Source of the DNA: Gonapodya prolifera JEL478
Taxonomy: Eukaryota; Monoblepharomycota; Monoblepharidomycetes; Monoblepharidales; Gonapodyaceae
NCBI GenBank assembly: GCA_001574975.1
Contig: KQ965757.1
Coordinates: 296,960 to 360,959, forward strand
Length of the DNA: 64,000 nt
Direction: 5' to 3'
This document shows positions 1-64,000 of the stretch, one piece after another; the first letter of the stretch is position 1; each line of letters starts with the position of its first letter. A program made the translations under genes and the position numbers. The notes below the pieces were generated by a model, which had not been told where the DNA came from, made no database searches, and was given only the letters and a program-made list of their open reading frames with translations.

Positions 1-25
1 TCAACGCATATCCTCGCTCACTCAG

Positions 26-288
26 GTAAATACGTCGGTAACCGCCCTATTAAACTCCGCAAGTCTGCCTGGCAAGAACGGAACGTGGACCCGAAGGCCC
101 TCAAGAAAGCCATTCACGGAAGTGGAATCGTCAAAACCCAAGGCGGTAACTTTGCCAGTGGGTATTCTCGCCGCGTTGGAGAAGATCCTGGCCCATTATT
201 AACTTTTCGGACGTTGTGCAGTTGTGCCCAAGAAAGCCGGCTGAAACCACGAAACTGCGCTCCTCTAATATTGTGCCCCGCGACGTAG
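26..288 (+). CDS. RBM42-like RRM protein, C-terminal end (5' cut by window)
   Basis: The frame starting at base 26 reads (G)KYVGNRPIKLRKSAWQERN. This matches the end of the single RRM of RBM42-type RNA-binding proteins, where RNP-like strand 4 (KYVGxRPIKLRKS) is followed by a short basic tail. A splice acceptor (CTCAG, bases 21-25) sits exactly where the homologous glycine is split, so base 26 is taken as an exon start. The frame stays open to a TAG at 286-288, longer than the usual short RBM42 tail, so a further intron or a real C-terminal extension is possible. The RRM core lies outside the window. Family recognition is fairly secure; the 3' end is not. Confidence 0.6.
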
Positions 289-406
289 ACATTCATGGAT
301 TCGGCCGCGGGCAGTCAGATCTCCCTTTCACTGTACCATTTACTTAGCTGGTGAATATACCGACCGGACTTGACCAGATGAAACGCTTCGTGTGAACTCC
401 CAGTAG

Positions 407-909
407 CTATATAAGCAGCTTGTCCAGGCTTGACTCAGCTATAGTCTGATTGTGCACCTGAGGGTTGGTTGTAGTCGAGCCGCACGTCGATTCTCGCAGC
501 AATTTTCTGAATATATCCAAGTGTTCACCAAATGCAACTGGACGCTTGTACTGGCACACTAGAAATTGAAATTCAGAACATGAATGCTGCACGATATCCA
601 AATTTTCTGTATCTGAGCTAGCTTCACTTCCTTCACGAAGCTGATCACCACACTGTTGACAAAAGTCCTCGTAGTAATGGTGTTTATGATCGAGGCACAC
701 TAACATTCTACGATTCTCGCATTTGAAGCATCCATCTTCTTCCTCGACGGAAAGTCACAAAAGAAGTCATTATAGCAATCTGGGTAATCGCATGTGCGGT
801 GCGAGAGAATCCTGATTCCTGAGATAATGCCTTTTGCAAACCCTCTTGAAAACGTCTTCGCGGCCGATAACCAATAGGTCGATTTCCAACAATAATCTCG
901 GAAGCTCAA
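407..909 (-). pseudogene. Cys-rich tail of F-box family, second frameshifted copy
   Basis: Two minus-strand frames have to be joined to give a protein like the neighbouring Cys-rich domain: one reads CDYPDCYNDFFC, the other EEDGCFKCENRRMLVCLDHK and then DFCQQCG. The Cys/His spacing and the closing 'GSEASSD' align with 'CGNDVASEDGSD' of the copy at 1125-1530, so this is a tandem duplicate of that 3' end. The frame change near 750-775 with a stop in the outgoing frame means it cannot make one continuous zinc-binding domain as sequenced. No F-box lies directly upstream of it. Confidence 0.5.
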
Positions 910-1124
910 CTCTCTAGACGATCTTCGAATCTTCTATGGTGCTCTTGGCAATACAGCAAGTGAACGTGATCAGGGGAGTGGATCCTGTTTCTCATGACAA
1001 ATTACATGTATGTGACCGCAAGTACTACATGTGACTGACTCCTTCCCCCTCCAGTGCAATCCCAGAAAATCAAAGCGAAGTTTTGAATGAAAGCCACACG
1101 CTAACCTGATTATCGGAAGTCTCC

Positions 1125-2530
1125 CTAGTCACTTCCGTCCTCACTAGCTACATCATTTCCACACTCTAGACAAAGGTCTAAGTATTTGCGATGGTTGAAA
1201 CACATCAATCGCCCACATCTTTCGCATTGGGAGCATCCACTTTCTTCCTTGTCACAAGAACGACAAAAGCATCCACTTCCGCAATCTGATCCCCAGCAGA
1301 CACGCCGTAACATGGAAACTCCAATGTGATGCTTTATGCAAAGAACAGCCTCCTCGTTGCAGTTTGAACACTCTATGTGATTTGGATAACTTGATACAGC
1401 ACAATCACAAACATCGCACACAAATTCGTCCAGGCATTTCCAGCAGTATCTGTTGGATAATTCGACGGCAGATTTGTGGTGTCGCAGGTAATTGCAACCT
1501 GATTGGGTTTGACTGCACGACTAGCGGCCCAAATGCAAGGCGATACGCACCACGTTTGTGAATGGAGCGGGAGCGTTATGGATTAAATAGTTTTTGTGTC
1601 TGGGTTTGTGATTCCGTGCGGACTATGGGTTGGTTCTTTGAGTGACAAGTAGCTTTATTTGGCTTAGCTTGGCGTATGTTTAACTGTGTGCCGGGAGACA
1701 CAAGGGAGGGGAAAACACCGATTTGTGTGAACGGAGGCGAAACCCGACCACCGAAGCAACGCGGGCCAAGGACCGCTTTAAGGGCAAGTTGGGGGACTGC
1801 TCCTGCGCGTTTCTGCTGGATTGATTGCGTCTGTTGCGACCGTTGAGTTTACATTCGACTGCGTACTTTCTATCGGCGGAGTTGATCATCATATCACCCA
1901 CCAAGGCACACCTGCAACATCCCCCTGAGCATTGAGTTGTCCGTGGGTCAATTGGACTTGCAACAGTGGTTGAGATCTTTTGACGGTTATCAAAAAAAAG
2001 GACTTACAGCCGGTACAATGTTGCAGCCGCATGCTATGCAAGGGGATGGCCTCAAAGTGACGTCTGGATATATGAAGTAAAGGCAGAATAGGGCTTGCAT
2101 CATTTCCCTTATTTGTGTTGTAAGCACATCCCAATTGTGAGTTGAGTCCCAAGCATAAGTCGAGCACTCAGTGAAGTCAAGGAGTCAGAGAGATCGCTGT
2201 ATTGTCCATAGCTGATAAAACTGTCCAATTCAACACCTCCATTCCATCAAACACCATTTCCAGAATTGCCATTGCAGCGAAGCTCCTTGACATTTCGATG
2301 TCGCATTTCAATGTGGGTGCCATCCACCGAGCAATTTGGTACATGAAGTATGAGTACTCAGCATTGTCGAAGTGATCTTTTAGCTCCAAAAAGTCCAAAC
2401 GTTCCCATGAATTGTCACAATTCAGCCGATGGAGCGCGAGAATGAGGAGAAGCGGAGGATTTCGCGGACGGGAAGAAAAAATTCGATGGATTTGAGGATT
2501 CTGAGGGGGAATTCGGCAAGAGAAGTGCTT
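1125..2530 (-). pseudogene. F-box / Cys-rich protein relict
   Basis: Reading right to left: an F-box (LAEFPLRILKSIEFFLPVRE, about 2430-2510), a frame break inside the F-box near 2420, then a conserved block (QIARWMAP... DIEMS) at about 2180-2350, a poorly resolved stretch at 1600-2170, and a Cys/His-rich domain at 1125-1530 (CWKCLDEFVCDVCDC, ECSNCNEE, CERCGRLMCFNHRK, CLECGN). The order and block sequences match the plus-strand gene at 15180 (LSDLPLETLKAIACLLPARA; QITRWMAP). F-box proteins are substrate adaptors of SCF ubiquitin ligases; the Cys-rich end probably binds zinc. The frame break argues for a pseudogene or a base-calling error. Confidence 0.5.
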
Positions 2531-3051
2531 GGAAAGTTTGAAACCATGACCACAGTTGGGGTATCTGCACAGTCCAGCTCTGAACGCAAGGAGAATGATG
2601 GGCAAGGTCTTGGCTATATCAGTCAGTGACAACAATTATAAAAATGCACATAAAAATGGAATCAAGAAAGCCCTGCGCAGTGACTTTGCAAGTGAACGTC
2701 ATTGGATCTAATTTGGGGTATGCCATGTTTTTGGTCTCACCCCCAAACTATTTTGCATTTTGAAACATTTAGCACATTTTGATAATTATTCCCAACCACC
2801 AAAAACGACAAACAAGGCAGCGCAAAAGACAATGAACATATTTCTTGGCATGCCAGGTAATAGAGGAGTCCCCCTCTTCAGTTCACCGCTGCTCAAGGCC
2901 TCATTCACATCAAGAGCACCTCATTCTAGAAATGTAATAGTGCCAGTCAAACGAATATAATGCAGCTAAGATAGTAAAGGCTTTGCCCTGACCTGAAGGC
3001 TCTTGCAGAAGAAACACAGGAGGCTGTTGAACCATTCCCGCGGTGAAACAC

Positions 3052-3866
3052 ATGGCTGCCATCAAGGACTTGCGACTTATCGAGGCTGTCGAGGCCCAGA
3101 ATCTCGACCTCGTGAAAAAGATGCTAGCAAGTTTGGAGCAAATCCTAATGCGGGGAAGAAAGTAACTCAAACACGCACAATTGGGGGGACTCCCATGTCC
3201 GACACGGCAGAGTGCGAGTCGGTGTTGGCGCTAGCGATACTTATTGGTCAGACAGAGATTGCCAATGCTCTATTGCAAGCCGGTGCTGAACTGAGTCGAG
3301 TGGTGGAGTGGAAGATTCCTGCCTGCTTCAATCTCTCAAACTAGGCCAATTGGGATCGTTCGCGCTGGTACCCAATCCTGTCATGGCCCTCAGCACTTGC
3401 ACTATCATTGTCTCTACTTGGTAATTCATCCAGGTCAATTGGGGATTCCGTTTCTGATTATTACGACGGGAACAAATGGATTGACCTAGACCTCGTCAAC
3501 GGCAAGTCCATCAACAAGGCTGGTGGCGAAGTAAACGTCAACACTCCAACCAAAGGTGCAGATGCACAAATCGAAGTAAACCACCAACCTCGCCTGGACA
3601 TGGTTGCAACCCTCCTCAGATACGGTGGACCCCTTCTCGTCACCACAGAGCTCTATACTGCGGTGAAAAATATGAGCGACAAACATTTTCACCAAATCAT
3701 GGAACATTCACTGGACGAAGGCCTGGAAGTGGCTAAGGACATTGTCCGTCCCACATCTGGCTCCAACGAGGTCGCTGACATGCGCGCGCAGGTTGAGGCA
3801 CTTAGGACAAGGATCCTTTCCGACGACGACACCTTCGCCGCCGTTGAGTCAACGAGGTTTATGTAA
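3052..3866 (+). pseudogene. Ankyrin-repeat-like protein, frame-broken
   Basis: The ATG at 3052 starts MAAIKDLRLIEAVEAQNLDL, ankyrin helix-like, then hits a TAA after about 38 codons. Shifting frame near 3125 continues as GANPNAGKK and later SVLALAILIGQTEIANALL and QAGAELSRVVEWKIP, typical of a fungal ankyrin family. After another break (3344-3410) an ORF to 3866 carries PRLDMVATLLRYGG and an Ala/Arg/Glu-rich possible coiled-coil end. At least two frame changes are needed, and no clean GT-AG intron explains the first, so this is a pseudogene or contains sequencing errors. Confidence 0.5.
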
Positions 3867-4303
3867 CCCAGTCCCAATCCAGCGGATCATACCGAATGCA
3901 GGGAGCACCAAGCACAAGGAATGTTGCAGACGTGAGAGGACCAATGTGATTGAAAAAAAGTTGGAGAGTTATATGCACACCCCCCGTAGATTAGCTGCTT
4001 GGGTACTGAATGTATTTTATTTGAGAGGAATTCGTTCACAATTCATGGCTCCAGAATTTTTTTCTAACTTTGAGGGCGGTGGGTACCGGAGTACCTCCGT
4101 CGTGAATGGGTGGTTAAGTCGTCCCACATTTCAGATAGCCATTCCAGAGCTTCCTCAGAATGTGGAGAGTGGTCGTGGATATATTAGTGATATCTACAGG
4201 TGCAATGCATCCCCATAACTAAACTTGAAAAGTGACTTTCGCACCAGGCATTCTGACCATGACTCTGCTCGTGCTACGTGTTGCGTTTCCATGAATCATC
4301 TGC
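3867..4303. other. Intergenic
   Basis: No convincing gene seen. It lies between the ankyrin relict and the 3' end of the phosphatase gene (convergent), and short ORFs here show no family resemblance. Confidence 0.4.
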
Positions 4304-6252
4304 TTACAAAACTCCAGCGCTGGTACCTTTGTCCGTGAGGGATGTCGCTCCAAAGTCATTCCCACTCGGTCCACGTTCGGCGTTCTCCATTTGCACACCA
4401 GCGGATGGCGCGTTCTCCGTGGCATCAGCCGGTGTCCCGCCCGCACCATCTGCAGCCCTCACCAGCCATGCCCAAAATCCCTCCACAAATTCCTCCTGCC
4501 TCTTTGTCTCCACGCATCTCATTCCCCTCTTTGCTCGCACCACCGCAATGGCTCGGCGACCCCGCTCCTCCGAGCTGCCACCCTTGATAACGCCCAGTCG
4601 GATCAACAGACAGCACGCGACGACGGCGGCTCGTCCGACTCCACCCCGGCAGTGGGTGAGGACGTGGTGGCCCCGTTGGAGGTGGGAGAGCATGTGAGTG
4701 AGGAGGGCGTTGAGGGATTGGTACGTGGGGGGTGCATGACCTTCTACAATAGGGTACCTGGCGGTGGCAGGCATAACGGACGTAAGGAGGAGGATGGAGG
4801 AGCAGTGGAGGAATGTAAGTCCTTACCGAGCGACGTCTATCCCAGAGCCGTGCGCAGCTCCTCGGTATTGCTCCCAAGGCGCACCAAGCCGGGCCATCTC
4901 AGCGTTGTCAAGGAGGCTGTTCGGGGGGGCAGTCAGAAGGTGTGGTCACAGACCCCCGGCAAGCGAATGTCCGCTCTTACTCACCACACGACAAGCCCCA
5001 CACCCCGCTCCTTGAGCCGGGCAAAGTCTTCACCCAGGTCTCTGCACACAGCGGCACGGCCTCGAACGGGGCCGGTAGTGAGACGGACCTTCTTGCCTGG
5101 GCAGGAGGAGAGGCATAGATTGCCTCGGCGGGGTGGGTATGACTTAGCGAGGATGGAAGTTAGTGAGGATGTTTGGGTGAGCCTGGGTAAGCTGGTGGGG
5201 TGGGTAGGTTGTGGGCGGGCGGTGGGTGGAGCAATACAGACACGACATGGTATCAAGGAGATGTTGAGGTCGGAGTGCGAGAGCGTTTTTTCAGTAGTAC
5301 GTCGTGAGTCAAGATTATCGTTTTTCGACGACGGTGAGTTGGATCCGGAGGCAGCGGAGGAATCCTCGGTTGCCTGCCCCACCTCGTGCACGGACATGCG
5401 GGTGGCACCATCGTCGGCTTCTTCAGAAGTCGCGTGCGTCAGAGCGTCATCAATTGTCTTCAAAGGCGCGTTTTCGGTGCCCTCGGATGCCTCCGTGTGT
5501 GGAAAGAACATCAGCCCTTGTCCCAGCAACTCTGGTTCGGTCGAGTGGTGTTCCCACACCTCCCGCCCCCCCGGGACGTCGCCTCCAAAATCATCCATTC
5601 GCCGCACCCCCATCGCATGCATGACTCGAGGGTCTAGCGCTCCGGGTCCCATAGCGGATACTACCAGGTCAAGCAAGTCACTGCCGTGCGCCATCACGTG
5701 CGCGTCCTCCACGCGACCACCAGGAGACGCCGCAAGGAGCTCCTCGGGGAATATCCACGAAATGTTCAAGGGGTGAGACTGCGACGTGCGAGGGGGTGGG
5801 TGGGCGGGGTTTGGAAGGAAGTCCGAGAGGGTGGGTTGGTGAGGTCCAGCCTGGGCGGGCGCAGGCTCAGGTGAGGGCGTTCGAGATCCCTTCGGAGACA
5901 CAGAGCGGGCCAACAGAGGAAGTGGAGCTGCGTGCGCAGCGGACTTATGTGGCGTGGGGTGCCGATGGGGTGGTGGGGACCGCGCGACGGTTGGGCTTGC
6001 GTTTGGGGGAGCAGTAGGCGAGCGAGAGGTGGGGGTGGACGAACTGCCAGGCATCACTGCAGTGGAGGACTGTTCCGTTTCGGATGCGTTTGCGTCGGGG
6101 GCTTTGGTGGGTTGGAATCCCGTTCCAGCATCCAGGGACGTCCCTTCCCTCGCAGTCGAAGATCCGGGCATGTCAATGGGCGATTCTTCAAAGGCCGGTG
6201 CTTGTGTGCTCTTTGGAAGGGGATCGTCCACCGATCCCATTGCACCTGTCAT
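4304..6252 (-). CDS. Dual-specificity / CDKN3-like protein phosphatase
   Basis: Three exons close in frame: 6252-4985, 4916-4827 and 4757-4304, giving about 603 residues. The C-terminal third is a protein-tyrosine-phosphatase fold. It contains CPGKKVR and GPVRGRAAVCRDL (residues about 375-400), LLDNAEMARLGAPWEQY, a general-acid-type segment YPIVEGHAPP, and the CX5R loop HCRGGVGR with nucleophilic Cys near residue 489. The loop and following helix resemble KAP/CDKN3 and bacterial tyrosine-phosphatase relatives. Residues 1-360 are Ser/Pro-rich and probably disordered, with no recognised domain. Expected role: dephosphorylation of phospho-Tyr/Thr substrates, possibly cell-cycle linked. The start is the first in-frame ATG of the long first exon; a downstream start would remove only disordered sequence. 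Confidence 0.8.
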
Positions 6253-7149
6253 AGACTCCGTTGTGAGAAGACAGGTTCTCGCTGAGGCAAGCAGTTGTTT
6301 CTCCGTTATGATAATCGTATCAAAAAGGAAAGAATTTCATTTCAAAAATCATAATAATATAAATGTTTCATGGTTAGACAAGATCCCGTTCCTATTTCGC
6401 AACTCTGTGATCATCCAGGATCCAAAACTTCAACGACAAGATTTCATCTTTTTGATAAGAGATTGAGAGTTATTGTGCGACAAATAGTATTGATATGAGC
6501 AGTCACGGCAGCAACCCGTTATCAATCGCGTCCAATCGCATCGAATCGCGTCGCAGCCCTGAGTGTCCGGGAACATCAACAACCCTGACGCGTTACAAAA
6601 GACAAACGAGCGCACCAAATGGCCGTAACTTAGGGAGAGAGAACAACACAATTTTAGTAGCCCAGCGCGCGTGTTGGAAAGTAACTTCGGGCGTTGTTTA
6701 GCAATATGCCTGCAACCGCGAGTTTAGAGCTGAGCACAGATCATTGCATTCCATAAACGTATCAGCTTCAATCTAGCCGAGTAGCTGCTCGTATAGATAA
6801 ACAAGTCTTGCGGCGTGATGCTATTGACTACATCTCCACCAGATCTGTAAACGTCGCATGCCAACAGGTCTGACTGCAAACCCATACTTTTACAAACCGA
6901 ACACGTCATCCTTAACATTTGCCCATAGTTTGCGGTTTACTTCCAGGAATGTGTGGTTGTTTAATTTGTCTGTGTATCTCTTGTAATTCTATCGGCGTAT
7001 CTTTGTACGATCAATCGAGAAACTTCATCGTACGAACTGAACGTTTCCAACAAATGCTAGTTGTAATTGTAGACTAAGCCATGATTACAGAGTTTGAATA
7101 ACAAACGCGAATGCTCTCTGTGTGAGACTTTCAATACCCAAAGAAACAT
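6253..7149. other. Intergenic (phosphatase upstream / chitin synthase 3' side)
   Basis: About 0.9 kb between two same-strand genes, AT-richer than the coding DNA. No gene, RNA gene or obvious repeat seen. It should hold the phosphatase promoter and the chitin synthase terminator. Confidence 0.4.
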
Positions 7150-10100
7150 CTAAAGCTCTCCTTTAACAATTTTCTCCACAGTTTCGTTGATGAACGCTTT
7201 CTTGGATGACATATCATGTCCGTAGAATTCTTGAAGTTGATCCCGCACCTTCCGCTTGGTAAGGAGTCGCAGATCAGTGGTGCTGAGGATGGTTCTAATC
7301 TTCCAGACGATCTCGTCATCCGAAGGGAATGCAAGAGAACCACCAGCGGGAGCACGACGTCCCGATTCCGCTTCGCTATCTTCAGCCTCGCTGGCACTAA
7401 TTGGGTTTGGCAGCAGCGCCTCGGACGGGCGGGGTGCAGTTGGGTAGGCGGTAAGAGAAGGTCCAAGCGGTGCACCAAAGTTCATAGCGGGGATCGGGCC
7501 TTCATGTGCAGGGAGAGCACAACCAAATAAATGAACGAGAAATTTAACATCTATTCGATCAGTACTTACTTGGAGCAGACGGGATGCTCGACCCTCCGAC
7601 AACAGATCCAGGCGCTGGCGGAAGAGTCATGTATGGTGTTGGCACTCCCGGCATACCCATCTGATACGGAGAATAACCCATTCCGTAGTATCCTTGAGGC
7701 ATCATTGTCGGAGCTCCAGCCATCATCTGCATTTGCATTGGCATTCCGGGCAATCCCATCAAACCTGGAACTGGTATAATGACCGAAGGTGCCGCAACAA
7801 ACGATCCCGGACCGTATCCACTGACGTAAGATCTGCCAGATTGGGAGGCAGAGTCATCGAAGTCGCCGCGTGGGTAAATCTGGGTTTGCATTCCGTGAAG
7901 CATTCGGGTCCGAGATTGAGCCGTGTGCTCGCTGCCCGACTCAGATCCAGATGGAGAACCAGCCCTGTACTGAGCGGAATTCTGAACGCTCATTGCCGGT
8001 TGCATGAATACAGGTGTCGGAACATGGTAGCCGTTCGGCGTGGGTGCGGTCGGCATGGCACTCATTCCGTCAGAACCGACAAGGTTCGCGGTTTTGCGCT
8101 CGAAATCTTCCCAAGTGATGGTCGGAATCTCCGAGGGGTCGAACTCCTCGTTGTCACCACCATGATCACCACTGGTCTTCATACCAGCGATTTGGCGAGT
8201 GTTACCCCAGGAGAAATCGTCCATGTTCCAGAATGCGTAGAGAGGCAGGAGAAGCGAGAAGAATGGCGATGAAATTATGGAGATAAACATCCAGCCGATG
8301 TGCTCAAATCGGCGTTTAAGGATGAAAATAACAACTTGGAGACCTGAGTAGACAAATTCATTTGGTTCAGTCAGAGAGGGGGACATAGGAAAAGTTTCAA
8401 CTTACCATAGCCGACACCAATCATGATAAGGGATATAGTAGGTGCCGCCATTGACTGGATGGACGCAATAATCAGATACATGAGGTAAGCAATGGCAGCA
8501 GGCATGGTGACAGTGGAGAACAAATCCAAGAAAACAATGAACCTCATCGAGAAGCAGAGACAACCGCAGAGCTGGTTGATGAAAAGGAGTTCGAACTGGT
8601 TGTGAACGGTTGAGTTAATCCAACGACGACGCTGCGACATGAGAATTTTGAAGTTATCCGGGACAACAGTCTTGCACTGAGCGTCCCCGGTGAATTTCGT
8701 CCGCATGTCTGGGAAGTTCTTCAACATGATGGTGGTCAAGTAGCGGTCTTCACCGAGGGACAGCAGGTTCTTCTTGTGGAGGGTGTCGACCTTGGAGTTG
8801 GAGTACTCCTTGAGAATCTCATCGGAGACGAGAAGCGGGCGGTTCTTGACTGGAGTTCGAATTCGGTACATGGTGAAGCATCCTGGCAAACACGTTACGT
8901 TTCCAAATAGAGATTCAAAAGCCTTCGCCAAGTGGTGGGAAATGTAGTACTAGCGAGAGAAACGAGCGTCAGATACGACGCGCGGTGAAAAATTCCCGGT
9001 ACTCACTTCGTAGACTTGCATCATCGTCACGAATGTCTTCCTTTGGTTGGCGATTTGAGTCTCTCCCGAGATTCCCATGATTTGAGTGTCGTGAATCGCT
9101 GATGATATGAGTCGATTCAAGGAATCCGGCAAAACTTCCGTATCAGCATCCACCATGAGAATGTACTCATAATTGTAAGGATCCGTCCCAACAGTCTCCT
9201 GGATTTGTCTGGAAATCTCGAGCTCGAGGGGTGGCATCGCAGAGCGGAANTGGACGTGGTTGAGGAATCGCATCAAGATCATTTGCGAGTCACGTTTTCC
9301 TCTGTTGCCGGGCTTGGAAGTTTCCGTCTCCTTGCCGACCTTCACCACGACTATGAATGGAATACTCCGAGCCTGAATGTGATAGAAGCCCGAGTAGACT
9401 TTCGCCTTGTTGTGTTGCTTCGACCCTTCCCCAATCGCGAAGTAAGAGAGCGCTGGGTGCTGTTCGTCTACAGATTTCATGTCGATTCCGAGGACGTTCA
9501 GTACAATCTCTGGAGTCGATCGGTCGTTTCCGGAACCACGAATCATTCCATCAGCGATTACGAACAAAAGCTTTCGCTCGTCCACATAATGGAGGAGACA
9601 GAGTGAATTGATCGTTTTCCGTAGCGAGTCTTCGCCTTCGGTGTAGCACGGAACCAGCATGATTGTGTACTTTGTAGCGAAACGTTGGTGCGTTCAGAGT
9701 GAGTGCCGATGAAGCGTCTAATAAATCTCTCACCTTGTCTTGGTCTTCAGGAATACGTTTGGACGAAAGCTGAAGCGCGGACAAGAACTTGATGACCATG
9801 ATCCCGACCTTTTTAGTTCACTAAGATTAGATTCCGTGAGCGTTGGGAATTCAACTCAGGTACTCACAACTAGACCGGTAAGAGAGTACAAAATCCAGGT
9901 GGACGCTTGACATCTTGCATCATTACGCCGATCAACAACACCAATGTAGAATCCAGCCTCCAAGCAGGGAATATAGTCGGCGAGATTGGGTGCGAAAAGA
10001 CTAGCGTCGCGACCCTTGTAGCTCTGAAGGATACCGTCAATAGCGGTGCCAAAGATTGGAGGGTTCGTGTTGACGAGAAGCGATGTGTTGTAGACCCTGT

Positions 10101-13100
10101 CGTTGACGATCATCCAAGAGTCTGTTTGCGTGTTGTGTGATGCAATGAGGTCTGTGGAGTAGCCTAAAGGACTGTGGATAAAGTATGGTCGAAATGAAGA
10201 AGCGACACATTATGAATAGTGCAACTCTTCAACTCACCCATTGTACACAATCGGGACGCTTTTGTACTTGACGTCCAACGCCACGTTGGAAGTATTGTGA
10301 CAGTGGCAGGGGATACTCGACTTTATCATGCACCGACGCTCCCAATTGTTGGCGCAAACATTAGTCGAAACGTTGGAAGATTGGCGAGCCCCGAGACGTC
10401 CAAGAGCACCATGGCCGGGAAGGCCTGGGGACTCAAGGTCCACTAAATCGCGACGGGTCAGTTTGAGGGTGGCGCCGAAGCATTCCGCAGGGAGAGCGCC
10501 CGTTTGGGGGTTAAATCGTGGGAAGTACGCGGAGACATCCTTCAAACAGCCCGAAATCGAGTTAACTCTCTGCCCTAGCAATCGGAGCAGCACAAAACGT
10601 CATTTTCACCTTTCCTGCGAACTGGTAGTAAGTTGCCGTAAGATCTAAATCGTTAGGTGTTGGGTGGTAGTAGTAAGACATGTCATACACAGCTCCGTTC
10701 CAAGCCATCCACATATCGCGAGCGTCGTAATTGTTGTGCAACTTAATATCATCCAAGGACCGAATGTCTGACGATGGACACAAAAGGCGACCAAAACCTT
10801 GCACAAAGAATAGCAGGATGCCCATGAGAAGGAAGAATATGACGTTGATCGCAAGCTTTTCTCTCCAAGCCTATCAATGGTGAGAGTGACGTTTAGCAGC
10901 GCAGCGATGGAATGAGAAGAGGCAAACCTACCTGTCTCGTCTCCGAGTTTCTCATTTTGCCACACCTCGTCAGACAAAAGTCGGGGACATACCACGTCAG
11001 ACACATCGTTATACACATCCATCGCTTCCTGGACGGCGAGACACGCGCGTTGGGCTTCTTCTTACCGGCTCCCTTCTTGCCACCCTTCTTCTTTCCCTTC
11101 TCCACGTTACCGGCTTTGGTGGTGTCGGCGACAGTTGATTTTTCATCATCGATGAGATTGTTGGTGGAGTTGTACTCGGATCCCGCGACACCGTATCCAA
11201 TTTGGCTTCCCGCCATGTCCGTCATTTCCATTCCCTCACCAACTCCCGGGATTCCATCATCCATCCCGGCCCTGTTCTCCGCCGCTGCTTCGGCTCTCTG
11301 CAGAGCATCTGCGCCAGAAGGCGACATCGGGTCAGTGAACGGCAAGAATACCCTCTTGAACTCGGCTGGAGCTCCAAAGTCCAGCAGAGCCTCCAAGTTC
11401 CTCCAAATTGTTTCGGTGAGGAACATGCGCTCACGGCCAACATAAGCCTGATCCTCCCTCCACCCCTGGAAGCGGACTACATCGGAGCACTTCTGGCGGA
11501 GCTCCTCCAACGAGCCAACAATAGCCTCCGTTTCCACATCGTACACGGGGAATTGCTCAGGGAACAAGACAGACTTGTACCGGTTGAGGAAGAAGTTGAA
11601 ACCGCATCTAAACGAATAAGGACAACACCATCAAATCGCTGGGCCAATGTCACGCCGACCGATGCCAAACCACTCACCGAATGGGATAATCCGTCTGCAA
11701 CGCCCTCGTAATCCTCACGGTCGCCATCGCCTGCAGCTGCTGCTTAAACTTAGCCTCATCGACCGCCATAGCCCTCTTATCCGCGTTGGGGTTGATGCAA
11801 AACGTATACCAACACCTCGCCTCACGCACAACCGTCAGAAGCTCCTCCAGGCCCGCTCGCAGACTCGCGAATGTCGACGACGAGAAGGACGCGGGCTCCT
11901 CCGGTTCGGACTTCATGCTGGGCGCCCCTCGCGACTGGGAACGCACGCTCTGGCGCGACTTGACCGACAGTCGGCTCATTCCGGCTTCCTTGGGGTGCCC
12001 CTTGACGGTGGGGCGGTGGCTGGACTGGCGTCTGCGGGCCATGACGACTGACTGGCGACTGCGCGGGTGGAGAATGTCTACCTTCTGGTCCCGGAACAGG
12101 CGGGCGAGGAAGGTGCCAGCCTTGCCGCGTGGCTTTCCTCCGGTGCCGGCGGGGTCGAAAAGCTTGAAATAGTCTTGTGGCATGTAGGTCTTGTTGCGGG
12201 CGACGAATCCGGCGGAGTCGTAAGTGACAGTTCCGGGCGAGTGACGGATAACGAACTGAAGGGGCTTGCGACCCGCGGCGACAAAGGTGTTGTCCTGGGT
12301 GAAGCACACGACGTTAAACCAGTGTCCAAACCAAATCAAAGGTGAAGCATACTCACCCTTTGCAGCTGCTTCACCGCCTCAATTACTTCGGTTTCCTTGC
12401 CCGCATCTCCCTTCATGTTCGCTTGCTCGTCGAGGTGCCTGATCAACCCCCAGCTCCTGTCCTCGAACACGCTGAGGCAGCTTCCCTCCTCGGGGGCCTC
12501 CACCTTTCCACCCACAGGCACACCCTCCCTTGCATAGATGGCGCGCTCGTTGTCGACGAGATCGCGGAGCGCAAACTCATGGATCTTCTCGACGGTGTAG
12601 TTTGCCATGAGCTGCTGGAACCCGTTAACCGCCGCGGGCTGGCAGTCCTCGAACCCGGCCAGGTCGAGGATCCCAATGAAGTTGGCCGGCTGGTTGGAGC
12701 ACAGGCGGTTGTTGACCGTCTCCACGACGTGCTGGAACAGAAGCGAGTACACCGTCGTCGCAAGCTGGTCCCGCGCGGCCCGGGCTTGTGACATGTTTAG
12801 GAAGTTGGTGCACACAGTGTCTCCGACGAGAACGTTCTGGTTTGTGAGAGCGGCGTCCAGGGCCTCGGGCTTCACGCCCAGGAGTTGGGCAGCCACCTCG
12901 AGCTGGTCAAAGTTCTTGACCACGGCGTCGGCGTCGTCGCCCGACTTGCCCGTGTCGACTTTAAACTCGATATTGCCGAGGTGGATGATCCCCGCAATGG
13001 CCTGGAAGATGGCTCCCTGCACGCTGCGGTTGAACCCCAGCGTCTTCATCACACTCCGGAGCAGCCGCATGTTGGCCGCGTCGTCGATCCCCGGAGCCTT

Positions 13101-14125
13101 GTGGTTCCGCGCACCGGCGAGGTACGCAAACTTGCTAGGATCCCCACCCAACCTCCACGCCGCGCGCTCCTCTGCCGACGCCCCCGCCATGACATAGTAC
13201 AGCACGTGGAAGTTACGTTCTCCCTGTGGCGCCCCGGCGATCCGCGCGGCCTCATGGGCGGTGACGACGACTTTGGCGCCGATGAGGGTGTTGTCGGTGT
13301 CATACTGGACCTCGATGTAGCGGTTGTACCGGGACGAGTCCTCGTTGAACAGTGTCCGGGCGTTGCCGAACGCGTCGATGCAGAAGAGCGAGTTGTACGC
13401 TTCGGTGGGGAGGTGTTCCAGGTCGTCGAGGGGTTCGGTGACCACCGAGGCGGTCCGGGAGGAGAGGTAGGCGAGTTGCTCGAGGATGAGTTTGGAGGAG
13501 TAGGTTTTGCCGGAGCCGGATTCACCGCTATAAGGGGGATTTGGGGCAAGGAGGAGGACGGTGAGTAGGGTGTCGGGGTGCAAGTGCAGCTTGGGGAACA
13601 TGGGAGCCCAGTGGATGTGTGGCTCCATTCCGGTTTGTCAGTGAACGCTCCTCGAGCTCGCGCAATTACACCAACACTTTGCATATCCTCTACGCCATCG
13701 TCGGAATATGGAAGCTCTGCTGAGGAGCATGCGTCGAGGAAGCAATCCGCGATCCGCCTTCCTCGGTCTCCGTATCGTCACAGCACCCTGGGTACTCACG
13801 TCAGAATAATGACTTGGTCTTCCTCGACAGCACAAAGGTGCATGTATGCTCCGGCAGCGATCTCCCAGAGGTGGGGATCCTTCCTGGTGCTCCCACACAC
13901 TTGCTCGACATCGTACTCCTGGGGGTTCGGAGGGGGAACCGGCGAGCGGCACCACGGGTTCACAGCGACGAGTGCTCGAGGGGATATGGAGGTATAAGCG
14001 AGGCCCCGGGAGAGACGAGTGGCGAGAACCGAGTAGAGCGATTCTTGCGAAATCTTTGACGAGCTGATGGTTGTCAGATCGGATGGCAGGTCCTGCGCAC
14101 CACCTGCTTGGGGATGCGAAGCCAT
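7150..14125 (-). CDS. Myosin-motor chitin synthase (class V/VII type)
   Basis: Twelve exons close in frame: 14125-13800, 13527-12357, 12294-11678, 11607-10932, 10870-10610, 10569-10238, 10171-9868, 9808-9734, 9669-9007, 8949-8406, 8343-7570 and 7499-7150; about 2030 residues. The N-terminal myosin motor is intact in its nucleotide motifs: P-loop GESGSGKT (about 110), switch [11 protein letters not shown] (about 170), switch II DLAGFED (about 398). Next comes a cytochrome-b5-like segment ([17 protein letters not shown], about 970). The chitin synthase core has [23 protein letters not shown] (about 1429), GEDRYLT and QRRRW (about 1581), then membrane helices, a Gly/Met/Pro-rich stretch and a DEK_C domain at the end. 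It polymerises UDP-GlcNAc into cell-wall chitin at the plasma membrane; the motor tethers vesicles to actin in known fungal homologues. One ambiguous base (9250) lies in the core. Class V versus VII was not resolved. Confidence 0.93.
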
Positions 14126-15179
14126 TGCTGGATGCAGGTGAGTGTGAGATGGACGGTCCCTTCATCAAGAGGAAGCATGAATGCCAGGAGGCGATGCGAA
14201 GCCCAGGCGAGACCATTCGCAAAGGTACGCCAATGGGCGAAGACGGAGCAGCGGAAACGTCAGTAAAGGAACGATAGAGTATTTGTATGGGCAGGTGCTC
14301 ACCGTGCTCGTGCGAGAGCGTCGTGGAGCCGCCGATGAGGTGACCGATAAGGCTCACGCCCGAGACCACCGATTGACGTCTTTAGTAAAGAGGGAAGACT
14401 TTCTGTAGTGTTACGGTGATCCAAATGCGTGGTGGATACGCAGCCACCGAGAAGCCGATTGCGAGGCGGTCAGACAACGTTGTCCCAGCGAAGAGGAAAC
14501 AAGAGAAACGCACCGCCGTCCGCTTCTCCGTCACACCCAAGTCCACTGTCACAACACCGCTCTCCTTCGTCGTCTGCGCTTCCTTCGCGGGTCGACGCGG
14601 GTTTCTTTTGGGCGTGTGTCTCAACGCGGCAAAGTCCCTGACACAGGAGCTGCGCCACCAAAGCCGGCGTGCAACATTCTCGCCTCGGTTCGGAAATTTG
14701 ATGGCAAAAATTTATTCATTGCATTTTTACATGCACAAATTGCTACATGAATTGCGCGCAAGGTTCGTCGTATTTGACCTGTTTCTGCTTGCCCGGCGTG
14801 TCCCCTTCCCTGCAAGCACTCGGTGCGGCAAGAGATCTCGTGCCCAATACGGACACACCCACAACCATTTGACGGGAAGACACCTCTGCAGAGCGCTCCT
14901 GCCACGACGGAAGATCTGCTATCTCCGCGATCACCCATCGCACCGCCATGCTCGTCCGCCCTTCCGAGAGGCCAAGACCCTCTCAAGACCATTCGGAGTG
15001 AAATCCTCTTACGTCACTGGAAGCCACACAAACGAAAATACAGAATTGTCGATGTAGTATGGCATACCAACGAAAAATAACGACTGTCGTAGACCCGCAC
15101 GAAAGTAGAGGCCCACGATGTGTCGTTCAGAGGAATCTGTGAAACAGCAACACCTCGTCAGCTTTGCGAAAAAGAAGAG
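14126..15179. other. Divergent intergenic region
   Basis: Separates the chitin synthase start (leftward) from the F-box gene (rightward), so it should hold both promoters. ORFs here have no recognisable family and overlap in several frames. Nothing else seen. Confidence 0.4.
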
Positions 15180-16208
15180 ATGCAAGCGGGAGCGCCGACG
15201 AATATGATACGGGAAGATGCGGGATCACCACAGCCTTGGTTCAACCTCCACAGCTGCACCTGCTGCCAGGATAACTTGTACACCGTTGACACAAAATTCC
15301 AGCCGGGTATCCGAATGCAGCATCAGAAGGCGTCGCTTTCCGATCTCCCCCTCGAAACACTCAAGGCGATCGCCTGTCTCCTCCCGGCACGCGCCATCGT
15401 GCGTCTCTCCACCACGTGCCGTACCCTTCGCCCCATTGTCGCCATTCCGGCCATTTGGGAGCGAATCAACTTTACGGACATCTCAACCGGTCTCACGGAT
15501 GTGGGGTGCACTCGTTTTCTGGCTCAAATCACGCGGTGGATGGCCCCGTCCTCGTCGAAGGTGCAGAATAACATTGAGATGGCGACGAGCCACGTCTTGC
15601 CGACCGCGAAGGTGAAAATGAAGTTTGATAGGATAGTGGTTTCGTATTACACTGTTATTGCGGCAATGCAGCTGCCACAAGTGCAGAGGGTATCGTTTCG
15701 AGGTGGCCGAATTGACGTTATTTCTGACGATCTTGAAAGTATGGAATTGGAGGAGTATAAAGGCGAAGCTCTTGTCACAGCGCAGGCGAAGACGGATTCT
15801 CTGATAAGGAGTATGGACTTATCAGAATGAGGGACTCGCAAAGTTCGGTATGGTTTTTCGGACGAGTTGATCACAGTGGCTTTACCCAAACGTTGCGTTA
15901 AAACCCGCAGTCTGTAAAGGTTGCGCGAGAGATGTCGTAGCAGGAGATGATCCTGAAGAATTTGGGCCATGGGAGAACTCTCGTCGTCTGCCGTCGGTTG
16001 TGCAGCAAGACTCAGGCAGTTTGTGCTGGACCTGCCTTGACCACTCCCTGTGTCGCGTATGTAGCGTCTCTCCGGTTATCTCTGATGGTCATCCCGCCCC
16101 AATCCCCAAACAGTGTTGTGATTGCCGGCGCGAAGTCATATTTTGCGCACGGCACGGTCACGTATTACCTCGAAATCATACTTGCTCGGAAACAGGCTGC
16201 ACCAATTT
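15180..16208 (+). CDS. F-box / Cys-rich protein, 3' end lost at a junction
   Basis: From the ATG at 15180 the frame gives an F-box at about 15328-15475 (LSDLPLETLKAIACLLPARA, then IWERINF), then a conserved block QITRWMAP, and reaches a TGA at 15828. A second frame from about 15905 carries a Cys-rich region: CKGCARD, CWTCLDHSLCRVC, CCDCRREVIFCARHGH, CSETGCTNFICD. An intron must join them, but I could not fix its donor. The Cys-rich domain then stops being homologous and the DNA becomes an amino-acid permease in another frame. The expected role is an SCF ubiquitin-ligase adaptor with a zinc-binding tail. The paralogue on the other strand at 1125-2530 has the same order. Probably truncated. Confidence 0.55.
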
Positions 16209-18180
16209 TATATGCGATGCCAACGTCCGGTGGTCTGTACTACTGGGCAGCAAAACTTGGAGGGGATAGCTGGGGACCGTTCTTCTCCTGGAACACCGCT
16301 TGGCTCAACATTATTGGTGAGTTCTCTGACATGAATTTGATTCCAGAGGTGTGGTATTGATATTTTTGAAGGTGGAGTTTGTGCTTTCGTCTCCGTCTCT
16401 TACTCCATCTCTTAGTTCGTTTGGAGTTTGGTCCTGAGTGAGTTCTGATGCACAACTTACTTGAGTCACCTCACTGACGATCATTTCCCGCGCGCCCGCA
16501 CCAGTCTGGCGACCTGACGTCGAAATCACCCTCTACAAGTTGCCGCTGTCTCCGAAGCGGCGCTCCTTCTCGCTGGCATCCTCAACTCCATTCACGACGA
16601 AGTCCTCGCAAAAGTCATGGAGCTTTCTGTATAGACTCGCTTATTTGGAGCGGTGAGCTTCAATACTCTCATCCCCGTTCCAAAGACGAATCAACTGACG
16701 GCCACCCGACCTTTAAAGTTCTTCATCGGCATCACTGTCCTTGCACGAGCACCCACACGCCACTCTGCGCAATTCGTGTTCCAAACCTTTGAGAATTTGA
16801 CGGGACAAGACTACCAAGGATTCGCGGTGCTGCTGGGATTGCTGTTCCCTGCATGGACCTTCCTAGGCTTTGACGCATGCGCTCACATTGCAGAAGAGTG
16901 AGTCCGGTCAACTTATTCTTTCTCGAGGAGCATCTTGAAACCGAAATTTGTTCCGCTGTCCGCAGAACAATCGACTCCCACGTTCACGCAGCTCGTGGAA
17001 TCTAAATGACCGTCACCATCGGCGTCCTCGCCGGAATCTTTCTCATGATGGCAGCCCTGTTCTCCATCCAAGACGTCAACGCCATCCTCGGATCCCCTTC
17101 CCTCAAACCGTGACACAGCTTTACATGGACGCTTGTGGTCCCTGTAGACGACCGTCATCATGGTCATCACATTCATTTGCGCGCTTGCAAATATTATTGG
17201 ATCGATGATGGGGAATAGTCGCGTTGTTTATTATGAGTTGAGCAATGAACGTATGAGAGAAATCACCGCAAGGTCTGTAATGTTGATGCTTCTTTGACAT
17301 GCGCAGCGTGGTCTCGTGATGGTGGATACGGACAAGCTCTTTCTAAATTCCTGTACTATGCTCACCCCACGAGCAGACTTCCTCTGCGACGAGTTTGGCT
17401 CACATGCGGTCGTAAGTTTACGTCAGTGGTAGCTCGCCTTGATTTCAAGTTTCTAACGGGCTACTTTCTATGATCAGTTGGTATGATCCTGGCATTTATT
17501 GGTTTCGGAAGCACCGCTGCACTCTCTGCATTCTCTTCTGTCTCTACTAGTGAGTGATGCAATGACTTTCGTCGCATTTACAGTTTATATTGACGGTTTC
17601 CTTTTTCCCAAATAGTTGGTATGTTCGTCTCATATATGATCCCAATTCTGTCGAAGGCGACGGTTTCCAGGAACACCTTCAAGCGTGGACGTGAGTTGCT
17701 GTTATGGAGCCGGTGCGACTGCCCCCCCNNNNNNNNNNNNNNNNNNNTCGCTGACACCGCACGAATTGCATTTAAAGTCGTCAGTCTCGGGAAACTCTCT
17801 CCAGTCGTCAACTGGGTTGCCATCACCTGGATCACGTTCCTGTCCATTCTTTTCTGCCTCCCTTCGTCGTACCCCGTGACCGGCCAAAACTTGAACTGTG
17901 AGTAAATGCACACCGAGTGACAAGTGTTCGAATGGGATATCTAAGCAACACGGCATTTCAGACGCCCCTATTCTTATCGTGTTCTGGACCTAAATGATCA
18001 CCATCGGGTGTCTGATCTGACAGTTCAATCTTCTCGCACTAGTTTGCTGATCCTGCCACCTTAGTTTTCCCCCGACAGACCGCCCGACACTGGTTCAAGG
18101 GACCAGTGATGCACCTATCTGACGAAGATATCGCGGCCCTCGAGAGCACGGCGCCAAAATCTCTCAATCAGAAGGCCTAA
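16209..18180 (+). pseudogene. Amino-acid/GABA permease (APC family), 5'-truncated
   Basis: Pieces in order match fungal APC-family permeases: AMPTSGGLYYWAAKLGG and SWNTAWLNIIG (16209-16320), AGILNSIHDEVLAKVMELSV (to about 16630), FIGITVLARAP and LLFPAWTFLGFDACAHIAEE (16720-16900), AGIFLMMAALFSIQDVNAIL, GMILAFIGFGSTAALSAFSS, GMFVSYMIPIL, NWVAITWITFLSILFCLP, and the tail RHWFKGPVMH to about 18180. The first helices are missing. A TAG replaces an expected Trp codon just after ELSV (about 16633), and a frameshift follows SLKP at about 17112. An N run at 17729-17747 hides part of it. The stops and lost N-terminus make it a pseudogene as sequenced. Confidence 0.75.
17729..17747. other. Sequence gap (19 N)
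   Basis: Run of undetermined bases after a short C run, inside the permease pseudogene. It marks an assembly join or low-quality GC-rich tract, so the local structure is uncertain. Confidence 0.99.
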
Positions 18181-18743
18181 ACCTCAAATAATACTCTTGC
18201 GTACCCTACATGCGTAAATGTACTATACCCTTGCATTACTAGACTCGCATAAATTATAGCAACTTTCAGCACTGAGTAAGCTTTTTTTCTGTACCACATT
18301 AGTGTGTTCAGTCCTGGAGCATTCAACTCGCAACAGTGACGCTTGCTTCCCTTTGATGGCGATCTAACGCTTTACGCTTCAGCAGCCGTGTTCCCACGTG
18401 ACACTCGCGGGGCTGATACCTGTTGTTGACCGCTACCTAAGCCCTGACCACTGCGGACTTACCTCAGCACTGCCTCCCCCCGAGATCAAGGAGGTGTTTT
18501 TTCCACGCCTCGAGAAAAACTACACGTGTCGATTACCTGCCACCAAGCGTGTTACCTACTCCGGAATTCTCGCCGATGCGAATTGTCGGTCTCGCCCTCG
18601 TGCTTTGTGACGACCGGCCCGCACCCGAGTACCACCCCGTATAGTAATATACGACCCACCCCAATGACTATTTAAGCCAGCCCATCCTAGCAGCCTACCC
18701 GAGCCTACCCGAGTCCAATTAAACCGAGAAACCAAGCATACAC
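18181..18743. other. Upstream region of the following relict gene
   Basis: No gene recognised. The last 85 bases hold CCAAT and TATA-like elements listed separately. Confidence 0.35.
18660..18677 (+). promoter_or_regulatory. CCAAT plus TATTTAAG core-promoter-like pair
   Basis: CCAAT at about 18660 is followed a few bases later by CTATTTAAG, about 70 bases before an ATG at 18744 that opens a short exon. The spacing suits a TATA-driven start, but this is a motif match only. Confidence 0.3.
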
Positions 18744-20526
18744 AATGGACAAGGTCAGACTGCGTACACTTGCTCATCGCTGCCACCACGCCACCCACGC
18801 TACCTGCTCACTATGAAACATTGTTGACAGATAACTGTCGCGACGCTTTCGCCTGATGACCTAGCCCCGGCATTCGCGACGATTACAGGCGCCACACACG
18901 AAGAAACCACGACATTCAAGAAACTGGGCCTTAGCGGCGCCCAACTCGTGTCACTCAATCCCGCGAGACTGCAAACCGACGCAGCATGGAAAGAGTTCCG
19001 ATAGTTTACGATCTTCGAGCTCGAGAAATTTCTTGGGGCCACGAAAGAAGTGAGTGACATGTTGCATTGAGAAGCAATACCACGCATCTATAGGTCCCCA
19101 AGCGATGCAAGCTCGACGATACACTTGCCAGCGTCATGGACGATGGAAGCAACGATAAGGAAAATGTATGTGTGATGAGCCGGCCGGCACCTAAACAAAA
19201 CTAACGCCAAACCACTTGTCCCCATGCGAGAGCATCCTCCCATCACTTGGAAACTCAATCAATACCGCCAACACCATCCAAGTATTATCTTAGTCATCTG
19301 ATGACACCAAAGTGGACCTCATGAGCAAGATGATAGAAGATAAGGCGCGGCGCAGCCTTGAGAACTTCAGGTAACGAATGCGACGTTGCAAGGATCGCCT
19401 CAAGCCCACACTGAACCCGCCATGCCTCAATACCACGTCAAGCCGCTCAGCCTTTCGCCAAGATATCTGAGACATATGGGCAAGAAAAGGCAACCAATGC
19501 ACCCGAACCTCCTAACCGAGGACCAAAGAAAAGACACCAGGCTCATCTGTGAACAATGGGCACAAAAACATGCATTGCCCGAGATAGATTGGACAGCCGG
19601 TAGGACGAAAAATGCATTCGGCGACGCCATTTCACCGACTAGTGACTGAATGTCCCCGTAAAATTGTGATCTTTCCGCCCAAGGCACCATGTACGCAATA
19701 TACAGGGACGTTGCCAGAGAGTACCGCCACTGCCCTAATATAACACCAACGTCAGGGTGAGCACAATTCTCGCGGTGTTGAATTCAACGGTCCAAAGTGA
19801 TGTTGAGATCCGAGCATCTTTCCCGGTCACAGCGTTTAACCAGCACAAACGCAAATCTTGCCAACAATGCCAAGGAATACGTCAATTCGGACGCCGCGTC
19901 CGATGACGCTAATACCAACAAGTTCCGCCCTGTGAGCACACATATTCCCAATATATTTAACGAGTCCACGTTAAAAGGGACGCATTACAGGCCCACAACG
20001 TCGACATATGCAATATGAATCCCGCCAAAATCAGTGGAAGCAACGTAATGCAGCTGAACCTCAGCGACGCCTTGCCAGTACTGCCAAGGGCCTTCAAGTC
20101 AAAGTTCGTAACCCAGGATCAGATCTCCATCGTCTGGCTCAAGGCCTGCTGCAAGGCTCTCGATCTCCAAGTCCGCAACCAGAGCAAACTGGAGCTCGTC
20201 GTGATTGTGGCAAAGCATCTTGTACGAGCGAAACATGGTATCGCTCCCTGCAGACTGGCAAGACGACCCCGACAGCATTACATTCGAGAAGGTCCAGGTG
20301 AGGCCAATAGCGCCAAAGCGGAAGTTATCCCCACCTAATCGCAAATGCAACCTAGGTCTCTGTAAACCAAGAAAACGACCTCAGTACGCTGACGAAGCGC
20401 ATCGGCGAACTGTTCCTGGAGAACTAGGAGAAGCGCAAGGAGTGAGATAAGGAGAAGTTCGAGTGGCAATTGAAAGGCAAGAGCGGACGTAAGCGCAAAC
20501 GTACGGGAGCCGGGAAATTCTAGCAA
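18744..20526 (+). pseudogene. Unrecognised decayed protein-coding gene
   Basis: The ATG at 18744 (MDK) appears to splice to a block reading TVATLSPDDLAPAFATITG, followed by FKKLGLSGAQLVSLNPARLQ and then a TAG. Further coding-like pieces are KKRQPMHPNLLTEDQRK (about 19480), LNLSDALPVLPRAFKSKF and QISIVWLKACCKAL (20050-20150), and SPPNRKCNLGLCKPRKRP (about 20330-20370). They need several frame changes and cross stops, so the gene looks decayed. I do not recognise the family. The composition (charged, Lys-rich end) would suit a nuclear or DNA-associated protein, or a mobile-element relict, but nothing catalytic is visible. Confidence 0.3.
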
Positions 20527-21141
20527 CCAGTTGTAGCCTCAAATGTTTTCACGGGAGCGGTAAATCGATTTCGCTTTTCACCGCCTGGTGTCCCGTTCCC
20601 ACCCGATGGGAATTCCTCCACATTAACGGAGACGTGGGATTCACTACCGACAGTGTAAATGCAAAAGGGTTGTACAGGTACTTTAGACTTAATGTGAGCA
20701 GAATGATGAACGTACACAACGGGAACGAGGCTGACTGGAGTGCTGGACTGCATGAAGTCACAGTTTATGCCTTTTAGTAGTGCTATCGCAAGATAATGTT
20801 TATATGTGCATTCAGAAAAAGAAAAAGCACTTCGCCTTGAAATATATATACCGTCCTCCCACGTTGGCCTCGCAACATTCTCCAAGACCCAAATGCAGGC
20901 CTTCTTGTGCCATTAGAGCCCTCTTTTCATCGTTCAAGCCAAAAAGCCGAGTGTGCTCCACGAAGCCGAATTCGAAAAATACAGCATAATAGTACGACAT
21001 GAAAGAACCAGTACAAGATGCCAAATATTACTCCAGCAATCCTACCCTCTAATCGCCCAACCAAGTATGCACCCAACATCGTTTCTAGATCGAACGTGAA
21101 GCTCTTTTCCCATCGAACCAAAATCCCAGCCTCAGTAGTTA
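20527..21141. other. Intergenic
   Basis: No supported gene. Contains a short A-rich run near 20816. It lies 3' of the first GH18-like receptor gene. Confidence 0.4.
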
Positions 21142-24100
21142 TCATCTCCAGCTGCCCTTACCCATCCCGGCAGCACTCCCCGTACTCCCTCCCCTCGCAT
21201 GCCCCACAACTTTATTCCGCTCCTCCATCGCGCGGGCAAGTTGGGCCTGTATCCCGCCGCCGGCACCTGTCGAAGCCGTCGATCGAGTCGACGCGCTGTC
21301 CCCAGTCGCATTCCGACCTGGTGTCGGAACGCCGGCGCCAGGGTAAACTTGGTACACTGGCTCAGTCACCGGCGCTGCCTGGTTGTAATAAGCGTACCCT
21401 GCGTCGACTCCTGTCGTCGTGGACACCATTCCCAACGACCGGCCCGACTTCCCAGACCGAGCGCTGGACCTCGGCGGGTCAGCTCTCGCGGCGGCGGCGG
21501 CGGCGGAGGCCTGCTGCTGTTGCACGAGGTATGCCGCGCCGGGGTTCATCGGTTGCACGTACTGCACTGGAGGGTACCCTGGTGCAGTCGCCACGACGGC
21601 GGGGGCCGCACCGTACAAGTGCGCCAGAGCAGGGTGGGCGTTGACAGCGGCCGCTTGGGGGTACACCATATGCGCTGGAACAACCGGAGTGCCCCCGCCG
21701 CTTCCTTCGATGTCCGAGCCCGCCAGAGATCCTCGAGAACGATGCGAGGGGGTCTTTCCGGCGCCCATCTGCACAAGCGGCACGCCACTGGGGCTGCCGA
21801 CAAGCGACGCTGTGGAAGTGTCGTCTTCGGACATTCCGCCCCGCATAGGTGTCGCGTGGGGCGAGCCGTCCCGTCCAGGGCTCGTCGGAGCGGCGCCATA
21901 CCCGCCAGCCCCGCGTGGTGGCGACCCAGGAATAGGCGCTGGTGCGTAGTAGTTGTACAGCGCAGGGTCGGGCTTCGTGATTGTTGGGGAGGGCATTTTG
22001 GCCATCTGCGGCGGGAAGTTAGCGCCCGGTGAGGGGAGCGTTTTGCTGGCGGTGGAGCGGGGCGAGCGAGGGTTATTGTTGTCTTCGTCATCGGAATCCT
22101 CGTCGTCGTCTTCTGACTTGCGCTGGAGGCGAAAGGAAGGGGTGGTGAGAATAATTGGGGCCAGGGGAGAATGGGTAGAGAAGCAGTGTAGACACGTACC
22201 TTGCGCGCCCGTACAAACACCACAGCCGCTGCGACAATCCCCACCGCCACTCCCACACCCACGGCTATCCCGACCACTGCTGGAACCGAAACACCCTGGT
22301 ACACCCAGCCACCACGTTAGTACCATCTCCACACACATCCTCCACATCAACCATCAACTCACCCCACCCCCACCCCCCACATTCGTCTGCGCTGCCGCCG
22401 TAGCCGTGGGCTTCCCCGCGGTCTTCCCACCGCCATTCCCAAGCACGACATCGACCCTCTCAACGCACCGACTTCCCGCGGGCGTGTTCTTCCCCGACAC
22501 GGACGTGTTGACGGCCTGGAGTTCCTTGAAGATGAGGTCGGCGTACGAGGAGGTGGGCAGGTTGGAGCAGGGGATGTTGAGTGTATCCAGGGAGACGTCG
22601 CGCAGGAAGACGGCGCCGAAGGTTGGGGTGGTGCGGACTTTGGGTACGGAGGGAGGGGTGAGCGTGTGGAGAGTGAGGTTGGGGAGGAGGGTGAGTGTTT
22701 GGGGAAACGGGTACTCACGTGCTTGAATGAAGTTGTTGGTGTAGAAAGCAGTCACGTTGACGAAATCGCCCGCCTACACGCACATCATCGTAGCGTCAGT
22801 CCCATCACACCCTTTCCCTACTCGCCCCCCACCCGCAACTCACATTGCCCCCAACCACCCCTTCATACCCCCACCCCAAATTCGGGATCTGCACGCCAAA
22901 CTGCATCTTATCCACCCCTCCCGCCCAACTGCTCCAAGAATTCACGGCCGCGAAGAAATTGTCCGCGCCAGCACCCCCCGCCCAGGAACACGTGGTGTTG
23001 ATGAAGGAGAGGACCATGTAGTCGATGAGGGTCGCGTTGGTGCCGAGAAGGGTGAAGCTGGAGGGGCCGAAGAAGGGCGAGGGGAAGGTGCAGCCGACCG
23101 TTGCTGTGGAGCGTGGTTGGGTGGACTCCGTGGTGAGGCGGGTAAAGTGATGAACGGGCAAAGAAAACGGAACTCACCCGAAATTGACATATACGTCGGC
23201 AACCCGTAATAATCCGCCGGGCTGCTCACGTTCCGCCAGGGGCTCGTATAATTCGCCAGCCCCGTACCTGTGGGCACATCGGGCACGACCTCGCCCGTTG
23301 CGTTGGCGGTCCATACGGTGCCGTTGTAAACGATGGTAGTGCCGTTGAACACGGCCGTGGCGTTCACAGAGGGCGTGGTGGGAGCGAGGGGGTCGATGCC
23401 GTTGAGGAGCGTGCGGAGCGTGGTGATGAAAGTCGTGTATGCCGGAGCAGATTCGGCGGGGCTGGGGCGGTGCGGTGGTGTGATGGTAAGCGTCGCATTC
23501 ACAACGGGAAATCTTGTCTTGACTCGGCCCGAACTCACTTCACGACCTGAATATCCAACCCATTCAGCACCGCATCGTCAAACGGCCGCGGCGCGCCCTG
23601 GATCGTGCGGTCAAAGAACATGGAGTAGATTTGGTACGCTGACCGGTTGCCGTCGCTGGGGGTAAGGAGGTCCGAGGGTTTGGAGGCTGCGGTGTGGAGT
23701 GGTAGGAAGAGATAAGACATGGCAAAAACTAAAGTCTCTATATCGCTCCACGATGTATTCGCCTCCGGCGGACTCCTCGGTCAGACTATCGCGCTTAGGC
23801 CTCGATGTCGCTCCGCGACGTTCCTCGGTCAGCACTTTGTGCTTACGCCTCGGGTTTCGCTCCGCGGAAGAGTCCTCGGTCAGCGCTCTCGCGCTTAGGC
23901 CTCGGCGCAGTCCTCGCTCCGCTCGGCCTGCGACTACTCACCCAACTGCAACACCACCCTCACCCCGACCCTCTGACACGCCTTAATATCCTTTCCAATC
24001 TGCGGGCAATACAACAACGTATACCCATTCGTCTTGCTCTCGTACCCCGTGTAGGCTTGAGCGCCCGAGAAGGAGCAGTGGTTGGAGAAGTCGATCCCGG

Positions 24101-24504
24101 GGGCGTTCTTGGTGGAGAAGTGGGCGAATATGCCCTGGATATAGATTGTGGAGTATTTTTGGAGCTGGCAGACGGCGGCGAGTGTCGCTTCGGATTGGGC
24201 CGTGTCGAGTTGGGCAATGGTGTTTTGGCCCCAGTAGCCGACCATCTGCGTGGGGTAAGGGAGTGTGGGGGATGGGGGAGAGCGGCGTGAGGAAGTGAGA
24301 TGTGAGTGGCGGGTGCGAAAAGAGGGGAGAGAAGCGTGAGCTCACTTGGAAAGGAGTGCCCTTGTTGATCGTGTCTGGCGGTATCCGCGCATGGACAGGG
24401 GCAGCGAGGTAAAAGAGTGCGAGGAGAGAAACAAATAGAAGGGAGCGGGTGTTTTTCTGTGTCGATGTCGTGATGGGATGGGAGAGAGGGGAGAAGTGTC
24501 GCAT
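21142..24504 (-). CDS. GH18-like pseudo-chitinase receptor 1
   Basis: The signal peptide exon 24504-24346 (SLLFVSLLALFYLAAPVHA) is followed by exons 24245-23942 and 23686-23539, an exon ending about 23179, and further exons to a stop at 21142. The ectodomain is a class III-type GH18 barrel: GYWGQN, GIDFSNHCSF, IGKDIKACQRVG, then RPFDDAVLNGLDIQVV. The catalytic motif DGxDxDxE reads NGLDIQVV, so the acid/base Glu is Val and the middle Asp is Gln. Several N-glycosylation sequons follow. One membrane helix (VVGIAVGVGVAVGIVAAAVV) precedes an acidic stretch (EDDDEDSDDED) and a tail of about 330 Pro/Ser/Ala-rich residues ending near GGIQAQLARAMEERNK. Likely a surface chitin-binding protein with a signalling tail, not an enzyme. 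Middle exon borders are approximate. Confidence 0.75.
23740..23935. repeat. Tandem CTCGGTCAG...GCGCTTAGGC repeat in an intron
   Basis: Inside the second intron of receptor gene 1, three imperfect units of roughly 60-70 bases recur, each with CCTCGGTCAG, a GCGC-flanked short palindrome, GCTTAGGCCTCG and CGCTCCGCG. The same unit appears in an intron of the dienelactone hydrolase gene at 45998-46090. Confidence 0.65.
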
Positions 24505-25279
24505 AGGAACCCGCGCAGGGAAGGGATGGAGCGACAGCGGCAGCGCATTGGAGCCGTTCGAGCATTGCAGTGGCGACGCAAAGAGTAGATAAAAGCAGAA
24601 CCGCGTCCGTCGCTTGAGTGTGCCGGATATGGAAGATACGACTCAGACAAAAACGCACCGAGTCACCCCTCCTGCGACGGCTTGCACATCCCATCGCCAC
24701 CGCCACTCCACCCATCGCTCCTGCGCCGTGTCGGCCCACCACTGTCTCCCGCGAGTCGCGCGCTCTCCGCTCCGTGTGCATGCGTGCGCCCGCTTTTCGG
24801 TTTTGCAAGGGGATCGACTCGGCGTGGCGCATCGTCGGATAAACCTCTGCAAGCGTGCGCCCTCGCACCGGTGGGGGGATCAATAATTCAATTCTTTTGT
24901 ACTCTTTCGACTCTCTGTATGCACTGCATTACTTCTCTGTGAGTGCGAAACGTCTGTGTCCGCCGCCCGGAGAAATCTCCGCGATCTCAGGTACGCCGAG
25001 CAGTCAAGCAGAGCAGCACCGGATCCCACTCACGGTTTGGTATACGGGAGGTTGCTAGATAGTCCATTTATGTGCCGTTTGGCTTTATTGGGCACTTGCC
25101 CAGCATCGTTGCAAATCTCTGAATTCAAGAGTCTCTCTCACAAATCCGTGCCCTTTTCTCAATGCTCGCTAATAATGCTGTATGCAAATCGAAACGCATG
25201 TTCTCAAGTTCTCATTAGAATCCAAGTTCGTTCCGAATCATCTCTCTCCCGGTCCAACCACCACGCCCGAGCCCCACCA
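24505..25279. other. Intergenic between receptor genes 1 and 2
   Basis: Upstream of receptor 1 and 3' of receptor 2 on the same strand. Frames here are open because of high GC, but no family resemblance is seen. Presumed promoter of receptor 1. Confidence 0.4.
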
Positions 25280-28200
25280 TCACCTGCCCCCCTGCGCAGC
25301 CCTCCTCCGCTCCTCCATTGCCTTCATCAACGCCGCCTGAACTCCTCCTCCTGCTCCTCCCGCTCCACCGGGACTCGCTGGCGCACCACCCACCATTGCC
25401 GCTGAACTCCCTTGCGACGCACTCGATGCCACCGACGCCAACGTCGTCTGACTCCCAGACACAGGTACAGTTCCTGATACGCGCACAGGAGATGGGGGCG
25501 CCACAGACGACACGTTACCCGCTCCCACACTGGCACCGCTGCCGACTTTCTGGTACACGTATCCCCGTGTCGTCTTCCTGCCCCTTTCTTCATCCCGTTT
25601 CTGCGACTGCACCTGGGTTTGCACCTGGGCCTGCCTCTGGGCCTGCGCTTGCACCTGAGCGACCCCTGCACTCGCCCTTCCAACCAACGGCGCATCCTCC
25701 CCACTCCCCCCACTCGCCGCACTCGACGGCGGGCGACTCGCGAAGCCCAAATCCGCCACGACGACGGGAACGGGCATCGCCAGGACGGGCGGCTCGGCCA
25801 TACGCGTCGTCGACACCATCCCCATAGGCCCGACCGCGTCCGTCGTCAGCGGAATAGAAGGCGACCGCGCGATTGGTCCGCCAAGAACGGGAGAGGACGT
25901 GGACGTGCGTCCCAACGAAGGTGCGCCGGGGGACCCTACACTGCCGGGAGGTGTGGATGCGAGCGGGTACGGCGACTGCCTCGTCATCGTGGAACCGGCT
26001 GTCGGTGTTTTCTTGAGAGGGAGTGTAGGCGTCCCCGCGGGCGAGGGCGGGTTCGTGGAGGGAACCGACGAGGGATCCACCAGAGCGCGCATCTCGGTCA
26101 TGCTGCCGAGGGACCCGGAGGGTTCGGGTCCGCGTTTGGATCGCTTGGATTTGCTTGGCTTTGCCTTGGCAGCCGCGGGAGCAGGTTTGACTTCCCCATT
26201 CGTGGACCCGGCGTCCGAGTCGTCATCTTTTGTTCGTGCCTAGTAGGTAACGCGCGTCAGCATCGGTGTTGCTAAGTCGGTGGGATGAAGATGAAAGCAA
26301 GGGTACTCACGTACACCGACCGGTAGGTCACGAACGCTGCCCCCCCAATCACCAGCACACCCGCAAGGCCTCCGACCGCAATCCCCGCAATAGCACCCGT
26401 GCCTAACCCACCTCCCGAGGTCGCCACCTGAGTCGCAATGGGACTCGCAGGCCCCGCAGGCCGTCCCGTCCCATTGCCCCGTCCCTGCACCACGACACTG
26501 TCCTTCCACACGCACTGCTTCCCCACGGGCGTGTTCGCGCCGTCCGCTGTCGTGTTGAAGGATGTGAGGTCGGTGTAGAGTAGGTCGACGTACCGGGATG
26601 TCACGAGGGTGGACGGGGCAGTGCAGGGGAGGTTGAGTTGGTCGAAGGAGGAGTCGTAGAGGGAGACGGCGGTAAATTTGGAGACGGTGCGCAGGCGGGG
26701 GATGAGAGAGGCGGAGTAGAAGAAGGTGGTGTTGATGAAAGTGTTGGGCTGGGATGGTACGGTAGGAGGTGGGAGAGGCATTGTCAAGGGGGGGCGTCCG
26801 GTGTGGCAATTGTGTAACTAAACGTATCAACTCACATCCGACTCCGTAAATGCCTCATAGCCCCATCCAATATTGGGCAACTGGGCCGCGAACTCGAGCT
26901 TATCCACGCCCGCCACCCAGTTACTCCAACTCTGCAGGTTCTGCCAGAACCCGTCCTGGTTCGCCCACGTGCAGTTGGCGCCGTGACGGTAGGATACGAG
27001 AAGGTAGTCGAATTTGGTGGGGACTGTCGAGAGGAGCGTGCCGTTGGAGGGGCCTAGGATGGGGTCGGGGAGGTCGCACCCGGACAGGGTTGCTGGTGAG
27101 GAGGTGGGTGGGTCGGTGAGCGTTATCGCGACTGCGGCACTAACGATGAGCGTCTGGAAGCTCACCTGACAGCGTGAACGTCGTCGGCAGCCTATAATAA
27201 TCCACCGGGTTGGACACATTGGTCCATGGCGTGGTCTGCGGCGTCCACCCCGTGATGTTTCCCGTTACGACTTGCGCACCTCTTCCCACCGTCACGTTTC
27301 CTGCAGCTGTGCCGTTGGTGCCGTTCGTGCCTGAGGGGTTGGCGATCCAGGCGGTTCCGTTGAATACGGCGGGGATGCCTGTGTTTCACAAAGGTGGGAG
27401 GTGTTGGAACTTTCGGTTCCAGAATTGTAACACACTCGCTCATGGAACTGACCTGATACGTTCGCAGCCGTCCCAGACAGGGGAGGTGGGTCCTGTCGGT
27501 TGAAGAGCGCTCGAAGCGTGTTCACGAACGCGCGGTATCCGTCCTGGGACTCGGTGATACTATTGGTGAACAACGATTATTGCGGGTACGTTGGAAGCTC
27601 TTAGCTTGTTCGGACGACGGTAATAATTGGCCGACATAAACTCACTTCAGCTGCATGTCGAGTCCATCAAACACGGCATCGTCAAAGGGACGCGGGTCTC
27701 CCGGAACGGTGCGGTCGAAGAACATGGAGTATATTTGGTACGCGGACCGGTTCCCGTCGGATTCAGAGAGCAGGGTGACAGTCTTCGGGGCTGCCGGTTG
27801 TGTGTTGCAACTTCGGCGCATTCACAAAGGGGGCATAACACGCTTCACTCACAAAGCGTCAACACAACCCTCCTCCCGACTCTCTGGCACGCTTTAATAT
27901 CCTTTGCGATATCCGAGCACTTGAGGAGCGTGTACCCGTTGGTCTTTGTCTCATACCCGGGGTACGCGAACGCCCCGCCAAATGAGCAGTGGGAGCTGAA
28001 ATCCATCGATGGCGCTCCCTTGGTCGCGAAGTGGTCCAGGAGGTACCCGACGTGGATGGTGGCGTAGGGTGTCAGTTGGCATGTCGAGGCGAGTGTGCCT
28101 TCGACTTTGGATGTGTCCAGCGAGGCCACACGGTTCTGCCCCCAGAAGCCGATGAGCTGGGCGGAAGGGAAGGTAAGATTGCAGGCGAGGGTAAGAAGAG

Positions 28201-28381
28201 GTAGCGTGTTAAGATGGGGCCTGATGGCCCTTGGAAGACAAGGGGATGTTCTTCTAACCTGGTATGGCGACCGGGGGTTTGTGATGTCCGTAGGCAGAAG
28301 GCCCAGCGAGAGCTCTGCTAAGAGAGCTACGCAGAGAACATAGATGGTCCAGGGGCCAAACGACGAACTGTTTCGGGCCAT
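25280..28381 (-). CDS. GH18-like pseudo-chitinase receptor 2
   Basis: Signal peptide exon 28381-28259 (IYVLCVALLAELSLG), then exons 28156-27853 (304 nt, as in receptors 1 and 3) and 27790-27646 (145 nt, as in receptor 3), with later exons to a stop at 25280. GH18 landmarks: IGFWGQN, MDFSSHCSF, AKDIKACQRVG, then RPFDDAVFDGLDMQL. The DGxDxDxE motif reads DGLDMQLN across the intron, so Glu is Asn and the middle Asp is Gln. The C-terminal barrel half has DLPDPILGP, CTWANQDGFWQNLQSW and FAAQLPNIGWGYEAF. Membrane helix GAIAGIAVGGLAGVLVIGGA, then KDDDSD, a Lys-rich patch and a Pro/Ser/Gln-rich tail with PTLPLKK and a close match GMVSTT to receptor 1. It ends near GGVQAALMKAMEERRRA. Probably a chitin-binding surface receptor. 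Not every internal junction was frame-checked. Confidence 0.75.
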
Positions 28382-28849
28382 GAGTGCATGAAGGAGTGCG
28401 AAGCCTTCTGACGTCCTGCGCCACACGGGTGGGGCAACAGCCGCTTAGGTTTTTGTCGTGGCGGAATGACGTTTTTATTTTCACCGACATAGAAACTCGC
28501 CTAATATTGATCTCAAGCTTGTCTCCGTCGATACTCAAAGTGGTTCAGATCGGGACAAATCGGTTTTGTTTGGGAAAGTCGAAGGTCAAGCATTGGGGCA
28601 CCTCGGACCTACTTCATGCCATTTTTGGATACCAAGACTTTAATAAATCAAAGACACTTCAGTACGGTCCTAGTGCGTGGCCTGCCACCAAATCGAGGTT
28701 CATGCAATCGAGGTGATCAAAAGTTCCACCGATTATATGCAGCTCTTTTCAGTTTCTTTCGAGCCTTGGAGAAGAAGGTAAGTGTGTGGAGAATGACAAG
28801 TAAATGACCCACTCATCTCATCCCCACCCAAGACCCGCCATCTCCACAT
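28382..28849. other. Intergenic
   Basis: Upstream of receptor 2; no gene seen. Presumed promoter region. Confidence 0.4.
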
Positions 28850-29500
28850 TCAAGTCAAGCATATCGACGCAATTGTCCACACGCCAGCAGACTGCGCGAG
28901 CAGGCCCACAATCCAGGGCACGAACGCCCCGACTCCCGCCACGACGAGGGCAAAGGAAGCGGACATGCGGTGGTCCGCCTTCTGTCTTGTGATCTCGCCC
29001 GCCACGACGGCGATAGCCGTGGGGATAGCGGGCCCTGGCCCAGGTCAGCCAGGAGGAGCCCGAGCCCGTTCCGAGGGACCTGCTTCAGAGTCCTCCACAT
29101 TGATCTTGCGGCCCCAAGGCGTCAGATACGCCCCAACGACAAACAGCCCATTATACGTCCCTATTCCAATCCACACGATGTAAGCTGCCCTCCAAGTATG
29201 CAAGTACGACACGTCAGGGGGGCAGGAATGCCCCCGGTGTTCCAGCCTCGCCTTGTCCCACATTACACCCCTTCCGCGATCAAAATGCGCGTTACTTCGG
29301 GAGGGCCGATGAGTCCCCCGACTCCAAAAAAGGCGTGGGTGTAGTTGAGCACGACGGTCGAGAGCGGGGCCGGGAAGAGGACGGAGACGGTGTTGATCCC
29401 GTTGTCATGAAGCACAGGGAGAAAGCCAAGGAGAATGAACGTGGGGAGGGCGACGCCAGATGGGATGGGAGAGGCGAGGAGGCAGTAGGCTGGTGGATGA
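28850..29500 (-). pseudogene. MFS transporter, C-terminal fragment
   Basis: The minus frames give helices LPTFILLGFLPVLHDNGINT and NYTHAFFGVGGLIGPP (29290-29480), AYIVWIGIGTYNGLFVVGAY (about 29100-29200) and MSASFALVVAGVGAFVPWI with GLLAQSAGVWTIASICLT to a TGA at 28850. The GGxxGPP pattern and helix spacing suit the C-terminal half of a major facilitator transporter. The N-terminal half is absent, since the DNA to the right encodes a different protein on the other strand. Substrate unknown. Best read as a truncated gene. Confidence 0.5.
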
Positions 29501-29556
29501 GATGTGCACCGTCAGGGTGACGTTTTAGGGGTTTATTAGTTCCGTACAGTGGCAGC

Positions 29557-30053
29557 ATGGCCGTCATTTCCATGATCGCAGAGACAGGATGGGGCCTCGA
29601 GTACAGTGTCGCCGCCGGTGAGCTTCCCCTTTCGCATTCACCTGAATCCAAGCCCACCTGACTTGCTCCACGCTGCGCAGGATACGTCACCTTCATCGAA
29701 CAACCCATCGACCTCGCCTTCCTCCTCTACGCGCTCCGGCACCCACTCACCCTCCCCGTCACGCAATTCGCCACGCCCTACTTCGTCGTCATCAAACTTC
29801 TCGGCGGGTATATGCTTTCCTCGATCCTCTAACGCCATGGACAGCCATGCCAGTCGTAGCCCGCGTGCTCTACTTGGCAGTCCTGGTGGGGACGGCGGCC
29901 GCCAAGGTGCATACGACGGCCGTGATGGCGCAGATGTGTCAGAGGATCGAGGAGAAGGGGATCGCTGGGATGATCATGGTCGCGATTTCCTTCGCGACGG
30001 CGGTCGTTGTCTTATTGTTGAGAGAGAAGAGAAGCGGCTTTGGGTCTTCCTGA
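29557..30053 (+). CDS. Small membrane-protein fragment, unknown family
   Basis: The ATG at 29557 (MAVISMIAETGWGLEYSVAA) splices at a GT-AG intron to YVTFIEQPIDLAFLLYALRH and FATPYFVVIKLLGG. A later frame has VARVLYLAVLVGTAAAKVHT and MAQMCQRIEE. The pieces are hydrophobic and look like a polytopic membrane protein, but I do not recognise it. From about 29950 the frame runs antisense through O-methyltransferase sequence, so the native C-terminus appears to have been cut by a rearrangement. Confidence 0.35.
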
Positions 30054-30715
30054 GATCGCAAATATCGCGTCATTTCTTCGCTGATATTCGGGTCACCACA
30101 CGACAGCGACAACGACAACGCACCTCCCGCGCCCGATTCCTTCCAAGCCGCGACCATTTCCGACGCAATTACCGTCGCCGAGTACCCGATGTACGTTCCA
30201 AGCTCGAGCAGTGTCCTAGGCTTGTGTTCGCGAATCGCTTGCCGCACGATGACGGCTTTGGCGTCGCCAAGGGACATGTGCCAGTGATTGTCGCAGCCGA
30301 CAAAGTACATGATTGGATGAAAAACTGTTGATGAATACCCTTCGGCCTTCGGCTGTGCTTGATGCCGAGTTCAAACTCACGCTTCTCCATCACGTCGACC
30401 ACGCTCTGCGCATCGCCCGGCGTCGCCTGGAGTTTGACTTGCTCGAGGATGACTTCGTGGACGGGTCGCTTCGGAGCGCCCTTATGAGATGAAGATGTTG
30501 GGTCCGCAGCAGGAGTGGAGTGAATAATTCAATGCGACGTAAAAATTAGATGTATGCTTACAACGCCTGCGTACAGCAATGTTCCGCCTTGAGCAAGTTG
30601 GGCGAGATACATGAGCTGGCTTGCACGAACCTCTTCAAATTTCCGCCCGTGGACAACTGCAACGTCCTCGATCGTCGAAAATCCGTCATTCGTCGTGCAG
30701 ATGCGAATAATTTCT
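29939..30715 (-). pseudogene. Catechol-O-methyltransferase-like gene, truncated
   Basis: Close paralogue of the intact gene at 42833-43813. It has KRPVHEVILEQVKLQATPGD, DNHWHMSLGDAKAVIVRQ and SAM motif I LLELGTYIGYSATVI, then DPKP and TTTAVAKEIAT. It then stops at 29939, so the second half (metal/substrate-binding and VPGAPDF region) is missing. An additional upstream exon-like segment (FSTIEDVAVVHGRKFEEVRA, 30560-30715) joins through a GTAAGC donor but has no counterpart in the intact copy; its origin is unclear. The 5' side abuts receptor A on the opposite strand. Probably non-functional. Confidence 0.6.
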
Positions 30716-30845
30716 GAAAAGGGTGATTACAACATCTCCCTGCGGTCTGTTTGCTGTCCGAAATGCTCCACCAACCCTGAGAACTGTTTCGGCCCCGCAG
30801 TCAAAAAGTCTCGGATTTTCTCGCACGCCCAGCTCAACGCAATCG

Positions 30846-33441
30846 ATGAAGAGAGCGCGAGCGGGCATCCAGTCCGTTGGTTGGACGGCCATCGTGCTGG
30901 CTGCCTTGTTCCTTTCCACTTTTCCAGGACTTGGCATTGCACAGTACACGGCCACACAGAATCTGGACTATGCAGCGGGGAATCAGATTGGATTCGGCTA
31001 CGTCATACTGAGTATCGATGATTGCGAAAACAGTGAGTGCTTCGTCTCTTCTCGCAATTGCAAACCCTACCTGAATTTTATGCAACTTTTCCGATTTCTG
31101 GTACATAGTATGCACCCTGCTCGGTTCCACCTGCGTTGGCTTCACAGTGGGAACAGACGGAATCTGCTACTGGAAGAACACCCTTGCCAATCAAGTCACC
31201 ACGTCCGGTGTCACCTCGTACTTCAAATCCGGAACCCCACCCGCACCGCCTTTACCAAACTACACGTACACAATGCAGACATCCGTCAATTATCAGGGAA
31301 ATGACATACTCGGTGAGTCCTTCGTCGTGACTGTGTCGTATTTGCCTGGTCGTTTGGGACAGCTCATGTTCACTTGCCTTAATTCCTTGGTCTCAGTGCT
31401 ATCCCCAGCAACGCAAGATCAATGCAGTGCCGTTTGCAGCTACCTTTCAAATTGTGCAGTCAACGCCATGTTCGATGGTGGCTGTAATCTCAAGGTATGT
31501 GAACGTCTTCTGAGTGAACGAATGGCGCAGAGCCCCGTAACTCCCTTTGCAACAACAGTCGGCAGCACAAAACGCCGTAGCGGACGCGACGTGGACTGCG
31601 TACGTTAGGGGACCCGCTGCGGCAGCTCCGCCACCTTCACCTCCACCGCCTTCCCCACCTCCCCCAGTGCCACCCCAACCTCCTCCAGTCCAGCAACCTC
31701 TCCCACCATCTCCACCACCACCTTCTTCCCTTTCCTCCCCTTCCTCACCTTCTTCACCGTCCACCACTCTCACACCTTCCACATCACAATCACCTTCCAC
31801 ACCTCCTTCACCACCCACTCCACTCACTGGCACCGCACCGACACAGCCATCATCCACCCCAATTCCAGTCGCATCGCAGCCGCAGCCCGCGGCAGCGGGA
31901 ACCGCCCCCAATTCTCCTCCTCCTCCTCCCAACATCTTAAGCACCGTCTCGATCGTTTACTTTACCGTGAACGGCACGTCGGTGACGTCAGCGGTGGTCG
32001 TGTCGTCAAGACCTGTGTCCAGCGGACCTCTTGCCACAACACCTGCGGCGGCGGCTAATGCTGGTGCAACGGCGCCGGCGCCGCCGACAGGATATGACGG
32101 TATCGGAACTTCTAGTGCAAATGTCGGCTTAATCGCGGGCGGTACGTTTGTTTCGTATTGCCATTCCGGTGTGGGCAAGTATTGAGATGACACTCGTTCC
32201 CTTTCCATCGACAGTCGTGGGAGGCGTAGGCGGCCTTATCCTCATCGCCGTCATTGCCGTTGGCGTCATTCTGTACAACCAACGGCGGGCGCCGCCACCG
32301 GAACGCATCGGCTCGTCGCTTGAAAGTCACAATGGCGGATCAAGTCGGTTCGTGGGATCCTCACAGGTATCCCCCTTGATGAATGCACCAGACATGGAGC
32401 GTGCGACTGGATCGGGAGGTTCTTCGACACCCGGGAGCGGAAGCAGTGGAGTGATGGCGTCAGGCAGTGGGGGGGCAGCAGTTGGGTCCGGTCTAACCGT
32501 TGCGAGTCGAGGAATTGGTGACAAAGTGAGTGCACGGGCAGTGAGTAGTATTTTTGACCGCATTGTGATCAAATTACGATCATGTCGGGTACGCAATGAA
32601 GCCGCACGTGAGTGTCGCGAGCTCATGCTACCTGTCACTCCTAGGGCTTACTCCAACCCGCGCATATTCAGTGGTTCTTCATCCTCGTCGCCGGACTTGG
32701 CGGCACCTCCCTCGACTCGAACGACGTCAACTTTGACGGGCCGGCCGTCATCGCAATACAGCCGTATCATGCCTCTTCGGACGATGAGCGTGAGTTGAAT
32801 GAATCGTGAGTTCTTTTATGTCGACGCGGCTCACCCACTTCCCTGCTCCTTCCCCTTAAGTGCGCATCCACACTGGCCAATTCGTTCAAATCACCAGAGT
32901 GTTCCGTGACGGATGGAGTGCGGGAAAGGTGACTAATCTTTCGTGATTCGGCAGATGTTATTTCTTAATTACTGTGCCTGACGACAAAACTGAACTTTCA
33001 AGAACCTCGATACGGCAAAACGCGGCATCTTCCCGCTGGACGTATTGAGACTCACCGACCTTGTGACGTCGGAAGTCTCCGCGATGGGCGTGCTCCCACA
33101 GCTCTCCAGTCTCCGAACAGCATCTCGATTAGCGCAAGCGCCGGCGCCGGAGCCGCAAACGTCAACGGGGCTCTTGTATGGGCCTCGGGGGATGCGGAGT
33201 GACAGTGTGGCTGTGAACGTACGTAAACCCAGATGTTTTTGTGACCAGTGAAGATTGGCAAACGACCGCCTCTGTTCGCATTTCTTAGCCTCCATCAGAC
33301 GTGTGCGACCCGTTGTTTGTCACGACAGGCAGCCTTCCGACATTGCCGACATCGTCAACGTTGGGTGTCGGTGGCTCCTCGGTCCTGGATATGCAGAGAG
33401 TGGAGGAGGCGAGGACACCTGGGGGTGAAGAGAATGTCTGA
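30846..33441 (+). CDS. PAN-like / SH3 single-pass receptor A
   Basis: Ten exons close in frame: 30846-31032, 31109-31312, 31397-31494, 31559-32141, 32215-32525, a 6-base exon 32602-32607, 32672-32789, 32861-32928, 33003-33218 and 33289-33441; about 647 residues. Signal peptide (AIVLAALFLSTFPGLGIAQ), a Cys-rich PAN/apple-like ectodomain (CTLLGSTCVGFTVGTDGICY; QCSAVCSYLSNCAV), a Pro/Ser stalk, and a membrane helix (VGGLILIAVIAVGVILY). The cytoplasmic part has a Gly/Ser linker and a split SH3 domain: VIAIQPYHASSDDE, GQFVQITRVFRDGWSAG, RGIFPLDVL. PAN-like folds bind proteins or sugars and SH3 domains bind proline-rich peptides, so this looks like a surface sensor that recruits Pro-rich partners. 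Paralogues follow at 34155 and 39930. The ligand is unknown. Confidence 0.8.
31620..31850 (+). repeat. CCA/TCC-rich low-complexity tract (Pro/Ser stalk)
   Basis: Pyrimidine-rich coding repeat in exon 4 of receptor A, specifying runs of PPSPPPPSPP type followed by Ser/Pro/Thr. The antisense frame gives a meaningless Gly/Glu-rich ORF. Confidence 0.8.
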
Positions 33442-34154
33442 ACAATTGCATTAGAGTTTTCGTTCTTCTTCACGTCTATGTCGTAACCAAAAACCCATGA
33501 ACAATTTAAATATGCTTTATGCTTTTCGAGGGGAAGATGTAATTTGAATAATTAGGAACATGGTAGACTGCGCCTATGGGACACTTTGACACAATCGTGA
33601 ACGTCAGTCCACTAACCCGTGAGCTGACCGAGTTCGCATTGCGAGACCCAAGCAGCCTACGTAACTTGATTCTGTCGTTAAAAGAGATAACCGAAGACAC
33701 AAGATTCGAGAGAATGAAGATCGGAGATCCCTGTGTGATTTTAATATCGACAATACAATCCGACGAAAGGGAATTCCGCACCCAAATACACAGCACTTGC
33801 GATGATTCGAAACAAAGAGCTGTACTTTCAAGAACGTTCTCTTGCTCTCCGTGACACGAAGTGATCCTTTCAAGGAATAGTGGGTTTCAAACTCTGAAGT
33901 TCTCTGAGCATTACGGTAGGCTTTTTGCATGCATCGGAGTCGAACGGGGAAAAGCGATTGAAAGTTTGAGTTTCGTAACGTGAGGATGAGGATATATGGC
34001 CCTTTTCGGTATTATTATATAGTTTTCGAAGGTGATGGGTATATTATTTGTCCCCTTAAGGCTGCACTGCGGTCTGTTGAGTCCGCCGCCCTGAGAGCTG
34101 TTTTCTCTCCGCACATTCAACACTCAAGGGTTGCCCGCGACTCCCACACGCGCG
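33442..34154. other. Intergenic
   Basis: AT-rich; no gene supported. It occupies the place where the 5' half of receptor B (signal peptide and PAN-like exons) would be expected, and none of that is detectable. Confidence 0.4.
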
Positions 34155-36050
34155 AAACTTTTGATGCGCAGTGTGCGAGGCGGCGCCTGCTCTGCCGGCG
34201 GGGCATCAGTTGCGTACGGCGGGGCGTGTACCGCCAGCACACAGTGCACGGGATCGCTGAGTTGTGTTTCTCGTGAGTGGTAAGCCACTTCTACTCGCCA
34301 CCTCTCCCACCCCGCAAACAACGCTTATCCCTCCTCCCCCAACATTCAATACTACCGCCACAAAGCTGCCCATCCATCCAACAACTATGCACCGGATCCG
34401 CAACAACATGCTGCACCATCACATCCGGCGGCGCATCGCAACCAGTTCCGCAACCAACGGCATCAGGTCCTGTCCCGCCTCCTCCTCCAAGCACAATCCA
34501 GATCGTATACGTGACCGTGAACGGCACGTCGGCTACATCAGCATCAGTGGTCATGGTAACAGCTTCAGGACCTGGGACGACGAGCCGCGGCGGTGCAGCG
34601 ATTGCGACAACAACTGGTGGTGCAGGTGCTGAGATGTTGAGTACAGGGACGAACATTGTCGGATCGTCGACAAACGTCGGTTTGATCGCTGGCAATACGT
34701 TTTCGTTTCCTTCGACGCCGTGTCGCACGGCAAGTACGGGTCACCAAGTATTTACATACCATTCACGCTCCCGTTCCCGCCCCCACACACGACGCACTCA
34801 CAGTCGAAGGCGGCATCGGCGGCCGCCTCCTCATCGTCATCCTCGTCGTTCTGTACACTCAGTGGAGTGCCTTTTCGCGTTCGCCCACATCACCCTCCCC
34901 CCTCTCGACCTTCGTCCTTTGCTTAACAGTTACAAGTCCGACTCTGCGCAAAGCCATGCATCAACCTCGATATCCTCGCTGAGATCGCCCCTGCTGGAAC
35001 AAGAGAAGAAACGGTCCACGGGGTTGCGAGCGTCGTCTCTGCCGGCGCCTGGAAGCGGTGGAGTGATGTCGCCTCGCAGTGCGAATGCAACATTTGGATC
35101 GGGTGCAGTGCTTGGGAGTCGCGCGCTCGTCGCGGGACACATGAGTCAAGTAAGTTTGCCTTGGTGGGGAAAATTTTCAACCACGTTGTGATCTAATGAC
35201 AACGATGATAGGCACAAAATCAGGCGCACGTGAGTCTTTCGCGAGAGCATGTTCTCTGACGCTCCTCACTACGACCTATGTATTAACGACGCATTTTCAG
35301 TGGATTTTTGTTCGTTTCGCCGGACTGACCGGTAACTCCCTCGACTCCAATGACGTCCACTTTGCTGGGCCGTCCATCATCGCTATACATCCTTACAACC
35401 CTTCTTCAGAGTATGAGAGTGCGTATCGGGATTCATACAAATTATTTGCATTACATCCCCTAACTTCTTCTCGGGCCCCAGTACCCATCCTCCCAAGCGA
35501 ATTCGTACAAATCACGACAGTGTTCCCTGATGGATGGGGCGCTGGAATGGTGAGAAACTGTCGCGGATCTGGCGTCGGGCACTTTTCGTCGCCCGTGGCC
35601 ATGATCACAATGAATGCGTTTACCTAGAACCTCGATACCGGAGCACACGGCATCTTCCCGTTCGACGTTCTGCGACTCGCTGATCTCATTCCCACAAATA
35701 CGTCAGCCAACTCCTCGGGGCTCATGCCTCCACCCGTCTCAAGTCTCCGCACGGCGTCGCGATATTACGCGCCGGCGCCGGCGAGACTATCCGCGAAAAC
35801 GTCAGCGGTGCTCTCGCATGGTCTCGCGGGCAGCTGAGTGACAGTACGATGGTGAAGGTTCGTAAGAGTTGTTCTTTAGAGTGACCTCAGGTGCGCGATT
35901 GGCAAATAACGCCTCTGACCATAATAGCCACCGTTAGACGCGCGCGGGCCGATGTCCCTCAAGACTACTGGCAGTCTGTCCGCGCCGGCGACATCTTCAA
36001 CGTTCGGTGTTGATGGATCTTCCGCTCTGGAAGTGCGGAAAGTCAAATGA
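34155..36050 (+). pseudogene. PAN-like / SH3 receptor B, 5'-truncated
   Basis: Starts abruptly within a Cys-rich exon (SVAYGGACTASTQCTGSLSC) also present in receptor C. It continues with a stalk (IQIVYVTVNGTSATSASVV), a membrane helix (GRLLIVILVVLYTQW), a Gly/Ser linker, the 6-base exon (35224-35229) and an SH3 region: IIAIHPYNPSSEYE, QFVQITTVFPDGWGAG, GIFPFDVLRL. The signal peptide and PAN-like exons are missing. At the end a TGA at 36048 replaces a conserved Glu codon, while the homologous frame runs on to the usual stop at about 36083. The loss of the 5' end makes it a probable pseudogene unless an unseen upstream exon supplies a leader. Confidence 0.6.
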
Positions 36051-36414
36051 GCGAGGAAACTTGTCGGTGAGGAGAATGTCTGAACAATTTCATTCGATAT
36101 TTCATTCGTGATCCACGTCGCATCCAAACACCACACTGTGCTTTGAGAGTTGAAACATATGATATTTGTACTTGTTGACGGGAGTGCCATGTAACTAGAA
36201 TAACGAATATGGTATACACCTGCGTGCATGAACAAAAATTTACGGAGACGTTTCCGAGTCTGCAAACGTGGACAAAATGGTTTCAACTTCGACAAAATTG
36301 ACTTTTGACAACAACTGCAACTACTTATTCGTAATAATAACAAATAACACGATAGGAAAGGGTATTAGAAATCGTCACCGCACTGCAGCGACGAACTACA
36401 TCTCAAACTTCGCA

Positions 36415-38094
36415 TCACCGGCCACGCGACGAACGCAGGTCGCGCATGTCACGCATGCTTGGCCAATCCGTTGTAGGGATGGGCATATACTGCTCTTCCG
36501 CGCCATAGTACTGATTAGGATACGCAGCGATCCTTCCTGAGGCCATGCTATCATACTTGGGGACCGGGGGGCTCGGGATCTTTTCGGGAGCCGACTTTTC
36601 GGCAGGTTTTGGGGCGGCAGGCTGTGGGGATATTTCAAGGAAACGTCATTCCGAGGTGCATATGTTCACAGTCATGTCTTTGGAACTTACGGGAGCGTAC
36701 TCGTACACAGCTCGGAAAATGTTCACGATCAAGCATCCAGCAATGACCACGATGGCGACTGTGTAAATATACGAAACGTAATGGATGGAACGTTGATATT
36801 TCGGAGCTTTTTCCATCAATAATTGCCCGGACTTACAGAAGAGGGTCGCCATGTCCATCTGCGTTCCAATAGGCGGGGTGTTTGGAGCGGCGTTTCGGAT
36901 GTTGGGAAGTGCGAAGAGGAGGGCAGCACCAAGGGCTGGAAAGACAGTTCAACGTGAGAATTCGGAATCCAAGAACGAGGGCCCCGGTCGCATGACAAGA
37001 TCATGTGCAAATGCTCACCAACAAACGGCAACTCAAGTTTCCGTCCCTTATACCGGATATCCGTTGAAACCAGTCCGTACGCCAGAGTAAGACCCCACAT
37101 GATAACTCCCGTGACGAGAGAGAAGAACTTTGTCGTAACACTCCGCCCAACTGTCAAAGTCACTCCATACGCGAACAGGCCCTCTGTCTCGTTCTCGAGT
37201 TGACCAACGTCAGCATTAGCGTAGTAGCTTCCAACAAATCCAAAGAAGTTGAGCCCTAGAGGGATGGTCCTGGCATTGCCACTGTTGATTGGACCGTCGA
37301 CGGCAAAAACAACAAATTGGGCGACGTATGTATCGAAGGGGTAGGATGACGGATCACCATCGCCAGATACGACGACGTCAGTTGATGGAAGGAGGGAAGT
37401 GACGTCAAACTTTTTGACGAGGTCTCCGGCGATAAGCGTTACGTTGCCAAGATTGCCAGAGAACTTTCCGAGGGCATTAATCTGGTACGTCATACATCAA
37501 CATGGCGTCAACGATCGATTTGTGCAAGAACCTGGTCAGTTCGCTTTTCCCTGCACCAAGCCGCTTCTAGGGGCACCTACCGCGAATCGGTACGAAATTT
37601 TCCCGCTCTGGGGGTCGATGTTGCTGAAGCTCGCCGCGATGCCGAGCCCGTCAGCGTATTCGAAAAGCTGGCCCTGGATGAACTGAGTCCCGTTTGCGCT
37701 CTGGCAAGCTCCATTAACATAGCAATCCTGTTGTGGCTTTTTGGGCTCAACGGCTGACAGAAAAAATGAAAAGGTTGTTTGTTACGAAACGCGAAACAAC
37801 CGCCCGACGCCCCAACGTAATTGGCCTTTTCATTACGCACAGAATTTTTGGTACGCCCAGTTGGTGATGCCGACGGCGGCGCCCAAGATGACTCTGCAAT
37901 AGCGCAATCAAAAGCGTGAATGAGAAAAAGGGAATCACAGGGAAAGAGCGAAGAAGTCAGTCTCTGCCAAATCCTCCCATCCTCGCTTCCAGTATGCACA
38001 AATACTCGGTGATCCTGCCACGCGTCTTTTCTAAAGGTACTCACAAAAGCACAAGAGGCATGATCCGTCTCCACACCGGTACTCTGACTGCCAT
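36415..38094 (-). CDS. DUF4436-family membrane protein
   Basis: Seven exons close in frame: 38094-38045, 37893-37841, 37753-37581, 37481-37019, 36935-36837, 36758-36691 and 36621-36415; 370 residues. An N-terminal membrane anchor (RRIMPLVLLVILGAAVGIT) precedes an extracytoplasmic domain (FIQGQLFEYADGLGIAASFS; NIDPQSGKISYRF; GDGDPSSYPFDTY). Membrane helices follow: TKFFSLVTGVIMWGLTLAYG, ALGAALLFALPNIRNAAP with the conserved PPIGTQMDMATLF, and AIVVIAGCLIVNIFRAVYEY. The C-terminal 69 residues are Pro-rich and cytoplasmic. This order is characteristic of the fungal/bacterial DUF4436 family, whose function is unknown. It interrupts the SH3 receptor array on the opposite strand. Confidence 0.85.
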
Positions 38095-38103
38095 CGTTTC
38101 GAT

Positions 38104-38779
38104 CTAGCAATGAACACATCTCTTCCACTTGGCCGCTCCCTGCACAGTGCGCCCCATCGTACGCAAAAATGTTATCCGCAACTTCCCTTCCGCTTCTTGA
38201 CCCCGGACGTCCTCCTCGTCCCGACGAGGCAACATGACCACGTCCTGCCGCTGAAGCTTCTCGCCCGGCATGGCCTCCGCCAGCGGCAGTCGCCAGTTGG
38301 ATTGGGGCTGAGAAGCCGAAGGAGCCTTGATGACAGTCCCGCACCAACTTGCAGTGTGTTCGCACTGGGAGATATCCATCGCTACTCACTACACAAACAG
38401 ATAGTGGTCGAGTTTATCCCTCACCCCATCTTGCTCACCCACTGCACGGTCGCTGCTGGAATTGCAGCTTGCCGTGCTGATGGGGTACTACTGCAATGAT
38501 GCCAGAATACGGGGACGACCATCTTCCTCAGGTAAGTTCTTGAACTGCGAACGCCGGAGGTCACATCTCCTTTCCATTTCTACGTCGCTCTACGAATGCT
38601 GGCGGCGATGGAGGAGAAGGACTAACCTCGCCCAATCAACGGGACCGCTCACCCGTCTCACAGGAGCTGCCGGGTCGTCAAAATGGATTCCGAGTTGTTC
38701 AAGGATAAGGTGTAAAACCGCTGTGGAAAACCAAATGGAGAAACTACCACATACCTCCATCGTCCCCAGCTCAAAATAG
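38104..38779 (-). CDS. Unidentified protein fragment
   Basis: The minus strand has a coding-like end reading WRLPLAEAMPGEKLQRQDVV, RITFLRTMGRTVQGAAKWKR and a TAG at about 38104. Upstream are exon-like pieces VLHLILEQLGIHFDDPAAPV and PEEDGRPRILASLQ. I could not close one frame through GT-AG introns and do not recognise the family. No signal peptide or membrane helix is visible. Its stop lies only 10 bases from the start codon of the DUF4436 gene on the same strand. Confidence 0.3.
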
Positions 38780-39929
38780 GAGACTCGCTACGCCGCTCCC
38801 ATCACCCTGGCCCGTCGATCCCGACAGGGTGCAGACGTGCGATGTAAAGGAGGAAGTGGACGTTCCATTGTACTCTCGCCCTGCCGGACATGTTTTGTGT
38901 AGCCGTGGCTAGGCGTGAGTAGGTCAGATTTGGACAATGTGGGAGGGAACCGTGTCGGCCCGTAGTGTCCGAACATTGTGGAATGCCGAAACGTAATTTG
39001 ACAAAACGCAGGCAAGGTTTCTGATATGCCTGTTGAGTGAGGAGCTGGCTGCACTTGAAAGCATACCAAGAAACCGATGAGGTCGGCGGAAGTGGTAAAT
39101 TATGGTCGATTAATGAGAGAGCGCGGAATTTGCCTCAAACCACCGGCTGAAAATCAAGGACCAGGCTTCGCAAACGCAACTTGAAGTTACTGGGCTGTAC
39201 TCTTACAGGAGAGCAATTTGTATCCTTACTTTATTTCAATTACCACCGCGCTGAAGTGACGAACAGCTTGCGCTGCTCGTTCCCGTAACCTCCATGTGAT
39301 CAGCGAACAGGGACGCCGGCTGTAATAACGGCCACAAGCTCTTCCACGCAATACCAGTATGATGCCGAATGTTAAAGGTTAAAATGTTCACCAGTTTGAT
39401 CTCCGTTGGGAGGGAGATCCGTGAGGTCTGTTTCCTGGAGCTGGTGGAGCTTGTTTTGAACGAAAAGTCCGAGAGGTCTGCGCCAAGTTTTTCAGGTCAG
39501 GAGATGACCGTGACATTGGATTCTGAGTGAATCGATCTTAGCTGCTGGCCTGGTGGATTCCACATCGGCTAAAGAATATGAGCTGGCGGAGTTTGTTTTC
39601 CTGCAGGAGTCCGACATCTGCACCAAGTTTGTGAGGTCAAGAGACGACCGTAGACGTGCAATCAGATTCTGCGTGAATCCATCTAGGACCCGTCGGCTAA
39701 TTAACATCATGCGAGCCTCCCCAGCACGCGGCCAGATGCACACTCACTGGGGAGACGGGACTGCATGAAGACGTGCCGTGCAATTGGCTGCAAACCTGTA
39801 ACTCCGTATCCGCGTTGTCACAGTAAGCATTTTGCGATCAACGATCTGGTGGCATCCCTCCGAGAACTGTTTCCGCAATAGGAATCGAGAATCGATCCTG
39901 GCAGTTTCCTCACGAGGAGGGAACATTCG
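38780..39929. other. Intergenic upstream of receptor C
   Basis: No gene supported in about 1.1 kb. Contains the diverged direct repeat listed at 39420-39690. Confidence 0.4.
39420..39690. repeat. Two-copy diverged direct repeat
   Basis: Segments at about 39430-39540 and 39570-39685 share GAGCTGG.GGAG.TTGTTTT, AGTCCGA, CTGC.CCAAGTTT, AGGTCA.GAGA.GACCGT and GATTCTG.GTGAATC in the same order and spacing, about 140 bases apart. Not obviously coding. Confidence 0.6.
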
Positions 39930-42469
39930 ATGAAGACAGCGCGCTGTGGCACCCAACCCGCTGGATGGTCTGCCATTGCACTGATTGCCGTCTTCCTGTC
40001 CCCTTTCTTAGGGCTTGCTGCAGCACAGTACACATCTACTCAAAATCTGGACTACGCAAAGGGGCATCAAGTCGGATACAATTTTTTCACACTGAACATC
40101 GGTGAATGCCAAAACAGTGAGTCCTCCGTGTCTCGTCGCGATGTAGAACCCCCACATAAACTTTAACTAGTTTTCGGATTCCTGAAAAGTATGCACCCTT
40201 CTCGGTTCCACTTGCGTCGGCTTCACGCTGGCAACAGATGGAGTTTGCTATTGGAAGAACTCCCTCGCAAACCAAGCCGCCACGAGCGGGGTTACGGCAT
40301 TCTTCAAAAATGGAAACCCCCCCGCGCCATATGTGGTGACCCACTCGTACACCATGCAAGCCTCTGTGAACTTCGGGGGAAATGACATACTCGGTGAGGG
40401 CTCAAACATGTCTCTTATCTCCCTGGTAGCTCAAAACCGACTTTTATTGGTGAATAAGCCCTGAACCCCGCGAGCCAGGATCAATGCAGTGCTATTTGCG
40501 ATTACCTTTCGAACTGCGCAGTTTACGAGATGGTAAACGGTGGCTGTAATCTGAAGGCATGTGAATGTGTTTTGACTGAAAACAAACTTTAGAGCAAAAT
40601 ACTAACTTGAGAACAACAGACGGCAACAGAAAACGCCATATCGGACTCCGCATGGACTGCTTACATTCGCGGATCTGCTCTCGCTACTCCACCTTGTGAG
40701 TCTGTCTCACAAATAAGCGGTTTTCGTGAAATGCAAATTACCGATGTTCTCAAACAGCCACGGCACAACCTCCCCCACCCACTTCCCCGCCCGCCCCACC
40801 ATCCCCATCCTCCACCCCACCGCCTGCCACAGTGTCGACGCGACCGTCTTCCGCATCGGTGGCGTATGGCGGGGCGTGCACTTCCAGCGCACAGTGCACT
40901 GGCTCACTAAGCTGTGCTTCTCGTGAGAGGTTACCCATCTCTCACGACATAATCCACGACAAGCAATCCTTCCGCCCCAAACTTACATATCATCACAAGA
41001 ACTTTGCGGGTGTCCTTCCAATAAGCAGCTGCGCACTGGATCCGCAACAACGTGCTGTGATATTGCAGCCGGTGCCGCATCAATGTCCTCAGGAAACGCC
41101 CCTAATCCTCCGACTTACGTACTAACCACCGTTCAGATCGTTTATGTGACCGTAAATGGCACTCCGGTGACATCAGCTGCGATGGCGCCTCTAGGAACTA
41201 TGACGAGCGGCCCTCCCACTACTTCAACTGGTGCTGCGACAGGGAAGGACAGCCGTGCACCGTCCACAAACATTGGCTTAATCGCGGGTGGTACGTTCGT
41301 TTTGATGTGGTGATGTTTATAACCGCATTCATTCCTTACCTTCGACAGTCGCAGGAGGTGTAGGTGGCCTTGTTTTTATCGTCGTCAATATCGTTGGCGC
41401 CGTTCTGTACTATCAAAGGCGGGCGCCGCCACCGCAACGCCTCCCTTCATCACTTGGCAGTCCTCATTCCGGCCCAAATCATCTTGGATCCACCCACATA
41501 TCTCCCTCACTTGCAACGGGGATGACACAGTCAACTGGATCGAGAGCCTCCAGTGGATGGATGTCAAGCAGTGCAAATGCAACAATTGGGTCTGGTCAAG
41601 TCTTTGGGAGTCGCACTCTTGCCATTGGGGCAAACCTGGATCAAGTAAGTCTCCGGGGTGGGGAGCGGGGGGTCCAAAATGTTTTCTCGTGAGCTAATGA
41701 TGTTGTTTGGTTCATATTCAGGCACATGTAAGTTTCACCAGAGTATGTCATGCACCGCTGCCGCAACATCGTAAATGTACCATTAGTGGTTCTTCGTTCG
41801 TGTCGCTGGGCTCAGCGGCTCGTCCCTTGACTCGAGTGATGCTTACTTTGACGGGCCGTCAACCATCGCCGTACAACCCTACAACCCCTCCTCTGACGAT
41901 GAGAGTGAGCACCCACAAGCTACCACGCATTTTGGTCCGAATCTCCTATTGACGTCGTTGCCTCCAGTATCTATCCACCCTGGTCAATTTGTACAAATCA
42001 CGATAGTGTTCCGTGACGGGTGGTGCACAGGGACCGTGAGAAAGAGCCTGGATCCCGTCTTAGTTGTCGAACAGTCGTTGACCACAAAACATGCTTAGAA
42101 CCTTGATACCTCGGTCATCTCCTCGCTGCCAGTGCACCCACCACTTTCTAGTCTCCGCACGGTGTCTCGGCAGGCAACAGCGGGTAGATCCGGGAAAACG
42201 TCGACACCCTCTCACGGGTCTCGGGCGCAGCAGAGCGACAGCACGATGGTGAAAGTACGTAAAATGGTTTTTGGGTAATTTGCCAACAACGCCCCGTCTA
42301 TGTGTCGTAGCCTCCACTAGACGTCCGTGGCCCATTGTCCGGCAAGTCAGGCAGCCTCGTCTCATCATCCATCATGTCAAGCAACCTTTCCGCGCTGCCA
42401 TCAACGTTGGGTGTTGTTGGCTCATCTGTTCTGGATGTTCAAAGACCCGAAGCGGCGAGGACACCTTGA
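39930..42469 (+). CDS. PAN-like / SH3 single-pass receptor C
   Basis: Paralogue of receptor A. Signal peptide (SAIALIAVFLSPFLGLAAAQ), then PAN-like segments CTLLGSTCVGFTLATDGVCY and QCSAICDYLSNCAV. A Pro-rich stalk leads to a Cys motif SVAYGGACTSSAQCTGSLSC shared with receptor B but absent from A, then IQ-rich IVYVTVNGTPVTSAAM. A membrane helix (about 41350-41410, VAGGVGGLVFIVV-like) and Ser-rich linker precede the 6-base exon 41722-41727 and SH3 strands TIAVQPYNPSSDDE and QFVQITIVFRDGW. After NLDT the sequence jumps to SVISSLPVHPPLSSLRT, so the GIFPxDVL strand of the SH3 is missing. The phase of the exon joining the Cys motif to the stalk was not resolved. Stop at 42467-42469, earlier than in A. 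Confidence 0.6.
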
Positions 42470-42832
42470 AGCAGAGATGGTGTCTGAACAATTCCCTCGG
42501 GCTGTTCGAAGTTGCAGAGTTGAAAGGGATTTTCCCTTTGATACTTCATTCTTGATAGTCATTGTCGCCGCCCAATAGTATACTTGTACATTTGTGGTGA
42601 ACAACTATACCTGCATACTCTTGGGAGCAGTATGAACTTTACTATTAGCTCGTGCTTGGTTCACCAAGTATTCAAAACCGCGTGAAGCATCCAAATGAAC
42701 CTATACATTTTAAAAGCTTTGCTGTCTTCGCATTTTTCATAACAACTACTGCTGGAAAAAATAGTTGCAATCATTAGAACGATTCTCATCGGGTCAGCTG
42801 TGGGACTCTGATGTATTGTTCAATCGAAGTTC
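42470..42832. other. Intergenic between convergent genes
   Basis: 3' ends of receptor C and the methyltransferase face each other. No gene seen; AT-rich. Confidence 0.4.
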
Positions 42833-43813
42833 TCACGCCACAACTTTGCTTACGGTAACCCAGTCCTTCTTAGTAGTATACTCCAAAGTGGACTCGTGGA
42901 CAGTCGTCTCATAGCGCGGAGACTTTTGCACGTACTCGAGGAAGTCGGGAGCTCCCGGTACCAAAATGTTGTCTGTGGTTAGATGATCATGCCACGTTTG
43001 AGAAGACGAGTTGGCGATGAGCGAGGCCAAAAGAAACGCAGCACTAACCGCCAATGACAACACTGCCAGTATGAAGCAGACCATGCTCCTCAAGTAGTTT
43101 CAAGGAGGGGAGATAGACATCCTTCCAAGAGTCAATGAAAACGGCATCGAATCTGATATGACATTGCCAGCGGCCGTCATACTCGTATCACCGAATAATC
43201 AAACAGTTTTCATTGACTCACCCCTTGGGGAATCGCTCTTTCAACGTTGGGATAATCTTGAGACAGTCCCCAATCAAAAACTCCACTGTGGATTGTCCAG
43301 TTGGAGTCAAAAGTCCTGCAATGGTCGCGATTTCCTTTGCAACGGCGGTCGTCGTTTCATTGATGTCTATCGAGATGAGATGAGGCTTTGGGTCTAAAGT
43401 GAGTCTGCATCATTTTGTTGTGCCGCGACAATAAGTGCCGATTCAGCAAACGTACCTCCTCCGCCGGATTCCTTCCACACGCTAACCATTTCCGACCCAA
43501 TCACCGTCGCCGAATATCCAATGTACGTGCCAAGCTCGAGGAGCGTCCTTGGCTTGTTATCCCGAATCACTTTGCGGACGATGACGGATTTCTCGTCGCC
43601 CAGAGACATGTGCCAGTGATTGTCCCAGCCAACTACACGCACGATGGCCCAGAAAAGGGTGAACGAATGCCCGTCCGTTGTGCTTGATGCCGAGATGATC
43701 TCACGTTTGTCCATGACATCGATCACGCTCTGCGCATCGCCCGGTGTCGCCTGGAGCTTGACTTGTTCCAAGATAGCTTCGTGGACGGGTCGCTTGGATG
43801 TGTCTGTTGTCAT
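42833..43813 (-). CDS. Catechol-O-methyltransferase-like enzyme
   Basis: Five exons close in frame: 43813-43705, 43632-43456, 43393-43222, 43152-43049 and 42972-42833; 233 residues, the usual size of soluble COMT. Landmarks: GWDNHWHMSLGDEKS, SAM-binding motif I LLELGTYIGYSATVI, acidic end of strand 2 LISIDINETTTAVAKEIA, FDAVFIDSWKDVYLPSLKLL (metal-binding Asp and catalytic Lys region of the family), and VPGAPDFLEYVQKSPRYE near the C-terminus. The predicted reaction is SAM-dependent methylation of a catechol-type hydroxyl, Mg-dependent, cytosolic since no signal or membrane segment is seen. A truncated close paralogue lies at 29939-30715. Substrate is not inferable. Confidence 0.85.
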
Positions 43814-44244
43814 TTTGGTCAGTGGTACTACCAGGGTAAACTGACGATCTTTATGGGCTTCCCCCGACCAACGGTTAAGGGAAGATAATTGAACCGAACG
43901 GCAAACTTGCGTTTAAACCTGACATACCCTGGACGTGCCCCGGAATTAATCTGGAACTCGTAGCGGAGTCGCTAGAATACATAGCTATTATAAATCGTCT
44001 TGCTGTATTTGTTGATCAGTGTGGCAAAAACTGTCATGTAAAACCAGGAATTGACGAAGTAGATGGGCCGGATGGCAAGCTCGAGCAAAGGCAAACAAAA
44101 GTTCGGAAATAACCAACGGCATTGTAGTGGCAGTGAAAATTATGTACAAGATTCAATGAAATTTGTCTCGAATGGAGCGAATTAGCACGTCTAGCCGTGG
44201 TCACACAAACAAGAGAGGACGGTCACTCCGTCTCCACGTCCTCA
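43814..44244. other. Intergenic
   Basis: Between the methyltransferase start and the PNO1 stop, same strand. No gene seen. Confidence 0.4.
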
Positions 44245-45477
44245 TTAAAATCGTTCCTTCAGACGAGCAGACAGCAAGCGAAGTTTGCTTTTAAAACGAA
44301 TGGGGGGAGAAATGAGTCTTCGCAACGTTTCCAATATCGGTCACCACTGCTCAAACTCACCTGTACACCTTCCCCGGCGCCGCGCCCAACACCAACTCGC
44401 AAATCGCATCCCTCGCGACCTTAATATTCGCCCAGCTTCCCAAAATACTGACTCTCGTATCGGCCACCACGATCCTCGTCCTGGTGGCGTTCTCGATGGC
44501 GTACCGCGTCCGACCACTTTTACCAGCGACGCGCCCTATGGCGCGGGATAGGTTGTCGCCCGAGAGTGTGCGGATGTCCAGCAGGGAGAAGGTGTCGAGG
44601 TACAGGTCGTCGAGGCGAAGGAGGGCGAGGGCGTCCTTGGTTGAGAGGACGTGTGGTGTCAGGCGCGAGACCGTGATAGGTACAGAGGAGTAGAGGAAAG
44701 GAAGAAAGAGGCATACTCACTTCAACGTCGAATCCTAACGCAAAGGCTTTGACAAAGTCGGCGCCCTTCTGAACCGCGCCCGAATCTTCCGTCAGCTCCG
44801 AGCTCTGCAACATCACCCCGGTGAGTCAATACCGCGCAAATTCTCCCACGCGGGGGCGTCTCTCTTGACCACTTGCCTTAATCTCCACGGCCTTCCCGCG
44901 AGTGTTCATCCGGACCTGCAACTTCATGTGTTCCACGAGGGGTGAGTATATCTTGAGCCAGTTTTCTTTCAGAGGTGATAGGCGGTGAGGAGGGATAGGT
45001 ATTCTTCGGAAGTCCGAGGTGGACTGGTGATGGAGGTGAAGTACTACATTCATGTCTCATGTCTTCACTGAGCGGAGAGAGAGCAAGACCACTCACGGCT
45101 TCTTCAGACGCCTTCAGTTTGTCAAAATGAGGCTTTTCCGAATCCCCATCCACGGAAGCGTCCCCATCGTCAACTTCCATCCCCCCATTATCTTCACCAC
45201 CCTTTGGATCCACCCCAGTCGCCGCACCGGTCTTCCCCGCCACCTGCGCCTTCCCCGCAGCCTTCTTCTTCTTATTCTTCACTGCCGCAGCCTTCTTCTC
45301 TGCGCGGTTGGCCTTCCGCTTCGGCAGCTGAAACTCGCCCTCGCCCTCGTCGTCGGATCCGGCATCTACGTCCGCGGTATCGGCCGATGGGGCAACGGGA
45401 GCGGGTGAGACGGCGAAGGCGGACAGGGGAATGCCCACGTTAGGGATTGGCTCGAGGTCGGGGATGTCGAAGTCCAT
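44245..45477 (-). CDS. PNO1: PNO1/Dim2 ribosome assembly factor
   Basis: Five exons close in frame: 45477-45097, 45023-44877, 44804-44721, 44635-44361 and 44287-44245; 309 residues. An acidic/Lys-rich N-terminus is followed by the family block [20 protein letters not shown] and [13 protein letters not shown], then [20 protein letters not shown]. The KH-type domain reads [20 protein letters not shown] and [20 protein letters not shown]. The end [18 protein letters not shown] is the signature C-terminus. PNO1 acts with Nob1 in pre-40S maturation and 18S rRNA 3' processing. Intron 2 uses a GC donor (GCAAGT) rather than GT. Essential housekeeping gene and a good anchor for strand and intron style. 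Confidence 0.95.
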
Positions 45478-45997
45478 GACTGCAGGGTGGAGCTGCTGCA
45501 AAAGCAAAAGTTGGGTGACCGCGGCGTGCACGGGTAACCTCCCAACATATGCATTCCTCGATGGTTCGAAACAAAAATGACAGAACATTTGGGGTGACGG
45601 TAACGAAGTGTTCGAGTAAAGTCGATCGAAATAGTGCTTTTTCGGATACATTCAGGCGGCTAGAACAATCGGTCATCATCACATTATCTACAGGTGCACA
45701 GTCGTCCTATCACGACAAAGAGAAACAAGAAGTCGTTTCCCCCCTGATTAGCACACTTCCATCAGTCGCTCTTGAACGAGAGAAAACACACACAAAACGA
45801 GATGCTTCTGGAAGAACCCGATCGTGCGGTTCCACGCCACGGCGGAGATGAGCTTGTTGAAGCCGGGGCCCGTCTGCGGGGTGAGAGGTCGTGCGAGTCA
45901 GTATGGATGTCGGGTTGGGTTGGGAATACTCCGTTTCGTTGACCAATACATCCCACGTATGCCATCGAGGCAATGTATTCGTCTTCGCGGGAAATCA

Positions 45998-46090
45998 CCC
46001 CGGCGGACAGCCTCGGTCAGCGCCTAGCAGCGCTTAGGCCTCGGGTTCGCCCCGCGAAACAGTCCTCGGTCAGCGCTAACGCGCTTGGGC
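45998..46090. repeat. CTCGGTCAG...GCGCTTAGGC repeat, second locus
   Basis: Two units (CCTCGGTCAGCGC, GCGCTTAGGCCTCG, CGCCCCGCG, then CCTCGGTCAGCGC, GCGCTTGGGC) matching the tandem unit at 23740-23935, again inside an intron of a minus-strand gene. Confidence 0.65.
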
Positions 46091-46096
46091 TTCAGT

Positions 46097-46116
46097 CCCC
46101 CCCCCCCCCCCCCCCC
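46097..46116 (+). repeat. Poly-C tract (20 C)
   Basis: Homopolymer immediately after the dispersed repeat, within the dienelactone hydrolase copy 1 intron and close to its acceptor on the minus strand (poly-G on the transcript). Confidence 0.9.
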
Positions 46117-47212
46117 GCCCCCACCCCCGACCAGCCTCAACCCATCGCATTCATAAACGCATGCCCCCCCTCCGCATACTGCCAGAACTCGCTCACGTCC
46201 TTGCCCGCAGCAGCCAGGTCCTTCTTGAGCCCCTCGGCGGCAGCAAGATCGCTGAACCCGGCCACGGCGCCCTTGGACCCGAAGTGGTATTGGGCCGGGA
46301 CTGCGGTTTTGGAGGGGTCGGCGAGGGCTTAAGGGGGGGTGGGGGACAGGGGGGAATGGAGGAATGAGGAAAATATGTTGGCGAAGTGTGAGTGGACGGC
46401 GGAGACTTTTAATGACCTTGGGAGGGATGCCGTAGAAGCATACTCCGGCGGAGAGTTGGGGGACAATAACGGTTCCGGCGATGGTGAGCGCTCTGCAGTG
46501 AGGTGTTGGGTGAAGAGATGATGGAAGTCGAAAGTTGAGAGTACGGGAGGGGATATTTGGGGTGAAATGATCACGAGACGACGAGTGGCAGGATGTCGGT
46601 CGACACTTACCCTCCCATGCAGAAGCCAGTAATTCCGATCTGGCCACGACACGGCGACGATAAGTTGACTTCCTGTTAACAATAGCCTCCCTCCCCGAAT
46701 CATACCTTCTTGGCCCCCTTCTCCTTCAAGAACGCCACAGCCTTTCGCACGTCCTCGACGGCGTTGGGCCAGTTCAGCCCTTCCATGAGGTGGTTGGCCT
46801 CGTCGGGGTCGGATGTCACGCGGCCGCGGTAGCTGAAGAGGCAAGGAGTCGAGTGTGAGAAGAGAGAGGGGAGTAGGAAGAGGAAAGAAGGGGACGCGTA
46901 CAGGTCGATCGCGAGTGCGAGGCCGGGAAGGGCGTCTGCGACGCGGCGGGTGATGTCGCGGATGTTCTACAAAGACACGGGTGGTGTGGGACGGGGTGAA
47001 TCAGAGTCCGGCAATGGAAAAGCATGAGGGGAGTACTTACATCGTTGAGACCCCACCACTCCTGCAGCACGATGACAGCTGCGCCGGTAGATGCTGTACA
47101 GGAATGAGTTTCGAGGTCGATGTGAGGAATCGTCAGGTGGGCTCAGAGGAGGCCAACACACCGTCGCCAGCTAGTATCCTGGAATGTCGTTTCCGAACGT
47201 GACGGCGGCCAT

Positions 47213-47583
47213 GTGTGTGTGGTGTGCGATGGGATGTTGGCGGCTTGCAATCCAAGGGTGGGGGACTGGCTCGGGTAAATATTCGGCTGACTGCCGTGCC
47301 TGGAATCTTGGCGCGTCTAATCATCGTTGATTCGTAGCGGAAAGAGAAGGATAACACTGGTGGGTTTAAGACGACGGGTGCCAGATGGTCGTGTACCACA
47401 GTGTTGAAACAGAACAACTTTTATGAAACTTCAAAACACACTACAAGGAATATCGCTCGTGATCAAAAACCATCTAAAGCTTCACAGTCGTCCTGTAAAG
47501 GTGGAGAATGACAATGGAGGAGTTAGCAATATTCGCCCTGCATCCAACTCGCGTACGAATGTTTTGTAGCTGCAAGTGACGAC
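47213..47583. other. Intergenic between hydrolase copies
   Basis: Promoter side of copy 1 and 3' side of copy 2. No gene seen. Confidence 0.4.
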
Positions 47584-48849
47584 TCACAGAACGAGGTGCT
47601 TCTGAAAGAACCCGATCATGCGGTTCCAAGCCACCGCAAAGATGAGCTTGCTATAACCGGGTCCGGTCTAGCATGAAAGTGCGAAAGTAAGAATACCTTC
47701 CGCCAGCAATAGCTAGCGATCAGCCAAAACTCACAGCATTCATAAACGCATGCCCTCCCTCAGCATACTGCCAAAACTCGCTCACGTCCTTTCCCGCCGC
47801 CGCAAGGTTCTTCTTGAGGTGCTCCGCGGCAGTGTGGTCGCTGAACCCGGCGAACGTGTCCTTGGACCCGAAGTGGTACTGCGTGGGGACGGTGGTCTTG
47901 ATGGGGTCGGCGAGCATCTGGTGTGGTGGGAGAGGAACAGTGGGAGGATGTTAGCGATTGGGTTTGGAAAGAGGCACGTGCAAAATTCGCTAGGTTCGCC
48001 CCACTCTCATTCTGTCCCGTCACGTTGACACGTACCTTGGGCGGGATTCCGTAGAAGCAAGCTCCAGCTGAAAGCTCGGGCACGAGGACAGTTCCAGCGA
48101 TGGTAAGGGCTCTGTGGTCGTGTTAGGGTGTTGGACGGTGACGACGTTGGAGTTTGTGGGAGATGTGTGAGAATGAAAAGAGTAGCTTTAAGATGATGAC
48201 GAGAAAAAAGTCGAGAACAAATGGCGTCGCAGAACGTACCCTCCCATACAAAACCCAGTAATGCCAACCTGGTGACGCAAGCACGTGTTTCCATCAAAGC
48301 GTGCAAGAGCATCAATTACACGGTCGAAGGTACCTTCTTGGCCCCCTTCTCTTTCAAGAATGTCACAGCTTTCCGCACATCTTCGACGGCGTTGGGCCAA
48401 TCCAGTCCGCCCATGAGGTGGTGCGCTTCGTCCGGGTCGGACGTCACGCGGCCGCGGAAGCTGGATTTTGAAGGTGACGCGTGAGTCAGACGAGATAGCG
48501 AGGAGAAGGATCGACGACAACTCGATTACTCGCAGGTCGATCGCCAGGGCAAGACCTGGAAGTGCATCTGCGACGCGGCGGGTGATGTCGCGAATGTTCT
48601 GCAAGCAAAGATCGCCGTTGAATCAGACCACACAGAATAAAAAGAGGACGACCGCTCACATCATTAAGACCCCACCACTCCTGAAGAACAATGACGGCGG
48701 CACCAGTGGATGCTGGTGGAATGGGGGCAGGACGTAATGTGAGATCATTGATCCCGTTCAGGGATGAGGCAGGGAAAGCGGAGAGGGGGCAACGGACCGT
48801 CGCCGGCGAGGTATCCCGGGATATCGTTTGCAAACGTAACGGCGGACAT
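47584..48849 (-). CDS. Dienelactone hydrolase family protein, copy 2
   Basis: The start at 48849 reads MSAVTFANDIPGYLAGDG, then exons give STGAAVIVLQEWWGLND, NIRDITRRVADALPGLALAI, RGRVTSDPDEAHHLMGGLDW, the nucleophile elbow VGITGFCMGG (Cys nucleophile, GxCxG), YHFGSKDTFAGFSDHTAAEH (likely acid) and GGHAFMNA (His), ending WNRMIGFFQKHLVL at 47584. The Cys-Asp-His triad is complete, so an alpha/beta hydrolase active on lactone or ester substrates is expected; the dienelactone itself is only the family name. Cytosolic; no leader. Tandem duplicate of the gene at 45748-47212 with the same intron pattern. Internal junctions were read by similarity between copies. Confidence 0.75.
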
Positions 48850-48891
48850 TTTTGGGTGCGCGTGCAGTGCGACTGGATTATCATTTTTGGA

Positions 48892-49498
48892 TTATATTGA
48901 GAGGGTGACGCAACCGCGCGGCCAAAGAGTGACCAAAGGCTCGGAGGTCGACTTGGGTAAGCATCTAAAACCCGAGCCGGGACTTGCGTGTAATTTATTC
49001 CGGAAATGGATATTAGGAAGTGTGCAGTTTCTATCAACTGGAGAGTGGAAGGAAGGGACAGTGTTTGTCTTGGTAATCCCCGCAAGCAGTATAGTCTCCT
49101 CGATATTTAGGGCGGTCAGGTCCGCATACTCTTGCAATTCGCATTCTGTTGTTGGAGTCCTCTGATTGAGTTCCGGGAGGCTGCTGTGTAGTTCAGCCAA
49201 TGCCGGGTCTTGTGATTTGGGTTTCTTGGATTGCCCCAAACAATCGTCACCGATTTCATTGGCATCTTCTTGTGCAGGTCCTTTGCACGATATCTTTGCA
49301 AATATACCACGAATTTCAGCGATATCCATGTCTCCAATCGCTTGGAGGATAATGTTCTGCGGCACTGTTCACGGTTGCGCAGGGCAACGGACGAGTCTTC
49401 GCATTTTTTCCAACACTTTCCCATTGGATGTTGGAGGAGTCATCCAGCAACGCCCGCTCGAAGCGCTGTTTCACTTCCGATGACCCACGAATGTTCAC
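48892..49498 (-). CDS. Hypothetical protein
   Basis: A 157-codon minus ORF (NIILQAIGDMDIAEIRGIFA; ALAELHSSLPELNQRTPTTE; LQEYADLTALNIEETILL) looks coding because of its amphipathic, Leu/Glu-rich composition. An upstream frame (LLDDSSNIQWESVGKNAKTR) may be an earlier exon. No family recognised and no leader or membrane segment. Strand and extent are tentative. Confidence 0.3.
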
Positions 49499-50284
49499 CG
49501 GTCACCGATTGGGTCGAGCGCGGCGTCTTGCTGGCCAATCCTATAACCAACATCCACGTCTCCTCGCAGCCAGGTCGGAGGCTCGGGTACTGTGTGGTGG
49601 AGCCATTATACCAGGAGACCGTCATGGGAATGTGTGGTTGCTAGGTTGTGGGACACGAGCGACAACCTCCGCGTGCTGTGTCCTGGGCACCGTCTCGGAG
49701 AGGAACCGACCTCTCTGGGGCGGCGAAGTCGCTGTATTTTGTAGTATATGCTGTGATCAACGTGTCGAAGTACAATCAAGTGGGGAAATCTGATATGGGG
49801 ATGCCATCGAGCATGTTCGAAATTTCGGAAACGCATTGCAGATTGATTCGAGCCCACCTTCGATACCAGCAGCGTTCCCTTACCACTGCGCGAAAGCATG
49901 ACCTTAATACTAGTGATAAGATAAGATAGGGTGATTCTATCACCGTTCACCTGGTTCACCGAGTTTCCATATTTAAAATATTTTCATCCGAACCCTTTTT
50001 CCCTCATTCGCCTCCTTTGATATATTGTGGGAGTAGACTGCATTACCCACTCACTCTAGTCACCTCCCCAAATCATACTCATTCACGCTGCTCGATCTTC
50101 CGGCCTGTCCCTTTACATCAGTTTCCCTCCACGCTCCACTTGACCGCAATTTTCGGCTCTCACTGCGCTCTCACCACACTCTGGTTGAAAAATGACACTT
50201 TTCTCACAGCCGTCACGTTAAGAAGACAAAGGGAAGTCATTATTTGCAGTTTGGTTCTTAGGTCAGACTTGGCCATTCGAACAC
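49499..50284. other. Intergenic
   Basis: No supported gene; several short overlapping ORFs without family features. Confidence 0.35.
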
Positions 50285-50700
50285 ACACTCCCGAATCAAC
50301 ACTCATGCATCTCCCAGCCAATCTCACTCCCAAGTACAGAGCCAACGCATCCATCCGGGAGGTGCTCCTTGTGGTATTCGGTCTTCGCTCTGACCCGCTG
50401 TTTTCGAAGGTCTTGTTCGCGAATCCGCACGTGCTGGACAATTTCCAAGCCAGCCGGTGCAAGCGATGTGACGTGGTTCGGTACTGCGACACGCAGTGCC
50501 AGAAGGAGGACTGGAACACTTTTGTGGAAAGGAGGATTTACCTGCAGGGAGATCTGTTATTGGGGACTCGTGGAAACCGTACTGCTTTGCTGGAAGACAT
50601 CAATCTCAAGTCATACGGGTGGACTTCTCCTACCTTCAGTTATTGGGTAAGTTGTCTTACTATTATATTGCACGATGTTATATCTTCCTGCTTACCGTGA
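50285..50700 (+). CDS. MYND-type zinc finger protein fragment
   Basis: The frame from an ATG at 50305 reads MHLPANLTPKYRA and ASIREVLLVVFGL, then CKRCDVVRYCDTQCQKEDWN, which is the second half of a MYND finger (CxxC, YC, xxCQ, W). MYND fingers mediate protein contacts and need a closing His and Cys; here the residues after W are NTFVERRIYL, so the His and last Cys are absent. Either a splice restores them or the finger is broken. No SET or other partner domain is visible before 50700. Confidence 0.45.
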
Positions 50701-51050
50701 ATGTTGCGCTTACATTCATTTAGCTTCGAGAATTGAGGTTGATTTTGCCCGACGATTCACGACAGAGTCCCCTCGTTTCGGAATCTGATGACGAACGTTC
50801 CAACGTTTAGAATTGCTAAATTTCAAATTGAAGGTGGTCCTGAATTGAACTTTCCTTTGTTGTTTTGAATTTCGAGGGAGCTCCATCTGCGTAGCAGTGA
50901 AATAAATCTTCAAGTATGCCAAGTTGTGCCACCTTCGCTTTCCTTTGTGTACCTGGTCGCATTTGGAAATTTCCTTTTGTTGTGGAACCCCGCCACAAAA
51001 GGTTCCGTTACCTCGGTCACCTCAACCTCCAAAATTCACATTTGTCTTCG
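50701..51050. other. Upstream region of receptor 3
   Basis: No gene seen; presumed promoter and 5' UTR of the GH18-like receptor 3. Confidence 0.4.
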
Positions 51051-53777
51051 ATGCTGTTACCCACTCGCTTTCCCACCATACCAACTCTCCTCCTTGCGCT
51101 CCTTACTGTCGCGTATGTCTCCTTAGTGGACGCCCGCCTTCCCGCGGTTGCGGGGCTTCGAACGCCGTATCAGGTCTGTGTCACATGGAATCGCCTGGAG
51201 GACAACTCTCTCGATTCTAAAAACATTTCTGCTCTACCGCCGCTCCAATATTTTCCACTTGCCCGTGGCTCTTGTAGATGTTCGGCTTCTGGGGCCAGAA
51301 CCGAATCGGCTACAACATCCCAGGCTACTCGGAGCCCACACTGGCATCCGTTTGCTCGTCCACAAACTACTCCACAATCCACATCGGGTACATCGTGTCC
51401 CACTTTTCGACAGGCGGCGCACCGGGCATGGAGTTCACGAACCACTGCTCGTTCATTTTGAACAACGCGTACCCGGGGTACACGACCGCAACGAGTGGTT
51501 ACTCCTTACTTTACTGTCCTGATATTGGAAAGGACATCAAGACGTGCCAGGGGATGGGGAAGAAGATCATTCTCACCATATGTGAGTCTTCTTCCAAATA
51601 CGAGTCGAAAGACCCGTTTCATGGACTGCAGAGGAGACCCGCCCAGCCGATTGGCTAAATCCCAACATAATGATGACAAATGAGACAAGCTGGATACACA
51701 AGATAACACTCTCGGAGCCAGTCAGGCGACAGAAATGTCGAGTGATCCATTATCGAGGGACCTCCTTAATTCCACTTCCAATATCCGAGACGTCATATCA
51801 ACACTTTTGTAACTTACAGCACCCAAAGTCGAAACCCTCGTGGCGGAAGCTGACGGTGTCAAATCCGCGCAGCAAATCTACAACTTCTTCGTGGCCCCGC
51901 CATCGTCGGGAACTCCCAGACCGTTCGACGACGCCCAAGTGGACGGTATTGATCTATACATTCTGTGAGTCCCTCCCCTCCCCTTCGTCCTTTCTCCGTC
52001 GTGTGTGGCTAAAAACGGGACTCCATTCTCAAATCCTCGAACGACACCCAGAACAAACGAGAACCCCCTCGCATACGTCTCCTTTGTTCGGACGATGCGT
52101 ACGCTTATGGACGGCGGAAGCGTCAACGCTTCTTCAACTGCCACGGCCTCGTCGTCCTCTTCTCCAACTACAAGCGCGACGCAAGCTGCCTCTTCGGGTG
52201 CCTACAAACCACCCACCGCGTTTACTATCTCAGGTACTTTCTCTCCCATATTCCCTGCCACCCGTCTCGAACTTCACCATCACCCTTTCCCAGCCACCGT
52301 CGGCTGCCAATTCCCCTCCGCTTTCATGGGCCCCACCTACGCCAACCGCACACTGACCCTCGTCCCCGAGCTGGTCGACTACCTCGTCGTTGCCTTCCGC
52401 GCCTCCGCTGGGTGCTCCTGGGGATCCACGCGAGACGGGTTCTGGAACGCCACGGATGCCTGGAACAAGTTCGTCACCGGAGTTGGAGCGGGGAATGGAA
52501 CGAACGCGAATACCACGAGTCGGACCATGGAGTGGGCTATGCAGGTGCCAAACTTCGGGTACGGTTATGAAGTGTACGAGGAAGCCATGGTGGGTGGTCA
52601 TTTGATAGTATTACTGGACCACGCCCTCGCTCACCCGAACACTTAAACCACCACAGACGGGCGATTTCATCAACACCACCTCTTTTTACGCCGAGAATGT
52701 CGTCCCCCGCCTGCGCGCCCTGTCGCGCTTCTCCGGAATGTCCCTCTTCGAAGCCTCATTCGACCAAATCAACAAACCATGCACGGGGGACAACACGACA
52801 CGGTACGCCGACGTGCTCCACACCCAACTTCAAACCGCCGACGTGACTGCCGTTGGGGCGGGGACGAGCCCGGACAAGAGGTGTCAATTCAGGACGGACA
52901 ACCCACTCCAGGCTCTTGGCCTCGGGCCATCGACGACCACGACGAGTGGTGGGTCGCAGAGTCAGGGAACGTTTGGACCGGCGGCGACACGGACGGCGAC
53001 GGCGGTGCCGGATGCGACTGCAGTGAGTGGAGGGTTTCAAAATTCCGATTGAGCGTGTTCTGACTAACGCTTAATTAAGGCGGCACCACTGACAACGGGA
53101 GCAATCATCGGTATTGCGGCAGGTGCAGGCGGTGCTCTGGGTCTTGCCGCTTTTGGAGCCGTGTGGTACAGACAGCACAGGGTGAGCTTTGACCGTGCAG
53201 CGCCGCTCACTGGCCTGTTCATGCACCACACGTCGTTTCAAACTTCCAGGGCAAGCAAGATGAAGACGACGACTCCGAAGAAGATTCCGATGACAACCCC
53301 CGTGCTCGCGATCCTCGCTCTCGGCACAACCCTCGCGACCCAGAGTCCCACACTGCCATTTCCGCCACCGACTCCACTACATCCCTTGCCCGGCCACATC
53401 CAGCACAAGCGACATCATACTCCTCGCTGGGCCGGCAAACCATACCGAGACCGGATAGCCCGGCCTCATCCCAGGGGACGCTCAACCTACGCGCGGCGGG
53501 AGCCCACCTTGGCGACAACTCTTCCGCATCTACGGCCAGCACGGGGATCACCAGAGTGCACGCTCCAACCGCCGCCGTGCCCTACGGCGCTGCACCGGGT
53601 GTGATGCAAATGAGGCAGCCGCCAGGACAACCCGCTGTCGGCCCCTCGCGGTCACCCGTGCCACCCCCGCCTGGAATGTACGGGGCAGCAGCACCGGGAA
53701 CTCCGGCGGCACCGACGCAGAGCAGGCAGAATGTGCAGTTGCAGCTTTTGATGGCAATGGAGAGGCGCAGGGGGTAA
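51051..53777 (+). CDS. GH18-like pseudo-chitinase receptor 3
   Basis: Eight exons close perfectly: 51051-51173, 51278-51581, 51820-51964, 52052-52233, 52294-52589, 52657-53022, 53080-53181 and 53250-53777; 681 residues. Signal peptide (TLLLALLTVAYVSLVDA), GH18 landmarks FGFWGQN, GMEFTNHCSF, IGKDIKTCQGMGKKIIL, then RPFDDAQVDGIDLYIL. The catalytic DGxDxDxE reads DGIDLYIL, so Glu is Leu and the middle Asp is Tyr. The C-terminal barrel half has GCSWGSTRDGFWNATDAW and MQVPNFGYGYEVY. A Ser/Thr linker leads to membrane helix GAIIGIAAGAGGALGLAAFG, then DEDDDSEEDSDDNPRARD, a Pro/Ser-rich tail with SRSPVPPPPG, and the end QNVQLQLLMAMERRRG. Intact reference copy of the family: probably a catalytically dead, membrane-anchored chitin-binding receptor. 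Confidence 0.85.
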
Positions 53778-54005
53778 GCCGGCTGGTCTTGGTCGGGAAC
53801 ACTGTTGTGTGGGTTGATGAGTGAAGTCACTCGGTGGTGGCGATGTTACATTGAAGCTCGCCCGGATGTTCCGCGGCGCTTGTCACTTTGATAGCTGTTA
53901 CGATGAGCTTTGTATGAACTAGATACTAGCACACGATACTCGAGATACAAAAATTGTGTGATGCACTCAGCCTGCTTTGTCTTCGCATCCACGAGTTGGG
54001 ATGAT

Positions 54006-54704
54006 TCATGAGAAACAATATGGATCTTGAAGCGCGCGCAAAGAGGTAAGCATCACGTTTAAGAGTGACGGATGAAAGGTATGGCACTGGAAGTGTATGT
54101 GATCACCAATGGGACTCTTCACGATCGCCTGCTCAGCTGGAGAAATTATCTGCAGCCGGGTGCCCCCAACGGTAGAAACCACACTCGCAAGAGGCCCCTG
54201 CCCGTTCCGTGCCGATTCAAGGTCACGCCATATCACAACCGCGAGATCTTGCTCAGCCAAATCCTTCTTTGGGTGCCAGGCTCTACACTGGTAATGCTCC
54301 CCGAGGAATTCCACTGCACAGGTCCATCCGTTAGCTTTCGAGCGCTCAGAGGCGAAAAATGGTCACGTTCCCAGTGCCATTGCCTGACATATCTCATACA
54401 TCCTGCTGACGATGTTGGAGTTGGAAGAAAGTGGCTCAGGAACATCGTTCACGTCAGGTAAAGCTGCAGTCGGCTCGATGGACACAGCGGTGCCTGACTT
54501 GGCGTTTTCAACCGCCCTCGCAGGGAGAGATTGTTCGGGGTCGAGGTTTGGCACGGGGTACTGAAGAAGAAGGGGACCCGTCTGAGCGCCAGCTGCGGAC
54601 AGGGAGGTACGATCTGCGCTGAACGTTTTCGATGGTAGTGGAGGATGTACCGCTCGCGGTGGAATGCGGATCACGATTGATTCCCCCGAATGAATTGATA
54701 TCAA
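54006..54704 (-). CDS. Hypothetical protein, two exons
   Basis: Minus-strand coding-like pieces: LLQYPVPNLDPEQSLPARAV and IVSRMYEICQAMALGT (54363-54704), then GEHYQCRAWHPKKDLAEQDL, QGPLASVVSTVGGTRLQIIS, EQAIVKSPIGDHIHFQCHTF and HPSLLNVMLTSLRALQDP to a stop at 54006. The second part reads like a compact conserved domain, but I do not recognise it. A 5' part may extend to about 54970. No signal peptide or helix seen. Confidence 0.35.
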
Positions 54705-54787
54705 CTTACTCGGTCACCTTAGCTCCCGCTTCAAGCCTGGCACTGTGTCATGGTCTTCACTGAACCCTTTCGTTCTCTTGGAATCGA

Positions 54788-54817
54788 GGCCGCTGCGAGG
54801 TCTGCTCTACCTGGATG
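54788..54817 (+). repeat. 30-base dispersed repeat, copy 1
   Basis: GGCCGCTGCGAGGTCTGCTC followed by TACCTGGATG. The copy at 59361-59390 differs at one base. Confidence 0.7.
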
Positions 54818-55079
54818 CGCAGATTGCACAAAGTTGAGTCGCGTGACAGGCGCATACTGTGAAACTTTTGGCGGATTCGGCGGAACGGGAGCGAGATGTC
54901 GGTAAACATCTCTCACGTACCACTCAACCTTTGTTTCGGCCCCAATACGGGACAGTTCGTCACCAGCATACAATGAGTAACGCGTACATAGTACACTGCG
55001 TACTCGATCGTTTGGACCTCTCAGGCTTCTCTTCTTTCAAAGCCGGCACGTATAAATGTTGAACAAATCCATCCACTCC

Positions 55080-56307
55080 GCACGGCCGGCACCACAACGC
55101 GATACGCTGATGTACTCTAGTCCCGCTTCCAATCCCCAAAGTTACAGCAGTGATGCTCGGGACAAGTCCGGACAGGAGGTGCCAGTTTAGGATGAATGAC
55201 CCACTCCAGACTCTTCGGCTACCTCCCATGACGACGAGTGGAGCACAAAGTCAGGAAATCCTCGGGCTGGGACGAGGGCGGCTTCCCAAACAGCCCTCGT
55301 GCCTTGTAGTGATTTCTCACCGCAAGTTCCCACTCCACAATTTTAATCGGCGCACTATCCCTGAACTATCACTGAATCGGCCTTTGGAACCAAAGGTACC
55401 GAGTTGCAACTGTGGGACTGCAAGGGAAATCTTCGAGCCCACTCAGGCCTTGGACCGAATAAAATAGCACCGCACATGCAACTGCACGTCGCGGTACCCA
55501 GACAATCTATTCTCTCAGCTCCGAACCGTTGACATCACAGTAGTGGGGGTGGAAACAAGCTCGGACAGGAGGTACCAGCTCCTCACCTTTTCTCACTCCA
55601 GGCTCCTAGGGTCGCTCCGACAAGCGCGACGGCGGAGAGAGGAGCGCGGAATCAAGAAAAATTTGGTGTTTTGATAACAAGGGTGGCGACGTCGCCCCAG
55701 CGGCCCCAGATTCGGCGACGGTGAGTTTATTCGGTTGTCACGTGGGGATACATTGTCGAGGAATCCTGACGTTTTAAATGACGTAAGCACCCCTTCTGGC
55801 ACCGAGGAGAATAGGCGGAGCTGCTGCGACTTTGGGCGGTGCGCTGGGCGTTGCCACTTCGGGAGCCATGTCGTATTGTCCCACTAATTGCGGTTGCTCG
55901 GACCTTCCCCCCCCCCCCCCCCCCGGTGCAGGACACGAGGAGCACGTTGGAAAGGACTGAGGTGAAAGACTGACCATTCTCGCCACATCCCAGAAGATGC
56001 TCAACCTCATCGCGGTGGTCGCCCACCTGAGAGACTACTAGTGTGCGACTTTTGCGAGCACGGGACTCGCCGGAGTACACTCTCGGACCACCGTCGTGCC
56101 GTTGTACGGCACGTGCACACGGCACGGGGAGTGACGCAGTTGCGGCAGGCGGCGGAGGAACCTAGTGTTTATACCTTACTGACATTTTCGTTATCTTCAC
56201 CAATCGTTTCCGCGGCAGGAACGCCAGGAACTTGGACGACCCCGACTCGGAGCAGGAAGAACATTCAGTTGCAACTTTATGTGGCCGTGAAGCCGTGGAG
56301 CGGGTGA
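55080..56307 (+). pseudogene. GH18-like receptor, decayed fourth copy
   Basis: Only the 3' half of the receptor 3 pattern remains, in broken frames: TSPDRRCQFRMNDPLQTLRL (55150-55220, receptor 3 has TSPDKRCQFRTDNPLQALGL), a membrane-helix remnant (ALGVATSGAMSY, about 55840-55875), and the tail end TPTRSRKNIQLQLYVAVKPW (about 56240-56300, receptor 3 has QSRQNVQLQLLMAMERRR). Frameshifts, stops and a run of 18 C interrupt it. It lies downstream of receptor 3 in the same orientation, consistent with a tandem duplication that has decayed. Confidence 0.7.
55907..55924 (+). repeat. Poly-C tract (18 C)
   Basis: Homopolymer in the decayed fourth receptor copy; second long C run in the window. Confidence 0.9.
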
Positions 56308-56719
56308 GCTGGGTGATGTGGACCGCGCATCAAGTGCGTGAGAATATGGTTCGGTCGTGGAGGCAGTGCCTGAAAGCTTGTGCGGGTGTGCGGAAGCTCT
56401 GACACGGACGTAGCGGCTGTTTACGTATGAAGCAGACACGTACACGTTGTACTTTAACAATGAAGTATACCAGATGTATTGAACGGAGCGAAGCTGTAGG
56501 AAGTGTGATACCGTCAAGTGCAGGACATACACGGATGACCGTTGGCGGAGTGTGGTACGCCATTCGGATTGATTGTTCCAGACTGCCCTTGTCTCCCTCC
56601 AACACCCCTTGTGCCGGTTTGTTGACCACCCGGCGGTTACCAGCCGAAGGCCGAATTTAACCCATTCTTCATGGACTCAAGTCATCGAGACAGCTTTATA
56701 GAAACCTCAGAAACCCAAC
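56308..56719. other. Intergenic
   Basis: Upstream of the amidase; no gene seen. Confidence 0.4.
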
Positions 56720-59027
56720 ATGCAAAGCAAAAGCTCGACACAGGACTGGCAATCGTTCGTGAAAACCGTGAGTGGAGGCCAGCATAACGGCCCCTCGCTA
56801 TCGGTCTGCGAAACAGCTTCAAGTCACACCCCGCCTGTTTTGGTATCGATCCAGGTCCAACATGACTACTGCGATTCCAGGATCCCCGCCGATTGGAAGA
56901 TCGCCGCTGATGTTCTCGCCCAGGCGACCGATGTCGACATTACAAAGCGAATCCCGACCCATCTCTCGCCAAAGGAGGTGGAAATTACAGGAAAGACCGC
57001 ATCAGAGGTAGTTCTTTTACTTTCCGTTGTCGATTCCACGGGGACTAATAGTGCGGTTTAGCTCGTCGGCCTCTTGGCATCCGGCGCCCTGACCTCCGTG
57101 GAGGTCACTCGAGCCTTCTGCCACCGCGCAGCCGTCGCACACCAATATTTGAACTGTCTCACTGTGGTTCTGTTCGATCAGGCCCTGAAGAAGGCCCAGG
57201 AATACGACGACTACTTAAAATCCACCGGAAAAACTAAAGGCCCTCTTCACGGACTGCCCGTTTCTATCAAAGGTACACAACTAGTTTCAGTGTTTGATAG
57301 TGCCATGATATCTCACTATCTCTTTTTTGTTGATTTGTTAGAGGAGCACGGGATGGCGGGAACTCTCACGACTTGGGGATTCGTGCAATGGGCAAGAGAC
57401 GGGCCCGACACGACCGACTCCGCCGTCGTCAAGACCCTCAACATGGCCGGTGCCAACATTTTTTGCAAGACCAACGGTATGCTGGTCATGACGCCTCCCG
57501 AGTGAATTGCCGGTCCTTTAATTTCTTTCTTTTGTCTCCATCTAGTGCCCCAATCCCTCCTCAGTTTCGAATCCTACAATGTCGTGTGGGGTCGCGCGCT
57601 GAGCCCATTTAACCGTAAAGTCGTTCCCGGAGGAAGTTCCGGTGGCGAGGGCTGTTTGATCGGCGCTGGTGGAAGTCCGCTGGGGGTGAGTGGAATCTTC
57701 CGAATAGCAAATTAAGTTCTTCGGTGGCTTATTGCTTCTGCTCATATCTACTTACAGGTTGGATCTGACATTGGTGGCTCTATACGTGTACCCTCCTCCA
57801 TCAACGGTCTGGTGCGTACTCGAACATGTAACACCGTCCATTAAAATCCATAGAATGGTTTTGTTCCTGAACGCCATCTCCACAGTACGGTCTCAAACCC
57901 TCTACCCGCCGATTTGCGTACAGTGGCAGCAAAGCTGCAATCATAGGGGCCCCTGACGCAGTTCTGCCCGTCAACGGACCCCTGGGAAGGTCTGTCGAGG
58001 ACATCGAACTGTATACCCGCGTGCAGTGCGACATTGAAGGGTGGCGATTGGACCGTGAGTTAGGAAAAGTCGCTTCCCGCTTATTGAGGTTGAGGCTCCA
58101 TTGGGTCTTATTAATAAACCTCATCATATGTAGCAAACGTCCTTCCTCGCCCCTACGTCAAGCCCACACTCCCTGCCAAGCTTCGTGTGGGGTACATTTT
58201 GGACAATGGCGTTTGTACACCCGTCGGTCCCGTGGAACGAGCGGTGCGAACGGTCGTCGCCGGCTTGGAAAAGACCGGCCACACGGCGATGGAACTGGAC
58301 TTCAAAGCTGGTGGTGAGATGCTTGGTCTGACTGTGAGTAAATTTGCAATGCATTAAGATTTTGGGTTTGGTGGAGCTGCTTTGGTAACGTGTTAATGGA
58401 CATCGTCATCTCAGGTTGATTTTCTTGGATGCTACAACAAGAGCGTAGTCGAAATAGTCGAAAAAGGGGAGTGTTGTTGAATGATTTCGCGCGACTGGAA
58501 CGCTCACAAAGTATTGTGCGCGATCGCGACTCGGTACCGATTTTGTTATTGCAGGCGGAGAAGGCTTCATTGAATCTGTCAAGGGGCTTTTTGTCCACCA
58601 ACGTCCGCCCCCGGACGTTGCCGAGCTCTGGCCGAAAATTGCGCAGCGGGAAGGACTTAAGCAACTTTTCCTCTCCATCTTCGAGGACAACAACCTCGAC
58701 TTTATCGTTGCGCCCGTCATCGGACTTCCAAGCTACCCGCACGATCGCAGCTTCGACGCAATCGCGGCAGGGTCATACACAATGGCGTTCAACCTGCTTG
58801 ACTTGCCCGTGGGGGTGGTTCCCGTCACGTTCGTGACGCCAGAGGACAAACCCAATGAGAAACGCGTGGGGCGGCACCCGTTGGAGCAAGCTGTGTACGA
58901 TATGTTCGAGAGCGATTTTGAGAGTTTTGTGAACGTGCCGATCGGGGTGCAGGTTGTGGGCAGGAGGGGATTCGAGGAGTGGGTTATTGAGTGTATGAAG
59001 GTGGTGGATAAGGCGCGGGCGCTGTAA
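56720..59027 (+). CDS. Amidase signature family enzyme
   Basis: Exons read in frame: 56720-56767, 56855-57007, 57062-57272, 57342-57476, 57546-57685, 57758-57811, 57886-58054, 58134-58333, a segment from 58415, and 58555-59027. The Ser-cisSer-Lys triad is present: Lys in HGLPVSIK, cis-Ser in VPGGSSGGEG, and nucleophilic Ser in GSDIGGSIR. Later blocks include YGLKPSTRRF, GPLGRSVEDIELY, LDFIVAPVIGLPSYPHD and NVPIGVQVVGRRGFEEWV, as in fungal acetamidase/general amidases. It should hydrolyse amides to acid and ammonia, in the cytosol. The junction between the 58415 segment and 58555 was not resolved: the phase needs one leftover base and no strong donor was found. The start is the first ATG giving a frame-matching first exon. 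Confidence 0.8.
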
Positions 59028-59510
59028 CTTATGAGGCGTGTTAGTTTATCACAATTATGTAAGCCCGGCCGGGGACCCATCAATAGTATTTACGCGGACT
59101 GACCCTATGACTTCTGTCCTATGTTACGCTGTCGGTACCGAAAGGGGTATTGACATGGTAGAGTTGCCGGCCAACGTGCGGAGGGATCATCGTGAAGTAA
59201 ATGTTATATGGTTTTCGAAGGCACTGTACGCTTCAGCCTTCAGTAGTTTCCATCCCTTGACAGGTCCATAAGCATGTATGTTTGATGGCTCACCGAAGTA
59301 AATTGCGGGGATGAAGTGAAAAGGTATCGGAGTTGTCCCCCTCTTATCTCGTGGATGGAAGGCCGCTGCGCGGTCTGCTCTACCTGGATGTCCTCATGGC
59401 GAGGTTGTGATGAATTGCATGCTCGTGATACAAAACTATTTTTGGCTTGAGACCGAAGGAAGACGGGGACTATCCGAACTGGACTCGGACTTTGAATTTT
59501 TGCCCCAATT
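59028..59510. other. Intergenic, with dispersed repeat
   Basis: No gene. Contains the second copy of the 30-base repeat. Confidence 0.4.
59361..59390 (+). repeat. 30-base dispersed repeat, copy 2
   Basis: Same as 54788-54817 except one base; followed in both places by unrelated sequence. Confidence 0.7.
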
Positions 59511-60755
59511 TTGTATAGCGCCCCACACGTGAGCTCCGACTGGAAAGATGTGTGGGCGTCGTGTGCAGCCGCTGTTCACATTGACTTGGACGGGGACTTG
59601 AAGTCTAACGTTGATCAAGTGTACTCGTCGGATGTCATTCCCGTCATCTGGCGGACCTTGGGTAGCAAATCAGGCTCCTTGGGGCTCATCAAGGGCCGGA
59701 CAGTGAATCTAAACTTTCTTGACATCAGTTTCAACGTGATGTCCAACCTTCGCCACACGAAACAAGCGTTGGCTGACTTCGCGAACAGCCACGCAAATAT
59801 CCGTGCAGTTACCCTCAACGGTATCTCTGCGGTATCCTGTATATCAGAACCTCAGAAGTATGATGGTATGGGATATCTGCAGTCATGGCATAACGTCAAC
59901 ACGGTTACTCTCGCAAATGTCCAGCTCAGTGTTGTGATGCCAGTTGAAAGGGAGCACTTAACGAACTTACGTTGCTCCTTGACAACATTCCCCCAGGCCA
60001 AGGTGTTTCAGGGTGTGATTATACACAACAGCAACTCAAGGGACTGGATCATGCGGTTCAGTGATGCGGAAAGCAGATCCCGCGTTAAGACTGCTATGGT
60101 CACTGTCAGGGAGATGGAGACGATCCAACCATCCCTCAAATCCATCTGACCCAACTGCCTCTTCTCCTTTTTGTCTGTCTTCCCAAAGATGAACGAGTTC
60201 GGCGTCCTTCCTCTCGGCAGCCTCGTCTCACCTTACGAGTGATCGGCCGCAATTCACACCCTTCATTGGGGAGCCGGGCGACCCGACGATCCCACTACCA
60301 CATCTCACAGCACTGCACCTCGAAGTGCAATCGCACAGTGGCAACATCGGGGAGCCATTCCCTTCGGACATGGGCACGACATGGAATGGATCAAAAGGGC
60401 GCTACCAAATCTCTGAAGTATCCTTCTACGTGTCGCGCTCGTCGAGGATGTACGCAATGCCAAGTCGGAGTTGCAAAGCTGCCGCAAGGCAGTGGATTTG
60501 GCTATCGAAACAATCTCGAATCCGATGCACGTCTCGGTGTCCCCAGTGGGAGGGTGCACTGTCGTTGTTACGGTGGTGGAGTACAGGTCGGAATTGGCGA
60601 CGGTGGCTGCGACGGACGCGGACGTAATGCAAACGCAGGAGGACGTTGCAGAAAGCGATGAAGGGCTTGCTCAGAAGTCGCTCGAGATGTTGCAGGAAGG
60701 ACTGAAGGGTGTGGATCATCTGAAGGCGAAGAATGCGAAATTGTGTTGGGACTGA
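59511..60755 (+). pseudogene. F-box-associated family, copy 1
   Basis: The first ORF (to 60149) reads VWASCAAAVHIDLDGDLKSN, VIPVIWRTLGSKSGSLGLIK, GRTVNLNFLDISFNVMSNLR, ALADFANSHANIRAVTLNGI and ends at a TGA. After a break, an Ala/Glu-rich helical end (KAVDLAIETISNPMHVSVSP; GGCTVVVTVVEYRSELATVA) runs to 60755. Both parts have diverged copies further right (61165-61952 inverted, 62683-62829 direct). Beta-strand/leucine periodicity suggests an LRR-like sensor part of an F-box family, because an F-box start lies at 61110, but no F-box is joined to this copy. Confidence 0.4.
60105..60437 (+). repeat. Inverted repeat, left arm
   Basis: Near-identical to the reverse complement of 61165-61480, including GATCGGCCGCAATTCACACC and ATCAAAAGGGCGCTACCAAA; the best-conserved part is 60242-60437, with a few small indels. 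The space between the arms is about 730 bases. Confidence 0.85.
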
Positions 60756-60970
60756 ACAAAGGAACGTGGAGTATTGCTCGACGTCAGGCCGTGTGGATGT
60801 TAATGACTCACCGAAGCTATTCCAGCGTGGTTAAAATAATGAAAGTAGCTTATACTTTTTTTCTTTTTGGTAAGGTTGTTGTTACTATAATATAGTCTAG
60901 TATTGTAATTAGATGTCGACCAACCGAACGCTATCCACGAAATTCACCGCGATCGTCAGCCGGCCATTGC

Positions 60971-61165
60971 GTGGAAAGTATTGACGCACGCACAATCTCA
61001 ATGAGGGAGCCGCGGGTCCGCTCACTCCCCGAAATGCGACTCTCCAAATCCTCTATGGTTCACCATTCACGGCGAGCAACACGACATCTTCCTCACCAGC
61101 ATACAATTCACGATCTCCCTCTCGAAGTTTTGTACCATATCATCGCGGACATTTACGACCATGTC
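60971..61165 (+). pseudogene. F-box N-terminal fragment
   Basis: A plus-strand ORF ends HTIHDLPLEVLYHIIADIYD, a normal first half of an F-box, then meets the inverted-repeat junction at about 61165 and stops. The rest of the protein is absent in this orientation. Confidence 0.45.
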
Positions 61166-61480
61166 GACGCGTAGAAGGATACTTCAGAGATTTGGTAGCG
61201 CCCTTTTGATCCATTCCATTGTCGTGCCCATGTCCGAAGGGAATGGCTCCCCGATGTTGCCACTGTGCGATTGCACTTCGAGGTGCAGTGTTGTGAGATG
61301 GGATCGTCGGGTCGCCCGGCTCCCCAATTAAGGGTGTGAATTGCGGCCGATCACATCTATGGTGAGACGAGGCTGCCGAGAGGAAGGACACCGAACAAGT
61401 TTGGGAAGACAGAAAGAGCGTAGAATAGACAGTTGGGCCAGAGGGATTTAACGGATGGTTCGATTGCCTCCATCTCCTTG
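61165..61480 (-). repeat. Inverted repeat, right arm
   Basis: Reverse complement of the left arm at 60105-60437. Its inner end coincides with the point where the F-box fragment at 60971-61165 is cut. Confidence 0.85.
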
Positions 61481-61952
61481 ACGGTGAGAAGAAGTAAGAA
61501 CGGTCCGGGATGCGGGACCGAGTCTTCAAATCAACAAACTGATTCATGCGGTCCCTTACTAAGTGGCTTGGTATGATCATGCCGTGCGAAACATCGGCCT
61601 TTGGGAACATTCGCGACACGCAAAAAAAGTTCCTGACGTGAACTGCTCCCTCATGAGAACTGTTAGGTACACTCGCGCGAGTAACAATGTCCACCTTGCG
61701 CCATTCCAGACATCTCTCACCATTAATACCCCCAAAGTCCGACACCCATGGTGCCGTAAAGATGTCCACAAGGGTAACAGTCCGGTGGGTAACATGACTG
61801 TTGGCGAAGTCGCCTCGCAATTGTCTGCGATGGTTGGAAATGGTGACACGGCCACCCAAAATAATCGCAAGGAAATTCATATCCACAAGGCGTCCCTCAA
61901 TGAGTCCAGAGGAACCAATGTTGGTACCGAGGTTCTGCCAGATAAGTGTCAT
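61165..61952 (-). pseudogene. F-box-associated family, copy 2 (inverted)
   Basis: A single 270-codon frame reads LIWQNLGTNIGSSGLIEGRL, DFANSHVTHRTVTLVDIF, FPKADVSHGMIIPSH and then non-conserved sequence. The first 170 codons align with copy 1 (GSLGLIKGRTV; ADFANSHANIRAVTLNGI; FPQAKVFQGVIIH). The last 100 codons are simply the repeat arm read through, since the homologous stop of copy 1 is mutated. A diverged, inverted duplicate. Confidence 0.45.
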
Positions 61953-61984
61953 GACGTCTCTGTGTGAGGGGGAGCGGGCGGGGG

Positions 61985-62150
61985 TTGCTGAGTGAGTCCG
62001 AGGGCACGCGACCAGCGTGCGAGAGAGCCGAGAACGAGTACGAGAGAGTCGAGAGAGAGACCCGAGAGCCGAGAGGTCACGCCAAGTGACCGGAGAGACG
62101 AGCGAGACGAGGGGACGAGATGAGCGAGCGAGAGTGAGGATCGAAGTCGG
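61985..62150 (+). repeat. GA-rich low-complexity tract
   Basis: Purine-rich run of GAGAGNCGAGA-like units (for example ACGAGAGAGTCGAGAGAGAG), just before a position with an ambiguous base (62199). Not coding in any convincing way. Confidence 0.8.
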
Positions 62151-62195
62151 AACTTATTTTGTAGCAGTTTACATTCATTTATAAATCGCCAGATT

Positions 62196-62829
62196 CTANT
62201 TTACGCTAAGAGGGTGAAGTCCAACAGCTGGGTGAAGTCCAAAAGCTTCCGGATTTGATGAATCGTGGTGCCAAAGGTTGGCCACAGCAACTTGCGAGGG
62301 AGCTCGCCCAAGCCCCTCGCATCTGCAATCGGTAACAGACTCCAAATCCGTATCTAAATCGATATAAACCTTCACTACACATGACATCCATGCAATTCTC
62401 AAGCCGGAGCTCGTATCCTGCAAGGGTAATGGAAGGATTTGCGGTAGAAACTTGTAGCAAGAGAAGTTCCTGCCGCCAACCACAGCCTGTGCGCCTGTTT
62501 CGATCCGAAATTCCCGAAAGTTTGCAGTGCGAGGGTGCAAAACATACCGACTTCGCCATCTGGACATCCAGGTATCGCAGACCGTGCAGCAGCGCTCAAT
62601 CCACGACAAAGGAGTGGTACAACGAAGACAGTTTTGGGACGTAAAAGGCGGATGATACGTCGGAGTGGCTGGGCTGTCGGAATGCGGTGGATTTGGCAAT
62701 CGAAACCATCTTGAATGCGATGCACGACTCGGTGTCGACCCCATTGGGAGGGTGCACTGTTGTCCTCACGGAGGTGGAGTACTGGTCGGAATCGGCAACA
62801 GATGCAGTGGTGGATGTGGACGAAGCGTG
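62196..62829. pseudogene. F-box-associated family, copy 3 fragments (both strands)
   Basis: The minus strand at about 62230-62400 reads CVVKVYIDLDTDLESVTD, like CAAAVHIDLDGDLKSNVD of copy 1. The plus strand at 62683-62829 reads NAVDLAIETILNAMHDSVST and GGCTVVLTEVEYWSESATDA to a TGA, matching the copy 1 tail at 60483-60630. The two parts point in opposite directions, so this is a scrambled relic. Confidence 0.45.
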
Positions 62830-63226
62830 ATTGCAAGAGAGGTGCAGTGTGTTTGTTGTATGTAGATTGATGAAACCATTGAAAAACGAAGAAACCAAAC
62901 CAAACATGCATAAGAAAAAAAATGCATATATTCACTGCCCGCGACACTGAAACGCGCGCATGCAAAAGTTCTACTCATACTATCACGAACGGGTTTTCGT
63001 GCTCGCGCTCGTGCTCTGATACACAGAGTTTTCCAAACGCCTCCCGCCACGAGAATGCAAATAACGGTACCGAAAAAGGCTTTCAACGTCCGACAGAAAG
63101 AAGCTGATACCGGGGGACGATGCAGACGTCGCTCCGATCCGGGGTAGTGAATGACCAACAATCCAAGCAAACAAACACTCCCGCCCACGCATTTCGCACC
63201 GCCCAACAGAACGCCCAACAGGGCGC
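62830..63226. other. Intergenic
   Basis: No gene seen; 3' side of the glycoside hydrolase. Confidence 0.4.
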
Positions 63227-64000
63227 TCACAACGCGGCGCCAAACGCAGTAACAATGACCGCACCCACGACGCCGCTCCATGTCCACGCCGCCGTCGCCA
63301 CTTTCAACGCAGCACCCGTCTTCGTGCCCGTCGTTCCAGCCGAGCTCGATCCCGTCGCGCTGGCGGTGCCGCCAGCGGAAAGCGAGGCGGAGGTGGGTTT
63401 CTTGGTGGGCGAGGAGCCCGTCGCGGAGGATTTGGACGTGGTGGCGTTGTAGGCGAGGACGACAAAGTTTCCGCTGCGGTGGGTAGGGTGTGGAAGGTTC
63501 GAGTGATGTTTCAAAGGTGTAGAGGGGGTGGGAAGACGGAAGAGGGAGAGACTCACTTGGAGAATACGAGCCGGTCGGTCGGCATGTCAGCCAGGAATGC
63601 GGCGCGCGTGGCGGTGTCCATCGTGTACGCTAATTGGGCGAACCAACATACGTCAGTACCACTCATAACAATCCGCAACCCCACCCCCCTACCCTACTCA
63701 CAGAAATCCTCAATCACGCCCGGAATCGTGTCCTCCTTCTGCCACTCAAACAGCCACGTGCTCTTGTAGTTCGGGAACGCGTCAAACACCGCCGACGAGA
63801 GCGTTTGGCGCCACCAGGCTTGTTTCAGGGCCAGGCGGGTCGCGTTGGCGGTTGCGGCGGGGTAGGTTATGTCTGTTTGCGGGGAGGGATGGCGGCGGAA
63901 GGGGGGAAGGGGAGGAAGGGTGGTGTCAGGCGGAAACAAGCGCGAACAAGAAGCGAAGACCAAATACGCACGCATCACACTCGTCTCAGCCAAACAAAAC
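63227..64000 (-). CDS. Secreted GH26-like glycoside hydrolase, C-terminal part
   Basis: The minus-strand exon from the window edge reads DITYPAATANATRLALKQAW, RQTLSSAVFDAFPNYKSTWL and FEWQKEDTIPGVIEDF. It splices to YTMDTATRAAFLADMPTDRL and then to GNFVVLAYNATTSK with a Ser/Thr-rich linker. The chain ends in a hydrophobic stretch (SGVVGAVIVTAFGAAL) at the very C-terminus, typical of a GPI-anchor signal. The KQAWWRQ and FPNYKxxxLFEWxKxED pattern is as in fungal GH26-like (beta-mannanase type) proteins; the catalytic residues lie outside the window. A wall- or membrane-anchored secreted enzyme is likely. The family call is moderately confident. Confidence 0.55.

Follow-up and report, generated by a model that had tools for sequence, protein, structure and literature searches.

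The window analysed here, 64,000 nucleotides of contig KQ965757.1 from the fungus Gonapodya prolifera JEL478, carries three related genes, A, B and C. Their ends agree exactly with those of the original prediction: the spliced models have start and stop codons, GT-AG introns and fully open frames, with intron positions and phases mostly common to the three. A shared layout emerges, in which an N-terminal hydrophobic segment is followed by a hevamine/CTS1-type GH18 domain, a membrane helix and a low-complexity tail (Table 1). Chitin synthase and myosin motor exons lie on the strand of A and B, and members of a second gene family are found between A/B and C.

Table 1. Features of the locus, in window coordinates.
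Feature	Position	Strand	Basis
Chitin synthase and myosin motor exons, taken as one class V/VII-type gene	7562..13637	-	PF03142 E 4e-90, PF00063 E 2e-81; not joined into one spliced model
Gene A: signal-like N-terminus, hevamine-type GH18 pseudo-domain, TM helix, 328-aa tail; 9 exons, 853 aa	21142..24504	-	Spliced model, hydropathy, PDB sequence profile
Gene A, C-terminal tail motif IQAQLARAMEERN	21214..21252	-	Tail motif comparison
Gene A, exon with most of the membrane helix	22200..22295	-	Hydropathy maximum 2.8, residues 493-527
Gene A, remnant of the active site (DGxDxDxE in canonical form), reading NGLDIQVV	23541..23564	-	Spliced model and alignment to hevamine/CTS1
Gene B: architecture as gene A; 8 exons, 848 aa	25280..28381	-	Spliced model, PDB profile, hydropathy
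Gene B, C-terminal tail motif VQAALMKAMEERR	25304..25342	-	Tail motif comparison
Gene B, membrane helix, residues 497-525	26323..26409	-	Hydropathy
Gene B, remnant of the active site, reading DGLDMQL(N), final codon split by phase-2 intron	27646..27668	-	Spliced model
Gene C: architecture as A/B, insertion and tail shorter; 8 exons, 681 aa	51051..53777	+	Spliced model, PDB profile, hydropathy
Gene C, remnant of the active site, reading DGIDLYI(L), final codon split by phase-2 intron	51942..51964	+	Spliced model
Gene C, membrane helix, residues 478-500	53095..53163	+	Hydropathy maximum 1.79
Gene C, C-terminal tail motif VQLQLLMAMERRR	53733..53771	+	Tail motif comparison
Degenerate second copy of the 3' portion of gene C, with stops and frame changes, beside the intact gene	55061..56292	+	tblastn pieces 38-56%, blastn pieces 70-80% identical

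What kind of domain faces outward in these proteins? A class III-type GH18 domain had been predicted, and a search with GH18 profiles proposed as a check. Pfam PF00704 (GH18) was undetected in A, B and C and in their N-terminal halves, and Pfam found no chitin-binding domain in the three. A profile of seven family ectodomains, compared with PDB sequences, identifies a hevamine-type GH18 domain, as predicted: CTS1 (2uy2) is matched at 6.2e-18 over the N-terminal half of the ectodomain, hevamine at 4.4e-16 to 6e-16 and AfChiA1 at 6.9e-14, while XAIP isoform III (4.6e-14), XIP-I (6.3e-7) and concanavalin B (2.3e-5) rank below CTS1 and hevamine. The best matches of this profile are hevamine-type, not class V GH18. 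A chitinase-like lectin, PDB 4b15, which we take to be TCLL, is a weak match (whole-sequence E 1.8e-5, no single stretch counted). The C-terminal half is weakly matched by sequence; alone, as a four-sequence profile, it finds hevamine at 4e-4 over part of its length, and the last strand, which holds Trp255, falls outside any significant alignment. Eight cysteines are kept in 7/7 ectodomains, six of them aligning with the hevamine cysteines that form the three disulfides, and an Asn/Thr-rich insertion follows the former active site.

The three predicted genes are real, but the family is larger: the genome holds seven members, namely A, B and C, the counterparts A2, B2 and C2 on contig C21, and D on contig C4 (start codons of A2 and D are not fixed; the D tail is taken as a single open exon, the aligner's introns there being judged spurious). 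The A/B/C and A2/B2/C2 loci stem from one duplication. When the catalytic segment of CTS1 was used as a genome query, it matched exactly the seven family places, all Glu-less, so that this search detected no hevamine-type chitinase with an intact catalytic site in the genome. A further place, contig C2:522918-523094, matched weakly (E 0.26, 31%) and was not counted. Ordinary GH18 genes occur at no fewer than 14 places; at six of these the site was judged readable in one exon, and all six have the Glu. Several of the ordinary genes seem at first sight to lack it (DGVDLDVS and similar), which looks like read-through into a splice donor. Searches of a viral contig collection (38 pattern matches, 0 confirmed) and of prokaryote genome contigs (162 pattern matches, 0 confirmed) covered non-fungal collections and have no bearing on other chytrids.

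Substitution rates in the pairs A-A2, B-B2 and C-C2 show purifying selection on the ectodomain and on the tail alike. At a whole-gene dS of 0.36-0.49, dN/dS of the ectodomain is 0.071, 0.068 and 0.100 in these pairs, and that of the tail 0.064, 0.108 and 0.111, respectively, an overall range of 0.06-0.11. Such selection could reflect fold stability alone.

Hydropathy, the sole basis for the predicted signal peptide and single membrane helix, agrees with both. All six models scanned (A, B, C, A2, B2 and C2) have a hydrophobic N-terminal stretch and one at the place expected for the membrane helix, with maxima of 1.79-2.8. B2 is exceptional: its tail contains another hydrophobic segment, at residues 686-705, whose value of 1.94 nearly equals the 2.05 of its membrane helix. 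No other scanned model has such a segment above the cut, and B2 fits a single-pass layout less well. The conserved cytoplasmic tail of the original prediction holds in part: tails are conserved within pairs and share a C-terminal 13-mer, [IV]QxxLxxAME+R, in 4/4 paralogue groups, but they are not broadly conserved across paralogues. The score of the 13-mer was reached by 1/500 shuffles, in a single post hoc test; by the same shuffle test an acidic juxtamembrane stretch is not significant (15/300). Pfam finds no domain in the tails of A, B and C, no kinase domain among them, and no WSC domain in the three proteins at E<=1.

Both the catalytic Glu and the DxDxE motif are absent in 7/7 family proteins, and the site readings predicted for A, B and C recur in the spliced models. 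In the order A, A2, B, B2, C, C2, D, the equivalents of hevamine residues are V/V/N/N/L/L/T for Glu127, Q/Q/Q/Q/Y/Y/E for Asp125 (the middle Asp, as predicted for A, B and C), I/I/R/R/R/R/L for Tyr183, placed by a 20-bit alignment, and R/R/Y/Y/F/F/Q for Trp255, placed by eye within a HMMER piece of 1.8 bits. The Glu position falls on a phase-2 splice junction in A, B and C. Its predicted replacements, Asn in B and Leu in C, stand, as does the lack of a Glu in A, where the Val of an ungapped alignment becomes Asn if the alignment is anchored on the junction. Could splicing restore the Glu? The original prediction had named this, if seen in transcripts, as one possible refutation. We enumerated splice pairs around the site to a limited extent (a single intron, 40-500 bases long, with its donor and acceptor close by) and found no such case in A (0/80), B (0/130) or C (0/55), nor in B2 (0/99), C2 (0/54) or D (0/72), 0/490 open combinations altogether.

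The losses reach beyond catalysis. Among the residues of hevamine that hold allosamidin, seven of the eight placeable ones are replaced in 7/7 proteins: the equivalents of Asp125, Glu127, Tyr183, Trp255, Asn34, Asn45 and Gly81, with Trp255 and Gly81 placed less surely. The groove residue Gln9 is kept in 7/7, as is Trp7. Near the old groove the family has invariant features of its own, a Lys at the Gly81 position and the segment PNxG[WY]GYE (both 7/7). Read from the alignment, the chitin groove is dismantled rather than merely disarmed.

A non-catalytic GH18 ectodomain on a single-pass protein, in a real family under purifying selection, is thus supported by gene models, profile matches, the alignment of catalytic and cleft residues in 7/7 proteins, dN/dS in three pairs, and hydropathy. 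Since the catalytic and gripping parts appear to be lost, yet the proteins appear tethered to the membrane and under selection, their role is probably one of sensing or holding and not of chitin digestion. The reading we cautiously favour is that of type I surface pseudoenzymes. A hevamine/CTS1-type barrel, its cysteines intact and its catalytic residues and chitin-gripping subsites lost, would form a binding head on the outer side of the membrane and probably touch a wall component or a partner protein by some surface away from the old groove. A single helix would anchor the protein, and a long, putatively disordered tail, with a short, basic, helical-looking conserved motif at its end, would recruit a cytosolic partner and so may serve signalling or anchoring.

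Do these proteins read chitin, as originally proposed, with an ectodomain that binds the polymer or its oligomers and a tail that signals? Homology to chitinases, the retained Gln9 and Trp7 and the adjoining chitin synthase gene speak for it. A Glu-less GH18 lectin that binds GlcNAc, TCLL, has been described (PMC3662789, excerpt). Chitin-binding chitinase-like lectins lose the Glu, but in many cases retain a large part of the groove. The claim is weakened, because the family has lost groove residues beyond the Glu, with Arg or Gln at the Trp255 place in 3/7 proteins, and because Pfam detects no chitin-binding domain in A, B and C. We therefore regard chitin reading as unsupported and, on present evidence, unlikely. 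The argument bears on the groove only; as far as the alignment goes, chitin may bind through another face.

Alternatively, the pseudo-chitinases might be accessories of wall synthesis that partner or steer the adjoining myosin-motor chitin synthase and tether the membrane to nascent wall, without signalling. In addition to the synthase and motor exons beside A and B, contig C21 has a chitin-synthase exon of 99% identity, on the strand of A2/B2 and some 20 kb away from them, and the second gene family recurs between A2/B2 and C2. This shared neighbourhood is weak evidence, because the two loci come from one duplication, and such a role strikes us as rather improbable. A membrane-held analogue of XIP-type inhibitors, acting as a decoy or blocking foreign glycosidases through direct contact between proteins, would accord with XIP-I, XAIP isoform III and concanavalin B among the profile matches. 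XIP proteins are soluble, whereas the family has a membrane helix and a long, constrained tail, which inhibition alone does not need. Most of the same groove residues are also replaced in OsXIP (its Trp is kept), which appears, according to its authors, to have cost it allosamidin binding (PMC12329526, excerpt); even so, we consider this role very unlikely. That the proteins remain enzymes, by alternative splicing or unusual catalysis, is scarcely credible, as the 2/125 splice pairs of A2 that would bring a Glu to the site or close to it both continue, in the peptide past the junction, in another frame than the gene model, the other six genes yield no case, and the equivalents of Asp125 and of Tyr183, which has a catalytic-site role (PMC3662789, excerpt), are gone too.

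If the favoured reading of surface pseudoenzymes is true, this fungus made surface receptors out of enzymes whose family cleaves the polymer of its own wall, and the genes offer a concrete entry point to wall or surface sensing in such fungi. As PF00704 misses A, B and C, GH18 surveys that count by it would overlook proteins of this kind, and the family could be widespread and unnoticed.

How do these proteins compare with known systems? They share with CTS1, AfChiA1 and hevamine the domain family, the WGQN start, the RPfdDAvldG segment before the site and the aligned cysteines, but lack DxDxE, Tyr183 and apparently Trp255, and have gained the Asn/Thr-rich insertion, a membrane helix and a tail. 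Fungal wall sensors of the Wsc/Mid2 type have the same single-pass layout, an extracellular head, a membrane helix and a cytoplasmic tail; the head of the family is GH18-derived, and A, B and C have no WSC domain. The absence of the catalytic Glu is common to the family and TCLL, which, unlike the family, is presumably not membrane-anchored. In TCLL the Asp, Glu and Tyr of the site are changed to Ala, Val and Phe, and GlcNAc binding is reported for that lectin (PMC3662789, excerpt). The inhibitors XIP-I, OsXIP and XAIP likewise have a hevamine-type fold with a largely replaced sugar groove, but they are plant proteins without membrane helix or cytoplasmic tail, and the protein-binding roles are theirs (PMC12329526, excerpt).

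The original prediction knew of no described family with this architecture. That holds for fungi among the open-licence papers that the searches listed, and the excerpt of PMC12115818 contains no such proteins; a precedent in kind nonetheless exists in plants. Tobacco CHRK1 is a plasma-membrane protein related to class V chitinases that carries a kinase domain and a GH18-type ectodomain without the catalytic Glu (PMC10573068, excerpt), although an excerpt of PMC5485988, in conflict with this, predicts the ectodomain to be enzymatic. Both have a Glu-less GH18-type ectodomain and a membrane helix (by hydropathy in six models of the family); CHRK1 is class V with a kinase, whereas the family is hevamine/CTS1-type, with no Pfam domain detected in the A, B and C tails. 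Because CHRK1 is already a Glu-less membrane receptor of GH18 type, the fungal hevamine/CTS1-type version would be a variant on it rather than a wholly new kind, and, if the reading is true, an independent parallel. A bolder formulation, which we offer tentatively and hold to be possible rather than probable, is that the entire hevamine/CTS1-type complement of this genome (seven copies, no catalytic one detected) has been turned into a transmembrane receptor-like family, genome-linked to a myosin-motor chitin synthase, whose members would sense the wall surface, each paralogue with a ligand of its own. Fungi would then have their first counterpart of CHRK1, arisen independently and from another chitinase class.

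How large is this family, and does its ectodomain belong to GH18 at all? Splicing of A, B and C gives clean models at exactly the positions first proposed, with intron positions and phases mostly common to the three. Whole-genome protein searches of the assembly (47.56 Mb, 207 contigs; the window is C27:296960-360959) enlarge the family to seven: a second set, A2, B2 and C2, lies on contig C21, and a seventh gene, D, on another contig. For A2, B2 and C2, splicing yields reading frames that stay open up to the stop and match A, B and C in intron phase (the start of A2 was left unfixed); D has an open frame across ectodomain, transmembrane segment and long tail exon. An unrooted tree splits A and C from B and D with a support of 0.975.

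Pseudo-chitinase genes and neighboring features
Feature	Location	Strand	Remarks
Chitin synthase (PF03142) and myosin motor (PF00063) exons	window 7562-13637	-	Pfam; same strand as A and B
A	window 21142-24504	-	
Intron 2 of A	window 23687-23941	-	255 bases; apparent copies of a ~60-base unit, by eye
B	window 25280-28381	-	
Second family, Pro/Ser-rich ectodomains	window ~31541-35418, 41336-41650	+	one apparent TM (by eye); between A/B and C
Exon with DUF4436 match	window 36819-37496	-	E 2.6e-8; between B and C
C	window 51051-53777	+	
Decayed copy of 3' part of C	window 55061-56292	+	directly downstream of C; piece 55417-55611 possibly repeated
A2 and B2	C21, 331.3-338.3 kb		
C2 (gene)	C21, 409.4-412.1 kb		
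D	contig C4		

Proteins A, B and C each begin with a hydrophobic segment. The ectodomain (~400-450 residues) carries 8 to 15 N-glycosylation sequons ahead of the membrane helix, the tail 179 to 328 residues, with Pro, Ser, Thr, Gly and Ala abundant. As predicted, hydropathy yields a single stretch of sufficient hydrophobicity for a membrane helix per protein; the B2 tail has a second hydrophobic stretch, seen in none of the five other models scanned (A, A2, B, C and C2). Because Pfam returned no GH18 match for full-length A, B and C at E<=1, the GH18 assignment required testing. A profile built from the seven ectodomains matches hevamine-type GH18 proteins: CTS1 best (6.2e-18), then hevamine (4.4e-16 to 6e-16), XAIP isoform III (4.6e-14), A. 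fumigatus ChiA1 (6.9e-14), XIP-I (6.3e-7) and concanavalin B (2.3e-5), in line with a class III-type domain. With the C-terminal half as a separate query hevamine again came top (4e-4, spanning ~70 of 187 positions); significant alignments stop short of the barrel end.

What remains of the active site? Eight of the ten allosamidin-binding residues of hevamine listed in an excerpt of PMC12329526 (Gln9, Asn34, Asn45, Gly81, Ile82, Asp125, Glu127, Tyr183, Ala224, Trp255) could be placed, Ile82 falling in a gap and Ala224 having no placement. Only Gln9, within the CTS1 piece, is retained. The equivalents of Asn34, Asn45, Gly81, Asp125, Glu127, Tyr183 and Trp255 are changed in all seven proteins, in agreement with the predicted loss of the catalytic Glu; Gly81, adjoining a gap, and Trp255, located by eye in a stretch of CTS1 alignment that scores only 1.8 bits, are less sure, and the remaining placements lie within scored hevamine pieces. 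Lys occupies the Gly81 position throughout and, with PNxG[WY]GYE, forms family-specific invariants close to the old groove. Six cysteines aligned to those of hevamine, and two more, are kept in 7/7 while groove residues are replaced; the fold thus seems retained and the groove rebuilt.

Could alternative splicing restore the Glu, whose position coincides with a phase-2 intron? Among 615 open donor/acceptor combinations enumerated over the seven genes within set limits, two place a Glu near the site, both in A2, and the peptide after it is out of frame with the gene model. As a control, of 14 ordinary GH18 genes of the genome considered, all six whose site was judged readable in one exon retain Glu. 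The CTS1 catalytic stretch, searched against the genome, matched exactly the seven family genes among the best candidates scored (E 2.6e-7 to 0.055); no catalytic hevamine-type chitinase was thus found with this query, and a true enzyme should score above these matches.

Pairwise dN/dS (Nei-Gojobori) for A-A2, B-B2 and C-C2 (D has no partner) was 0.080, 0.100 and 0.115 over the whole gene, 0.071, 0.068 and 0.100 in the ectodomain, and 0.064, 0.108 and 0.111 in the tail. In these pairs, therefore, neither inactive head nor tail is in decay. The first 40 residues are laxer, at 0.15-0.43, which is the usual pattern of signal peptides. The predicted conservation of the cytoplasmic tail thus holds within pairs, but across paralogue groups only the C-terminal 13-mer stands out, its score matched by 1 of 500 shuffles in a post hoc test, the motif having already been seen; that of the next-best block was matched by 15 of 300.

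These features are most simply explained by a surface pseudoenzyme, in which the cysteine-braced barrel would serve as binding head for a putative ligand, the membrane helix would anchor it, and the end of the low-complexity tail would recruit a partner. It is possible that the ectodomain holds chitin, making these proteins the chitin-reading receptors of the original prediction; however, most of the chitin-holding groove has been replaced, and this reading thereby loses its main support.

The chitin synthase and myosin motor exons probably form one myosin-motor chitin synthase gene, and C21 holds a 99% identical copy of the chitin-synthase exon ~20 kb from A2. Such a synthase speaks for a fungal source; the narrower placement in the chytrids comes from the original prediction. 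The Pro/Ser-rich family likewise has members between A2/B2 and C2 on C21 (346.9-361.9 kb), with further copies on the contig designated C2; its copies have diverged further than the pseudo-chitinases, and three pieces searched gave no Pfam match. An exon downstream of C, which we take to encode an amidase, had no C21 copy among nine matches. Synonymous divergence between the duplicated segments is 0.36-0.49 in three gene pairs, and A-to-C start-to-start spacing is ~27 kb on C27 versus 75 kb on C21; the duplication may be an old segmental or whole-genome event, or reflect hybrid subgenomes. The common gene order hints at a functional link, but since both loci are one duplicated segment it is suggestive and no independent proof.

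No fungal description of such a family was found among the open-licence literature matches listed. Tobacco CHRK1, a receptor kinase of the plasma membrane, has a GH18-type ectodomain in which the Glu is missing, according to PMC10573068; another review calls this domain predicted enzymatic (PMC5485988). Unlike CHRK1, the pseudo-chitinases have no kinase recognizable by Pfam in the tails of A, B and C, derive from another chitinase class and belong to another kingdom.
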